Assembly: GCA_033807695.1 (NCBI GenBank)
Contig: CM066306.1
Location: 124,001 to 188,000, forward strand
Source of the DNA: Daedaleopsis sinensis
Taxonomy: Eukaryota > Basidiomycota > Agaricomycetes > Polyporales > Polyporaceae
DNA: 64,000 bases
Direction: 5' to 3'
The position numbers and the translations under genes were made by a program. This document shows positions 1 through 64,000 of this stretch, piece after piece; the first letter of the stretch is position 1, and each line of letters starts with the position of its first letter. The notes under the pieces were generated by a model that saw only the letters and a list, made by a program, of their open reading frames with translations, had not been told where the DNA came from and made no database searches.

Positions 1-168
1 GTGCGAGTATGCGATCTTGACATTCTTGTTCTCGCCGATGAAGCTTTCGTACGCGACCGTCTCCTTCGCGCACTCGGTCGTGGGCGGCGAGCTGATGAGG
101 CCTGCGGCGGACGCACCGGAAGTTGCGAGGAACGACGCGACGAGTGGGAGAAGCGAGAAGAATTGCAT
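1..168 (-). CDS. Secreted protein, N-terminus only (runs off left edge)
   Basis: The first 56 codons read leftwards from an ATG at 168-166 and leave the window. The start MQFFSLLPLVASFLATSGAS is a textbook signal peptide: short polar start, a hydrophobic core, then small residues. A plausible cleavage lies just after the Ala-Ser-Ala-Ala stretch. The mature start contains one Cys and no domain I recognise. A TATA-like box lies 93 bp upstream. The product is therefore probably exported, but its function cannot be told from this fragment. Confidence 0.6.
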   Translation of the reverse strand, partial: MQFFSLLPLVASFLATSGASAAGLISSPPTTECAKETVAYESFIGENKNVKIAYSH

Positions 169-260
169 CGTCCTAGAGAGATCTGGAGGAAGTAGTAGCT
201 GTGAAAGGACTGCGCGGTGATCACTGGAAGCCCGAGGAGCGAGTAGGCTGGAGAGCTCTC

Positions 261-268
261 TCTTTATA
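261..268 (-). promoter_or_regulatory. TATA-like box of the secreted-protein gene
   Basis: On the minus strand the sequence reads TATAAAGA, about 93 bp before the ATG at 168. That spacing suits a fungal core promoter with a short 5' leader. It is a sequence match only. Confidence 0.4.
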
Positions 269-269
269 C

Positions 270-1020
270 CTGCGTCCACAACCTTCTCCGAATCAAAGGA
301 CGCTGAGGTGGAACCTTAATAGTGCGCTACAACTCACGAGGTCTAGACGTTTGACGTCCAAGGGGCATGTGGACGGAGCCTAGGTGACATCGGCCGTCTT
401 GCCGTCGTATGCCGTCTGTGAGCTGAGCGGGTATGAAACACCAGAAAACGTCAGATGGCCGTTGAACGTGCGCATCGCACGACGACGGTACATGAGGGTA
501 CCTTCGCTGTACGCGTCCAATTGCCCAGCTTGTACTCATCGGAAACAATACGCAGTACATCGGACGGGGATATGTAGCCGAATCGTGGACCGGGCCCGCT
601 GTCTAAGGATAAGAATTTAGCACAGCAGCAGCGGAAGGGGGCCTGGTGCTCCGTACGCCAATGCTGAATTCGTCCTCGTGTGCCCGCGACCTGAAAAGTA
701 GCCACAGCGGGGATTGCAGTCCGGATCTTACGGCAAATGTAATCCGGAGGCGGTGTGCGTTGTCGAACGACTGACTGGTAACGTCGTCAATCAGAGAAAG
801 AACCTGACAGGATGAAGCGCTGAGATGCTGCCAGTGGTACCAGCGTGATGTACATAGCTCAGAATAATTCCCCAGCTCCTAGAAGTAAAGTACATAAACA
901 GGCAAGGTTTGTTAACACGCGTTCGCGCGACCTCCGCCACCCAACGTGAGCATGCTGGAGCGTGGTGTGGCCTAGGCCCTATTGCGAAAGGACGGGGAAC
1001 AGCTCCAAGACTGTGATTAC
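270..1020. other. Intergenic region, no gene seen
   Basis: Only short overlapping frames occur here, with no splice-consistent coding path, RNA gene or clear repeat. It separates the secreted-protein promoter from the 3' end of the O-methyltransferase relic. Confidence 0.5.
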
Positions 1021-1022
1021 CG

Positions 1023-2857
1023 TCAGTAGCTGAACATGGAGCGCAGGCGAAGTGGGGACGACATACTGCTCGTTGAACCGCGTGTGGGATAGATGCGGTT
1101 GAGCTCGAAACCCGACGCCTGGATGATCTGCCGGAAGTTGTCGGCGGTACGTTCGAGGGCGTTGAGCAGGTTGTTCATGAGCTGCACCAATGCCGATAAG
1201 ATGAGAACTATGGGCATCTTGAGAACGAACCACCGCTTACGATGTCGCATTGGTGCGCGGACTTGGAAGCAAAGCCGCCGTTCTGAGGGATAGGGTACGG
1301 TGCTTTGATGGACTTGAACGGCTGTCGACGAGCGAGCACGAACGATCAGCAATGTATCTTGAATGCGCCGGGTCATGCTGTGCGACTCACCGCGTTGTTG
1401 TCGATCGACTCGAAGATCTTCTCGAGAGGTATGTCGCTCGGCTCAGTAGGAATTGCCTCGACCATGACGCAATCTGCGATGAGCACTGAAAGGGAATTCG
1501 GTTAATCACGACCCGACATAGCTCGATATGGGCGAGACTTCATACCTCGAGAAGTTGGATGGCAGGACGCGCGGATACCCCGAGAATCTTAATCGCGAAT
1601 CTGAACAGGCGACTTATTCAGCGGTCCGTGAGGGGACTCCTCGAGCTACGTGCTTACTCGTCACTCCAGTCATCTACACAGAATCGGGACCCGTGTAAGT
1701 AAGAGCATCGCCGCGACAAACGTGAGTTGGACTTACGAACTCGACCCTGCCGTCCTCGACCGCCTTCGGGAACGGACGAGCCCAGTACAGCTTCCCTGTG
1801 TCGAGGTGCTGCGAGCGATCTTGAAGCACGACCTTGAACCCGGGCAGCTTGTCGTAGACGGTCTTCAGGACGTGCAGCGAGACGGTTCCCTGTCCGGCGC
1901 CGACGTCGACGAAGGTCGTGTTCGCCGGGAGAGCGGCCCACGGGTAGTCCGCCTTGATGCCCGGCAAGCTCATGTAGCCTGGAGCAAGTTAGCACATACG
2001 CGCAGTCGCGAGATACAGATCAATCTCGCACCATGGCCCTCCATACTCTGCGCGAACCGCGCCAGGCGATCAGGCTCGTGCATGAACCAGTCCCAGAAGT
2101 CCTTGATGTGCGTCTTGCCCATCGAGTGCAGCCCACGGACGAGTGGCGCGACCTCGACCGTGCCATCCTCCAGCTGAGCGGGGTCCGTCATCTGCTCCAC
2201 CATCGCCGTGCCCGCGACAAGCGAGCTGTACGCGACAGGGTCTGCCCACGCCCACGACGGGGACCCGGTCGCATTGAGGAGCGCCCAGCGGAGCGGGGCA
2301 AACACGTCGGGCGAGGGCTCGATCCACCAGTGCTCGGTGCTGAGCGCTGAGCAGGCGGAGGCACCGCGCGAGTTTCTTCGGGTGGACCTTCTTGCCCTCC
2401 GGGAGCCGGGCAACGATCTCCTCGATGTGCAAGCCGGCGCTCTTCTCCTCGTCGGTCTTGAAGACGTCTCCACGAGGCCGATGTCCGCAGTGAGGATGTA
2501 CGCGCTCTGGTCGAGGGCTTGGGTGGACATGTCCTGAGGTACGCGTCAGAGCGAAAGTCAGGGATGGGGCGAACGTGATGTGCGCACTTAAGGCAGTGGG
2601 CACTCACAATCATAGCCGTGCCGACGTCCTGGACGAGCGCCTTTATCATGTTCGCGGACGCCATTGCGACCCGGCGGGCTTCGTGCAGTCGCGGGGCTGG
2701 GACGGCATCGAGGGAGTCGAGCGGGTGCCACTTCGGCTCGAGCGTGAACGTGGGCATATTTCCCGCCTTCAGCTCCGCTTCGATAGTCTGGATGGAGGTC
2801 GAGAGCACGGACAGGAGGCCCGGTGAGGAGAGGGGTGTGGGGTGTAGTGTCGGCCAT
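1023..2857 (-). pseudogene. O-methyltransferase, broken by frameshifts
   Basis: This is a relic of a fungal SAM-dependent O-methyltransferase (winged-helix dimerisation part followed by a Rossmann domain). Recognisable pieces, right to left: LEPKWHPLD near 2720; AYILTADIGLV near 2500; HIEEIVARLPEG near 2420 in a different frame; WWIEPSPDVFAP near 2320; the SAM-binding motif FVDVGAGQGTVSLHVL at about 1865-1910; LQDRSQHLD near 1815; then C-terminal exons with ADCVMVEAIP near 1470 and FRQIIQASGFEL near 1115. Three breaks are visible. The only good ATG (2857) is out of frame with the body. A 2-nt gain near 2468 and a 7-nt gain near 2335 shift the frame and then restore it. The segment between the SAM domain and the C-terminal exons (about 1500-1740), which should hold the FxHDYPDD-like region, is barely recognisable. 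It is probably non-functional; sequencing error is the alternative for the small indels. Confidence 0.7.
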
Positions 2858-2899
2858 GGTGCTCAGATTCAGAGAGAACGGTGGTCGAACTGCCAGTGG

Positions 2900-4398
2900 G
2901 GATAGAAACATCAATCGTCACGACGCGTGCTTTTCTACTTACCGTGCATGCCGCTTGGATGCAGGACTTGCCACCCAGGGGTTCACAAGTGATCCATCGG
3001 AAGTCTTCTAGTGCCATTAGCTGACCCTCTCAGTCTTCAGACCCTCTCTCATGAGTCTAGCGGGAGATATCCATGGACATATCCGTGTGTCGAAGGGTGA
3101 TCAAGACCCTCGTAGGTTTCACTGATGCTGTAAGTAGTCAAACATATCAGAAAAAGGCCTGCACAAGTAGGGTAGTACAGTACTTATCGCTATACTGTAA
3201 TAGTGGCTCTACTTATGGACTCAGATTGATGAGCGGAATGCAAGCAGAATGATTGACGCCTTCGCCCTTCCGTATCCACCAAGTCATAGGGCTTCACATA
3301 GGCAGTCGCAGAAGAAGTCGGTAGTCACAGGAGCTTATACTTGTGCTGAGACTTACTTACGCGCCCGCATGCTAATCGCTCCGTATCCCACGGGCGAGGA
3401 GAGGAGGAGGAGGAGAAGGAGGAGGAGGAGGAAGTTCGACGAGCGTGAGTAAAGAGCTGTATGGCGAGATATGATTTATAGCTTACGAGGTTGATCATGA
3501 ACCCAGTACATATAATCTGATGGCGTATGATCTGAGTCCGCACGGGTAAGCATGTCTGAGCAGCGAAAGAGGAGGAGGACTGAGGAGGAGCGTTAGGCTC
3601 GTTCCCAGCCTGTTCGGTGGATCGAGATTCAAACTTCTCCGTTGTGAGGATCACCGAACAAGAGCTTGCCTCCCTTCGAACCCCACTGATCCCATCATGA
3701 CCCGGGAGGCAAGCTCGCAGTACAGACCGGATACGAGTCTACCTGATGTCGAAGAGTGTCGAAGGGTGGACATTCAAACATGCTCACGAGTGTCGTGCAA
3801 TCCCGGTTCTTGGTCATGAAGATCGTTTGTACGCTGTCAGCGCAACGGTGTAGTACCCGGTATTACTGTAAAGGTCGTCCGTTGCGTTGTTCGCCCTACA
3901 TGGATGAACATTACATGGCTGATTTCAGCAGAACGATAGTTAATATGTTGACGCACCCTTACAGCAAAAGATCGACTGTCGTGTTTGGGGAAGAGTAGGG
4001 AAGAGCTTGGACGCGGACGTGGGTGGGTGTGGACGCGCGCCGCCGGAGCTGCGCGATCTCGCCCTTCGGCCTCGTCCCGCTCACGAAGAGCGTGTCGGGG
4101 GGCAGCCTCGGGTCCGCGCACTCGGCGCGGGCGGGCGTGGTGTCGCCTGACAGTGTCGTCCTTGAGCTCGCTGAGGTCGCACCTGCGAGTTATTATAACC
4201 TAGTACGAGCACTGAGAGAGAGTCCAGATGAATACATAGCAGCGGACAGCCTGCAGGGGACGAATAGGTTACAGTGGAGAGACGAGACCAGCACTATCAT
4301 AATATGGACCACGGTCGTCCACGAGGCGGGGGCATAGTCAAAAGAAACAGGAGAAGTTGAGAGGAGACATTGTGCTAGCTACTAGTGCCATGCAAAGG
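2900..4398. other. Intergenic, with a GC-rich coding-like scrap
   Basis: No gene is supported. At about 3985-4190 the GC content jumps. The minus strand there holds a short open stretch (CADPRLPPDTLFVSGTRPKG) with protein-like composition but no start or continuation. It may be a captured exon fragment. Confidence 0.35.
3395..3433. repeat. GAG-rich microsatellite
   Basis: A near-perfect (GAG)n run of about 39 bp with one AAG interruption. Confidence 0.85.
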
Positions 4399-5577
4399 TT
4401 ATATCAGGCCCTGTGGTTCCCCACGGGCTGACATACGACCTATGCAGTCGGGATCAAGTTCCACATTCGGCGTATATCCCTCGCTCTCGCGCATGGATTC
4501 ATCCTCCATGAGCTTCACGTGTTGTGTGCGTAGCGACTCCGGTTGGCTCACGCACGTCGAGCTCGACGAGACACTGTCAGACGTACCAGTGCGGAGGACA
4601 CGCTTGACGTCGTCGCTCCGCATGACGCCGTTCTTCCTGACGCTATTCTTCCCGTGTTCCAGCTGCGTGACAGATGCAGAGGAGAGCCCGCGTGACGCGA
4701 GGTAGCGTTTCGTGTGGCGGGCATACTGTGAGGATTGGTGGCGTTTCTTCGGTCGATGAGCGAAACCCCGATGCCCGAGTTGGGCGATGTGGCCTGACGA
4801 TCGTTTGCTAACGGTTGAGATAGAAGTAGTGGGCGGGTCCACGATAGCTGTGGGTGACTCGGAGGCTAATGCTAGCGCAGAAGATGACGAGGGCGTTGGA
4901 GATAAATGGTTCGGATGATCGCTGGCGACCGCTACGCCTATACTGGCATCTGCGCGTTTCGGGGTTCATCAAACTCACGATGTAGCATGAATGTAACGAT
5001 GGTACACACCTGGTAGCGCGGTATCCACAGCGTCATGAACCTCACTAGATGGTGTGTCTGAGTTCCTCACGCGGGCGAGTTCTTCAGTGGCGGTGGCCTA
5101 AGAGACTCATCAGTGTGAGGTCAAGCTGACGAGCAGGTAGCAAGCCTACGGATATCTTCGCCCTCAATTTCAGCGCCACAGCCCCGAGATCGGAGAGCTT
5201 CTTCGATAGCCCGTTGCACATGCACTCTATCTGCTGCCACAGCAATGTCGCACAGTATGTCCTCATTCGACGCAGCTCAGCTGCATGGCGCACACTGTCG
5301 CCAGAGTGGCGGTAAGTAGCTCAACACTGTGTGGCGCAATAATAGGATCGGCGCACTTGGCAAGACGCTCCCTGAAGTAAAAAGCAGTCATGGGGTCACG
5401 AAATGTGCCCTGTTCTTCGAGAGAGAGAAGGAAACCTTCGGTCTGTGTGATGATGTCGTCGAGGTAACGCAACTGGGCTGCAGGCAGCCTATTCTTGATG
5501 AATTTCGTAAGTATCGGAATGAGCGCCAAGACGCCGAGGATTCCCAGCGATAGGTTTACGGCGTCGCAAGAGGACAT
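4399..5577 (-). CDS. Hypothetical protein with N-terminal membrane anchor
   Basis: The start MSSCDAVNLSLGILGVLALI at 5577 gives a hydrophobic helix in the first 30 residues, followed by an amphipathic helical stretch (LRYLDDIITQTEGFLLSLEE). This resembles a lineage-specific Agaricomycete family of short, membrane-anchored helical proteins. A second exon probably starts near 5240 after an AG acceptor and encodes QIECMCNGLSKKLSDLGAVA. The C-terminal exon (about 4930-4399) is Ser/Thr-rich and basic, ending near an acidic DDESMRESEG-like patch. Exon joins are not fully resolved. No enzymatic motif is present and the function is unknown. It could also be two unrelated open frames. Confidence 0.4.
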
Positions 5578-5599
5578 GTTTGGAGGAGGATACGGCACT

Positions 5600-6354
5600 T
5601 GGAAGATCGAGCCACTGCGAAGAACCGCAGCCTCTTCACAGGTCGGATGGATATGTGGGGGGAATGTGGACGGTCAAGGAGGGACATGGCGAGACTAGGT
5701 TCAATGCGAGCTTCTTATGCGCGGGTCCCAGGCCATTTCCTCGAGGCCTCTGGGAAGATCTGATGCATGAGGCCTGATCAAGACATGGCTAGAAGACGGT
5801 TTGGCAAGCAGCGAGGAGTCGGAAGTCGGAGTCGCTGCACGAACTTGTTCAAGTTAACACAGCCATGAGCGGTGCTACAAGTAAGGTTCGCACCTGCCTT
5901 TTACGGACTTGTGAGGTGATCGCGATGCTTCGCACGCTAGGCCCGATTCCACCCGAGCTGCCACGAGCACGATAACTTTGGGTTGAAAGCACAGTAATAT
6001 ACATGCGAGTGGAGGCTATCACGGAGCCTGAGCGAAAAGAAAAACAGAGGTGTAGAGAAGAGCTGTAGCACAGGGAGCGATTTGACGATTGCGCACAATG
6101 TGGCATTCAACCAAACTTGAGGATGTCGTTACGAGAGACAGGTAGTTTTTGAGTTGATCGTCGGTTGGACGAAGGCAGGCTGCTGACGACCGTTGAGATT
6201 GAAGACAGGCTCCTGCACACGTTGTCGTCGAATAGCGCGCTGGAGGCAAAGGTGCAATGTTGAGTAAATACTGCGGGGGAGTACGTGCACACTAAGCCGC
6301 GGAAGCGAAGAGCTGCGGACCGTACCTTGACAGCAGGTGACAGACCCGTCCGCG
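5600..6354. other. Region downstream of the Helitron replicase, no gene
   Basis: No coding path is supported. The 3' end of the Helitron (a hairpin followed by CTRR on the minus strand) should lie in or left of this stretch, but I could not pick it out with confidence. Confidence 0.35.
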
Positions 6355-9300
6355 TCAACTTGTGTGAGCCGTTGTGGCCGCCTCTGGAAGCAAGGCTGTA
6401 GATGTGCGTGGAGGGCTCCTAAGTCTGTAGATGAAGTGGCTAGCGCCTCGTCCACGGGCAGAGCCTAGCCACGAGGAATTGTAGTGTCCAACCTCCTGAA
6501 TACAGAATCGCTTCGTGGCATCGCCGTCGTGGTACCAGAAACAACCGTCGGGGTCGATATAACGACAGGTGTAGTGTTGGAAGCCGTGGTAGATCACCCC
6601 GCATAAATCGTAGTCAGCACGTACAGCATCCTGTTCAATGTGAACGTACCTGTCTGGAACGAGACCGAGTACCGTGCTGTTTTCGAAAACAAGAAGTGGA
6701 GGTGGTCGGACAATCGTCATCCCAACTTCCATGTTTGAGCCGCAATTGTCGCAGCAGGTCTGGGTCCGTTTATGGAGCAAGGTTGAGATGTAATCCTGCA
6801 CGGGAGCAGACCGTACGTCAGGGAAGGTGTTCCGAACCCAATTCACTGTAGGCAGCCACAGGTAGCACCTTGCGATCTCAGGTAAGTTTGAGGACACGTG
6901 CAGACACTGCTTGCAGCTCCCTATGGGAACAGCGAACTCTGAGGGGCACATCAGCAGCATGCGGGTTACATGTGAAAGCGAAATACCGGCATTAGACCGG
7001 CGCGGAAACGAGACGGGATCCAGGACTTGTAGAATGTCTCGCAGTTTATTGCGGCCAGACTCCAGTTGCGAGGGGGAGCGTGGGACGGATTGGAATGCAG
7101 AGGCAACTACGTCCATCAAGCCATTCCCGGGGCACAATGTCGACGTCCAGTGGGGGCCGTAGTCCGATGCTAGGTTCCATAACACGGTCAGCAGTGAATC
7201 GAATGCACAGCTGGGGTCAGCCGCATCCCACACGAGCCCCAATCGAACAGGAACAGATAATCGTGCCACAGAAGGGGCGACAGCAGGTACCGGAAGATCG
7301 TAAGCTGACTGGTCGACTGCTGCCATGGGATTGTTTCGCTTCTTCCGAGAGGTGGAGGCGGTCCAAGCCTCACTCGGGCGTTTCTTGGAGCCCGACTGCT
7401 GTGGTTCAGAGCCAGAGGAATGTAGACAGTGATCCGGAGCTCCACTCTCGGCAGGGACGAGTTCATGATCTGCAGCCTGAGACCAGTCAAGGGCGGTAGG
7501 TACGGAAGAGGGTACGAAACGAACACCTTTCCACAAGCGATAGGTAGACAGCAGTGCAGACCGTGTGTGACCCTGGACTGAGTCCGGCAAATGCCCGGCA
7601 AGGGACAATCGGGTGATCTCGTCCAAGAGCTCGAGCTCTCGGAATTCCCGTTTGAGAGAGGCGGACAAACCCCCAGTAATCTTGGAGGAGTCGAAGCCGT
7701 CAATTATCAATGTGTCAAAAATAGAGGAGCTCCTGGACAAACACGTATATATTGACTGATGATTCCTGCAATGTTTCAAATGAACAACATTCCGAGCTCT
7801 TGTCCGACCTTGACTACCGAAATCGGTAAGCGCGAAGTTGGACAACACCATCACCTGCTCGCGCTGGACTGACACGACCAGGTCATCAACAGGCAATGTG
7901 CAGCGCACACTTCGGCGTGTCCGTGTCAGAGGGATAACATTCTCCTCTAGATCAGGCAACTGAACCCGTCTAGGAGGGTCGACAAGCTTCACAAACAACA
8001 CATCGAGGACGAGTTTGCCATTGACAGTGTGGGAGACCATGTCATGCACAACAGCTTCTGCGCCGTTGGTAGCACAAAGTTCTGTCGCCTCGTTGTACTT
8101 CAGCAACACGGGCATACCCACACAAAGTTCCAGCACCCCGGCATGATGCTGAGTCAGTGCGGGTGGAATCTCCCACAGTGCGGCCTGCAGAAGAGGCGAA
8201 ATATGGTTCGAGGTCCGGACGGGGTCGACTGTACTGGCGTACAATCTCTGAGCCTGACGAACGGAGGCACTGTCCACGTTCTTTCCCCATTTGTCGAGAG
8301 AGTGGAAACGGTATAAAGGCACATTGTGATCAGATGCAAACAAATGGGCTCTCACGGAGTTAATCGCGTCTCTGTGTGCATTCCGGGCGGTGATGACAGA
8401 CACATGCCTGAACTTTTCGGACATATGGGAAACATCTCCAGCACGTGGCCTGCATACCCGGGAAAGAAGGAGCTGGATATCTACAGGAGTGCAGCGAGCG
8501 TAACGCATGTTTTCTAATGCTGTTCGAAACATAGTGTCTTCCTTCGACATCCCACGCTGCCGCATGTTCTGGCGAAGGATTACAACAGTTGTAAACTGGT
8601 GCCACAAAGCTTTACCTAGCGCACATTTCTGGTGGAAATCAGATGCCGAAGATGACCACTTACTGACAGATGCGCTGTACAGAGCAGGGGCAGTCCCTGG
8701 GGGCGGTAGCTGAGCGAAGTCGCCGGCCAAGATTATACTTTTCCCCCCAAAACTGCGGGTAGGGTCGTTGAACGCCTTGGAGAGCTGAGTGTGGATGAGG
8801 AGCAGAGCCAAGCAGGAGATCATCGAGACTTCGTCGATGAACACCAAGTCTACTCGTTCCAAGCGGCCACGTATCTTCTCTAGTGCTTTCAGGGTAGCCA
8901 ATCCATCTTGATTAGAGTTTCCAAGTCCGAGCACAGAGTGGTATGTGGAACCGCCAACCAACGCGGCACTGGTACCAGTTGGACCGAGGACAATGAAGCG
9001 GTAGCCCTCTCCGCGCTTATCCAAAAAAGCCATCGTGGCAAGAAGAACCCGGGACTTCCCGGTACCTCCCATCCCCCCTAACCACATTCGGAGCTGTTCT
9101 TTCTCATGGTGATGCAAGTGTCGAGCAGGGATGATGAATGCCCGCATCTGTTCATCGTTCAAACTGAACTCCTCAATCACGTCGTGTAACAATAGGATAT
9201 GTGGATCTTGGGGTCCCCGTGAGATATCCACTTTGTTCCGACGCAGTGCGTCAAGCTCTTCCAACGTGACCTCGCGTACAATGCCAGTTTCGGATAGGAA

Positions 9301-12300
9301 CGGTGAATGTGGCGAAGGTGCGTCCGGGTTGGAAGGAGTGTACTGCTCGTTGCTGACCCCCTTCATCCTGTTTAGCACAACCTGACGCGCAGCTTGAACA
9401 TCTGCCTTCCATTTCGCAGGAGAACGGTAAATGGTGTGTTGACCTCTAGGAAAAGCAGTGAGCCCAGCATCTGGAGTAGACATGGACTGATTGCCCAATA
9501 GCACATCCTTCACATGTTCCATCTCATGTCGATTCTTTGCGGTGCGTTTGCCAATGCCGCCATCCTCAATCAGTGCCTGAAGAGTGTCTTCGGTGTGTTC
9601 CCAAAAGCAGTCATCTACCAAGTCTGCCTCACCCTCGGGATCCCCGTTCTGATCCAGTGGCACAGGTAGTTCTGACTGAGACCCAGTTCTATCCGCCCGA
9701 CGCATCGCAGAGTAATCGTCGCGGCTGTCCAAGCACTCGTACATCACATTCATATTACGCATGACAGAAAGGTGATCAGGTGCGAAAACCGTGCCGTTAA
9801 AAGTGGATTCCCAGCTGACTCCCTCGGATCGTAGATCGGAGGGGGATCGCCATCCACCGGGCTTGAACAGTACGAGCATTGTGAAGCAATATTCCTCTCG
9901 ATCACCACGGTCTGGTCGGGGAAGCGGCGCGCCCGTGAAGTTGAGGGTGTACCTGTTTCCTACCGTGCGCTCATAGACAGCATGGGTGGTGATGAGACTG
10001 TGCGGGCGCAGGAAACGGTGAAATTTTAGACCGCTACCCACGGACCCCGACTTCGGTGTTTGGTCCAGGTCATCGTCAGACTCATCGCTGCCACCGGAGT
10101 TGCTGCCGGAGTCACTGCCGTCGCTACCGATCACGTCTGGCTCGAGCTCATCCACATTGACGTCTGTGAGTACTCGAGCAGACACCTTCCGCACGTCAAC
10201 GGCTGTCATGTACTCATATAGGGACATACACTCAAAGCGGGCAGGGCGACAAGTGTAGTCTTGAACCTTGCTGATCTGGACAACACCTTGTTCCGTGTGG
10301 CCTAACATCACGCGGTCGCCAGCCGGTTCTCGTAGGGAGCTGTCACCATCCTCGGAAACACTGTCGTTCAGCGGGCGAGCAGTCCGACAGTAAGCACTCC
10401 AGTAGAATACCTTGAAGACATGGTCTGTGTAATGATCTGGATTACCCAACAGGTATGCACAAGCAGCTGGGCCTCCAGTCTCGGCCGATGCAGAAAGCGC
10501 ATTCACTACTTTCACTACCACAGATCGTGCCACATCCCCTTTCACGAAGTCGCCACCTGATATAATGTCGGTGTGGCGATGAAGCACGCTCCGGACTGTA
10601 TCGAAGAATGACTCGGTCGAAAGCTTTGTCTTCGTCACGTAGTCTGTCACGTAGGCCACAATCGCCTTGACCTGAGTGCCCGACAACAGACAGGTCACGT
10701 CATGGTTGCAGCGAAGCAAATGAGACAGAACAGGGTGGTATGTGTTGATCCACGCGTTCTCTTTCGCGAACCTGATAGCACCGCTCGTTCTGTCAACCAT
10801 CGTGGCCGGGTACAATTCACGCGGAAACCTTGCCCTGCAAAAAGGTGGATTTCCTTTCCAACAGCCCTTCCCGTGATTCGAGTCATGGCGGTTGGAGACA
10901 AACACAACCTCGTCTGCGTCGCGGAGCATTGACTGATGCCACTGGTCATTGGGGGTCCCTACAGACAAAGCAGGAGGTACAGGGAGCATTGTGGCAGGGT
11001 CCCGAACGCCAGGCCGCATGCGCGTTCGGACTCGAGCAGCCCCCCATCTGTCCTCAACGTACTGAGTTTCTAGACGGTCACGTAAGTCGCTTTCTGGGGT
11101 CACGCTGTAGGAGCCAACATGACAAGATTCTAGCCACTCCAGAACCGAACTCTCGAAGGAGTTATCTGCCAACAGTCGGTCGCGTAGATCCTGGGGGCTA
11201 ATTGCACCTTTGATCCACAATAACATGTGCAAATGCAGGGTAAGTCTTCCTTGTGCCTCCACTGTACCATAATAGGCGTCTGTCTCGCCGAATAATCCAG
11301 CTTCTCCACTTCCCGCTCGCAGCACAGTGCTGAGAAAGGTCCGGACCATTAGGTTAAAAAACTTCGCAGCACCGACGGGATTAGAGGCGATTGCCCGTAG
11401 CCGATCGTCGGACGAACGAATGGAGGGCGCATACTCAGTAAGATCAATACGTTCACCGCAGTAATACAAGCAAATAGGATGTTTGAAATCCGCAGGAGCG
11501 AAAGTCACGAAGAATACCGGCACACCTCTCCGGTAGATCAACGAGCGGATTTCGCTCCGCTGGTACTTTTTGCTGGTGGCAGAGCCCTGAACGTGGCCCG
11601 CTACACGGTCCACAATAGATATCAAGCTGAAGCACTCTTTCTCTGCGTCTGTTGTAGGCCGCACATGTTGACCAGCGGACGCTCTGGCGATGATGCTATC
11701 TAACGCCTCACGATCCACGTTCAATATTTTGTCCGCCACTGTGTCAAAAAAGCGCTTCTCTGTAAGCAGATACCCGCCGTGAGCAGAAGATCGGATTTGC
11801 ATGTGGTTAAATACTACAAAAGGATAACAACGGTCGGTCTGGAACCGCCGGTCAGCGTACAGCAGGTTCGAACGTACATGTGCCGCGTGGTCGAGGCGGA
11901 CTGCCATGCGGACATTTTCGAAGCCACCTAGACCGTAGGGATACAACCATGGGAACATACCCGGAAACAACGACGTGTTGTGGTATATAGTCTGTGGAGA
12001 ACGATCAGTTCCGTATGCCAGAGCCTTGCCACCGTCCTCGAAGTGACGGATGGCGCGTGCGATTTTAGCATCGTAGGACATGTCGACCAAATCCTCACCA
12101 GTCAGTGCATGAACTGTGAACGCGCATTGCCCATCCTCAACCGCACGCTCATTCATGGTCTCGTACGATGCCAAACCGCTGTCTGGACCGCCCTCTACGG
12201 TTCGCATGCGGATGACTTGGACCGGTGGAACATCCTCGGGATACTGGAGAAGGTTCTCCATGGAGATTCCAACATCACCGTACGAGTTGTGGTTATATTT

Positions 12301-13302
12301 CATCCACTCCAGGGCGAACAACGTGTCACGATGTCGAAGAAGGAACGGGGTTCGGCGCATGACGGCCTCAGTTGGGATAGCCGGTCCGACAAACAAAATG
12401 GCGAGCACGTCCTGGATGTCCCGAAGGGGAGGAGGAAGAACATCGTATGCTTTCGCAACTGGCTGACCGAATACGATAACATTAGCGGACAGATACCTCT
12501 GACCAAGTGCTACTTGAGCGACACAGAAACTGTGACGGTACCGAGCGACTACGAGCTGCTCGACATAAGATAAGTTGCTGAGAACGGCCGGGGTGTTCCC
12601 TACCCAGCGACCGTTAGCCAACGCATGACGGGGCAGCCGGTGTCTAGTCAACGCTGCTAGACAAGGCTTGCACACGGACAGCGTCTCTCGCGCCCCTGAA
12701 CGGCTCACCGCGGGTTCATACAATATCGGACCCGGAATCTCTTCGATTGGGTCGGAGGCCGAGAACCGTTCCTTCCTCGTTACACCCTCACCCTTTCGAA
12801 TCAAAGGAGAGAGGTCGATGTCGCTCGCAGAAACCACAGACAGGGATGTGTTCACCACCCCCTGAGCGCATACCGCACATGGACTCTCGCCGATGGATGC
12901 AAAAGAGGTGGCATCACACCACCGCTGAACGATGGCCCGTTGAGTGACAGGGTCGCACACACGAGGAGGAAAGGCGGCCGGAGATTGTAGGTCCGCGGGA
13001 GCACCTCCACTGGCACGACGCATCAACGCAAATTCGAAGATGGCAACAGCATCGCGACAATAGTCACGGCATACATGCGACTCCAGAGAGGACGCGACAA
13101 TACGGAGGTCACTTCGACCATCGCGTGTGACAGAGATACCATGAAAGCGTGCAGAGGCATGCATCGACCGGGCACTGGAATGAGCAGCCACCTCCGCTGG
13201 CGCCCGAACGCCGACAAAAAACATGCCAGACTCACATAAGATGCGAGCGTCATGCTCGTTCACGAACCGAGTGAACACGGCTTCGAAATCCCACTGAGGC
13301 AA
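6355..13302 (-). CDS. Helitron replicase-helicase with C-terminal USP-like protease domain
   Basis: A single uninterrupted 2315-codon frame. An N-terminal Cys-rich region (CAVCAQG, then CKPCLAALTRHRLP and NGRWVGNTP) matches the domain usually found ahead of fungal RepHel proteins. The HUH nuclease motif is TLHLHMLLW at about residue 687; the paired tyrosines are in AYVTDYVTK at about residue 882. The PIF1-type helicase has Walker A GGTGKS at about 1410, Walker B VFIDEVSM, and ILAGDFAQLPP. A linker with a Lys-rich stretch (KKRPSEAW, SRKKRNN) leads to a C-terminal domain with DPSCAFDSLLTVLWN (about 2034), a CDNCG knuckle, and GFQHYTCRYIDPDG followed by WYHDGD (about 2244). That is the Cys-His-Asp layout of ubiquitin-specific proteases. 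It should drive rolling-circle transposition. The absence of stops in nearly 7 kb suggests recent activity. Helitron ends were not located. Confidence 0.9.
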   Translation of the reverse strand: MPQWDFEAVFTRFVNEHDARILCESGMFFVGVRAPAEVAAHSSARSMHASARFHGISVTRDGRSDLRIVASSLESHVCRDYCRDAVAIFEFALMRRASGGAPADLQSPAAFPPRVCDPVTQRAIVQRWCDATSFASIGESPCAVCAQGVVNTSLSVVSASDIDLSPLIRKGEGVTRKERFSASDPIEEIPGPILYEPAVSRSGARETLSVCKPCLAALTRHRLPRHALANGRWVGNTPAVLSNLSYVEQLVVARYRHSFCVAQVALGQRYLSANVIVFGQPVAKAYDVLPPPLRDIQDVLAILFVGPAIPTEAVMRRTPFLLRHRDTLFALEWMKYNHNSYGDVGISMENLLQYPEDVPPVQVIRMRTVEGGPDSGLASYETMNERAVEDGQCAFTVHALTGEDLVDMSYDAKIARAIRHFEDGGKALAYGTDRSPQTIYHNTSLFPGMFPWLYPYGLGGFENVRMAVRLDHAAHVRSNLLYADRRFQTDRCYPFVVFNHMQIRSSAHGGYLLTEKRFFDTVADKILNVDREALDSIIARASAGQHVRPTTDAEKECFSLISIVDRVAGHVQGSATSKKYQRSEIRSLIYRRGVPVFFVTFAPADFKHPICLYYCGERIDLTEYAPSIRSSDDRLRAIASNPVGAAKFFNLMVRTFLSTVLRAGSGEAGLFGETDAYYGTVEAQGRLTLHLHMLLWIKGAISPQDLRDRLLADNSFESSVLEWLESCHVGSYSVTPESDLRDRLETQYVEDRWGAARVRTRMRPGVRDPATMLPVPPALSVGTPNDQWHQSMLRDADEVVFVSNRHDSNHGKGCWKGNPPFCRARFPRELYPATMVDRTSGAIRFAKENAWINTYHPVLSHLLRCNHDVTCLLSGTQVKAIVAYVTDYVTKTKLSTESFFDTVRSVLHRHTDIISGGDFVKGDVARSVVVKVVNALSASAETGGPAACAYLLGNPDHYTDHVFKVFYWSAYCRTARPLNDSVSEDGDSSLREPAGDRVMLGHTEQGVVQISKVQDYTCRPARFECMSLYEYMTAVDVRKVSARVLTDVNVDELEPDVIGSDGSDSGSNSGGSDESDDDLDQTPKSGSVGSGLKFHRFLRPHSLITTHAVYERTVGNRYTLNFTGAPLPRPDRGDREEYCFTMLVLFKPGGWRSPSDLRSEGVSWESTFNGTVFAPDHLSVMRNMNVMYECLDSRDDYSAMRRADRTGSQSELPVPLDQNGDPEGEADLVDDCFWEHTEDTLQALIEDGGIGKRTAKNRHEMEHVKDVLLGNQSMSTPDAGLTAFPRGQHTIYRSPAKWKADVQAARQVVLNRMKGVSNEQYTPSNPDAPSPHSPFLSETGIVREVTLEELDALRRNKVDISRGPQDPHILLLHDVIEEFSLNDEQMRAFIIPARHLHHHEKEQLRMWLGGMGGTGKSRVLLATMAFLDKRGEGYRFIVLGPTGTSAALVGGSTYHSVLGLGNSNQDGLATLKALEKIRGRLERVDLVFIDEVSMISCLALLLIHTQLSKAFNDPTRSFGGKSIILAGDFAQLPPPGTAPALYSASVSKWSSSASDFHQKCALGKALWHQFTTVVILRQNMRQRGMSKEDTMFRTALENMRYARCTPVDIQLLLSRVCRPRAGDVSHMSEKFRHVSVITARNAHRDAINSVRAHLFASDHNVPLYRFHSLDKWGKNVDSASVRQAQRLYASTVDPVRTSNHISPLLQAALWEIPPALTQHHAGVLELCVGMPVLLKYNEATELCATNGAEAVVHDMVSHTVNGKLVLDVLFVKLVDPPRRVQLPDLEENVIPLTRTRRSVRCTLPVDDLVVSVQREQVMVLSNFALTDFGSQGRTRARNVVHLKHCRNHQSIYTCLSRSSSIFDTLIIDGFDSSKITGGLSASLKREFRELELLDEITRLSLAGHLPDSVQGHTRSALLSTYRLWKGVRFVPSSVPTALDWSQAADHELVPAESGAPDHCLHSSGSEPQQSGSKKRPSEAWTASTSRKKRNNPMAAVDQSAYDLPVPAVAPSVARLSVPVRLGLVWDAADPSCAFDSLLTVLWNLASDYGPHWTSTLCPGNGLMDVVASAFQSVPRSPSQLESGRNKLRDILQVLDPVSFPRRSNAGISLSHVTRMLLMCPSEFAVPIGSCKQCLHVSSNLPEIARCYLWLPTVNWVRNTFPDVRSAPVQDYISTLLHKRTQTCCDNCGSNMEVGMTIVRPPPLLVFENSTVLGLVPDRYVHIEQDAVRADYDLCGVIYHGFQHYTCRYIDPDGCFWYHDGDATKRFCIQEVGHYNSSWLGSARGRGASHFIYRLRSPPRTSTALLPEAATTAHTS
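6355..13302 (-). mobile_element. Autonomous Helitron (core; ends not defined)
   Basis: The RepHel gene defines an autonomous Helitron transcribed leftwards. The true element extends beyond both sides of this interval. The TC 5' end would lie right of 13302 and the CTRR 3' end left of 6355. Whether the kinase gene at 13935 is inside it is not known. Confidence 0.6.
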
Positions 13303-13934
13303 GGCTCCGCAAACGAGCTCGAACCGAGATATATCATCTCTCGTGTACCGGCGACCTTGATAGGAGTCAGGGCAAGTTCACATAAGTATTCCGCAGGAGA
13401 ACGTACCAGTACGCATTCGGTCGCCGCGTTCAAGTTCAGACGCAGAGTTCGAGGAAGGCTCGGATGTCATGTCGAACGATTAGTGCTGAGAAAGAGGTCA
13501 GGCATGCACAATGAATGGCGGACATCACATACGAGGGGGGGTAGAAGAGGGCAAATACAGCGAGAGTCTTCCGAGCAACGAGTCCTAAGAGGGCAGCGAT
13601 AAGGGAAAGGGGCAAGCGGGTTAACACGGGAGCCCAAAGATAATCGGGAATGCCCGGGTGATACAAAAATCAGGTGATCTTCTGCTTGTGAATACGAGAG
13701 AAAACCGATTCATAGTGGAATCGGAACGAGGCACGTGCTTTCGGGCCTTTCGACCTGACGGTGAACTTGAGACTTGTGTTTTGACTCTGCTCCATTGCTA
13801 TCGTTCTCTGGGGCGGTTGAAGCTTGCAACCATCACCTGTGAGTATATAATGGTCCTTCTGAAGCTGGCTTCCGGACTCATCTCCTTGGTCAAGGATCTT
13901 TCGTCTTATCGACTCGCATCGGGTAGACTGGTTA

Positions 13935-15264
13935 ATGAAGGAGAACACCAAACGTTTACCCTTCTATGCCTATCTCTCACCGGAGGATGTAGAAGAATAC
14001 GCCAAGCTCACAGAAAGAGGAATATACAACCTTCTATCTGGAGAACTACCGTGGAGGGACCGGTACGGAGAGCTCGAAGCGCAGGGCTACCTATTACGAA
14101 AGCGATACCATCCGGCATGGTCGCCCTCCTGGACGGGAACGAACTTAGACCCTACCTATTGCGAGGACTCCGTGCGAATATGGGTTAGGATGATCTATAC
14201 GTCTCGCGAACCGACATGTGGAATGACTATTGTTTCCAGCTACCTCACGTCATTGACGCGACACGCATCCGGGACAACCTCCTCGTTTCTCTCAAAGTCA
14301 CCAAGAGAGACGGTCGGGAGATTGAGATCCATCGCTTCCTCACCTCACTTGACGGAACTGGCAACCACTGCATACCTTTACTGGACGTGTTCGCCGACCC
14401 CATCAATCCGCAATCATCTATCATGGTTACCCCCTATCTCCGGCCCATGAACGACCCCCCTTTCACAGCCATGGGCGAGGTCGTTGACTTCATAGACCAA
14501 ACACTTAAAGTAGGCCGACATCTCTCTTTCTCAGTGATATCTTACATTTCAGCAGGGCCTTATATTCCTCCACGCGCATAGGGTCGCACATCGGTAAGCA
14601 CGTACACACACACCCCACATCAGCTATCCTTCTGTGACCTATTCTCTTCCAGCGATATCGCAGCTCCTAATATCATGATGGATGGTCGTCCACTGTATCC
14701 TCACGGGCACCATCCCGTCCGACTCGATTATGCCCCGGACAATGCTCATGACGCCTCCCCATTAGCACGAATAGACCACCCGGTTCGGTACTTCTTCATC
14801 GACTTTGGCATCTCCCGTCGCTTTGCGGAAGGATCTCAGCCCGTAGCAATCGGGCGAGAAGGACACATTCTAAGCATCCCGGAACTGTCCTCGACCATCC
14901 CTTACGATGCGTACAAGATTGACGTCTTCGCCCTCGGCGACTTGTATTCCAAGGAGTTCGTGGAGGTATGTATTACATTCGAAAGTCAGGCCACTTCTCT
15001 TATATTCGTGACCGCTGGAAGGAATACTACGACCTCGACAACATAGCGCCTTTGCTAGAGGCCATGACGCGGTCCGATCCGAAACAAAGAGTGTCAGCGG
15101 AGGAAGCGCTATCGGTATTTCAAGGGATCCGCTCGCAGTACAACGACATCTCCCTCCGCTGGCGGCTCCGCCCTCGCTCGGAGTCTACTCCCGAACGCAT
15201 GGTGTACGATGCTGTAACTATGGCTAGGGAAGGATACTATCAGCTCAAGCGACTGGTTCGTTAA
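13935..15264 (+). CDS. Protein kinase-like protein (Agaricomycete family), 371 aa
   Basis: Five exons join in phase: 13935-14183, 14240-14509, 14553-14593, 14653-14965 and 15022-15264. The N-terminal region has a GYLLRKRYHPAWSPSW block, a signature I associate with an expanded Agaricomycete protein-kinase family. Kinase landmarks follow in order: a VAIK-type lysine in LLVSLKVTK with a helix-C glutamate in REIEIHRF; the catalytic loop HRDIAAPNIMMD, split by the 14594-14652 intron inside HRD; a DFG motif in FFIDFGISRRF; and DVFALGDLY. All catalytic residues are present, so it may be active. The last acceptor (AAG at 15021) is inferred from frame rather than a strong splice signal. It starts about 630 bp from the Helitron gene's start, on the opposite strand. 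Substrate unknown. Confidence 0.8.
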
Positions 15265-15974
15265 ATGGGGAGGTGAGTACTATGTCCGATAGGCGTAGAC
15301 GTTGTCTTATCTACTGTGCACCAGGAATTGTAGCTCTATCGTCGACGTTGTATTTTGCTATCTCTAGGATATTGCGCTGTGACAACATTTGTTTTTCGAC
15401 TCCCCCGACAAGTCGTACAAGCAAAGATTGTTCTCGATCATGCCGACATGATGTGTGCGACGAAATATGCCCCTCGCTTCAACACCACAATTGCTTCGAT
15501 GTTTCATGCTACTCATCGTCGACCTCATCTTGTGAGTGCTTTCTACAGTTCCTTAACACGTTCGACGATGTCGCGCCCGTCGCTCACGTTCCTCGCGGTC
15601 TTGGGCATCCCGCACACTAGCTGCTCCTCTCTCGCGTGTGCTCGCTCACCCCGAGCCCCCACACCCGCAGCTTCATCTGGGCGATGACGACCACGATCCT
15701 CGCGCGCCTCCTCCCCCACCTCTAGCTTCGAGTCGGCTTCAAGATCTAGATCTTCTCCTGCGCAGGGTGCACGAGCGGTAGAACGGATGGGAACGAGTCG
15801 ACTAGGAAGAGTCAAGTCAGGATCGGGGATCAAAGGTTACGTACAGTTCAGATCACAAACATGCTCGTTCGAGCAGCAGAGCCAGGGCGGGATATATTGG
15901 AAGACCGCAGGCCCTGTATTAGGGCATCTATCTGAGATACTAGCTAAACGGTCGGTTCGAACTTGCACGTGTGT
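15265..15974. other. Intergenic between kinase and HAD hydrolase, no firm gene
   Basis: Plus-strand open stretches occur here. One ends with a proline-rich tail near 15640-15780, including the run APPPPPLASSRLQDLD. I could not connect them through splice sites into a start-to-stop model, so none is called. Confidence 0.35.
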
Positions 15975-17726
15975 TTATTCCTGGTTCATCTCTCGTTCGA
16001 TGGCCCACAACACCGCCTCCTCGACGTCCTCTGCGATGTGTGTGGGGGTGTGAGTTGGGGGCCCGTGTGCGGGGTCGTATACTCCCGTCTTGACGAGGAT
16101 CGACTGCCAACCTGCAGCGTTCGCCCCGGCAATATCTAGTGCCATACAAACATCAGCAATCTCTCGCCCTGTAGTCGTAACCGATGCAGGCGTACCCGAC
16201 TCGGGATTGTCTGGGGACCCAGATCAACGCATCAGCGGGCAGGCTCTGTTCGGCGTGTGCGACGTACCTCCAACCATGTACCTGCACAGAGAATGGAGAT
16301 AGATCAGCACGGTAGAGTCGAGATGAAGTACTGCACGCGCGGACTGACACCCGAGGCATCTTCGTGCGGCCTCCAACGCGCTCTTCGATGCGGTCCCGCA
16401 ATACCCGCTCGGCGAACTTGTACGTTGCGGTCGTCGGTTTGCCAAACTGCGTATATGGGTATGGCGTCCCTACGACGGCCTATCGTTGCACATGTTACGC
16501 ATGCACATCCTGGAGCGGCTGGCCACACGCACCTTGTGCACAGCTTGGAACGCCTCCCGGAACGCGCCCTGGCCCAATCGCGCCTGAGGGAAGTCGGACT
16601 TCCACAGCAAGTCGGGGTTACAGAACACAAGGTCGACGGGCGCGGGCGCTGGGCCGTCGAGGTAGGGGCCGCCGATGATCCCACGCGAGCGGATTACGTC
16701 GATGATGATCTGTATATCCAGAGACCAGTTGCGCGGGTCGTGGAAGACAAATATAGCGGAGATGGGGGTCTTGGAGAAGTCTACGGCCTGCGATTCGTGA
16801 GCGAGGACGTAGGCGGGCTGAGGATATGGGAGAAAGATGACAGACCTTTGCGGACTGTCGCTCTTCTGACGTCAGGTCATGGAAAGGCCATACTCTGTGA
16901 CGATAGTTCGTAAGCACCAAATGCTGTAGGTGTAGAGGGCGACATACTCGGGTCGCCAGGCCAGCACATCCAATGGCGTGTAGGCATGCTGGAAGCCGTA
17001 TCTGCGGTCCAGTCAGCAACGCCATGTTCTGAGGAGTATGAATTCGGCCTTACCCTTCAGCGACCTTGCGGATATCGTCATTACGACCTCCAAGAACAAG
17101 GACCGGTTTGTCTGCGTACTTGTGCACAACAGAATGCAGAATTGTGTGAGCTTGCAGTACCTGAGCGCTCTGGAGCTGAATGGTAGTGTTAGCGGCATCT
17201 GTGATCGCTTAGTCCGTGTTGAACATACTTCAACGCCGAGCTGGGAGCTCAGCTTGCGTCTTCGTGCCCTTTCGCTCATACCACCGCCATTAGTCAGCTG
17301 TGGGAAATCAGTTTATCGACAGCCATGCCGTGAGTAGTGAACGCCTACGAGAATAAAAGGGATCTTGCTTGCTTTTCTTATCAGTACAAGTACGTTCAAG
17401 AACACGGACACGCTCACACTCCCATAGGATTGTCGCCTTTAAGTATCTCGAGGGCTCTTCTCGCAGCGGGAAGTGTGTTCGGACCTTGAAGAAGGACGCC
17501 ATCCTGGAAGATATGTTAAAGAGAGAAAGGCCCAGCTCACTGAAGACTTACTATGTCAAACGTAAAGGCAAGCGGGGACCTCTTCGATCGAGCTTCGAGT
17601 GCAGAGTCAGTTCAGGTCGCTAGTACCTCGGGCAAGTGTCTTACATTGTATACACCGAGTTTGCGAGCATTGTGTCCGCAGATTTGCGGTGAGACTCGCT
17701 GTAGGCCTATGAAGCTGGCGCAACAT
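15975..17726 (-). CDS. HAD-superfamily hydrolase, CECR5/YKR070W type, probably mitochondrial
   Basis: About nine exons read from an ATG at 17726 to a TAA at 15975. The start MLRQLHRPTASLTANLRTQC is Arg/Ser/Thr-rich with no acids, fitting a mitochondrial presequence. Family landmarks follow in order: FTFDI, then DGVLLQGPNTLPAARRALE after an intron (the nucleophile Asp pair); LTNGGGMSERARR (motif II region); KPVLVLGGRNDDIRKVAEG; YGFQHAYTPLDVLAWRPE; VWPFHDLT; IFVFHDPRNWSLDIQ; IIGGPY; CNPDLLWKSDFP; RLGQGAFREAFQ; TQFGKPTTATYKFAERVL; and VYMVGDNPESDIAGANAAGW, the acidic motif IV, spread over three exons. Active-site positions appear intact. Class IIA HAD phosphatases of this kind have uncertain substrates. 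Its promoter side faces the giant transposon, which ends 362 bp upstream of its ATG. Confidence 0.88.
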
Positions 17727-18085
17727 ACAACTCAGCTATGGAGAGTGCATTAGCACACGTGTTCCCTGGGCTTTTTAAGTAGCACGACGATCTCAATATC
17801 AACTTCAGATGTTCACCACAACGGCGGCGTGGCTGAGTTGGGACCACAGATGGGAGGAGACGAGACTCCAGTACTCGAGGACCTGCGACACTGCGAGTTG
17901 CGTGTCGCTCGGACGAGCTTGTCCGCACGGATAGCTGACCTCGCAAGTCGCGTTCAGTCGAGTCTGTAATCACGCGCAGAGATGTTTCGCGCGAGTTGTT
18001 CCGCAATGCTAACCCGAGGGCGTAGCCACTGTAGCGCTACGTTGAAGAGTGGACTTACCACCGGGGCGCCCGGGGTGTTGATGGG
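17727..18085. promoter_or_regulatory. Left half of the split divergent promoter region
   Basis: This non-coding stretch lies between the HAD hydrolase ATG and the transposon. Together with 53030-53338 it would form one 671-bp head-to-head intergenic region if the element were removed. Confidence 0.5.
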
Positions 18086-18088
18086 TGG
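18086..18088. repeat. Target-site duplication, left copy (TGG)
   Basis: The three bases before the left inverted repeat are TGG, identical to the three bases following the right one. A 3-bp duplication is the CACTA/EnSpm standard. Confidence 0.8.
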
Positions 18089-18674
18089 CACCGGGGGCAT
18101 CGATGTATGGGACAGCCTGTTACATTCTAGTTAAATAGTATTATTTGGCCAAATTTGACTACAATAGGTCACAATGTTATCTACTTGTCGCATACTTGTT
18201 GTATTTCACATAGAAAAAGCAAAGGAATCCCGGTGGGACAGCCCTGTTCCATGCCATTTCCATGTTCTCTTTGAATCCTTTGGAACGGGCTGTGGCACAT
18301 CTGTTCCATGGAATATGAGCCACCGATTGCTATACAGTGAGACAGGTTGTCCCACAGGTGAGCCACTTGTGGTGGAGCAGACAATGGGAGTAGAATGGCC
18401 AAACAATAGGCCACTCTGTTCCATGCTTGTTCTATATTGTGTCCACTTTGGATATTGAGGAATGGAACATAACAAACAACAGTTATTGGATTACAATGGA
18501 ACATAGTGTTGCATGGAAGAGTCATTTATTGTGGAAAATCGGCTGTTTACCTAGTTTAACATGGTGTTCTATTTGTACACTACTATAGGTCAGACTTGAG
18601 CATGTTCACAAGTCCAGAGCTTTAATGCCTTCCAAGCTACCAACTTGAAGGGACAACTAATGAGCCCAAACACA
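18089..18674 (+). repeat. Left terminal inverted repeat (586 bp)
   Basis: It pairs with 52438-53026 in reverse orientation. The copies differ by a few substitutions and one 3-nt indel near 18614. Within it the motif TGTTCCAT/ATGGAACA recurs about seven times between 18240 and 18505, a candidate transposase-binding site. It also holds a 114-codon antisense frame shared with the right copy; I regard that as by-product. Confidence 0.92.
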
Positions 18675-20635
18675 GAGTAGTTAGTGCTCATATGGTGCAT
18701 GAACAGATTAGTAGCACCCAGAGAGATTAGCACTTTAACACATCATTAGCACCTAAACACATTAGCACTCGAACAGATGAGCAGTACGAATTAGTAGCAC
18801 CTGGGAGATTAGCACTCGAACGCATTAGCGCTGGAACATATTAGCACTCGAACATCAGCACTCGAACATATTAGTGCCGGACGAACAGATTAGCAGTTGA
18901 GCACGGTAGCCATCCATTAGCACCAGAACATATTAGCACTCGAACATCAGCACTCGAACAGATGAGTAGTTGAGCGTGGTAGCACCTGAGCACATGAGCA
19001 CTTGAACAGATTAATGGTCGAGCACGGTAGCACTCGAACACATTAGCACCAGAACATATTAGTACTCGAACATCAGCACTCGAACACATTAGCACCGGAC
19101 GAACAGATTAGCAGTTGAGCATGGTAGCCATCAAACAAATTAGTGCATGAACAGATTAGCACCTGAACTCATTAGCACTCGAACAGATGAGTAGTTGAGC
19201 GTGGTAGCACCTGAGCACATGAGCACTTGAACAGATTAATGGTCGAGCACGGTAGCACTCGAACACATTAGCACCAGAACATATTAGTACTCGAACATCA
19301 GCACTCGAACACATTAGCACCGGACGAACAGATTAGCAGTCGAGCACGATAGCCATCGAACAAATTAGTGCATGAACAGATTAGCACCTGAACTCATTAG
19401 CACTCGAACAGATGAGTAGTTGAGCGTGGTAGCACCTGAGCACATGAGCACTTGAACAGATTAATGGTCGAGCATGGTAGCACTCGAACACATTAGCACC
19501 AGAACATATTAGTACTCGAACATCAGCACTCGAACACATTAGCACCGGACGAACAGATTAGCAGTCGAGCACGATAGCCATCGAACAAATTAGTGCATGA
19601 ACAGATTAGCACCTGGAACAGATTAATGGTCGAGCACGGTAGCACTCGAACACATTAGCACCAGAACATATTAGTACTCAAACATCAGCACTCGAACACA
19701 TTAGCGCCGGACGAACAGATTAGCAGTCGAGCACAATAGCCATCAAACAAATTAGTGCATGAACAGATTAGCACCTGAACTCATTAGCACTCGAACAGAT
19801 GAGTAGTTGAGCGTGGTAGCACCTGAGCACATGAGCACTTGAACAGATTAATGGTCGAGCACGGTAGCACTCGAACACATTAGCACCAGAACATATTAGT
19901 ACTCGAACATCAGCACTTGAACACATTAGCGCCGGACGAACAGATTAGCAGTCGAGCACGATAGCCATCGAACAAATTAGTGCATGAACAGATTAGCACC
20001 TGGAACAGATTAATGGTCGAGCACGGTAGCACTCGAACACATTAGCACCAGAACATATTAGCACTCGAACATCAGCACTCGAACACATTAGCGCTGGACG
20101 AACAGATTAGCAGTCAAGCATGGTAGCCATCGAACAAATTAGTGCATGAACAGATTAGCACCTGGAACAGATTAATGGTCGAGCACGGTAGCACTCAAAC
20201 ACATTAGCACCAGAACGTATTAGTACTCGAACATCAGCACTCGAACACATTAGCGCTGGACAAACAGATTAGCAGTCAAGCATGGTAGCCATCGAACAAA
20301 TTAGTGCATGAACAGATTAGCACCTGGAACAGATTAATGGTCGAGCACGGTAGCACTCGAACACATTAGCACCAGAACATATTAGTACTCGAACATCAGC
20401 ACTCGAACACATTAGCACCGGACGAACAGATTGTTGAGCGTGGTAGCACCTGAGCACATGAGCACTTGAACAGATTAATGGTCGAGCACGGTAGCACTCG
20501 AACACATTAGCACCAGAACGTATCAGTACTCGAACATCAGCACTCGAACACATTAGCGCCGGACGAACAGATTAGCAGTCGAGCACGATAGCCATCGAAC
20601 AAATTAGTGCATGAACAGATTAGCACCTGGAACAG
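18675..20635 (+). repeat. Left subterminal tandem-repeat array
   Basis: The array is built from about 18-22 bp units of the form GAACAnATTAGCAC(C/T)(C/T). Units are organised into higher-order repeats of about 225 bp (phrase AGCACCTGAGCACATGAGC at 18981, 19205 and 19431) and about 162 bp (phrase CCTGGAACAG at 19999, 20161 and 20323). The first few hundred bases next to the inverted repeat are more degenerate than the rest. It stops abruptly in the copia fragment at 20636 and resumes at 24201. Confidence 0.92.
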
Positions 20636-20907
20636 TTCACGTCGAGCTGGTGCACTTCGAAGTCGTGGCGTGCGGCGAAAGCGAGGGCCGTGCGGATGGA
20701 CGCGGTCTTTGCGACTGGCGCGTACGTGTCGAAGAAGCTGACACTGGGAATTTGGGAGAACCCGTGAGCGACGAGACGGGCTCGGTAGCAATAGACTGTC
20801 CCGGATGTGTCCTTCTTCGCATGAAACACCCAGCGACGAGTGACGATGTTCGCGTCCAAGGGTGGCCGTTTGAGCACCCATGTCTTGTGCGCCTCAAGAG
20901 CACGCAT
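20636..20907 (-). pseudogene. Copia reverse transcriptase, first part only
   Basis: Landmarks WVLKRPPLDANIVTRRWVFH, YRARLVAHGFSQ and DTYAPVAKTASIRTALA are the conserved copia RT N-terminus. Coding ends at HQLDVN, just before the expected AFLHG block, where the tandem array begins. The catalytic YxDD and everything after it are missing. Confidence 0.85.
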
Positions 20908-20992
20908 CTCCTCCTCTATCGCCTCCTTCCATCATGGCCATTCTGGACGGCACATCGCTTCAGCGAGCAATCGCGGGTCAATACCCTCCTCC

Positions 20993-21835
20993 TCAGCCAT
21001 TTTGGCCGCCATAGCCATCCCATCGATAGGCTCTGCAGGCGGTTCGACACCCTCCGAAGGAGCCTGGACCCCGCAAGGAAGCCCTACATCGGCACCTTTT
21101 CCGGACAGGATGTCGCGCACGCGTGCCGACGGGTTGCGTGCGCGAGTTGGGCGAGTAGCAGGAGGAGCAGGTGCGGACTTCGAATGGCGTATGGCCTCCG
21201 AGAGCCTTCGTCGAGGTGCGGTTTTTGAGCCAAACAGCGTGCATGACTGCCTCGCCCCACAGGTAGCGAGGATGTCCGGATGCGATGAGCATCGCACGGA
21301 CCTTCTCCATCAGCGTCCGGTTCAGACGTTCTGAAACACCTGCCTCCTCGTGCGTGTCGTGAACAGAGAGCTTCTGCACGATACCACGCTGTTCGAGGTG
21401 GGTCTTAAAATCATCCGAGAGGTACTCACCGCCACAATCTGTGTTAACAAACTTGACGCATGCGCCGAGGTGGTTCTCGAGCCATGCTTCGAACACCTTG
21501 AACGACTCAAACGATTCGCTTTTCTTGCGAATGAGGTAGAGCACTGTGAAACGTGATTTATCGTCGGTGAAGGTAATGTAATATCTGCGTCCACCGAGTG
21601 TCACGACTTGTGAAGGTCCCCACAGGTCCGAATGGACCTCCTCCCCAAGCTCCTCTGCCTGCGTCCCTTCACGCGTTGCAGGTACCGGCTTGCGTGTGGA
21701 CTTCGCGTGGACGCACGCGTCGCACGTCTGCTCCTCGTCGGACTTGACGAGTTCGATGCCTGAGATGAACTCCTTTGAGATGAGTTCTCGGATCGCACGG
21801 ACGGGGATGTGTCCGAAACGACGGTGGGCGTCCAT
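20993..21835 (-). pseudogene. Copia integrase fragment
   Basis: The frame opens with the HHCC zinc region (AHRRFGHIPVRAIREL, CDACVHAK) and continues into the DDE core: HSDLWGPSQV, FTDDKSRF, NTDCGGEY and SERLNRTLMEKVRAML. It is in the same frame as the gag-protease segment but separated from it by a TGA at 21845. It then drifts out of frame around 21180. Confidence 0.85.
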
Positions 21836-21844
21836 CTCCGTGAG

Positions 21845-23134
21845 TCACTCGACGGCAGGAGCAGCAGAGTGGGCACCTGCAGCAGGCTCGCGTTCGCGGG
21901 TCACCATATAGAGCCCGCGATCCTTTGGTATGTTGCCAACAGGTCTCCCGGCGGGGTCCGTGATGACACAGGTCCCACCAGAGAACGTAGCGGTGTAGCC
22001 AGCGTCGTCGATTCGACCTATAGAGATCAGGTTGAAGCCGAGGTCTGGAGTGTATAGGATGTCGGTGAGGCGCATATGCGAGACGTCGGCAGGGGCGTTG
22101 GGCACTGGGACGACCATCTCGCCGATTCCAAGAGCTTGGAACTGCTGCTGGTTAGCAGCGTTGAGCGACCGGGGAGCGGTTTCTGTGAACACAGCGAAGT
22201 CGTCGACAAATGGAGACATGTGGTGTGAGGCGCCATAGTCGTACAAATCGGCGACGTGAGCGGCGATAGGCGTGAGGGCGGCGGAGGCGTCCGGACGGGG
22301 ACCAGCGGTGTGGAACGATGCAGCTATGTTGTCCTGGACAGGGTCGTCGGTCGGACGAGTTGCGAGCCAGTTTGAGATGTTCTCCAAACACTTGGGCATT
22401 GGCAGCGGTGCAGGCGCGACAAGCTCTTCATCGGGGTTGGCGTCGTCGGACAAGACATCGGACATGCTCTGGAGGGACGGCATGGAGTCCTCCGAGCGTT
22501 CGGTGAGCTCCGTGTATGAAGAGTCTCCGGCAGACAACCAGGCGGTCTCGTCTGCGGCGTCGGATCCTTCGGAATCTGTGTCGGTTGCTGGGGCAAGAGG
22601 GGCAAGCATGGCGGACCACGTGCCGGTGTACTCCTCGATCCGGGCACTGGATGTGAGGTTCGCAGCTCCAGCAGCGGGTTTTGGGGGCTGGTTCGGACGC
22701 GCAGCGTCCTTGCCGTTGCCCTTGCCCTTGGCAGATGCCTTCGGGCTCGGGCACTGGTCCTCCTTGTGGCCCCTGCCATTGCAGTTCCAGCAGACCCCGA
22801 CAGGCTTCTGGGGTCCGCGGCCGCGGCCGTTCCAGCGCTGTTGCTGCTGCTGCTGGGGCGGCCGCCAATTGTTTTTCGGCTTTTCAGTTGAGAGGACGCT
22901 GGCGGCGATACCCGCATCCTTCCCCTTCCCCTTCATCGCCTTCTCGACCTCCCGGCGGTCGTACTCCTCGAGCACGAGTTCGATCATAAGATCGGGGTCG
23001 ATCGCCGGCTTGTCTGTGGGCAGAGGTGTGGTGGTGGCAGATCCAGAAGCGGTGGAGGCGAGAGCGGCGGCGCGCGCGGAGATTTTCATCTGTGCGGAGA
23101 GCTGCGAGATGAACGCTGAGAGTGAGGAGGGCAA
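21845..23134 (-). pseudogene. Copia gag C-terminus and protease
   Basis: A Gln-rich stretch precedes the CCHC zinc knuckle CWNCNGRGHKEDQC. The protease active site reads D-Y-G-A-S where an active aspartic protease needs D-S/T-G. The upstream gag portion (FTLAVKQKDVWGHFSGTSKC, 23189-23650) is in another frame. Confidence 0.8.
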
Positions 23135-24200
23135 GAACGAGATTATAACCGAGGTATTCGGAGTCGGTGATGTCGACGCCGTAGGTGATCAGATCCGAAG
23201 ACGGTCGAATTCGGAATGGAGATCGGCGGATGGTGTGGACTTCATGTTGAGGAAGTCACAACGTAGGTTCGACCGCTGAAGTAGCGACTTCTCGGAAAAT
23301 TCCGCGACGATCGCGGCCCACATAGCGGCCACCATGCCCTTGCGCTTGTGCTTAGCGTAGGTGACGGCAGCGAGCTTGAGCATGAGTAGATAGGCGGCGA
23401 GGGCCTCGGTCTTCTCCCAGGCGGCGATGGCCTTCGTCTCGGGGTCCTTCGGCGCAGCAGGATTGGCAGGAGTAGGGCACTTGGACGTACCACTGAAATG
23501 CCCCCAGACATCCTTTTGTTTCACGGCGAGGGTGAATGTTTGCTCGAAAATGATCCAATTCTTCCCTTGTGACTCGAGCTTGTCGACGGCGTGGATGAAG
23601 TTGGTGAGTGACGGAGTGCTAGTGGACGTGCCAGCGGCGGCGTTGGCTCAAATGTTCGGCGGCTAGTGGCGGAACCAAATAGGGAGGAAGCGGAGGGCGG
23701 ACGGATCGGAACGGGTGGAGTCTTGTAGGTTACGTTGCTAAAGTGCAGGGCTCATAACCTAACGCAGTGTGCAGTCGGTGAGCGTCAATCTGTAAGAGTA
23801 AGACCTGGTCCTCAGTATGCAGCACACGATGAGTGGGCAAGACTAATATGATTGTGTACCGGTAAGAGTAAGACGCGGTCTATACAAGGTACAGAGTCAG
23901 CTACTACCAAAGTAAGCGTAAGCGAAACATATACGTACCTCAGTATGCAGCACACGATGAGTGGGCAAGACTGAGGGGAAGAGAACGAGCGGGAGCGAGT
24001 ATATCAGGGGAAAAAACACAGAGCGCTAAGTTAATACCATAAAAGGTATCGTAGGCGCTCTCGTGCGCGGTAAGGATGAAACGCAGCGGGAGTCCATGTC
24101 AGCAGCGGGACGGCGGTGTAAGCAAGCAGGAGATGGGGTGATGGACGAATAGTATAGTAGGGAAGTGAGTCCGGGGCAGTACAGTACTCGGAGCAGGAAT

Positions 24201-24680
24201 AACTCGAACATCAGCACTCGAACACATTTGCGCCGGACGAACGGATTAGCAGTTGAGCACGGTAGCCATCAAACAAATTAGTGCATGAACAGATTAGCAC
24301 CTGAACTCATTAGCACTCGAACAGATGAGTAGTTGAGCGTGGTAGCACCTGAGCACATGAGCACTTGAACAGATTGATGGTCGAGCACAGTAGCACTCAA
24401 ACACATTAGCACCAGAACATATTAGCACTCGAACATCAGCACTCGAACACATTCGCGCCAGACGAACCGATTAGCAGTCGAGCACAGTAGCCATCGAACG
24501 AATTAGTGCATGAACAGATTAGCACTCAAACACATTAGCACCAGAACATATTAGCACTCGAACATCAGCACTCGAACACATTCGCGCCGGACGAACGGAT
24601 TAGCAGTTGAGCACGGTAGCCATCGAACAAATTAGTGCATGGACAGATTAGCACCTGAACTCATTAGCACTCGAACAAAT
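24201..24680 (+). repeat. Left subterminal array, inner remainder
   Basis: The same repeat family in the same orientation as 18675-20635 resumes directly after the copia fragment. The phrase ACTCGAACATCAGCACTCG recurs at 24200, 24427 and 24546. Confidence 0.9.
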
Positions 24681-25345
24681 GAGTACTGTACTAATCAATG
24701 CAAAGCGGTGCTGGGTGTGACCGGGCCAGAGGTCGTCAGAGGTCTGCATGTTTTACTGATTAGTACCGCAATCCGGCGTCTTCAGAGAGATCTGGCTCGC
24801 TACTCAGGCTGAAGAAAGCGTAGCACACTGTGCACTTAGGATGCATGTTCGCCGTATAGCTCTTCCTGAATGTTGAGTCGGGGTTGCTCCGGGTCGGGGC
24901 TACGTCAAGTTGGTGACGGTCCAAGTCCAAGACACTCACCGCCTGCGGGCCGGACAAACCCGCTCTCCCGTGGGAGCTGGGCGGGAGTCTCTCTAAGTAG
25001 TAGCTCCAGAGTCCGTACGCTCCTCTTCCTCCAGCCACTGACTTGCGACATCGATTCTACTCTAGAGCGCACCGAAACTTCTCGGAGAACCACCACCATC
25101 CTCCTCCACCCAACCTCCACCTCTACCGTCCGCCAGCGCCTACTACTACTAGCGCCGGTTCTCTTTGCTCGGCGCCAGCTCCCACCTCTGCCTCATGTCC
25201 CATTCCCTCGTGCAACAAGCATCCTTTGTCTACTCTATCGTCTCCATGCAGTGGCCAACTATGTGCACCATCACCATATACCTCTACACTCATCTACAAG
25301 CCGGTAAACCTGGTGTCACACTGGTTCTGGGTAGAAAGATCAGCT
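24681..25345. promoter_or_regulatory. Leader region ahead of the first element gene
   Basis: Non-repetitive and pyrimidine-rich near 25080-25200. Several short open frames exist, but the coding path that continues downstream begins at the ATG at 25346. The promoter of the coiled-coil gene is expected here. Confidence 0.35.
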
Positions 25346-27894
25346 ATGGCAGTCAGGCCCCCGCAAGATACCAGCTCGCGCATCCAGAGCCCCTTATCCC
25401 TCTGGGAATGGCCTGAGAACAATGAAAACGGTGATAAATACTGTAGCACAGGTGAATCACTCTGCCTAGCTGATATACGACCGGTGTATGTACTCATGCT
25501 ACGTCCAGACCTAGATTCCAGGTGCACTACATGCAATGCTGTCCCTCTCGTGCTCTCGCCTGGCGGGTCCAAGTGGTGCATCTGCACCTTGAAGACAGTG
25601 CACCGGGAAATGGTCGCGCTTCGATTGCAGCTCGACTCGTCTGCACGACAGCTCTCGGAGGCGGAAGCTCAGCTTGCCGAAAACGCTGCGGACTACCAGG
25701 TTCAGGATAGGGAGCTCCGTCGTTACGAGCAACACAAGGTGAGCTGGGCATGAGCAGATGACTTATAAATAGTCATCGTGGTCTGCATAGGTGAAGCATC
25801 AGAAGTCCATCGCCGAGCTTGAGGATAGACTGTCGACGCAACTCCAACTCAACGCTGAACTGACTCGCGCTCACGCCACGAAAATTCGTGAGCTTCAAAC
25901 AGCTTGTGCTGCACTTCAAGTGGAAGGGGTGCGTAAACCATACCGTTTGCTTGGGCTCTCGTGTCGAATCCTTGGGCAGCGAGACATCTATACGGAACTC
26001 AAGGACGTCGAAGGCGACCGCGATATGTGGAGGAGTAAATCCGAGTACATGGAGCAGGCCAACGCCGCTGTGACTCAACGACTAGAGGGTCAAGTTCGCT
26101 ACTTGGAGAGCGAAACCGTAAGTGGTCCTTAAGTCAAGCCTTGCATATCCTGAACGGCATATCCCAGGAGTCTCTCCAGTCCGAGGTCGATCTATATCGT
26201 GCACGCTGCACTGAAGTGTCGTCGCAACTCGACGGAGTCATCGTCACGTTGGAAGAGTCTCAAGCAAAGTTTAACAACCTGGAGTTCGAGACAGCAGAGA
26301 TCATAGAACGCCTTGAAGCGCAGAAACGAGAACAGGAATGTACGTATATACTCTACCTATATTCATACCTCCATGCTTACGTTGACCCTTATATAGTCGA
26401 TCTCATCGCACTCCGTATCGAGCTCAATCGAAAGGCAGACCCCGTGCCGAACGTGCTTCATCAGAGCCATTTCGACAACACGGACTCGATTAGCACGGCT
26501 GATGCTAGGCGAGATGATGTGGACGAATTTCGCGAAAGAGAGTCCGTCCCCCCGAAACCGGACGCTACAACGACCGATGCTGACGATGTGCTATTCTCCG
26601 TCGTGTTATCGCCCTCCATGACGACGCCTGCATGGTCTGCGATCCACAGTGCGGCCTATCGATCCGAGCATGCACTCTGCGCGATTGCAGACGATGAAGA
26701 CGTCCAACTAGCATCGCTAGTAGCTCGTTTGGCACTCCCCATCTTCATTGCTTCAATCTGGAGCCCGGATGCCTGCATCTGCATCCTATGCTATAATTCC
26801 ACCACTGCGGTCGTAAGTACATCTCAGTGGCTTTTCAGTCCGGAATCATCCTGTTGACGTGATCTACATGTAGCTCTTCACCATGCCGATCTCGGACGCT
26901 CCCGTCCCCGCCGCTGTTGCTAGCATTCATAGCCCCTCGCTATCGCTGGCCACCAGCACGGGTACAAGCATCGCTGCCAACGCTAGCGCCACTCTCGACT
27001 ATTCCGCGCTTGATGTGGGGACATACTTCGACGTGACCGCCTGCACGGAGCACGCTATCGAGCTAGCCCGACAATCACACGACGTTCTCTTCTCACCGGT
27101 CGAACAGGGATTCATGGATGTTGCTACTGTCCCTGATCTTGCATGGACGTTCATCTTGAGTTGCTGCAGAGGTTAGTGATCATGTCGTCATGCTCCGGGG
27201 TAGCACTAAATAATCACTCACAGAATATCCACCAAGTCTGCGTCCGTATCGTGCTCAAACGAGCCGCAAGAGTCCCTTTTCCCTCCTGTCTTCTGCAGAG
27301 CCGATTATGGAAGGTACCATATGCTATCCTTGCATCGAATCCTGCGCGTCCGTCACTGTGGGTAAGGCACTAGAGTCGCCCTACGACGTCTGCAGCGCCG
27401 CGCTGAACACCTCGGATGCAATCTCGGGCTATAGGCAGGCCCGGGTATACGACGCGTCCATTGCTACCTTCCAGCGATTATGCGGCGACAACCGACAGAG
27501 CCTCGATATATCTGACAAGCAACGCCTTCGCACCGACGCCTATCTTCTACAATCCAGCGACGTGCCCGAACCTGATGGGGACGTGACGGTGTATGTGGAC
27601 CAGGTCGATATCGCGTCCAATCGGCCTCTCCGCTACGTCGCGGCGATCGTCTTTGCTTTTCTCCTCTACACCCATGTCTCTTCCACCTTCCGCATCAATG
27701 TAGACTATCAGGAAGAACCTTGCATCTGCGACGGGCTCGTTCGGATGGTAGTTGACGGCTGGGCCTATCCTAGTCCATGGCGGGTGCTGAGGACGGAGTT
27801 GTTAAGATGGTTGCTTGGTTGCTCTCCTATCAATCAATACGCGATAGGGTGGTCTAGTGTAGCAGACTGTCATGGAGTCTCCTATTTCACGTAG
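25346..27894 (+). CDS. Element gene 1: coiled-coil protein, 741 aa
   Basis: Seven exons close in phase: 25346-25738, 25791-25928, 25980-26117, 26168-26339, 26397-26812, 26874-27171 and 27224-27894. Near residue 60 a CTTCN...WCIC pair could bind zinc. From about residue 75 to 270 the chain is long coiled coil (LRLQLDSSARQLSEAEAQLA, IAELEDRLSTQLQLNAEL, EESQAKFNNLEFETAEIIER). A low-complexity, acidic middle follows, then a C-terminal region with CYPCIESC and a possible membrane helix (YVAAIVFAFLLYTHV). No catalytic motif is seen. Coiled coil plus Cys pairs suggests a self-associating scaffold or DNA/protein-binding factor. It is the first gene after the left array and is co-directional with all others. 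I do not recognise the family. Confidence 0.72.
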
Positions 27895-28114
27895 ATCTTA
27901 TCCATGATCATGCAACCAACCGCGAAGCTTGAGCTTGCCTAGTCTGACTTGTGGCCGCCTACGGGGCCCCGGGCGTTGATTTAGTAGCCGAAGCGTCAGG
28001 TTAACGTTAGCTTGATATTAATATTATATTCCAGCTGCCAGAGCTCTTTGATTCTGAACATGCATTACTTTTGTACCACCATCGCTTTGTTACTCCCGAG
28101 TCGGTCCTGAAGAA

Positions 28115-29022
28115 ATGCCTCAACCCTGGTCGCCGCGCATCCCTCTCTTCACTTCCACCTTCTCCGCACTAGTGGCTCCCACCTCCTGCCGTTGGTATGA
28201 ATTACAGCGCTCAACGGAACGAGTTGAGTATATCACGGCTAGCTCAGTGTCTCTCGTACTAGATACTTACCTTTGACGTGTGCTCACAGTACTGAAGTGG
28301 TTCACTTCTCGGCAATCCGTCAAGTATGGTATGCTGAGACGACTGTCAAGGACGATGAGCCGCAGTTTCTCCCATGCCAAATTTTGCTCGTCGAGCTCCT
28401 ACCCGATCGATGTGAGTGAATACACGTTACCATATATTCCTCACCTTATTCTCATCCCCTGGGGCTGTTTGTCAGTCGTGTTTGTGATCAGGTGTGACAG
28501 CTTCAGCGACGCTACTCGTGTCCAGGCAGCGATTACGACCGACTGGGGTATCCAACACGCTCGCGTGAGTATAATTCTTCCTACCCCCTGCCCCGCCCCT
28601 CTGTCACAGTCTATGCTTACCAATGCCATGTTCTGCAGAGATCCGAGCTTCTATCCCAGCCTCATGAAATATCTTGGACCCGTTCGAAGATGCTCGGTAT
28701 CCAAGATTCGGAGGAGACAATCATGTCCCTCCGCTTCTATGAGGATTCGGCATACTTCGACTTCAACCGTCGTATCTACCACGCGTTCTATCGTGCGACC
28801 AAGCTCGCTGAAGACATGGTCAACCACATCGATAGGATCTCCCTGCCGGCGAATTTTGTCCGTTATGTTCGCTCCTATCTTGGCGAGGCGTACTACGAGC
28901 ATTTGGACGTCGACGATGAGGAAGAGTCAGGCACATCACAGTCTGTCGATGGAGATGTATACGCTGACAGGAGTGAAGAAGACCTCACTCGGTATGGCGA
29001 CTCGGAGCCGGAGGTGTCGTAA
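28115..29022 (+). CDS. Element gene 2: unknown protein, 224 aa
   Basis: Four exons join in phase: 28115-28194, 28290-28411, 28476-28564 and 28639-29022. The C-terminal exon encodes helix-rich sequence (FYEDSAYFDFNRRIYHAFYR, KLAEDMVNHIDRI) and ends in an acidic, Ser-rich tail (DVDDEEESGTSQSVDGD). No signal peptide, membrane helix or catalytic motif. The start ATG is the first in phase with the second exon, but an alternative open exon (LPELFDSEHALLLYHH) overlaps it from 28036, so the 5' end is less sure than the rest. Function unknown. Confidence 0.55.
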
Positions 29023-29810
29023 TTGCTTGTAGTATACAACTCTGTCAAGTTGTTTGGCGTGTCTCGAGCCGTGTGGACTACAAGGCTGTTGCTCAGGCTC
29101 CCAGGCTTCCCCCTCGTCCTTGCGCGCGATGTATCGTATCGTATAGGCTATCGTAAATGTAAATGTGTTGCTATATACTCAATCTAGCGGTCCGGCGCGC
29201 CGCCCTGGCCGCCCTGATGCCTCATGTACCGCCTCGCCAGCGCGCGCCTTGCCCTTGCCACGGCCGTCTGACCAGCGCCTGATGCTCACTCCTGGTTGAT
29301 TTTGGTCGACTTGAACGACCTCCTCCTCCTCGTCATCCAGTGATATCAATCTTGCGCTCGTCTGTCCTCGGTCTCAAGTGTTTGCCCACTCGCCTTTGCG
29401 CATATGTCCCATCACGCTTGGTCCCCAGGCTTAGGCCTCCTCAATAAGCTAGGCATCCGGACTCCCTCCATCGTCGTCGAGCTCACTCGGTCGTTCTGCG
29501 GATACCTTGTCGTCAGCAACATCTCACTGAAAAGGTCCAGCTGGGACCGGAAGGATCGTAGTGTAGCTCTGGAAGCTCAGTTTGCCGCCATCAGGTGAGG
29601 ATCCTTTGTTCCCGTATCTCGAACGCCTCGTTCATATCGTCTTTGTCTTTAGAGATGCTTCAAGTATCTGCGCGCCCCTCCAAGGCACGCATCCCCACTG
29701 ATTCACCACCCATCATCGCCCGACTTCTCTGTCCTCCCGCCACACACAGGACGTCACCCGAAATGCATTTTCTTCTCCAACTCGTTACTGTTGTCGTGGT
29801 CACCCGCGCC
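29023..29810. other. Spacer between element genes 2 and 3
   Basis: Open frames at 29404-29598 and 29595-29810 exist; the second is continuous with gene 3 and could be its 5' extension. No independent gene is supported. Confidence 0.35.
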
Positions 29811-31094
29811 ATGTACTCTCTGGGCCTTTTGGGCAACAATCCGCCGCAAGCCGTCGACGAAGATCAAGATGGTCTCCAGCGCCATCGACGTCGTCAAACC
29901 ATCAGGATCGGTCGCTTCACTCCGGACCGCGAACTAGGCGAAGAATCCGGCGACGATGACGAACCCGGCGGCGATGGCGAACCACTCGAAGCTGTGGCCA
30001 TACAAGAGGGTTATGCAGAAATCTTCGAACATGACGGCCAGGGAGATGAGAACGGCGAAGACAATGGGGAGCAGGGCGAGGAGCGTAGGGAGCGTGACGA
30101 GGAGGACAATGGCAGCGCTGACGATGCAAGGTATGCCATAGACTGTTCAGAGTCTAGCATGATATGCTGAGAACGACACATCAACGTTAGCATGTCAGCT
30201 CCTCCCACTGGTTCCTCTCGTTACCAGACGCGATCTTCTCAGGCGCGGGTCGCCTCTCCTCCAAGCACACCAACGAGACGTTCAGGGAATGTCCCCGCTA
30301 CTGGTCGAGCTATAGGTCTCGTGACCCCCCCTTCGTCCCTGCGAGCCTCAAGACGCAGTGGTCCTCCGTCGAATTCCGTCCACTGGGCAGTGCCCGTGGC
30401 CTCCTCGTCTTCGCCGCAATCCGTCTCTTCATCCTCCCCCGCTTCCGGCACATCTTCGTCGACCGGTCCCGCGATGCATCTGTGCGTCGCGTCTTCTTCG
30501 CGTGAGCCATTGCCTTCTTCCGCTTCGCGTGGACCCCCGTATTCGGCTTCGGCTTCGCGTGGACCGTCGTCTTTTCCCGCTTCGGCTTCTCGCGGGCCAT
30601 CTTCTTCACCCGCTCCATCTTCCCGTGCATTGTCGCCCTCGTCCGTATCCTCAGCAAGGAGGAGCAACGCCCCGTTGTCACCGGCTATCATGGCCGCCTA
30701 CACTGCTCAAGTTGGCGTACGTCGAGCATTCCATGTGTAGACTGAATGCTACTAACTACGATAACAGGGCGAAGGTGTCTACAGACGTTACTTCAGGTGG
30801 TTCCGTGGCTTATATGACACCACGCTCGACGATGGTGAGCTTGCTGGAACCGCTTGGTTCCAGGCCACCTCCCAGGCCCCCATAGTCGCTCCGCCGGACT
30901 TCTCGGCCTGCCCGCGCGTTAGACTTGGTGATATTTTCCACAATCGCGCAGGCGACGTCGATCAACTCTGGGTTAGAATTTTGGACATTGACGGCGCGCC
31001 ATGCTGGCAGCCTACTGCCATCGGAAAGAAACGGGCCGATGGCAGGAAGCTCATCATCACCAAACATCAGCGTCTGCCGTCCTGGATCTTGTAG
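29811..31094 (+). CDS. Element gene 3: Ser/Pro-rich protein with C-terminal W-rich module, 390 aa
   Basis: Three exons join in phase: 29811-30130, 30191-30716 and 30768-31094. The first exon is strongly acidic (GEESGDDDEPGGDGEPLEAV). The second is Ser/Pro-rich and carries an internal tandem repeat of SASRGPSS type (four copies near 30515-30600). The third encodes a compact region with spaced aromatics: VYRRYFRWFRGLYDTTLDD, QLWVRILDIDGAPCW, KRLPSWIL-like ending. The tail resembles, in length and pattern, the end of element gene 7. The frame is open upstream to 29595, so the start may be earlier (for instance 29763). Likely an intrinsically disordered arm plus one binding domain. Function unknown. 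Confidence 0.6.
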
Positions 31095-31613
31095 TGGGAG
31101 CCGTTCATGGCCAACTCACTCGCTTCTCTTCATCCAACCACCCTCTTGACTCGTCGCTCGCTAGCGTCGCCACTTTCCTCTCCCTCTTCACTGCCATCTA
31201 TGATTCTTTGTCTACGCCCCCAGTTTCTACCGTCGTTTCCAAGGTTCTATGCATATTACAACGTCCTTCGTAATTAGTTCATGTAGACTCCGACACACTC
31301 CCAGGACCTATATGCTCTCTAATATCATTCATCCCAACATTATAATCATACATGATTTCGTGTCCGCGCTCAGCGCTCAGGCCTAGGGCTCAGGCCTGAG
31401 GCCTCTGGCCTCGAAGTTACCAGATGCGATCGGGGAATGTGGGTACCACGCCACTCGCACGTGGTAAGTAGTTGTGCGGTGATCCCGAAGATGAAGCTGA
31501 GTACTGAGTACTGAAGCTTGAAGCTTGAACTTAACTTCAAGTTGAAAGCTGCTGTCGTCGCCATCTGTATCCTCTACCTACATTCCTACTGCTTGACTCA
31601 TACGTTGCAACGA
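31095..31613. other. Spacer between element genes 3 and 4
   Basis: Contains short simple duplications, such as AGGCCTGAGGCCTCTGGCC near 31395 and GAAGCTTGAAGCTTGAACTT near 31513. No coding path. Confidence 0.4.
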
Positions 31614-33525
31614 ATGGCATTGTACTCTCTGGCGTCCGACTTTAGGCAACATCGCGACTCCGTTAACGCGCTCGCCTTTTCCCCCAAAGGTCGCTTCTTA
31701 GCGAGCGGGGGGGATGATTGTGTCGTCTTCGTTCTAGATCCTCACGATGGCCGGGAATGCCACAAGCTACGCAGCAGGATTGCTGTAACTGCTCTAGAGT
31801 GGGACTCTTCGCAGACAGAACCGTATCGGCTGTTCATTGGTTACGCTAGTGGCGAAGTGGTCATTGCAACAGTCACCGCGGTATGTCGCTTCATTGACTT
31901 GCACGACACCGCACCCTTCAACAGTATAACTCCGCAGGATTGTTTTAGCGGTATGCGTCTGCCAAGAGACAGCAGCCAGCCCATCGAGCACCTCCTGGTA
32001 GTCGACGCGCCGTCGCTACGTCTCATCGTCTGCGCTGGGGCAGACGTCGAGGTTTGGACAGAGACCAGTAGTAATTGTGAGTTTACAATGGTAACAGTTA
32101 CCTGTGAATGACCGTCACACCCGTGAAAACAGATAGCTGGTCGATGAATCACCTGCACCTGCCTCGCACGATAATATCTCAGCAGGAGAGTCACCGAGTT
32201 CAATCCCGGTCTGCTCATACAGACGGGTCTGCACTGATCGTATCGTATCTGGACCATGGTATATTGTATGTACATTCTTGCTGTAGAACTTAGCACCGAA
32301 ACTGACAACGCATAGCTGCTGGGACCTGAACACCCGTATCTTCCAGTGGCATCTTCCTCCTCGCACCGCACGAATGTAAGGCTGGCCACGAGATGGCCAA
32401 TCGGAATGGGGTTGCTGATTCTCGTGTAGTGGCAGATCTTCAGCTACGCCAGACTGCAAATTGCTGATTGTCTCGAATTTGTATGATGGGTTCGACCTGT
32501 ACAATCTTGAGACTAGGCGGTGCGTCAGAACCTACAAGACGGATGTCCACCAGAATGTCCCTCTACCCGCCCTGATTACTCGGTCGACTGCGGATATAGA
32601 GTTAATCACTGGTAGCTCAAACGGTCGGGTATGTGTTTATCGCGGCAGCGGTCCGGAAGGTACCGTGGAGACTTTGGATCACGACGGTGAGTATACTGAT
32701 ACAATGTCGACTTTCTCCTACTCACTAACATCGCTATCAGATGATATTGTGCAAGCCCTGGTATGTCTAGCTCAAGTTTGAATGCGCCGCCGGCAGCTTA
32801 CAAATGTTCTAGGCCTGTTCGGACACAGACGAGGGCTTTCGAATTGTAGCTACAGGTCCGTCCGAGAAGGGTGACGCAACTACAGTTAGGATCTGGAAGC
32901 GGCTCATCGACAAAGCCGTGTACGCATCGGACAGTATCCCTTTCGAGCCTCAAACCCTCCGAGGTCTAGTAGATGCACGTCCTGAACCTCAGGTCGTCAC
33001 GTGCGCATCGAATAGTCTCCCTTTCGGGCCTCAGCCCCTCCGAGATCTGGATGCACGTCCCGAACCTCCAGTCATCCTACCTACGTCTCTCGCACCTGTA
33101 TATCCACTGGAAGAGAAGACCACTCCTTCGAATTCACCGCAAGTTGAGACTGGCATAGCTAGTCTCCGCGGACGCATGATCGATGCGACTTCGATCCTAG
33201 TGCGTTCCAGCCTTGACAGAGTTACCCGCTGCCTCACTCCAAGTACGTCAGCTGCATTGCGATTGTGAGATTCTACACGCGTGCTCACACGAGTATCGCC
33301 CTAGCCCAGCAAAAAGTTGTGCTCTGCTCAGTGGCCGTCCTTACGGTGTCGGTGTGCACCTATGGATTGGAATCCACCGGCACCTCCGGTCACGCAGCAT
33401 GGGCTCTTGCTCTCAGACTCCTCGTCAAGCTGTCCGTCGTGTCGATCCGCTTCGTCATCCTCATTCTACAGTGGTACGTGCACAGTATTACTATTGTAAT
33501 ATTAATTCGGGCTTGCTTTAGCTGA
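31614..33525 (+). CDS. Element gene 4: WD40-repeat protein with C-terminal membrane helices, 492 aa
   Basis: Nine exons join in phase, including a 20-nt exon (32741-32760): 31614-31880, 31938-32076, 32133-32265, 32316-32375, 32430-32686, 32741-32760, 32813-33242, 33305-33473 and a 4-nt last exon ending at 33525. The first WD40 blade is clear (FRQHRDSVNALAFSPKGRFL then ASGGDDCVVFVLD). Further blades show LIVSYLDHG...CWDLNTRIFQW, LLIVSNLYDGFDLYNLE and ELITGSSNGRVCVYRG. A Pro-rich repeat follows (SDSIPFEPQTLRGLVDARPE, echoed at SNSLPFGPQPLRDLDARPEP). The last long exon encodes two hydrophobic stretches (VVLCSVAVLTVSVCTYGL and LLVKLSVVSIRFVILILQ), suggesting a membrane anchor. WD40 propellers are protein-interaction platforms; a partner is not evident. 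Confidence 0.75.
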
Positions 33526-34007
33526 GCGATGTCCACAGGTACATAGACCTCGTTGGCGGCGATCAGGTCGCTGAGAAGGTGACGCATTATCTAGCCCTTA
33601 CCACCGGTGAATAGATATCGTAGTCGTGAGGCATGATGCAGGAGGAGGAAGGTGGCGATCACGTGTCGGGCAGGAGACGAACTATAGACGCCCGTTTATA
33701 TTCTCATACTAAGCTGCTGCTCCTAGCGAGTATATACGTTCGAATTCACGGCTCACTGTTCAACAACGTTCAACGTTCAACGTTCAACGTCATGCCTGGG
33801 CATGCTTGACCTTACAAGCTCATCCTTTCCCCGGAGTCAAATCATGCGCCTTATCACAAAGACTGCCTCGTGTGGAGGAGTCTTCAACACGCAGCCTGAG
33901 GTATCTCAGAACAAAGGAGAGGAGTTGGTATATAGGTGCGTGGTCCGCAAATTTGACTTCCCCCTCCGCACGTACTTCGCGAAACCCGTCCCTTTGCATA
34001 CTCTACT
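33526..34007. promoter_or_regulatory. Spacer and promoter of element gene 5
   Basis: Holds a TATATA-like sequence at 33731 and a CAACGTT short tandem repeat at 33764-33790, roughly 220 bp before the gene 5 start. No coding path of its own. Confidence 0.4.
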
Positions 34008-35284
34008 ATGTCGTCCCCACTGTACATCATCGCCGACGAAGGCTTCCCGGCTCTCAACGACGAGCGCGAACGTATGGACTCTGTGCTCTACCAACTAGAG
34101 GCCGATGTACGAGCGTAAGTGGCTCACGACCAATCATCATGAATGATCCCTGAAGTGTCTCCAGCGTCCTAAGACCGGCTGGCTTCCCCGTGAATAAACC
34201 CCAGAACTGGCGCGCCTCGACACTCGAAGTCTTCACTAAGCTCAACTGCAAGTATCGTCGCCTCGCCAGGCTCGCGATACTTGCAGCCGCATACAATGTG
34301 CGGTCCATCAACAGCGTCGGGGACGTGATCGACCAGGTTGACGATCACGCTCGCTCTCACGAGGAGATCGTTGGCTTGATGAACACGGTACGTTCGCTTC
34401 TCATTGCAGCTTGTCTCCTTGCACTTTGTCTCACCGTACACCATCAGTTTGCGAGTCTATACAACAACAACATAACCAGGCTAACGCCGCTTGAGCGTGC
34501 TGCGTTTGGAGGCGTCCTCAAGACCTTCGAGGAGGGCACTCAGGCCTACAAGCTTTTCTTGGACGACAGTCGCAATTATCTCGATATGTACAAACCTTTG
34601 TTCCGTGTCTTGGATCAATCCTCGGTACATCTTCTATCTGCACCTCTACGTCGTCTCAGGCTGCTAACTCCACCTATGTAGGTCGACTTGATCTGGTACG
34701 TCGAGCGGTTGAAGACCGCTGTGTCGCCCAGGCAGCCGGTGCTTGACATGTTACCGCATGTTACTGCTCTCCGTACGTTCCAGAGGGAACGTCTCGCTCT
34801 TGAGAGGCGCGCCGCCGCAATTTACGCCGATCTCGTTGGTATCCTTCTCACCCGAGGCTATATGTGGCGGGATGTGTTCGACGCCAGGTTCCGCGAGTAC
34901 GCGAACATCACCAATGCTCTCAAGGAGCAGGTCGACCCCCAGAACGATGCGATATCTGAGCTCGAGGTAAGTCAAGTCCGCGAGGAGAGCCTAAACGTAT
35001 TATCTAATCGCCTTCTAGGCATGCCTCGCTTTAGCTCAGGCTACGCCTTCGGTGCTGCCAGGGCTTGAAGCCAACACCTCGGTGCCTATTGCAGACTTGC
35101 GTGTGGCCCACGTCTACTTCGAGCGTGTGAACGAAGCGTTGGAGAATATGGACGATGTGAGTAGCGCTCGGTTGCTTGGGCTTCTGTTCTCACATTTCTG
35201 CAGATTGCACCTCCTCTCCGTGCCGGCCTTATACGCAACAACGACTCGCTAACGCAACGGCTGTCTGTGATTGTTATCCCGTGA
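34008..35284 (+). CDS. Element gene 5: helical protein of unknown function, 336 aa
   Basis: Six exons close perfectly in phase: 34008-34114, 34165-34387, 34448-34624, 34682-34966, 35019-35156 and 35204-35284. The start MSSPLYIIADEGFPALNDER leads into regular amphipathic helices throughout (LARLAILAAAYNVRSIN, VLKTFEEGTQAYKLFLDDSR, ALRTFQRERLALERRAAAIY). No signal peptide, membrane helix, zinc or catalytic motif. The helical-bundle appearance suggests an adaptor or structural role. No frameshift or stop interrupts any exon, arguing that it is maintained rather than decaying cargo. I do not recognise the family. Confidence 0.75.
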
Positions 35285-36082
35285 ATGGTGGTCGCGGAAA
35301 ACTGTAGGGAAATTGGAATGTGGAGTCGTAGTTTCGTCGATCTCTTGAGATTGCGTCAATGTTGTGTCTCTGAATGCAAATAGTCATAGGAAATGCTTCT
35401 CTAGGTTCTTCGTCCATCAATAACTTGAATACTTCCACCTAATTTACTCCTTCTGATGGCACGATGACGCTGGGGTAAAAACTCGGCGCGTCGCAAGGTG
35501 TCGCAGCGGCCAATACAAGTCTACATACAAGTACGTTTTTCGCTCCCGCATCCCTGGAACGCGAATACCGTATATGGGGTGAGCTCCCGAGACCTGTCTT
35601 GATGATCCGAGTGAGTACTGAAATCGATGCCCCGCCCCGGTCCTCCACCGTCCACGTACCCACTTTGTGGACTGCACCACCCCCTAGACACCTCCATGTT
35701 GCGTCTCATCTCGGTAAGGCAACGACGCCTCCGACGACGACGACAACAGAAGGTCGCGGCAAGACGGGCATGGCGGCGCTCCATGCTGTACCGCTCCTTG
35801 TGGTTCTGGTCTTCTCTCCTAATCTCCGCCAGTTCGCTCTCAGTGCAGCTCTCCTCTTCGCCCGGCAGCCTCGAAGGGCTGTGGGTGCTATCTTTGACTT
35901 GCCTCCTTGATCTCAGCTTCATGTGTCCATTGGTAGCATGTGAGCTCAATCTTTCAAACTTCATTTTTCTTGTACTTACTGGTGCTGGTATTGTAGGGCT
36001 CGCTGGCTCCGCCTTGCAGATGTCGATGACTGACATGGTCAGGACAAAGCAGACGAGCAGGAGACACCGTGAGCGTCGCAAT
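35285..36082. other. Spacer upstream of the transposase
   Basis: Two overlapping open frames on opposite strands occur at 35521-36276 (minus) and 35599-36145 (plus). Neither shows recognisable sequence. Extra 5' transposase exons here cannot be excluded; the frame upstream of 36083 is open back to about 36019. Confidence 0.35.
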
Positions 36083-39000
36083 ATGAAATCAATAACTGTC
36101 TTCGTTCGCGGCGCTGGACCAACCGTCGTCGCAATGGGTGAGTGATATCCGGTGGATAGGATTGTACGTCTTTGACCAGATACCATCAGTGGTGGACAGT
36201 CGATGGACGGCGGGGGACGTTCTGACGGAACTACGACGCCGACGCCAAATCCCGAGTCTGTCCGTGGTTCAACCACTATTATACTTCGACAGTTCTGGCT
36301 TCCTCCCTCTAATCAATGCCCGAGTACTGTCTGAGATAGGGGTACAAGACCTATCTACGCTTCACATCAGATATCGTCGTTTGGGTGGAAGTCAGAGGTC
36401 TTCTCGTGAGTGGACTCGTAGTCGGAACTTGTCGGCTTGATCCCTGAACGGTTTGGTGAGCAGCTCGCAGCGGGGCCGCAACACGGACCGGAAGAGCTCT
36501 CGACGATAACAGTGAGACTGATCCCCCCTGTGAGTGAACTCTTGCTTTCCATGATTTGCACCGATATTGAGGATATTCGTAGCTGCTGGACCCAGCACCG
36601 TGACTGTACAGTCAGGATCGGGCCGTGGCGACAGACGCCGTCGGGGCACGGAAGCGCTGGTCTCCGAATTGAGGGCCGCTGGTCTCGATGAAGATGGGCA
36701 GCCTCTTCCGACTCCTGCAGCAGTTACTACATCATCTCCCACCCGGCCCCAAATCCCGTCTATGCTCCATTCACCTCCAACGAATCGGCACACTCCCGCA
36801 CTACCCGTATCCACGTCCAGAAGCGCTCAAACGACACGAGGACGATGGCAACCAGCGATCCCATCGACTCGCCCTCATGGAGGTGAACAGCCTATACCGC
36901 TCACGCCTGCCAAAACCCCTGCGATGTCGCGGCGTGCGAGCGCGCATACGACCGGACAGACGTCGTCTCACCCTCCACCATCCCATCCGCATTCAGCCTC
37001 GAACGCCTCTGTTACCGCCGCTCCCGTTGACCAAGAACCCTCAAGGCCTGTGGTGAATCCAGCTCCCTCGAGTTCCTCGCCTCAGTCCTCCGCAAAGCCA
37101 GCCAAGGCCCACGGGAAGACGGAGAAGACCACAAGCGCATCGCGGGGATCAATCGCCGATTTGACATTTCTCGAGAACTATATTCGCAGCTACATCCTTT
37201 CTTATGGGTACCGCGGAGCGCTGTCCTTCAGGTCAGATCCAATGTCGCTGCCGACATTTCGAAGCATGGAGGTCAGGACTCTGGCCGAATACAACTCTGG
37301 TCCCCATGCCCTGTCCGAGCACTCCTGCAACACTGCGTTTCTGGAACACGAGCGCTGGCTACTGGCTATGCTACATGAGATTGCTGCGACACCTAAGGAT
37401 TCTTCTTCGTCATTTGACACGGCGATCTCTGAGCTTCTTCGGACCGTTCGAACCGAGCTCGACCGTTTACAACTCCACAAGAAGGCCGAATGGCACAGAC
37501 AACGGCAGGCAATTGCAAGGAGCCGGAGTACGGGGGTTCCCTTCTACGACACCTGTTAGTCATACTTTTTCCACATTTTGAGCACGCTCATGGATTAACC
37601 ATACCTACCGATAGCTCACTTTTTCTCTCAGCCATACAAGCTCCTGCATCCCCTTGTGCTCGGACATCATCTAACCGCGCTCACGATTCATCTCCTTCAC
37701 CGTCTCTCTCGCCGTGCGTCTGGACTATTGCTAGTGGGGTTACGATCACTGCTGCATTTATCCTTCCGCATCGCCACGGGAGGGAATGTCGCATCAGACC
37801 ATCAGCGCATGCTAGATCACCTCCCCATCGACATTCGTACCATCACAGGTCGATTCAATCTGGACCCGCATACCCATCGCTACGTCTGTTGCCCATCATG
37901 TTATGCGCTGTATGACACGCTCCCGATCCCGGGGAACTGCACGCACGAGGGAGCTGACGTGGGTTCCGGGAAGGTCTGTGGTGCTTCGCTCTGGCGAAGT
38001 CGACTTATCCGTGGACAGACGTTTTCATATCCGACTCGGATTTTCCTCTACCAGGAGCTTAAGGGCTGGCTTGCGCGCCTTCTCTGTCGCGAAGGTATCG
38101 AGGACATCATGGATGCTGCGAACGTTCGAGCGCAAGGCGAGCCGAGTTTCGTCATGAAGGACATCTGGGACGCTCCTGTTATTCGAGAGCTGAAGATGAA
38201 TGGCACGCCTTTTGTCGACGGCCCTCCAGGTGAAGGGAGATACGTCTTCGCTCTGTCTGTTGACTCTTTCAATCCTTTCCACTCGAAGGAAGCTAAACAG
38301 TCTGTCTCCGTCACGGGTATCTACATGGTCTGCCTCAACCTTCCTCCTCATCTTCGATACCTCCCAGAGAACGTTTATCTGGTCGGCATCATCCCTGGCC
38401 CGCACAAACCCTCCAAAGACCAGATCAACCACTTCTTGAAGCCACTGGTCGACGAACTTCAAGTTTTCTGGGAATCTGGCGTGTTCTTTACTCGCACTGC
38501 CAAGTATCCGGATGGACGTCGTATCCGCTGCGCACTGCTTCCCCTCATTTGTGATCTCCCAGCCGCTCGCCAGACAGCCGGATTTGGAGGTTATAAATCG
38601 CGTTTCTTCTGCAGCTACTGCAAGCTCGAGCATGTCAATATCAATTCCCTCAACATGGACGAGTGGGAGCCTCGAACCTGCGATGAACACAAAGCTTCTG
38701 CCCGGGCATGGCGCGATTTGTCGGAGGCTGGTCGCTTAGTCGATTTCAGAGCCAACAGTATCCGGTGGTCAGAACTGCTTGATCTTCCGTACTGGGATCC
38801 CATCCAATACACGGTCATTGACTCCATGCACAACTTCTATCTCGGGCTCCTCAAGAGACACTGCCGCACGATTTGGGGTATGGACGTCCTGGCCACCGAA
38901 CCAGACATCAACGATCCGCACCAAGAGCCGCCTCGCCCCGCCGAGAATGCCCTCGCACTAGGTGTACAGTATCTGCATTCAGGCACTGACAAGCAGCTGG

Positions 39001-41148
39001 AGTCTTGTTCCAAGAAGGTACTGCGTTATTTGTGCTTCACTGAACAGCTGAAGTGCAGAAAGGGCGACAAGGACTATCTCCTTAGTTTACTGAAGAGTTG
39101 GGTGAGTGATTTTATCGGTTCATGGAGCTTGATTAACAGACACAATCGGATAGCGCGAGAGAGAAGGGCCGCCTGTCAGTGCACCCGCGACTTCGGAGGG
39201 CGCAGACACCCAGACTCCGGCAACTTCGGCTGGTAAGCTCATCCTTCCTCCATTCATAACCTTCGGAAACACATTGTGCACAAGCTTCAGATCCCGTTAA
39301 ACCTCCTCGTGGTGCCATTACCGAAGAGAAGCTAACGAAGGCGGAGACAACGCTGCAGAACACACAAACAGCTAGCTCCCTCGCCAAGCACAACCTAGCG
39401 GTTCTGAAGGCATTGTGCCTGGCGCGAGATATTCAGTTCGAGCCAAAGGACACGCGCGATCGCCTCTCACAGCGGCTTATTGAATGGGTGAGGCAATTCT
39501 GGAACTCCTTTGCAGCGTGAACTATACCTGTCCTGCAGAAATTCGCACCCGCACGCGCCGCAAGCCCGGAAGCCCCGTCGCGGGTTGGGCCTCACGCCGC
39601 TGTTCTGCCGGCCCCTGCTCCTTTTGCTCCTCCCGTCGCTCCGGCGAATGTCGAACACTCTGCTCCTATCGCATCGCAGGCGCAGGCTCCAACCTCGGCG
39701 GATGTCTCCACGCTTGAAGGAGAGGTGAGAGATTTTCGCTCGAGTAACAGACTAGAAGTCCTGAAGCGTCCGTCAGGAACTCGTCCCCTCGTGTCCTATA
39801 CTTGGTCGGCAGACCATGGCCGAGATACATGCTAAAATCAGCCTCACCGAGATGCCGTCATGGGTCAGCCCTGTTCCACGGGATGCGGGTACGAAGTCCC
39901 GTGGGAAGCTCAGCGCTGATCAATGGCACATGTTCTGCGTCGTCCATCTGCCGATTATTCTCATCCCATTCTGGACGCGGAGAGGCGGTATATTTACGCA
40001 AATGCTCGACAACTACATGCATCTTGTCACCGAAGTTGTCATCGGAAGCCTGCTAGAGATGTCGGAAGATGCCATCAGGATCTACGAGCACGCTGCCATG
40101 GCTTACCTCACGACGGCTCGGGAACTATACAACATCATTATCACGCCTAATCAGCACAACTCGCTCCACATCCCCCACTTCTTGCGTTTCTATGGACCTC
40201 AGCATGCTATACGTACATTCTGGTCCGAGAGGATGAACTTCATCTTACAAGGTATACCGACAAGTCTCAAGTTTGGTCAGTCTTCCCATACATTCATGTC
40301 AAACTGGGCTTGCTAATCGAAACACCTTGTAACTAGGTGAAATCGAGCTCACTGCCATGCGACAATTCTGCCGCACAGCCAACCTGCGAGCGATTCTGGA
40401 CGACGAGGCGATTCGATCACAGGTACAAGAGCTCACTAGAGCATACCAGAATCTTCGTTCCGAGGATCGTCGTGGGACTAGACTGCGGGAGTCTGTTTCT
40501 CTACGACCCGGTGATCCCTCCGTGACGCAAGGGGCTACCGCTGTGCGCTCGAAAGCGCGTCCCATCGTCCTCGACGACAAATGCTTTGATGCCCTCATAT
40601 CGAGCCTTAATAATCGCGCTGGCAGAGAAGCATTCGTAGACGTTCGACAACTACGATTCGATCCCAACCTGAGGCAGCTGTGGAACGACGCCTTATGCCT
40701 GTCCTCGGTCCATCTCAACGGGGTGTCATTCAGAGCATCAAAGGACTCTTCGAAAGACAGCAACGTGATGTACTGGACCGATCAAACCAAATCAACCATG
40801 GCTCCAGGACGCATTCAGCTCATATTCTCCTACTCGTACCGTGATCACGATCATCGCCCACATGAAGCAACTTACCTGTCCATCCTTCCATATTACGAGC
40901 TTTCCGATGAGGACTCAACCCACGACGTCTACAGGAGATTTGTCTACGTTGGAGGCCGCCTCTACTACGACCGATATCTCCCTTTGATTGTGGTCCGAGC
41001 GGAAGATGTCGTCTCTCATTTCGCACGCACGCCCATGTCAGTCGCGGGGATCTCTACTCCATGCGTCCATGTTTTATCGTTGGATAAGGTGATCGATTCG
41101 CCCGATAACTTACTGCTTCTGGCTAACCTTTCCTGGCGCAGAGCTTGA
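36083..41148 (+). CDS. Tnp2-type transposase with N-terminal ubiquitin-like domain, 1510 aa
   Basis: Ten exons close in phase: 36083-36137, 36190-36405, 36464-36529, 36583-37554, 37615-39101, 39154-39232, 39291-39487, 39539-39724, 39813-40275 and 40337-41148. Residues 1-88 look ubiquitin-like: MKSITVFVRG start, a WTAGDVLTELRRRRQIP stretch, and DLSTLHIRYRRLGGS, echoing ubiquitin's STLHLVLRLRGG end. A long Ser/Pro-rich linker follows. The Tnp2 core has zinc-like CCPSC, the first catalytic Asp in LSVDSFNPF, the block LVGIIPGPHKPSKDQINHFL, CDLPAARQTAGFGGY, FFCSYCKLEH, and DSMHNFYLGLLKRHC. Beyond is a SAP-like segment (LAVLKALCLARDIQFEPKD...RLSQRLIEW) and a C-terminal region (GKLSADQWHMFCVVHLPIIL). 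It should recognise the element ends and cut and join DNA. The lack of any break over 4.5 kb of coding sequence suggests activity. Confidence 0.88.
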
Positions 41149-42262
41149 ACTTGGTCGGAAAGGCGGTGCCCGAGGGAGGTATCGGCGCAGATTCACTGCC
41201 GGGTTTACATGGAGACGTAAACTTAGTAGATGACGAGATGGAGATGGATGAGGATGAGGCGGACTTTTTAGATGCTTTAGGCATGCTGTAAAGAGGAGCA
41301 GATGATCGATCAGCTCCAGTGGGGTCTCGGGCAGGAACCACATGAAGGTCACTTAGAGAACGACGGGACGACCTGCAGGACCGAGGGGATGCGTCAGCCC
41401 TAGTTCGTCGGCATCGACGCCTGCAGCGATAATCACGCAGATGAACCAGGACGTGTGAAGATTATGGCGGCTAGAAATACTTGTCCTCCGAGTCGTGCGC
41501 GTTCGTGCGCGAGGACAGGCTCCGTGGCACCCAGCGCAGCTTCGACGGCAGCGTTCCCGTCTCCTGCACGTCACTCACCAGCGGCGTGTTGACCCCGACC
41601 GAGAACTACGAGGGCGAGGAGCTGCGTGCTCGGACGAGGGGAAGATCCCGTGCGTGAGCTCGAGCAGGTGCCGCTTCCCGTTCGAGCGCACCGCGAAGCT
41701 CCTCGGACCTCGATCGTGGCTTCGGGACGTGAAGCAGAAAAAAGAGAGAATGTCAGTGTCGGCCGGGGAGGGAGCATACCAGAGAACTACTCACGTTTTG
41801 CGCCCGAGTGCGAGCTTATGTGCGTGGCGAGCCTTGGAGGAGGAGGCAGGGCTCGGGCGCGGGAAACGGGCGCTCCCGCTCAGCGCGTCCTCTCCCTGCC
41901 GCTGTCGCCGTCGTAAGGCGCAGCACCTCGGACGCGGGGGAAGGCAGGTCATTGTCGGAGTCATTGTTGTTGTAATCGTCCTCGTCGAACACGAGCGCGG
42001 GCACGGACGATCGGGTCCGGCTCCCGATTCGTCGAGTCGCGCCGTACTAGTTGTACAGCACGAGGATGCATATTGAGGAAGTCTCGAGCGCAGGACGTGC
42101 TGTCTCAGCATGCGCGGATATGCAGATGGATATGGTCTACGGCGAGGAGAGGAGAAGAGTGACTCTGAGCATCATGCATCATGTTTCGTAGCCTCGCGTG
42201 GGCGCTTGAATCATGGCTGCAAGCGCTAGCGGCGCCTACTACCATTATCGCGACCGCATGTT
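41149..42262. other. GC-rich patch between transposase and gene 7, possible captured fragment
   Basis: From about 41350 to 42110 the GC content is higher than in the flanking element genes. The minus strand shows protein-like pieces: HNLHTSWFICVIIAAGVDAD (about 41400-41460), VQETGTLPSKLRWVPRSL (about 41500-41570), FAVRSNGKRHLLELTHGIF (about 41640-41700) and FDEDDYNNNDSDNDL (about 41950-41995). They lie in different frames and I could not join them by splicing. It may be a captured host gene fragment in decay. Confidence 0.35.
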
Positions 42263-44288
42263 TTGGCAATGTGCTTTTCTCTTGCTCAAAGGTTTTCTGC
42301 AAGCTCTACCGACATGGAGCCACTCCTCTCGTTCCTTAGCCTTCCTCATACCACCACACTGCTGCCTCATAAATATGACTTCTCCACTGCTGCCTCGACG
42401 TGGCACTCTCTTCCTCGCCGACGACATAATATCAAGCTCTCCACAATCGAGCACCGACTGGAAAGTGAGTAGCTTTAGTATCGGCGGCGACGCACCGAGC
42501 CGCCATTCTTAGCAATGCTCGTCTAGTCCATCTATCCGAATCGAAGGAGATACTCTCACGTGCTCAGGATGACTTCGAGGTATGTCCGTTCAACTGCCAG
42601 TGGAAGCCAGCTGCCAATGCTTGTACAGTCTGGGGACCGTTGGATTCGGTCCCGCCTCTACGGTGGACGACGAGCTGGATCGCTGCGAATGTGAATCGCT
42701 ATCCGATGACGACGAATACTCGAGGGCAGGTTCTGCTGGGGACATAGGTGGGGGTGATACAAGTGAGTCAATGATACTCACTACATGCCGACTACTCCTT
42801 AACTCCAAGTCTTCGCAGGTGCGCAGCCGGACCCTACGCTCGAAAGCAGTCATGTGGATCCTTTCTTGAATGTCGTTGCGTCGACGTCGTCCGGTGAGCC
42901 TACTGGTGAGCATAGAGCATCCGTATATCGCCGTTAGCGAGGTTTGCTTACCTCTGTGGTTTCCAGCGGTCGGTGGCTCCGACAACAGCGCTTCACAGGC
43001 TCCCACTACCTCGGGCAACAAGGATCCATTGCGAGGCCTTCCGTTCGTATCATTCGCTGGCAACTCTGCGACTACTCGGCTACATCTGCCTAGTTCGTCG
43101 ACCGCGAACGGCAGCCACAACATGACGGTCCCGCATGATCAGGAGCTTGACCGTGTCCGTGCTGTTTCGAACGCATCTGACCCGCCCTACACATCGTCTG
43201 CATCAGTCGTACCTTCGACGACGGTCGATACACCCTCCCGTAACTCTGGTTCCGCGCCGGCGTCCTCTAGTCACGAAGCATCATCTCCGATGGCAGCCAA
43301 GAATGCCCTAGCGTCCGCTACGCAGAGCAGCTCCTCCCGCGATCTCGACATCAGAAACTGTGAAGACTCCCCGATTGCTTCATCCTCGACTGGTACAGCA
43401 TCATCCCTGGCTGCGCCTATGGAGGTCGATGACGCCACCGACCCGGGTAGGGTAGTTGGTACTCGACCAGGGGACTCATTATTTTGCCCGGCAACCCCGG
43501 CCGGTCTGACGCAGATGGAGGACGACGATATCATTGCCTCTATGTCAGTTGACTCAGAGGCCCGCGTCCCAGAGCTTCACGGTCCATCATCTCCTCACGA
43601 AGCACTATCCGAGCCTTTCGCCTCATCGTCGATGGACCTTCACGTCTCAACTCCTCCGATCGTCGCATCTTGTTCCAGCATAAACGCCCCTGTCGTTGCT
43701 TCGAACTTAGCCGGGACAGTCACGACGACCTCTGCGACGTCTCCAGCTGATCTCGCGGTGACGTCTTTGGGAGAATCATCTGCCCCAGTGCCTTCGTCGC
43801 GCGTTCGAATGCTACAGGATGCGCACTCATCTCGACGGTGCAGTGATGCTACTGGGAGGCGCGGTGCTCGCTTGCAAGGCCCGGGTGCAGTACCTACAAC
43901 CCATGACACGGAAGATGCGCTCCAAGGGGAGACACAGTGGAATACTTGCCGTTATCAGAAGGATATGCGGCAAGGGGAAGGCGAGACTGTCTGGTATCGA
44001 ACGTGCGGACCATTCATGTTGGACCAGCCCCCCACATCGCTATCGGCCGGCGTGGATGACCTCTACATCCATCACGACTGTACCGCGCGTACCAAGATGT
44101 GGGTCATGAACCGTCATCATGTTTGGGTGGTGGTGCGGCAGGGCGACTGGCGACCGTCTGACCGGGACCGACGGCTGCATCTCTGCAAGAATGGAGATCC
44201 TAGCTGGCTCACTAGAGCATCTTACAGCGTTACTCGCAGCCGCATCAAGAGGACAACCGCTCAACATTCGCGAGCCCGCAAGTCCTAG
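42263..44288 (+). CDS. Element gene 7: Ser/Thr-rich disordered protein with C-terminal module
   Basis: From 42582 onward exons join in phase through introns ending near 42818 and 42967, to a stop at 44288. Landmarks are LGTVGFGPASTVDDELDRCE, then SAQPDPTLESSHVDPF, then AVGGSDNSASQAPTTSG. A 300-residue Ser/Thr/Ala/Pro-rich stretch follows with no domain. The C-terminal 110 residues change character: GETVWYRTCGPFMLDQPP, VDDLYIHHDCTARTKMWVMN, HHVWVVVRQGDW, LCKNGDPSWLTRASY. This W/H/C-rich module resembles the end of element gene 3. The 5' exons (LSTIEHRLE near 42450; LVHLSESKEILSRAQDDFE near 42540) are coiled-coil-like but do not connect in phase, so the start is unresolved or carries a 1-nt shift. 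Function unknown. Confidence 0.55.
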
Positions 44289-44591
44289 ATGGATTAGGGA
44301 TGGATCAGGACGCAGCCTCATGGTGTGCGGGGATTGCATTTATGCCTGTCGTTCAGCATATCATGTTGTTTATAGTGTATACACCTTGTGCTAATGTATC
44401 GCCGTGTGTGCTTCAGTATGATCGCGCTGTCTATATGAATACGCGGTGGAGGGGTACCTAGACGCTTTTGGCGGATATTTAACAAAGGGCTTTGAAGATC
44501 TGCCACGCTTTCGTCTAAGAGGCTCACATCTGTCGGTGTTCCTACAACCTACGTCCTACATTATCAAACAGGGCTCGCGATTCTCTTCGCA
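44289..44591. other. Spacer between element genes 7 and 8
   Basis: AT-richer than neighbours (TATATGAATACGCGG near 44433). No coding path. The promoter of gene 8 is expected here. Confidence 0.35.
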
Positions 44592-47500
44592 ATGACCGCG
44601 GAAGTCATTGAACCAGGTATGATCATCGAGCCTATCGTATGCGTGAGAAGGATCTAGGTGTATTAACGGCTAGTGGCGCCTATTCAGATCACCCTCAGGC
44701 TTCAGAGGCTCCTACCACAACAGCTACAGGCTCCTCATCCACTGTCGGTTCTGTCCATCCTTCCGCACTCGCATCCGGTACCGCATCAGTGAGTAAAGGC
44801 GGCGCCAGTCGAGGTGAGCACATAAGTCCAGCCCTGAAGGCCTAATCTCTACGTTAACGTCCCTTTCGCCCACTAGCCGGCAAGAGAAGACAGAATGATG
44901 ACGATCCTGACGAAGCTTATGCCGGAGTTTTGGACGACGATAGAAGTGCAGGGAGGTGCATCAAGCCGATGCCAGGTGCGGATGACGTAGCTATTCTATG
45001 TTTTTCTAATCCTTACATTCTTCCGGCAGCGAGACAACGAGCGCAAGACGGCCAAGTCTCAAGCTCGAGCCACGGCGACACAGTTTCTTCTAGGTCACCC
45101 TCGGTGGGAGTGGTGGAAGAACTGGAAGAACTCCGAGTAGCGCCAGGCAAGAAAAGAAGACTCAAAGGGCCCAGGCATCGCGACGTCATCTCCTCCTTCG
45201 TCGCCGAAATTCAATCTTACTTCCTATCTCAGAACCCGAACCCAGATACATGCGCTGAGCGCGTGCGAGAGTTCCTGGAGGTGCACGGAGTTCTAATAGA
45301 CCTTGACAACGATTCAGGAGACGAGTCTCCCGACGAGATGGACGATGGCATGGAGGATATCCAGGACGACCATGAGGTCGACTTACATCTATTGCAAGAC
45401 GTCGAACCTTCAGAAGTGGAAGCTAGCGATTCTGAGATGGCTGATGTAGCTGTGCAACCGACCGCCGCTGACTTCGATGAACGTGGACGCGGGGATCATA
45501 GGACCTTCTCTTCTCACCACACCCCCCAGTCCACGACCGGGGAACTGAATACATGCTCTCTGTGCGTCAGTACCGCTTTGCCGCCGTTTATACGCTAACG
45601 AACGTGATGTCTCAGCACCCCCGCCACATCCCCTGATAGTCATCTTCAGTGGGACGAACAGGTCGCGGAACATAGCGAGAATTTAGTCGAGCCTCAGTGC
45701 AAAGCCGCGATTTCCGCGTCCATCGCCAGCCCACCCTTTACTACCTTGACCGGTCCTTCACCACCGATCAACCCTCCATCTTCCCGTATCACAACTCTTT
45801 CATTCACAGAAGATACACCCATCGAGACCACGCCTGCATTCTCTCCAAATGTCCCCATCCATGACGAGAATGAGAGCCACGACGCCGCTCCGAACGACCA
45901 CAGCCCCGCTACTATGGACCCTTCCCGCTTATATGCCAGGAGTCACGACTCGCCTTCAACAGGCGGCACCAACATACTTTCAGACGACACCATATGTACC
46001 GGTGATCCCGTTTCGTCGGCCCACCCCGCCTCTCCTCATGACATCTCTTTGAACGACCGCATCTCTACCGGTGATCCCGTCTCAACCGACACCGCCTGTA
46101 CCGGCGATATTCCCTCGGACATTTTCATCTCTACTGGCGACTCCATGTCCTCGGACGAACGTATCGCTACCGACGACTCCGTCTGCTTGGACGAACGCAT
46201 CTCCATAGGAGACCTAGCCTCAATGGAGGAGCACATTTCTACCGGTGATCGCGCCTCCTCTGACGAACGTCTCCCTGACCCTGCGCCTTCCGTGAACCAT
46301 CCCATGTACGTTTCGTATTTGCGCGATTCTCTCGAGGACAACAATATGGGAGGGTTAGACTGCAACCCAGAAGTGGACCACGGTGCAGGCAATAATGTTT
46401 CGGATGTCGATGTCAGGATGAGCGAATCCTCATCATCCCCCCCACGCATTGCAGAGGCCCAGCATGTTCTTGAATCCCTCGATTTCTGTCACCCGCACGC
46501 GACGTCCGGCCCCTTTCCACGGGCACTTCCTCAACGATCCCCATCTCGGACTCCAGCTACCCCGCTCGCACGCCCTCCACCTGCTCTACAATCCGTTCCG
46601 GGATACTCGCTCGTAGGAGAGCCAGTGGTATCCGGTGGCCATGCAATGCATGACAGCTCTTCGCTAGGCCTACAACTCGCAAACGACTCTACAGCACCTC
46701 CTCAACTGTCAACGGCCGTACCCTCCTTCACCCCTCGGGCGCTGGAGAAGCGCGCAGCTGACCGGCCTTTACCCCCTGGTGCTCGCGTCATGCCGATTCC
46801 CCCACAAGGGCCGCTATTGTTCGTAGCTACTCAAACTACACCGAAAGCAGGGAGGACCGCCTCTGTGCATCCGCACTCTGCTTCGTATCGCCCGCAGCCA
46901 CCTGTCATCGAGCGCTGGACTCCTCGGATGCAGACTCGTACGCTAGGCTCAACTCCTCCTGCAGCAGCAGCTATGACCCCGGGAGTTCTTACGCAGGCGA
47001 CACCCTCTGAGCTATCATCATCCGACGCACACACTCCGCGCGTGACGAGTTCTGCACAGCCCTCCAGCCCCTCCATCGTCCAATCTCCATCTCGTCCTTT
47101 ATCAGCTGCCGGTGGACGCTGGACCCCTCGAATTCAACGTGTTGCTTGTCTTCCGCTTGTGCCTTCTAACACAATTTTGAGGGAACCCATGTCCAGGCAG
47201 GTCCGGCCTGGCTCGACGCCTTACACACATGCAACGCCGTCAGTGATTGCTGTTCAAACGCCCACGACAAGTTCTCAATCTGCGATAGTGCGCGCAACGG
47301 AGCCTGCGCTGGCGACGGGACCTGTCCCCGAGTCGGGACCTGTGTTCGCGACGGGATCCGCTGTAGGCAATCGATATCTCTCAACGAGGTCGGCATACTC
47401 GCCCTATGTCGCGCCGCACGTGACGCCAACTCCGCGGTCAGAACCAGCATCGTCGCTCGTCACGCATGTAAATCCGATAGGACGTCCAACCTCTGCGTCG

Positions 47501-49432
47501 GCAGTCACGATGAGACCGATATCAGCCACAAGTGGGACTGCGCCCGCGCCCTGTGCTCCTGCATGCACCATATCGTCTGGGTCAACGCTCCCTGCACATT
47601 CTACGACGACCACGCCGTCACAAACAGCATCGTCGCAGCACATCGTAGAAACACGCACGCCAGATGGTTCTCCACTTGCGACCGGAAGCGCGAGGTCATA
47701 CGCCACACATATCGGAACACTTTCGTCTCCTCCCTCAGGTGCCGACGCGTATATTACGCAGTCCAGCCCAGCTTCGAGTCGACAAGAACCAGCCTCCCGA
47801 ATTTACGAGCGTTCACATTCACCGATGGACGACACGCCAGACGACATGCATGTAGACTTGTCGACCTTCTCTTCTGAACCGATACAGCGCCCTGCTTCCG
47901 CGCCAATATCACCCTCCATCAGCAACCATATCGACGATCGTTCCGACCCTTGGCTGCAGCCAACATCCATGTCCCCAACAAACCGATCGGAAGCAGGTCA
48001 TATACAGGGGCGACGCAGTAGTCCAATGAGGGGGATGCGTGATCCATTCGGCGGCGATGATGTGGCTATTGATGCGGTACGTCGATAAATTACCGTGTTC
48101 ATCAATATACAACACTCGTACTCATATTACACTTAGGATGCTCCGGCTACTCGCGGTGAAATAGGGCAGCTGGTCGGCGCTGTCTTCGATATGACCGCGG
48201 AGGTACGGAATATGACTCAACACGTCATCCAAGCAGTCACTGCGCATATCCCAGCGGCACGGCCTCGTCGCCGCGATACCCAAGATGATGGATCGGACGG
48301 CGATGATGAATCCGACGATGCGAACACGGGAAGTCGTGTGCAGAGGAAAAACGGGCTGACGAAGCATCTACCTCCGGACCAGATCCAGCTCGCGGTGCGT
48401 TTCCCTGCGTTGTCTTGTAACCTGTTGATACTCACTTATCTGTGCAGAAAGACGTCAAGAGGCATTTTTTGGCCCTGATGCGTCGCGATGGATCGGACGC
48501 GCCATTCCACCCAGACACGGTTGCCACCCCCCAAGCCGTTCGTGGTTTTCGGCGGGAGGAAGGCGAGTGCTGCGACGCTGACGGTTTCTGCGTGGACCTG
48601 GAATCTACCCCTGGGACCGTCTACAATAGATCGTCGAGGCAGGTTTTCATCGACAACTTCCTGTTCGTGGACCTATACAAATGCAAGGACCGCGCCAAGA
48701 TTGGGGCAATGTTTGATGCTCACTTCAGAACGGTCAAGAAGCACTACCTCGCGCAGAAGGAGGATGCTGCGGCCGCCGGTCGCGGTTTAGTCATCGATAG
48801 GACCCCTGAGAAGATCGCGAAGGCGCGCCAACAACGCAAATACAATGTGCGTCGCCCATGCACATGTTCGACCTCCGATACTCACGACTTTGCTCAGACT
48901 TTCCAGCGTCGTCTCCGGACAGCATTGCGGTACCCCGAGACGCGTCAGCACGTACCCCTCCTCAAAAGACTGGGCGTCGACGGTATGAGCTCTGACGAGG
49001 AAGATTTTAACACACCAGGTTTCAGGCTATACAGGGTATTGCGTAAGCCGTGGAGGGCTCCGCCAGTAACTCTCTTTCTCCGGATTTTCGACGGCCTTCA
49101 TCGCCGATGGCGAAGTCACGATGGGCAAGGCGAGCTACGCGGGGCTCAGCCGCACCTACGTTTCCTCACGGACGAGGAGACCACTCAACGTCGAGCTGTT
49201 CCCGGCTTACCAAAGAACACGTACAATTCAACCTGGATCGATGTTCTTCCAGCGACGTCGTTGGCAGACCTCAACGTGCAGCCGACCGAATATGACTTCG
49301 CGCATACCGCCAACATCGAACTGTAAGTAACGGCTCTTCTTCCTCCCATACGAACAGACTGAGAATGAGTATTTTAGCATCGCAGCACCATGGATTCAAA
49401 GTGTTATGGACGACGGCCGCATACTGGTGTAG
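44592..49432 (+). CDS. Element gene 8: 1459-aa protein, candidate second transposition protein
   Basis: Nine exons close in phase: 44592-44616, 44688-44813, 44877-44975, 45030-45561, 45616-48076, 48137-48394, 48448-48846, 48898-49322 and 49378-49432. The N-terminal part has a basic patch (GKKRRLKGPRHRD) followed by FVAEIQSYFLSQNPNPD and acidic stretches (DDGMEDIQDDHEVD). Near residues 300-410 a degenerate 13-residue repeat of ISTGDxxSxDERI type occurs about eight times. A long Ser/Thr/Pro-rich region follows. The C-terminal 350 residues are globular: KNGLTKHLPPDQIQLA, RHFLALMRRDG, FVDLYKCKDRAKIGAMFDAH, VPLLKRLGVDGMSSDEED, RKPWRAPPVTLFLRIFDGLH, VPGLPKNTYNSTWIDVLP. This C-terminal domain resembles one I associate with Tnp2 loci in Agaricomycetes, by memory only. 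A TNPA-like end-binding role is an inference from position and size. Confidence 0.72.
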
Positions 49433-49893
49433 GCTCTCAGTTGTCTCACTCCAGTATCGTAGTGAACCTGGCTGCCAATATTGACTAGTTTCTCATGTAA
49501 CCGGACACTTGTAGTTTTACAAATAGCTTCATATGGTACTCGTAAGCTTAACGACGAGCTGAACCATGAGTCGAGTCCGTCAGCTCCGGCTTGCCTTTCT
49601 GCCCTGTTCTCTGCGTGGTGTCCGATTGCGCACAATTCGTGTAATATTGATAGTATGTACCAAACACTTAGTTCTATTTGCCGTAGTGGTGGATGACACG
49701 CGCGCTGAGATGATGTGTGTTTAACAGAAGTTGGTGGTTCCATTCCGTATGGCGTACTTTTTAATGAAAACTGTGTGATACACTTATTACTTTGGCAAGG
49801 CCTCTCAATGTGTTCTTCTGCCAAAACAGCACAGATGTATGGTAACTGTGCTAATATGCTACCTGTCTAAGAGTACCACAATGTCCAAGTGTG
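49433..49893. other. Unique sequence between gene 8 and the right array
   Basis: AT-rich, with no coding path and no array units. Probably 3' untranslated and terminator region of gene 8. Confidence 0.4.
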
Positions 49894-50440
49894 AATGTGT
49901 TCGAGTGCTAATTTGTTTGGACACTAATCTGTTACACTACTAATGTGCTAATGTATCTGTGTGTGCTAATCTGTTCGAGTGCTAATCTGCTCGAGTGCTA
50001 ATCTGTTTAACCACTAGTTTGAGCGCTACTACACTCAGCTACTGATCTGTTGGAATGCTTGACCACTAATCTTTCCAAGTGCTAATTTGTTCAGATGCTA
50101 TCTTGCTCAGCCACTAATCTGTTCGGGTGCTACTGTATGTGCTTAACTGCTCATCTGTTCAGGTGCTAATGTATCCGAGCACTATGAGTCACACTCAACT
50201 ATTAATCTGTTCAAGTGCTAATCTGTTTAGGTGTTAGTAATGTGTCTGAGAGCTACGACACTCGACCATTACTTAATCTGTTTGAGTGCTAATCTGTGAG
50301 TCAGGTGTTACTGTGTTTGAGTGCTGATCTCTTCGGGTGTTAGTCTGTTCATGCACGCCATGCTCGACTGCTCATCTATCTGGGTGCTAATGTGTTCAGG
50401 CGCTACCATGCTCAACTACTAATCTGTTTGAGTGGTGATG
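49894..50440 (-). repeat. Right subterminal array, inner degenerate part, inverted
   Basis: Units read CTAATCTGTTCGAGTGCTAAT, the reverse complement of the left-array unit. They are much more diverged than the outer block, with many spacing changes. This is the orientation expected if the two ends were built symmetrically. Confidence 0.85.
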
Positions 50441-50585
50441 TGTGTATAGACCACATGTCCGTTTGCACCCTCCGTGCTTGGCGGGCGTTGACACCAATGT
50501 CTGCGGCAGCTGGTGATCTGAACGGTATACCTCTCACCCACATTGGGGGATGGAGACTGGTGGGAGGGGCCTCGATGTATTCAGG
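50441..50585. other. Non-repetitive interruption within the right array
   Basis: About 145 bp without array units. It is GC-richer, with phrases such as GGCGGGCGTTGACACC. It marks the switch in repeat orientation and may be a breakpoint scar or a small insertion. Confidence 0.5.
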
Positions 50586-50639
50586 CACTAGTCTGTTCAA
50601 GTGCTAAAGTGTTTTGGTAAATTGGTACATGAACACATT

Positions 50640-52437
50640 ATCACTTGAACAGATGAGTAGTTGAGCGTGGTAGCACCTGAGCACATGAGCACTTGAACAG
50701 ATTAATGGTCGAGCACGGTAGCACTCGAACACATTAGCACCAGAACATATTAGTACTCGAACATCAGCACTCGAACACATTAGCGCCGGACGAACAGATT
50801 AGCAGTCGAGCACGATAGCCATCGAACAAATTAGTGCATGAACAGATTAGCACCTGGAACAGATTAATGGTCGAGCACGGTAGCACTCGAACACATTAGC
50901 ACCAGAACATATTAGCACTCGAACATCAGCACTCGAACACATTAGCGCTGGACGAACAGATTAGCAGTCAAGCATGGTAGCCATCGAACAAATTAGTGCA
51001 TGAACAGATTAGCACCTGGAACAGATTAATGGTCGAGCACGGTAGCACTCAAACACATTAGCACCAGAACGTATTAGTACTCGAACATCAGCACTCGAAC
51101 ACATTAGCGCTGGACGAACAGATTAGCAGTCAAGCATGGTAGCCATCGAACAAATTAGTGCATGAACAGATTAGCACCTGGAACAGATTAATGGTCGAGC
51201 ACGGTAGCACTCGAACACATTAGCACCAGAACATATTAGTACTCGAACATCAGCACTCGAACACATTAGCGCCGGACGAACAGATTGTTGAGCGTGGTAG
51301 CACCTGAGCACATGAGCACTTGAACAGATTAATGGTCGAGCACGGTAGCACTCGAACACATTAGCACCAGAACATATTAGTACTCGAACATCAGCACTCG
51401 AACACATTAGCGCCGGACGAACAGATTAGCAGTCGAGCACGATAGCCATCGAACAAATTAGTGCATGAACAGATTAGCACCTGAACTCATTAGCACTCAA
51501 ACAGATGAGTAGATGAGCGTGGTAGCACCTGAGCACATGAGCACTTGAACAGATTAATGGTCGAGCACGGTAGCACTCGAACACATTAGCACCAGAACAT
51601 ATTAGTACTCGAACATCAGCACTCGAACACATTAGCGCCGGACGAACAGATTAGCAGTCGAGCACGATAGCCATCGAACAAATTAGTGCATGAACAGATT
51701 AGCACCTGAACTCATTAGCACTCAAACAGATGAGTAGATGAGCGTGGTAGCACCTGAGCACATGAGCACTTGAACAGATTAATGGTCGAGCACGGTAGCA
51801 CTCGAACACATTAGCACCAGAACATATTAGTACTCGAACATCAGCACTCGAACACATTAGCGCCGGACGAACAGATTAGCAGTCGAGCACGATAGCCATC
51901 GAACAAATTAGTGCATGAACAGATTAGCACCTGGAACAGATTAATGGTCGACCACGGTAGCACTCGAACACATTAGCACCAGAACATATTAGTACTCGAA
52001 CATCAGCACTCGAACACATTAGCGCCGGACGAACAGATTGTTGAGCGTGGTAGCACCTGAGCACATGAGCACTTGAACAGATTAATGGTCGAGCACGGTA
52101 GCACTCGAACACATTAGCACCAGAACATATTAGTACTCGAACATCAGCACTCGAACACATTAGCGCCGGACGAACAGATTAGCAGTCGAGCACGATAGCC
52201 ATCGAACAAATTAGTGCATGAACAGATTAGCACCTGGAACAGATTAATGGTCGAGCACGGTAGCACTCGAACACATTAGCACCAGAACATATTAGCACTC
52301 GAACATCAGCACTCGAACACATTAGCACCGGACGAACAGATTAGCAGTCGAGCACAGTAGCCATTGAACAAATTAGTGCATACTAGTTAGCACTTGAACA
52401 GATTAGCAGTTGAGCATGGTGCGCTAAAACAGAAACA
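50640..52437 (+). repeat. Right subterminal array, outer homogeneous part
   Basis: Higher-order units of about 162 bp (CCTGGAACAG at 50853, 51015 and 51177) and about 225 bp, nearly identical to those of the left array near 19800-20635 and in the same plus-strand orientation. For example 51171-51450 closely copies 20317-20600. Confidence 0.9.
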
Positions 52438-53026
52438 TGTGTTTGGGCTCATTAGTTGTCCCTTCAAGTTGATGGCTTGGAAGGTATTAAAGCTCCGATG
52501 GACTTGTGAACATGCTCAAGTCTGACCTATAGTAGTGTACAAATAGAACACCATGTTAAACTAGGTAAACAGCCGATTTTCCACAATAAATGACTCTTCC
52601 ATGCAACACTATGTTCCATCGTAATCCAATAACTGTTGTTTGTTATGTTCCATTCCTCAATATCCAAAGTGGACACAATATAGAACAAGCATGGAACAGA
52701 GTGGCCTATTGTTTGGCCATTCTACTCCCATTGTCTGCTCCACCACAAGTGGCTCACCTGTGGGACAACCTGTCTCACTGTATAGCAATCGGTGGCTCAT
52801 ATTCCATGGAACAGATGTGCCACAGCCCGTTCCAAAGGATTCAAAGAGAACATGGAAATGGCATGGAACAGGGCTGTCCCACTGGGATTCCTTCGCTTTT
52901 TCTATGTGAAATACAACAAGTATGCGACAAGTAGATAACATTGTGACCTATTGTAGTCAAATTTGGCCAAATAATACTATTTAACTAGAATGTAACAGGC
53001 TGTCCCATACATCGATGCCCCCGGTG
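52438..53026 (-). repeat. Right terminal inverted repeat (589 bp)
   Basis: The reverse complement matches 18089-18674. It ends CATCGATGCCCCCGGTG at 53026. It carries the same recurring ATGGAACA motifs and the same 114-codon frame with two residue differences. Confidence 0.92.
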
Positions 53027-53029
53027 TGG
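53027..53029. repeat. Target-site duplication, right copy (TGG)
   Basis: TGG follows the right inverted repeat directly and matches 18086-18088. Confidence 0.8.
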
Positions 53030-53338
53030 GTCAAAAGGAGAGGACGATATGGCAGAAGACAAGAGGTTAGACGTTGGAACTTGGAACTTGGTCCAACTCT
53101 CTAAGTAGTAAGCGCCGAACGCAGACACGTAAGACCTAACCCTGAAACGCATACGTCACGCGACTTAATAGTCTGCGGGGAAGGATTTGTGGCCTGTGAT
53201 TTCTAGGCCCGACCCGACACGTCGCCTTCTCCTCCTCCCTCCTTGTGCATTCAGCTCCAAGTTGCATTACATCGGCTTCTTCGACGGCGGCCCACATGCG
53301 AAATACATTGCCCAGACTATCCCAGCCTCTGTACACTC
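53030..53338. promoter_or_regulatory. Right half of the split divergent promoter region
   Basis: 309 bp between the transposon and the peroxin ATG, with pyrimidine-rich stretches near 53220-53250. It keeps the peroxin's proximal promoter, but the sequence beyond is now the transposon end. Confidence 0.5.
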
Positions 53339-55475
53339 ATGTCTAAATCCTCGGGCGACACAGCCCACTCCGCACCGCTCGTCGAGTTTCTCAACACTCT
53401 ACCGGCTCCTCTCACCACCACTCTGGTCGCTCTCGCTCCTAGTGTAGCAAGAGTCAGATATGCGGCACAATTACTCAACTGGAAAGCGCAATGGACCGAT
53501 TGTTGGTTGGCTATTGCTGGCTGGTGGGCTGTATGCTTGATCCCTGAGTTTGCGTTGAGGTGAGTTGGTCCACTATCCTCAAATGTTTGTGGTTCCATGG
53601 CAGGGAACTTTTTCCCTCTCTGCAACACTTGTCTTACCCTAGCATCTATCAAACCTCTGGAGCCCCAGGAGGTATCATAGTGAATCAAAGGACTTCCTCA
53701 TTACATGCACATGTAAAGGGTAAGTCTTTTGCTGGCCCAGCGAAATGGACCCTTTTGAGAAGTACCCATGCCCATAGGTCAACGCCACGTACTGCGAGGA
53801 ACGTGGTGTACAGGGTGTTATGCCGTTGTTGCTATTCACCGAGATTAGCCTTCAGATATACCTGTTTCTAGCGCGTTACACGACCCATTACCGACATGCT
53901 TCGTTGGTGCTATGCTGCCCGCATCACCGGCGTTGCAGTTTGTTCAATCCATGCTAATATCTCCGCAGATACATTGTGCCCGTTGCAATACCTCTACTAT
54001 TCTTTCGCCTTCGCGCCAATCCCAAAACGACACAAGGAGCTTCTCCAGTAACAGAGGATACCCTTCAACGAGCGATTTCCGACCTCACCATCATCCACGC
54101 TCTTCTACCATCTATCCCAGCCTTCACACCGCTTTATTCTCCCCCGTCAACGACGGTGCTCCTCCGAACGATTGCCTGGCTGTACACGCCGTACCTCCTG
54201 CTTACCTACCTCGTCCGGATCCGCATCCTCGTCGCACTCACCGGTACGCTCATACTCACGTGGAACGCCCGTTGGTCTGCGATCCTCCGTCGCGCCCTCT
54301 GGCGCAGCTCCTACTTCCGTTGGTCCGTCTACCGCGCATGGTCGACGATCTCCGGCCAACCGCTCCCCCTCGTCAAGCTCTCGCCCCAGGCCCAGTCCGA
54401 CGCGAAACTTGCGTTCGTCGCCTCTTCTTCCGCTCGTGCCCCCACGTCTCCTTCCACACCGCCTTCGACACAGGCGCTCCCGAATACATCTGTCAGGTTC
54501 CTCTTCACAGTCTACGAGAACCAGCGATGGTGGATGGGCCTCGACTGGACCGCCGCACTTCTCCCGGGAGAACGGCCGTCCTGGTGCTCGGCTTCGCAGC
54601 AGCCGGCAGCACCCCCCAGTGCATTTGCGCTCCCAGCCGCCACGACCGTGTACACCCCAGCCCCCGACGGCAAACGGCGCGTGAAACGCACCGCGCGGTG
54701 GCGGTGGGAGGAGCACGAATGGCGCGTGGTCGTCCGGAGGGAGGGCGCAGGCACGAGCCGCGTTGAGCGGCCGCTGCCGAGCGCGAAGGAGGAGAGCGCG
54801 GCGGCGGCGAGCGCGAGCCGGATCCTGAAGGCGGCGGGGAAGATGGGCGAGAAGCGCCCCGAGAAGGAGAAGGAGGGCACGAAGGAGGGACAGAAGGCGG
54901 AGGAGGAGGGCGGGGAGCACGGCGGGCCGGGGGGCGTGGACGCGCACGGGCACAGCGAGGCGGAAGAGGAGGAGGAGCCTCTCACGGACCCCGACGGGTG
55001 GGTGTACGCGGACAACAAGTGGGAGGGCGCGAGCTGCAAAGGCGGCCTGGGGAAGGTGTGTCTCTTCTCATCTTCACATATCCGCCGTCGGAGTCTGACG
55101 CCCCGCTTCGCGTAGTACACACGCTTCCGACGGTGGACGCGCATCGCGGTCATCACAGAGACGGTCGAGATCGTCGAGCCGGGCGAGCTCGGCATCCAGC
55201 GGGACGAACCCCTGTACGACCCTCCCCATCCGCCCCTCGCATCCGGGCCGGTACTGGCTCCCTTACCACCCGTGACGGCTGTGTCCGCGGAGCTCGCGCA
55301 TGCGGAGAGCGCGAAGTCGGATGCGAGCGGGGATCAGGGCGGCGGGGTGCGGACGAAGGTTCAGCATGCGTCGTCTGCGTCGCGCTCGTCGATATCGCTC
55401 GAGGAGGAGACCTCGAGGCTGAAGCAGCGGCTGAAGGCTGCTGTCATGGGCGCGACAGGGCACTCGGGCTCATAG
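53339..55475 (+). CDS. Peroxisomal dysferlin-domain peroxin (PEX30/PEX24 type), 555 aa
   Basis: Three exons join in phase: 53339-53559, 53969-55055 and 55116-55475. The N-terminal half has membrane-hairpin segments (DCWLAIAGWWAVCLIPEFAL, YIVPVAIPLLFFRL, LLLTYLVRIRILVALTGTLI), matching reticulon-like integral peroxins. Next is a DysFN-type block (RFLFTVYENQRWWMGLDW...RPSWCS) and, after a charged Lys/Glu-rich insert, a DysFC-type block (DPDGWVYADNKWE...YTRFRRWTR) spanning the second intron. Proteins of this family sit at ER-peroxisome contacts and control peroxisome number. The first intron (409 nt) is several times longer than others in the window. The charged insert between the two Dysf halves is very GC-rich. 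All signature residues are present. Confidence 0.85.
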
Positions 55476-55869
55476 CCTTGCGTATATGTGTATCCGGAAT
55501 TTAGTAGGATGTGACCACATCGCATTAATATTGTTGTAATGTCACACTAGCTGTATCCGATGTAGCGCGCGGACCGCACCGACTGCGTGTCGGAGCAAAC
55601 GCGTGAGGTATGGTCACACATCATGCCCTTGCGCTCGAGCAGATAGCTGACTGAATTGGCACCTGCAAGTTGCACAGAGTTGGTTGAGTGACGTGAGTGA
55701 TTATGTCACCTAGGGTTTATGAGGTTGTTGTCACGACTCGGCCGGAGTCTGACTCGGAGGCTAACTCTGACAACCACGAGCTCGACCACCACCGAACACG
55801 CAGGACCACTAGAACCGCAGACATCGGACTTACTCGGGATCCAACTGCGAGGCTCGAGCCCACCATTCG
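55476..55869. other. Intergenic between peroxin and EF-hand/zinc gene
   Basis: No additional gene is seen. A short plus frame at 55697-55903 is not linked to either neighbour. Confidence 0.4.
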
Positions 55870-58800
55870 ATGGATGGATTTACCAGCGCGCAGCAAGCGG
55901 TAGATGAAGCCGACAAACGCTTCCAAGCCTATCGCACGAAGAAGGCGGTTAACATCAGCGATAAAGCAGGTGAGCGCCGTCGGTGTGGCTACAGCTTCAG
56001 ACCCAGGTAACTGTGTGGTTTTAGACGATGTTACGGCCGGTCCGGGACTACACCGTCACGCAAGCTCGATAAACGGCGTGTCCCAGGGAGTAGGAGGAAT
56101 CGCTGAGGCGGTGCTCCCGCTCGTATACGTCTTGCGTGTAGTTGCAAAAGTGCATCCATTCGTCGAGGGTGCGTGTTGACTCGGCATACTTACACGCGTG
56201 CGGTACTGACTCGCACGATATGACAGTGGCGGTGAACGCGTTTGCAATCGTCGTCGAGCTCAACCTGAAACGCCGCGAGAGCGACACGAAAATCGACGTG
56301 CTCTTCGCTTCGATGCGGGACACGATGGCTACATTGCAGAGGTATTTCGCCTGCTTTTTTCCTCTCCTCTCACTGTCATGTGCTCTAATCTCACCTACCA
56401 AGCCTTGAAACCATACCGAATGATGCCGCCGCCTATCGTGAGTTCGAGTCTGAGGAACAGGGAGACACGACCATTCGCGCCCGGCTCGAGGACCTTCTAC
56501 AGCAGACCGCCCGGGACATCAAGGCCTGTGCGAACGCATGCGACGTCTACTCCAAGAAGCGCCTGCTCACCAAGGTTCTCCGCAGCGCGACGTGGGACGA
56601 TATCTTCCAGCGGTACGTCGAGCTCTTCGCCCAGCGCCGCGTCGACATCCTTCTCCGCATCGCAGTGCACAACGGCGAGGCGCTGGACGCCGTGCAGGGC
56701 CGCCTGAAGGGAATCGACGACAAGGTCGCGGAGCTGCTCCGCGCTGTGCGTGCTTCGTCTCCGGCGGAGCATGCGCGTCTGCGGGGCGCTATAGAGCGTG
56801 TTGGGGGAGAGGCTGCAATGCTATCCGACGACGCAGCGCTGGGGGAGGTGTTACGCGCGGACACTGGGGCGGCGCTCAGCGGGGGCGGCGGGGAGGCGGA
56901 GGCGGAGGCGGAGGCGGACATGTTGGCGAGTGTGAAGGCGGAGCTCGTGGAGTCGACGGCGGACGCGGTCGAGCGGAACTTTGCGGTGTTCGAGCGCAAG
57001 TTCAGGCTGCAGGAGATGCGCATCGTGCAAGAAATGGAGCGGGTCATGCATCACGAGGGAGATAGGGTGATCGAGAGCGTGCTGGATGGTCCGCACAGTG
57101 ACATACGTAATCCGGTCAGGAGGGATTCTCGCATTTGTTTTCAGGCTGCTGACTATCGGTTTGCAGGAGATACAAGAAATTTGGATAGACTCGGTAAGCG
57201 TTGATCGTTTGCGAGCGGTGTCGCTACATTGGGAGCTGTTGACTGAGCATCTTATAGGGATGGCGTGCACGGGTTAAATCGCGACATTTCGTGTCGGCGT
57301 TGTACGATCACTTCAGGCATAGCACAGGAAGAATGCGCGCGAACGATCTCGCTATCACATCCGCCTCGTCGCGATCAAGCACAGATAGCAGGCTCGCGAT
57401 CCAACTGCTCACCTTGGGACGTCTACAACGCGTCACGGAAGCCATCGACATCGATGCAACGGGTTTCGTCACAGTTGCTGCCGTCAATCGGTTCACAGAT
57501 GCCAGACCCGAGGACTGGAGGTGAGTGGTTGTTAGGTTGCGAAAGACCGACACTCAACAGCACGATCAGTCTCCTGCAATGGGTACTGTACTGGGCAGTG
57601 GGTGCGTATCTTTGTGCTCTGGCTGTGAGTTTGCATGAGAACCCTATCGAATGCACATTGCTCAGGATGGGCTCCTGCTATGTGCGGATATCGAGACAAG
57701 ATCGAAACGATGATCTCCAAGATGTTCTCGTTGCGGAAGAAGATCCGGACGGTCGACCAGGAAGTGCTGGATATATATCTAGCTTGCGTACATCGTAAGG
57801 CAGAGACACTCACTCGGTCGTTTCGTGACACGTCTTCAACGCTTCCCCCATGGCTCTCGGAATCGTTCAAGAAATATACGGACGGTGTCGAGACCCGGCT
57901 CAGGAAGGGCCTAGAGATGGTCCGATACACGATCGACGCGCGGGATACTTGCAGTCTCATCGTGGGTCCGGGGAGGATAGAAGAGGCGAGTCTGATATCG
58001 CTCGTCCATGCGTCGGTACTATACTAACATCGGACTGCAGAGTGTGCTCCCGACATTATCCCTACTTCTCGAGCGAGACTTGCAAATATTCAAACTATGC
58101 GTTACGCGATATATCAGTCCTGAAGAGCTTATCGCCGCCTGGCACAATCTGCACATTCTATTCGAAGCCTTTGACGAGCGGTATGAGTATCTGCAAGGTA
58201 TGAACAGCGTTTCTACATGCAAACATCATTTAATAGGCTTTGCAGACGCCTTCGCACATCATGGCTCCGATCCTGCGCTCGTGTGGAAACGGTATGCCTG
58301 TGGCATGGTGTGTCCACACTGTGTCACGCTTTACCCATGACATTCTCTGAACTGGGAAGCGCAGCTCGACTACTGGCACGACTCGGGGAAACTATGGACA
58401 CTCGAAAATCAAGAGAAGGAAGCCTTCCGAAGTGACGACGACAAGGGCGAGGACGGAGAGGTACCCGACTTGGCCGTTCTGAACTTCCCTTTGGCCACGG
58501 ATCATCTGTATCTTCCAGCGACGACCGCGTTAAGCTACGAGAGTTTACACGTCTCGGAGTGCCTCCGGCCTATGTGAGTCATGTAGGGTCATGTTGGTTA
58601 CCCTATAAGCTCATATGATGATTCGCCTAGACTTGGTGCATGGCATGGCTTCTTCTTCCACGACGAGGGCAGACCATGCGCGACGATGTACTCGTTTGAT
58701 TTTCTACAGCGAGAGCCGCAAGATCTCGGCGGTTTCGTCTCCCGCGGCCACGCTGCCCACCGGGGGTCAGAGTTCGTTGTCGACGGCACTGTGGACGGCG

Positions 58801-60058
58801 AAGACGGACATCCTGTCTACGCGCTGTTGCTCCGCTTCGTTCCCTCTCACTACAACACATACAACGTATTTCTTCGCGGGACCGTCGATGCTAGTGTCGG
58901 GCACTTTTCCGGACGCTGGGGCACGACCAAACACGATATGCCTTTTACGTTCGAGTTCAGGCGGTCGAATCCAGAGACGCTGATCTGCAGACCGTCCATT
59001 GAAGCCTTTCGCACCAATCGTGCAGCAGCCTTGTGGTCCTATGCGTTGACGGCGGTGCATACGGAAGTCCTTCAACGATCGTCCTCGACGCGTCTGCTCG
59101 AATGGCGAAGACGGAAGAGGGCGGAGTGGGAGGCGTATATGGCGGGAGACCCGATCGACGTTTCCGAGCTCTTCCGCACGACGACCTACGCCGACGCGTG
59201 CTATTACTTCGCAATCACGCTCCACCGTACCGTCGTCCACCAGTGAGTAGCCAGGGATCTTTCTAGCATACTGCCGGAGAGGCTGATCTGCGGAATCGCC
59301 TTCAAGGTGTGTCTGCGACCACTGTTCGGCAACGATCACTGGTGCGCGCATCATGTGCCTCGAATGCGGCGTCGATGATACTCTGGACTTCTGCGACAAG
59401 CCCGAGTGCATGCAGGCGGTGGTCAAACTCGAGGAGCTTCCGACACCGCATCTTCCCTCGCACGATGTGGCGAAACTGCGCGCGCTGGTGTTGGGCCGCG
59501 AGCTGGGGTATGTGCTCAAGACGAGCAAGGCGGGGTTGTCGAGAGCACGGTTGATACTCGATAAAGCGGCCGCGGGCGCGGATGCCTCTTCGAAACAGCC
59601 TGCTTCCCGACTGCATGGTTTGTTCCCCCAGCGCAAGACGTCTGGTGCGACAAATCAACCTACTTGCATCCGCTGCTCGATGCCCGTGGGGTATCCTTGC
59701 TGGTTTTGTTTCGAATGCGATGGTGAGGCGAGCTGGCTTTCTTGTTTATCCCCAAGCTCAGTTGACCGACCGCCTTTGAACTATCGCAGACGACGTGTTC
59801 GTATGTCAGGCCTGCGATGAGGTAGGCGGTCTCGACAAAATCGCGCACAGGGCCAGCCACGGGGTGGTGCGGTGTCTCCGCCCAGTCAGGTCGGGGGGCG
59901 AGGGGAGTCTGGAGGCACGCGTCGAGTCGTTGGAGGGGGCCGTGCTCGCGCTTGGGAGACGGTTCGATGCTCTAGAAATCGGGCTTGGGGAACGGATGAC
60001 GAGGATGGAAGAGCTGTTGTGCAAGATCGCGTGTGGTTTGCCTCAAGCACGCAGCTGA
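55870..60058 (+). CDS. EF-hand and double zinc-finger protein, long multi-exon gene
   Basis: First exons 55870-55969, 56025-56168, 56227-56341 and one from about 56402 join in phase; later exons were followed by frame to TGA at 60058. The N-terminus is an all-helical domain (VYVLRVVAKVHPFVE, FAIVVELNLKRRESDTKI, MRDTMATLQ) with a coiled-coil continuation and an Ala/Glu repeat (EAEAEAEAD). An EF-hand follows in EAIDIDATGFVTVAAVNRFT, whose loop lacks the usual twelfth-position Glu. Next are conserved blocks LLQWVLYWAVG and GAWHGFFFHDEGRP, and a beta-rich region. Two zinc clusters follow: VCDHCSATITGARIMCLECG...FCDKPEC and TCIRCSMPVGYPCWFCFECD...FVCQACD (ZZ-like). A final coiled coil (RVESLEGAVLALGRRFDALE) ends the chain. 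This layout is one I associate with an Agaricomycete-restricted family of unknown role. Confidence 0.72.
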
Positions 60059-60941
60059 CGGGGAGGGAAGGGAGACTAGGACAACATAGATTAATATCTT
60101 CAATGTTCATACGCGCGGGACGACACCGGTATCAACAACGCTAGACCGTCGCAGACACATCGTCAATGTTTCGATACCGCGGCCCCATCTCCATGCGTGG
60201 GAGGTGGACCTCTCATGTAGAAGAATTCAGAATGTTCTCTTGCACGATGCATGAGTATCTTGGATGCAAATGGCGCACACGGCTTCGAGTTTAGAGCTCA
60301 CCTGTCGGACACGGCTACCGTGCTCCACGTGTTCCATTATAATCAAGGGTGAACGGTGTACTGGAGAGCGACTAGCTCGGAAGTCAGTAGGACATCGTGT
60401 TGGGTATATAATCCCCCTACGATCCATGTTCCTAAGAATTAATGATCAGGTAGGGCGAGCAAGATTGCAATGACATACGTAGCATTCCTAGCTCAATATC
60501 GCCTCGAACAGGCACGGTGCATTCCACATATCGCCGGCTGGGTATATTCCCATGAATCACGTACCACAGATATGTATGTTCTCTTCGCGCCGTCGTCGGG
60601 CTGCCTCATCCCAACGACGTCGACTACTACCTTCAAGTTCCTGCATATCGTTCAACTGTAAGTCAGACCCATTTGGAGCACCCCAACTGTTAAAGACCCG
60701 CAACTTTGAGCCGTAGGTCAAACAGAGAACAGAGATTGAGAGATATAGCGCATTGTTGCATCAGGGCGATGGTGATGGTCAAAGTCCAAGGTCAGACGCG
60801 TTCTGGCCGGCGCGTCTTCGAGTTGCCCTTGTTCCGCCACCATCTTCAGCTTCCTCCCCCTTTCGCTGGCAGCGTCGACGAATACGACCTGGTACTACTG
60901 GGATCCACTCCCGCTCGACTAGTCTTTCAGCGCACCTTGAT
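60059..60941. other. Intergenic before the TBC-domain gene
   Basis: No gene is supported. The frame of the downstream gene is open back to 60753, so its start could lie earlier than 60942. AT-rich stretches near 60400-60440 may be promoter. Confidence 0.4.
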
Positions 60942-63900
60942 ATGGCCAGTCCGGCCGAAGGAGGAGCGCAAGGCGATGTTCCAGCCAAGACGCTCACTCC
61001 CTTAACGACCACATTTGTAACGGACGCGACGCCGCTCGATGGAAGCAAAGTCGCTACACCAACATCCCCTGAACTCCCCACTGTCGTCGCGACCAAGCCG
61101 CCGACGGAACTGGGAGCAGTGGTGGAGGAAGGGGACCGGAGCGAAACGTTGTCGAGCATCCCGGAGTCGACGTCGGACCAGACGGTGATCGCGGAAGAAG
61201 AGGCGGGGAGCAAGACCGTGGAGAGCTCTTCAACGGCGAAGGCGGACGAGGCCGAGGATGAATCGTTCTCGACGCCAGAGGCCAAAGCTGAGTCCCTTCC
61301 CTCGCCCGAGCTCACCGCCATCCCGCTCTCTCCCGCCGACTCTCCCTCAATCTCTTCGTCGACAAACCCGCCCGCGACAGAGGCTACTCCCGCAGCTGAA
61401 GACGAAGGCAAGCAGGGCACGGTGGGTGCTCCTCCGCAGACAACCGCCGTTGAAGGCGCGACACCATACACATCCACCACCACCAATGCGAACGGCATGT
61501 CGCAAGCATCATCTCCCACTCCGAACTCAGCATCAGGACGACAGTCGAATACAGTACCAAAGTCTCTAAGGCGTACAATCATGACTCCGCGCCCGTTGTC
61601 CAAGACCGTCACGTCCCCGACCGCCGCCGGGCTCGACTCCCTCCTCTCCCCGACAGACTCCGAAGACAAGTTCTCGTCGCGGCAGTCCGTCGCGGGCTCG
61701 GACGCGACGGACGACGAGGCGCGCTTCTCGACCGTCTTGCTCAGCAGCGCCCGACAATCGCTCGTCCCGACTCCGAAGATCTCCACCGCGCCGACGGACA
61801 CTCTGCATACAGTCGAAGAGGGCCCCGCCTCGGATGAGAGCACGCTCGTGGAGGACTGGAAGCGACACAAGAAGACCGCGTCAAACTCGACGATACTGTC
61901 TGCGAACAATGTCCCGTACTTTATGTCGCAGCTCGGCGAGGCTACGGTGCAGCTGCAGGAGGAGGAGGAGGAGTATGTGGACCCGGAGACGACTGTAGAT
62001 TGGGGTGCGTCATGCTGTTGTCTTCTACGATGTGTGTACATTGTGATAACAAGCTCGCCCTTAGACTTCTGGGGGAAGGTCATGAACGGTGCCTCACATT
62101 CCACATCGCACCCTGTTCGCGATCCGTGCTGAACCTGAGACCATTGTGCAGACTACCAAGGGTTCGCGTCTGCGCACCCCGAAGAGCTCGCCCGCGCGAT
62201 CGAGCGGGGGATCCCGAAGGCGTTGCGCGGTATGGTATGGCAACTAATGTAGGTAGGCCTGCGCACCGTCTTCGTCAGCCCTTCAGTTCGTTTACCTCAC
62301 GACGCCGCAGGTCCGCGTCCAAGGATCCTGAACTCGAGAATACATATCTGCGGCTACTGAAGGAGTCGAGCCCGCATGAGAAGTCTATCATGCGCGACCT
62401 GGGCCGGTACGTGCGCGACCCCAGATTTCTCACTCCCGCCCTCGCTGACACGATCTCGTCGTAGGACGTTTCCGCACCACGCGTTCTTTACGGACGGTCA
62501 CGGCATCGGCCAGGAGAACCTGTTCAACGTGCTCAAAGCATACTCCTTGTGCGTCTCTCCCAGCGCCTCTTGCCCGTAGCTCGTCGCTGACTCTCCACGC
62601 AGGTACGACACGCAAGTCGGGTACTGCCAAGGGCTGCCGTTCATCGTCGCGATCCTGCTTCTGAACGTGCGCCCTTCTTTCCTCTCGGAAAGCGCTGACG
62701 AGACGACCTGCTTTACGCACATAGATGCCTGACGAGGAGGCGTTCTGCCTGCTCGTGCGGCTCATGCAATCGTACGACCTTCGCGGACATTTCCTCCCTG
62801 AGATGCCGAAGCTGCAGCTCCGCCTAGTGAGCCTCCTCTCCTCTCCTGTCGCATCTCTTCGTGACGCTAACCGCATGACGCCCCTCGTACTAGTTCATGG
62901 TAAGCTTTCTCCCGAACGCAAAGGTGCGCGTTCGCTCAGCGCTGACTGGACGCCATGCAGTTCGAGCGGTTGCTGGAGGAAGTCCTCCCCGTTCTGCATC
63001 TGCACTTCGTGCGACAAGGGATCAAGGCGAGCATGTACTGCTCGCAGTGGTTCCTCACCATGTTCAGCTACCGGTACGTACCCACCTCCTGTCCAATGTC
63101 CCTGACGCTGACGTACCGATTCTTCCTTTGATATCCTCTTTTCGCCTGTCAACGCTCCCTGGCCCCTGGGTGTACGCTGTCCCGGACGTCCGCGGCACGC
63201 AGGTTCCCGATAGACATCGTCTTCCGAATATACGACAACTGCCTCGCGAGCGGCATCGAGACCATGTTTGCGTTCAGCATGGCGCTCCTCAGCAAGAACG
63301 AGACGGCGCTGCTGTCGATGAAGTTCGACCAGCTGATCGGCTTCCTCAACCAGCGCGTGTTCGAGGTATACCAGGTCCGTCGTCTGCTCTTACCTGCTCC
63401 CACTCCTCCCTACTCCGTACTCCTACGAACTCGGAATCCTGCTGACGCGCTGTGCCTCGCAGATCGGACCCGTGGACCCGTCGACGCCCCCAGCAGAGGT
63501 GCGGTACCGGGTGGACGAGTTCGTGCAGGACGCGTTCTCGCTCCGGATCACGCCGTTCATGCTCGACAACTACGCGCACGAGTACGAGGAGCTCGTGCGC
63601 GCGCGCGACGCGCACAAGCTCGAGATGGAGAACCTCCGGAACACGAACCAGCGGCTCGCCCAGCAGGTGTGCGTATCTTTCGTTGTTTGTTGTTGTCGAT
63701 TATCCTTCGCGTGTAGTGAGACGGACCGGCTTTCCGCTATATGGTCTTGGGCTCGTGTGCGAGATCGGGCGCTTCCATTGCGGGATTCTGAAGCGTCGCA
63801 TTTCACCATCGGCTTCTGTTCTCCGACCTGCACAGATGGCATATCAGTGGCGTCGCAACTTCTATTCCGCGGCTTCGCATCCAGATCCACGTCCGGACGC

Positions 63901-64000
63901 CTCGATAGGACCATTGACGCCGACGCCTGACCTATCTTCTCTCGGATGCTTTCCTGTGTGCAGATGCTAATTCCAGTATGTTGTGTTTACAGGAAGAATC
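60942..64000 (+). CDS. TBC-domain Rab GTPase-activating protein, Gyp5-like (runs off right edge)
   Basis: Exons: 60942-62004, 62065-62088, 62152-62248, 62311-62406, 62465-62548, 62603-62666, 62725-62826, 62894-62899, 62961-63073, 63203-63374, 63463-63666, then more beyond. The first 340 residues are a Ser/Thr/Pro/Glu-rich disordered arm. The TBC domain starts at WGKVMNDYQGF and RGIPKALRGMVWQLM. The arginine finger lies in IMRDLGRTFP (IxxDxxR) and the glutamine finger in VGYCQGLPFI, so both catalytic fingers are present. MYCSQWFLTMFSYRFP and VFRIYDNCLASG follow. A C-terminal coiled coil begins at YEELVRARDAHKLEMENL. Gyp5-type GAPs act on exocytic Rabs at the Golgi and growth sites. A 6-nt microexon is needed to keep LRLFMFERLL intact. 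Confidence 0.87.

Follow-up and report, generated by a model that had tools for sequence, protein, structure and literature searches.

Can a transposon of the EnSpm/CACTA type be as long as 35 kb, and do the genes between its ends belong to it or to its host? The question is raised by a stretch of 34,938 bp (18089-53026) in a 64,000-nucleotide piece of the Daedaleopsis sinensis genome (the window), which a preliminary description, made from the sequence alone, had read as a single, complete CACTA-like element of giant size in a basidiomycete. CACTA elements are usually pictured as transposons of one or two genes. The ends, the TGG duplication, the transposase and the related paired copies described below support that reading, and we consider it very likely, judging from the sequence, that the window element is a complete and probably autonomous giant EnSpm/CACTA DNA transposon and a member of a multi-lineage family in its host fungus.

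Ends of the element and its target site

End-to-end comparison placed the left terminal inverted repeat, with the tip CACCGGGGGCATCGATG, at 18089..18674 (+ strand) and the right terminal inverted repeat at 52438..53026 (- strand). The 586-bp and 589-bp inverted ends have 98.47% identity over 589 columns with no mismatch in the outermost 132 bases, while the longest inverted exact match elsewhere in the window (ends and arrays excluded) is 15 bases. The perfect 17-bp termini of the preliminary description were confirmed at 18089 (+) and 53010 (-), as was the near identity of the inverted repeats (98.5%). These are the only two exact copies of the 17-bp tip in the window, and also in the 51.6-Mb assembly, where allowing one mismatch added two places. 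The matching TGG that had been reported on each flank lies directly outside both tips (18086..18088 on the left and 53027..53029 on the right).

We then joined the two flanks of the window element with one TGG and used the joined sequence as an empty-site query. Apart from the flanks themselves, the query found two related stretches that run uninterrupted across the junction, one at C4:1548898-1548982 (contig C4, 80% identity, one G fewer at the junction) and the other at C1:4089501-4089607 (74% identity), which reads through GGGTGGGT with a single TGG. Both have an extra insertion of 7-9 bases about 8-10 bases to the right of the junction. Because of these two related stretches, the window element seems to have inserted into a dispersed repeat. 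The nearby gene model with a Pex24p (peroxin) domain lies about 0.8 kb away from the insertion, which interrupts none of the modelled genes except an 85-codon predicted frame across the junction.

In this one assembly, the joined flanks matched no allelic empty site, and no near-identical second copy was found either (see below). The recent movement claimed for the window copy is thus not upheld; the near-identical ends are insufficient for such a claim because repair can also keep ends alike.

Related elements in the same genome

When the assembly was searched with 600 bp of the left end, as the preliminary description had proposed, the query found the two ends of the window element and one place on contig C4 at 73% identity, and no second near-identical copy. 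At the C4 place a second element (C4:779706-810881, 31,176 bp) has its right end; the two ends of this element are 97.8% identical over 650 bp and flanked by TAG/TAG. The left end of the window element is 73-75% identical over 297-347 bp to the ends of the C4 element. The assembly has 117 occurrences of the tip CACNGGGGGCAT, compared with 8 of the reversed control, and three additional pairs enclosing a tnp2 gene were found among the matches listed (100 of 117). Two of the pairs are on contig C3 (C3:2665949-2730307, 64,359 bp, ends 84% identical, TGA/TGA; and C3:4444796-4525192, 80,397 bp, ends 100% identical over 507 bp, TCA/TCA), and the third is on contig C7 (C7:1049456-1113352, 63,897 bp, ends 99.86% identical over 713 bp, ACA/ACA). 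In the C7 element, a tip with one base changed is also present internally at C7:1050294; the outer tip was chosen, and the end comparison bore this out.

The assembly therefore has at least four additional complete elements (31.2, 63.9, 64.4 and 80.4 kb) with the tip CACCGGGGGCAT, long inverted ends and a perfect 3-bp duplication. In all five elements the terminal inverted repeats start with CAC, as in EnSpm/CACTA. The 3-bp duplication is perfect in 5 of the 5 enclosing pairs, window included, with a chance of about 1e-9 by the trinucleotides of the window, a figure that applies to pairs chosen because they enclose a tnp2 gene. The 80-kb element has an interruption within its right end, and nested insertions may account for part of the length of the three large elements.

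The two nearest clades of the transposase (at least 55% identity) contain eight tnp2 loci, five of which are enclosed by tip pairs, and at the other three both ends were not found. The locus at C9:128446 has a right end and no left end, and the loci at C3:152858 and C4:1193179 have no end of the searched patterns among the matches listed. The surroundings of the latter two are 99.955% identical over 4,476 bp on separate contigs, and this identity suggests that this relative was copied recently. Two adjacent tip pairs of about 16-17 kb (C7:2145612 and C9:1072707) enclose none of the eight near-clade loci.

Solo ends and short paired ends bearing the same tip exist in the genome, and from these one could argue that two shorter elements with their own partner ends, or a duplicated inverted segment, mimic one 35-kb unit. 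This is extremely unlikely, since the window has just two copies of the tip, the TGG is on both flanks with the joined flanks uninterrupted at related sites (74-80% over about 80-100 bases), and the collinear 31-kb element on C4 has the entire layout again with its own TAG duplication. The empty-site comparison speaks against it unless the matches at the two related sites arose by chance. The preliminary description had named two shorter elements as a finding that would speak against a single unit, and the single unit stands; the other such finding that it named, a fixed insertion with no further copies, is countered, within this one assembly, by the related pairs. Another explanation is an ancient immobile remnant retained by the host as a domesticated locus, in keeping with the lack of a near-identical second copy by the ends of the window element and with a copia insertion within one array. 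We consider this very improbable, because the ends are 98.5% identical, the exons are long and open, the ends of relatives reach 99.86-100% identity, and the pair of loci described above is 99.955% identical.

Transposase and ubiquitin-like exons

The Tnp2 transposase noticed earlier inside the element, which is of the CMC type, was verified by a match to the tnp2 family PF02992 (63.2 bits, cut-off 28.6) in ORF 37599-39236. PF02992 is the sole match of the transposase exon at E 0.01, with PF18759 not matched, while some distant transposase homologues have PF02992 and PF18759 together. The transposase gene model (36583..41148, + strand) contains the Tnp2 core, a SAP-like segment and a C-terminal part with the likely catalytic Glu, for which the candidate is in an FWSER motif (Glu codon 40227-40229). 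In Lentinus tigrinus the transposase is a single 924-aa protein, with D219, D295 and E659 as the predicted catalytic D, D and E, C314/C317 forming a C(2)C between the second D and the E, and a RAG1-like predicted fold (AlphaFold model, mean pLDDT 63.6). The window exons have the D, D, E and C(2)C of the Lentinus homologue as sequence motifs only.

Upstream of the transposase model, Pfam and comparison revealed ubiquitin-like exons (G, 36083..36405, + strand) with a conserved C-terminal Gly-Gly. A candidate splice donor is located 16 nt 3' of the GG, and the transposase gene probably has its 5' end in the ubiquitin-like exons. The named homologues of the transposase, and those of gene L (below), come from Lentinus, Ganoderma, Lenzites and Fomitopsis, which we take to be Polyporales.

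Subterminal repeats

At each end of the window element, a 16-bp unit (ATTAGCACTCGAACA plus one) is repeated over about 2 kb in a single orientation. Repeat analysis placed the left array, with the core TGCTAA on the - strand, at 18745..20661, the remainder of the left array at 24202..24690 (- strand), and the right array, in the same orientation as the left, at 50619..52431 (- strand). The TGCTAA hexamer has 85 and 139 copies in the two arrays on the prevailing strand and 1 copy on the other strand, and in the element interior it is at chance level. The C4 element has similar arrays, but they are built from a different unit; both elements thus have the subterminal repeat arrays of EnSpm/CACTA. 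By analogy with TNPA and the Spm subterminal repeats, as far as the available part of PMC2613891 describes them, we infer that the arrays are putative binding sites for an element-encoded protein.

The two parts of the left array are separated by a truncated Ty1/copia retrotransposon (20993..23647, - strand) with gag, Pol_BBD, gag_pre-integrase and rve matches and, in the 3 ORFs scanned, no match to a reverse transcriptase. The arrays, the copia piece and the multi-exon + strand gene models (about 24 kb) are absent from the preliminary description.

Interior genes

The interior was modelled with our own gene finder, which was trained on blocks conserved between the window and C4 elements and used no transcripts; its models are stop-free by construction and vary with the intron penalty. 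The named genes, A to L, are all on the + strand with short introns, and a few shorter + strand models were left unnamed. The - strand run produced 10 shorter models, 3 of them over the copia piece.

Gene A (25496..27894, pN/pS 0.43, homologues in the relatives) has a coiled-coil-like N-terminal part, as judged by eye and by weak sub-cut-off matches. No family was assigned to gene B (28115..29022, 235 aa; C4 and codon comparison), gene D (30690..31273, 153 aa), which has a hydrophobic C-terminus by eye and adjoins many tnp2 loci, or gene F (34008..35284, 337 aa; C4 comparison and assembly search). Gene C (29763..30505) is a short model with a single block of 49 codons conserved in the C4 comparison. 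Gene E (31614..33614, pN/pS 0.27) has WD40 repeats (PF00400, 41.9 bits, cut-off 27) followed by hydrophobic segments that were assigned by eye. Downstream of the transposase, gene J (42582..44288, 529 aa) has a C-terminal part conserved in the C4 comparison, and the low-complexity gene K (44639..47010) is the least conserved by codon comparison. Gene L (47825..49326, 462 aa, pN/pS 0.21) was identified by C4 comparison and by database homologues, 3 of 4 of which have PF26792.

Six-frame comparison of the window with the C4 element revealed collinear blocks from 25.5 to 49.3 kb with 38-83% amino-acid identity in the model frames, and the C4 element has a counterpart block for each named gene A-L. 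In the codon comparison, pN/pS ranged from 0.16 (transposase core) to 0.55 (K) with dS about 0.8-2.4, and the +1-frame control gave 1.03-1.89 in 6 of 8 genes with equal-length blocks (D and J not computable). The three larger elements (64, 64 and 80 kb) were searched for A, B, D, F, G, J and L, and homologues of all these genes except B were found in each. The gene order is A-D-G-tnp2-J-L-F in both 64-kb elements, the 80-kb element has D inverted and A between L and F, and the window element has F upstream of the transposase.

We further compared the positions of homologues in the assembly with a reference set of 33 tnp2 loci above 200 bits, taking nearness as within 50 kb. Exon matches of F, L and B were merged into places by hand, with the window's own place counted, and tnp2 loci were near 5 of 5 places for F (0.3 expected), 23 of 25 for L (1.6 expected) and 9 of 9 for B (0.6 expected). 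Pieces of D, G, J and A were combined in a composite query, which yielded 69 match rows, and the rows within 50 kb of tnp2 loci were 27/30 for D, 9/9 for G, 13/14 for J and 16/16 for A; three D rows were more than 400 kb away from every locus of the reference set. With A, D, F, G, J and L shared across elements, the interior resembles a gene set that belongs to the element itself, not host cargo.

If instead a short CACTA element had captured a host gene cluster and become a Starship-like cargo carrier, the inner genes would be host genes, which could explain why most of them have no transposon-related Pfam match, why the gene order of the 64/80-kb elements is not that of the 35/31-kb elements, and why the search did not find B in the larger ones. 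However, a captured host cluster would be expected to have relatives outside elements, whereas homologues of F, B, L, D, G, J and A are almost only near tnp2 loci and lineages at dS about 0.8-2.4 retain the same genes. Host cargo is thus very unlikely. That the gene set is large, conserved and made up mostly of orphans, and includes a WD40 protein and a ubiquitin-like part, could also point to a Teratorn-like virus-transposon hybrid, with viral accessory genes and able to exit the cell, but the exons and models scanned against Pfam (not every frame) had no match to a capsid, polymerase or packaging family, and we regard a viral hybrid as highly improbable. The models given to Pfam had no TET/JBP match.

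Comparison with known systems

Each defining feature of EnSpm/CACTA that we tested is present in the window element (PF02992, CAC ends, 3-bp duplication, arrays and D-D-E motifs). Relative to the fungal branch of EnSpm/CACTA (PMC12730594), the elements described here are 31-80 kb long with ends of about 500-700 bp, have a ubiquitin-like exon upstream of the transposase, and have at least six non-transposase gene families common to the five elements or most of them. Giant EnSpm elements of 16-20 kb with 4-5 ORFs occur in the red alga Chondrus (PMC6431247), and in the brown alga Ectocarpus EnSpm elements reach 15.2 kb and KDZ elements 30.3 kb (PMC12477816). The algal giants are likewise enlarged by extra genes, whereas the elements here are fungal and about two to five times longer, and their extra genes were compared between diverged elements, with pN/pS below 1. 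The soybean Tgmt* is a 20.5-kb CACTA element that resembles the window element in its 3-bp duplication, its subterminal repeats (17 bp in Tgmt*) and its tnp2 transposase, and differs in its 13-bp ends and one large gene, with no comparable gene set described in the available part of PMC2613891.

Plavaka elements are also from basidiomycetes and belong to an EnSpm-related transposase clade (PMC12730594, PMC8290104). Their termini are TGT..ACA or CATCA..TGATG (PMC12730594), whereas the window termini are CACCG..CGGTG and the transposase exon has no PF18759 match. Having neither this match nor CATCA/TGT termini, the window element was rejected as a Plavaka.

Starships and the elements described here are both giant fungal mobile elements, and in size the comparison with Starships drawn in the preliminary description holds. 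It does not extend to the nature of the cargo, as the interior genes look like conserved element genes and not like variable host cargo. Starships have a tyrosine recombinase and accessory genes, whereas a DDE transposase and a conserved core are found here. The captain tyrosine recombinase of Starships (DUF3435) lies near one end, and the exons and models scanned against Pfam, a subset of the reading frames, had no match to such a captain. The literature searched contained neither fungal CACTA elements of 31-80 kb nor a ubiquitin-like CACTA transposase. Its size together with its conserved gene set makes the window element distinct within EnSpm/CACTA, a group in which giant elements with extra genes are already known from algae.

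Proposed mechanism and implications

We propose that the DDE transposase, with the RAG1-like fold predicted for its Lentinus homologue, would pair both ends at the CACCGGGGGCAT tips, excise the element and then insert it with a 3-bp stagger. An element DNA-binding protein, either L or the SAP-like part of the transposase, may coat the subterminal arrays like TNPA in maize Spm. The ubiquitin-like part could be removed at Gly-Gly or could tune the stability of the transposase, and the other genes (WD40, coiled-coil-like and unassigned) may serve the element, for example in spread or in escape from silencing. We infer that the window element would be mobile at present and that the extra genes would serve movement.

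Tentatively, the family may be a lineage of giant basidiomycete transposons that is based on a RAG-like CACTA transposase. At least six conserved accessory families would then form an integrated mobility or anti-silencing machine, the ubiquitin-like part would be joined to the transposase, and elements of up to 80 kb would move as units; the lineage could possibly be the mushroom counterpart of Starships. In one fungal genome, diverged elements of 31-80 kb have kept shared extra genes, under selection where testable, and with these genes the question of why eukaryotic DNA transposons turn giant becomes directly testable. Some orphan genes annotated in mushroom genomes may belong to transposons.

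Relatives of the element elsewhere in the assembly

A solo right end was found on contig C7 (C7:2161500-2162451), with 97-99.5% identity to the ends of the 31,176-bp collinear relative on contig C4. The assembly search showed that this end is accompanied by matches to gene A, whose modelled N-terminal part looks coiled-coil-like, at C7 2158.6-2159.5 kb. The solo right end and the gene A matches together represent a partial second C4-type element.

Assembly-wide, 25 tnp2 loci are of a more distant kind (37-46% identity), and searches of the assembly placed L- or D-like genes within ~50 kb of many of them, the L-like genes often in divergent orientation.

Within the window, a truncated Ty1/copia retrotransposon (20993-23647, minus strand) sits inside the left subterminal array of the element, and no reverse transcriptase was found in the three ORFs scanned in this piece. 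A 2340-aa Helitron-like ORF lies at 6355-13377 (minus strand); the domains it carries are DUF6570, Helitron_like_N and PIF1 helicase.

Among the matches listed for the terminal motif CACNGGGGGCAT, four on C4 (2029914, 2042316, 2054691 and 2067122), all on the minus strand, are spaced ~12.4 kb apart, a pattern as in tandem duplication. Also among the listed matches, CACNGGGGGCAT ends occur in short pairs of 265-1323 bp, at C3:1025193-1025465, C4:752646-752917, C8:2670008-2670282 and ten more places; these pairs are possibly non-autonomous derivatives.
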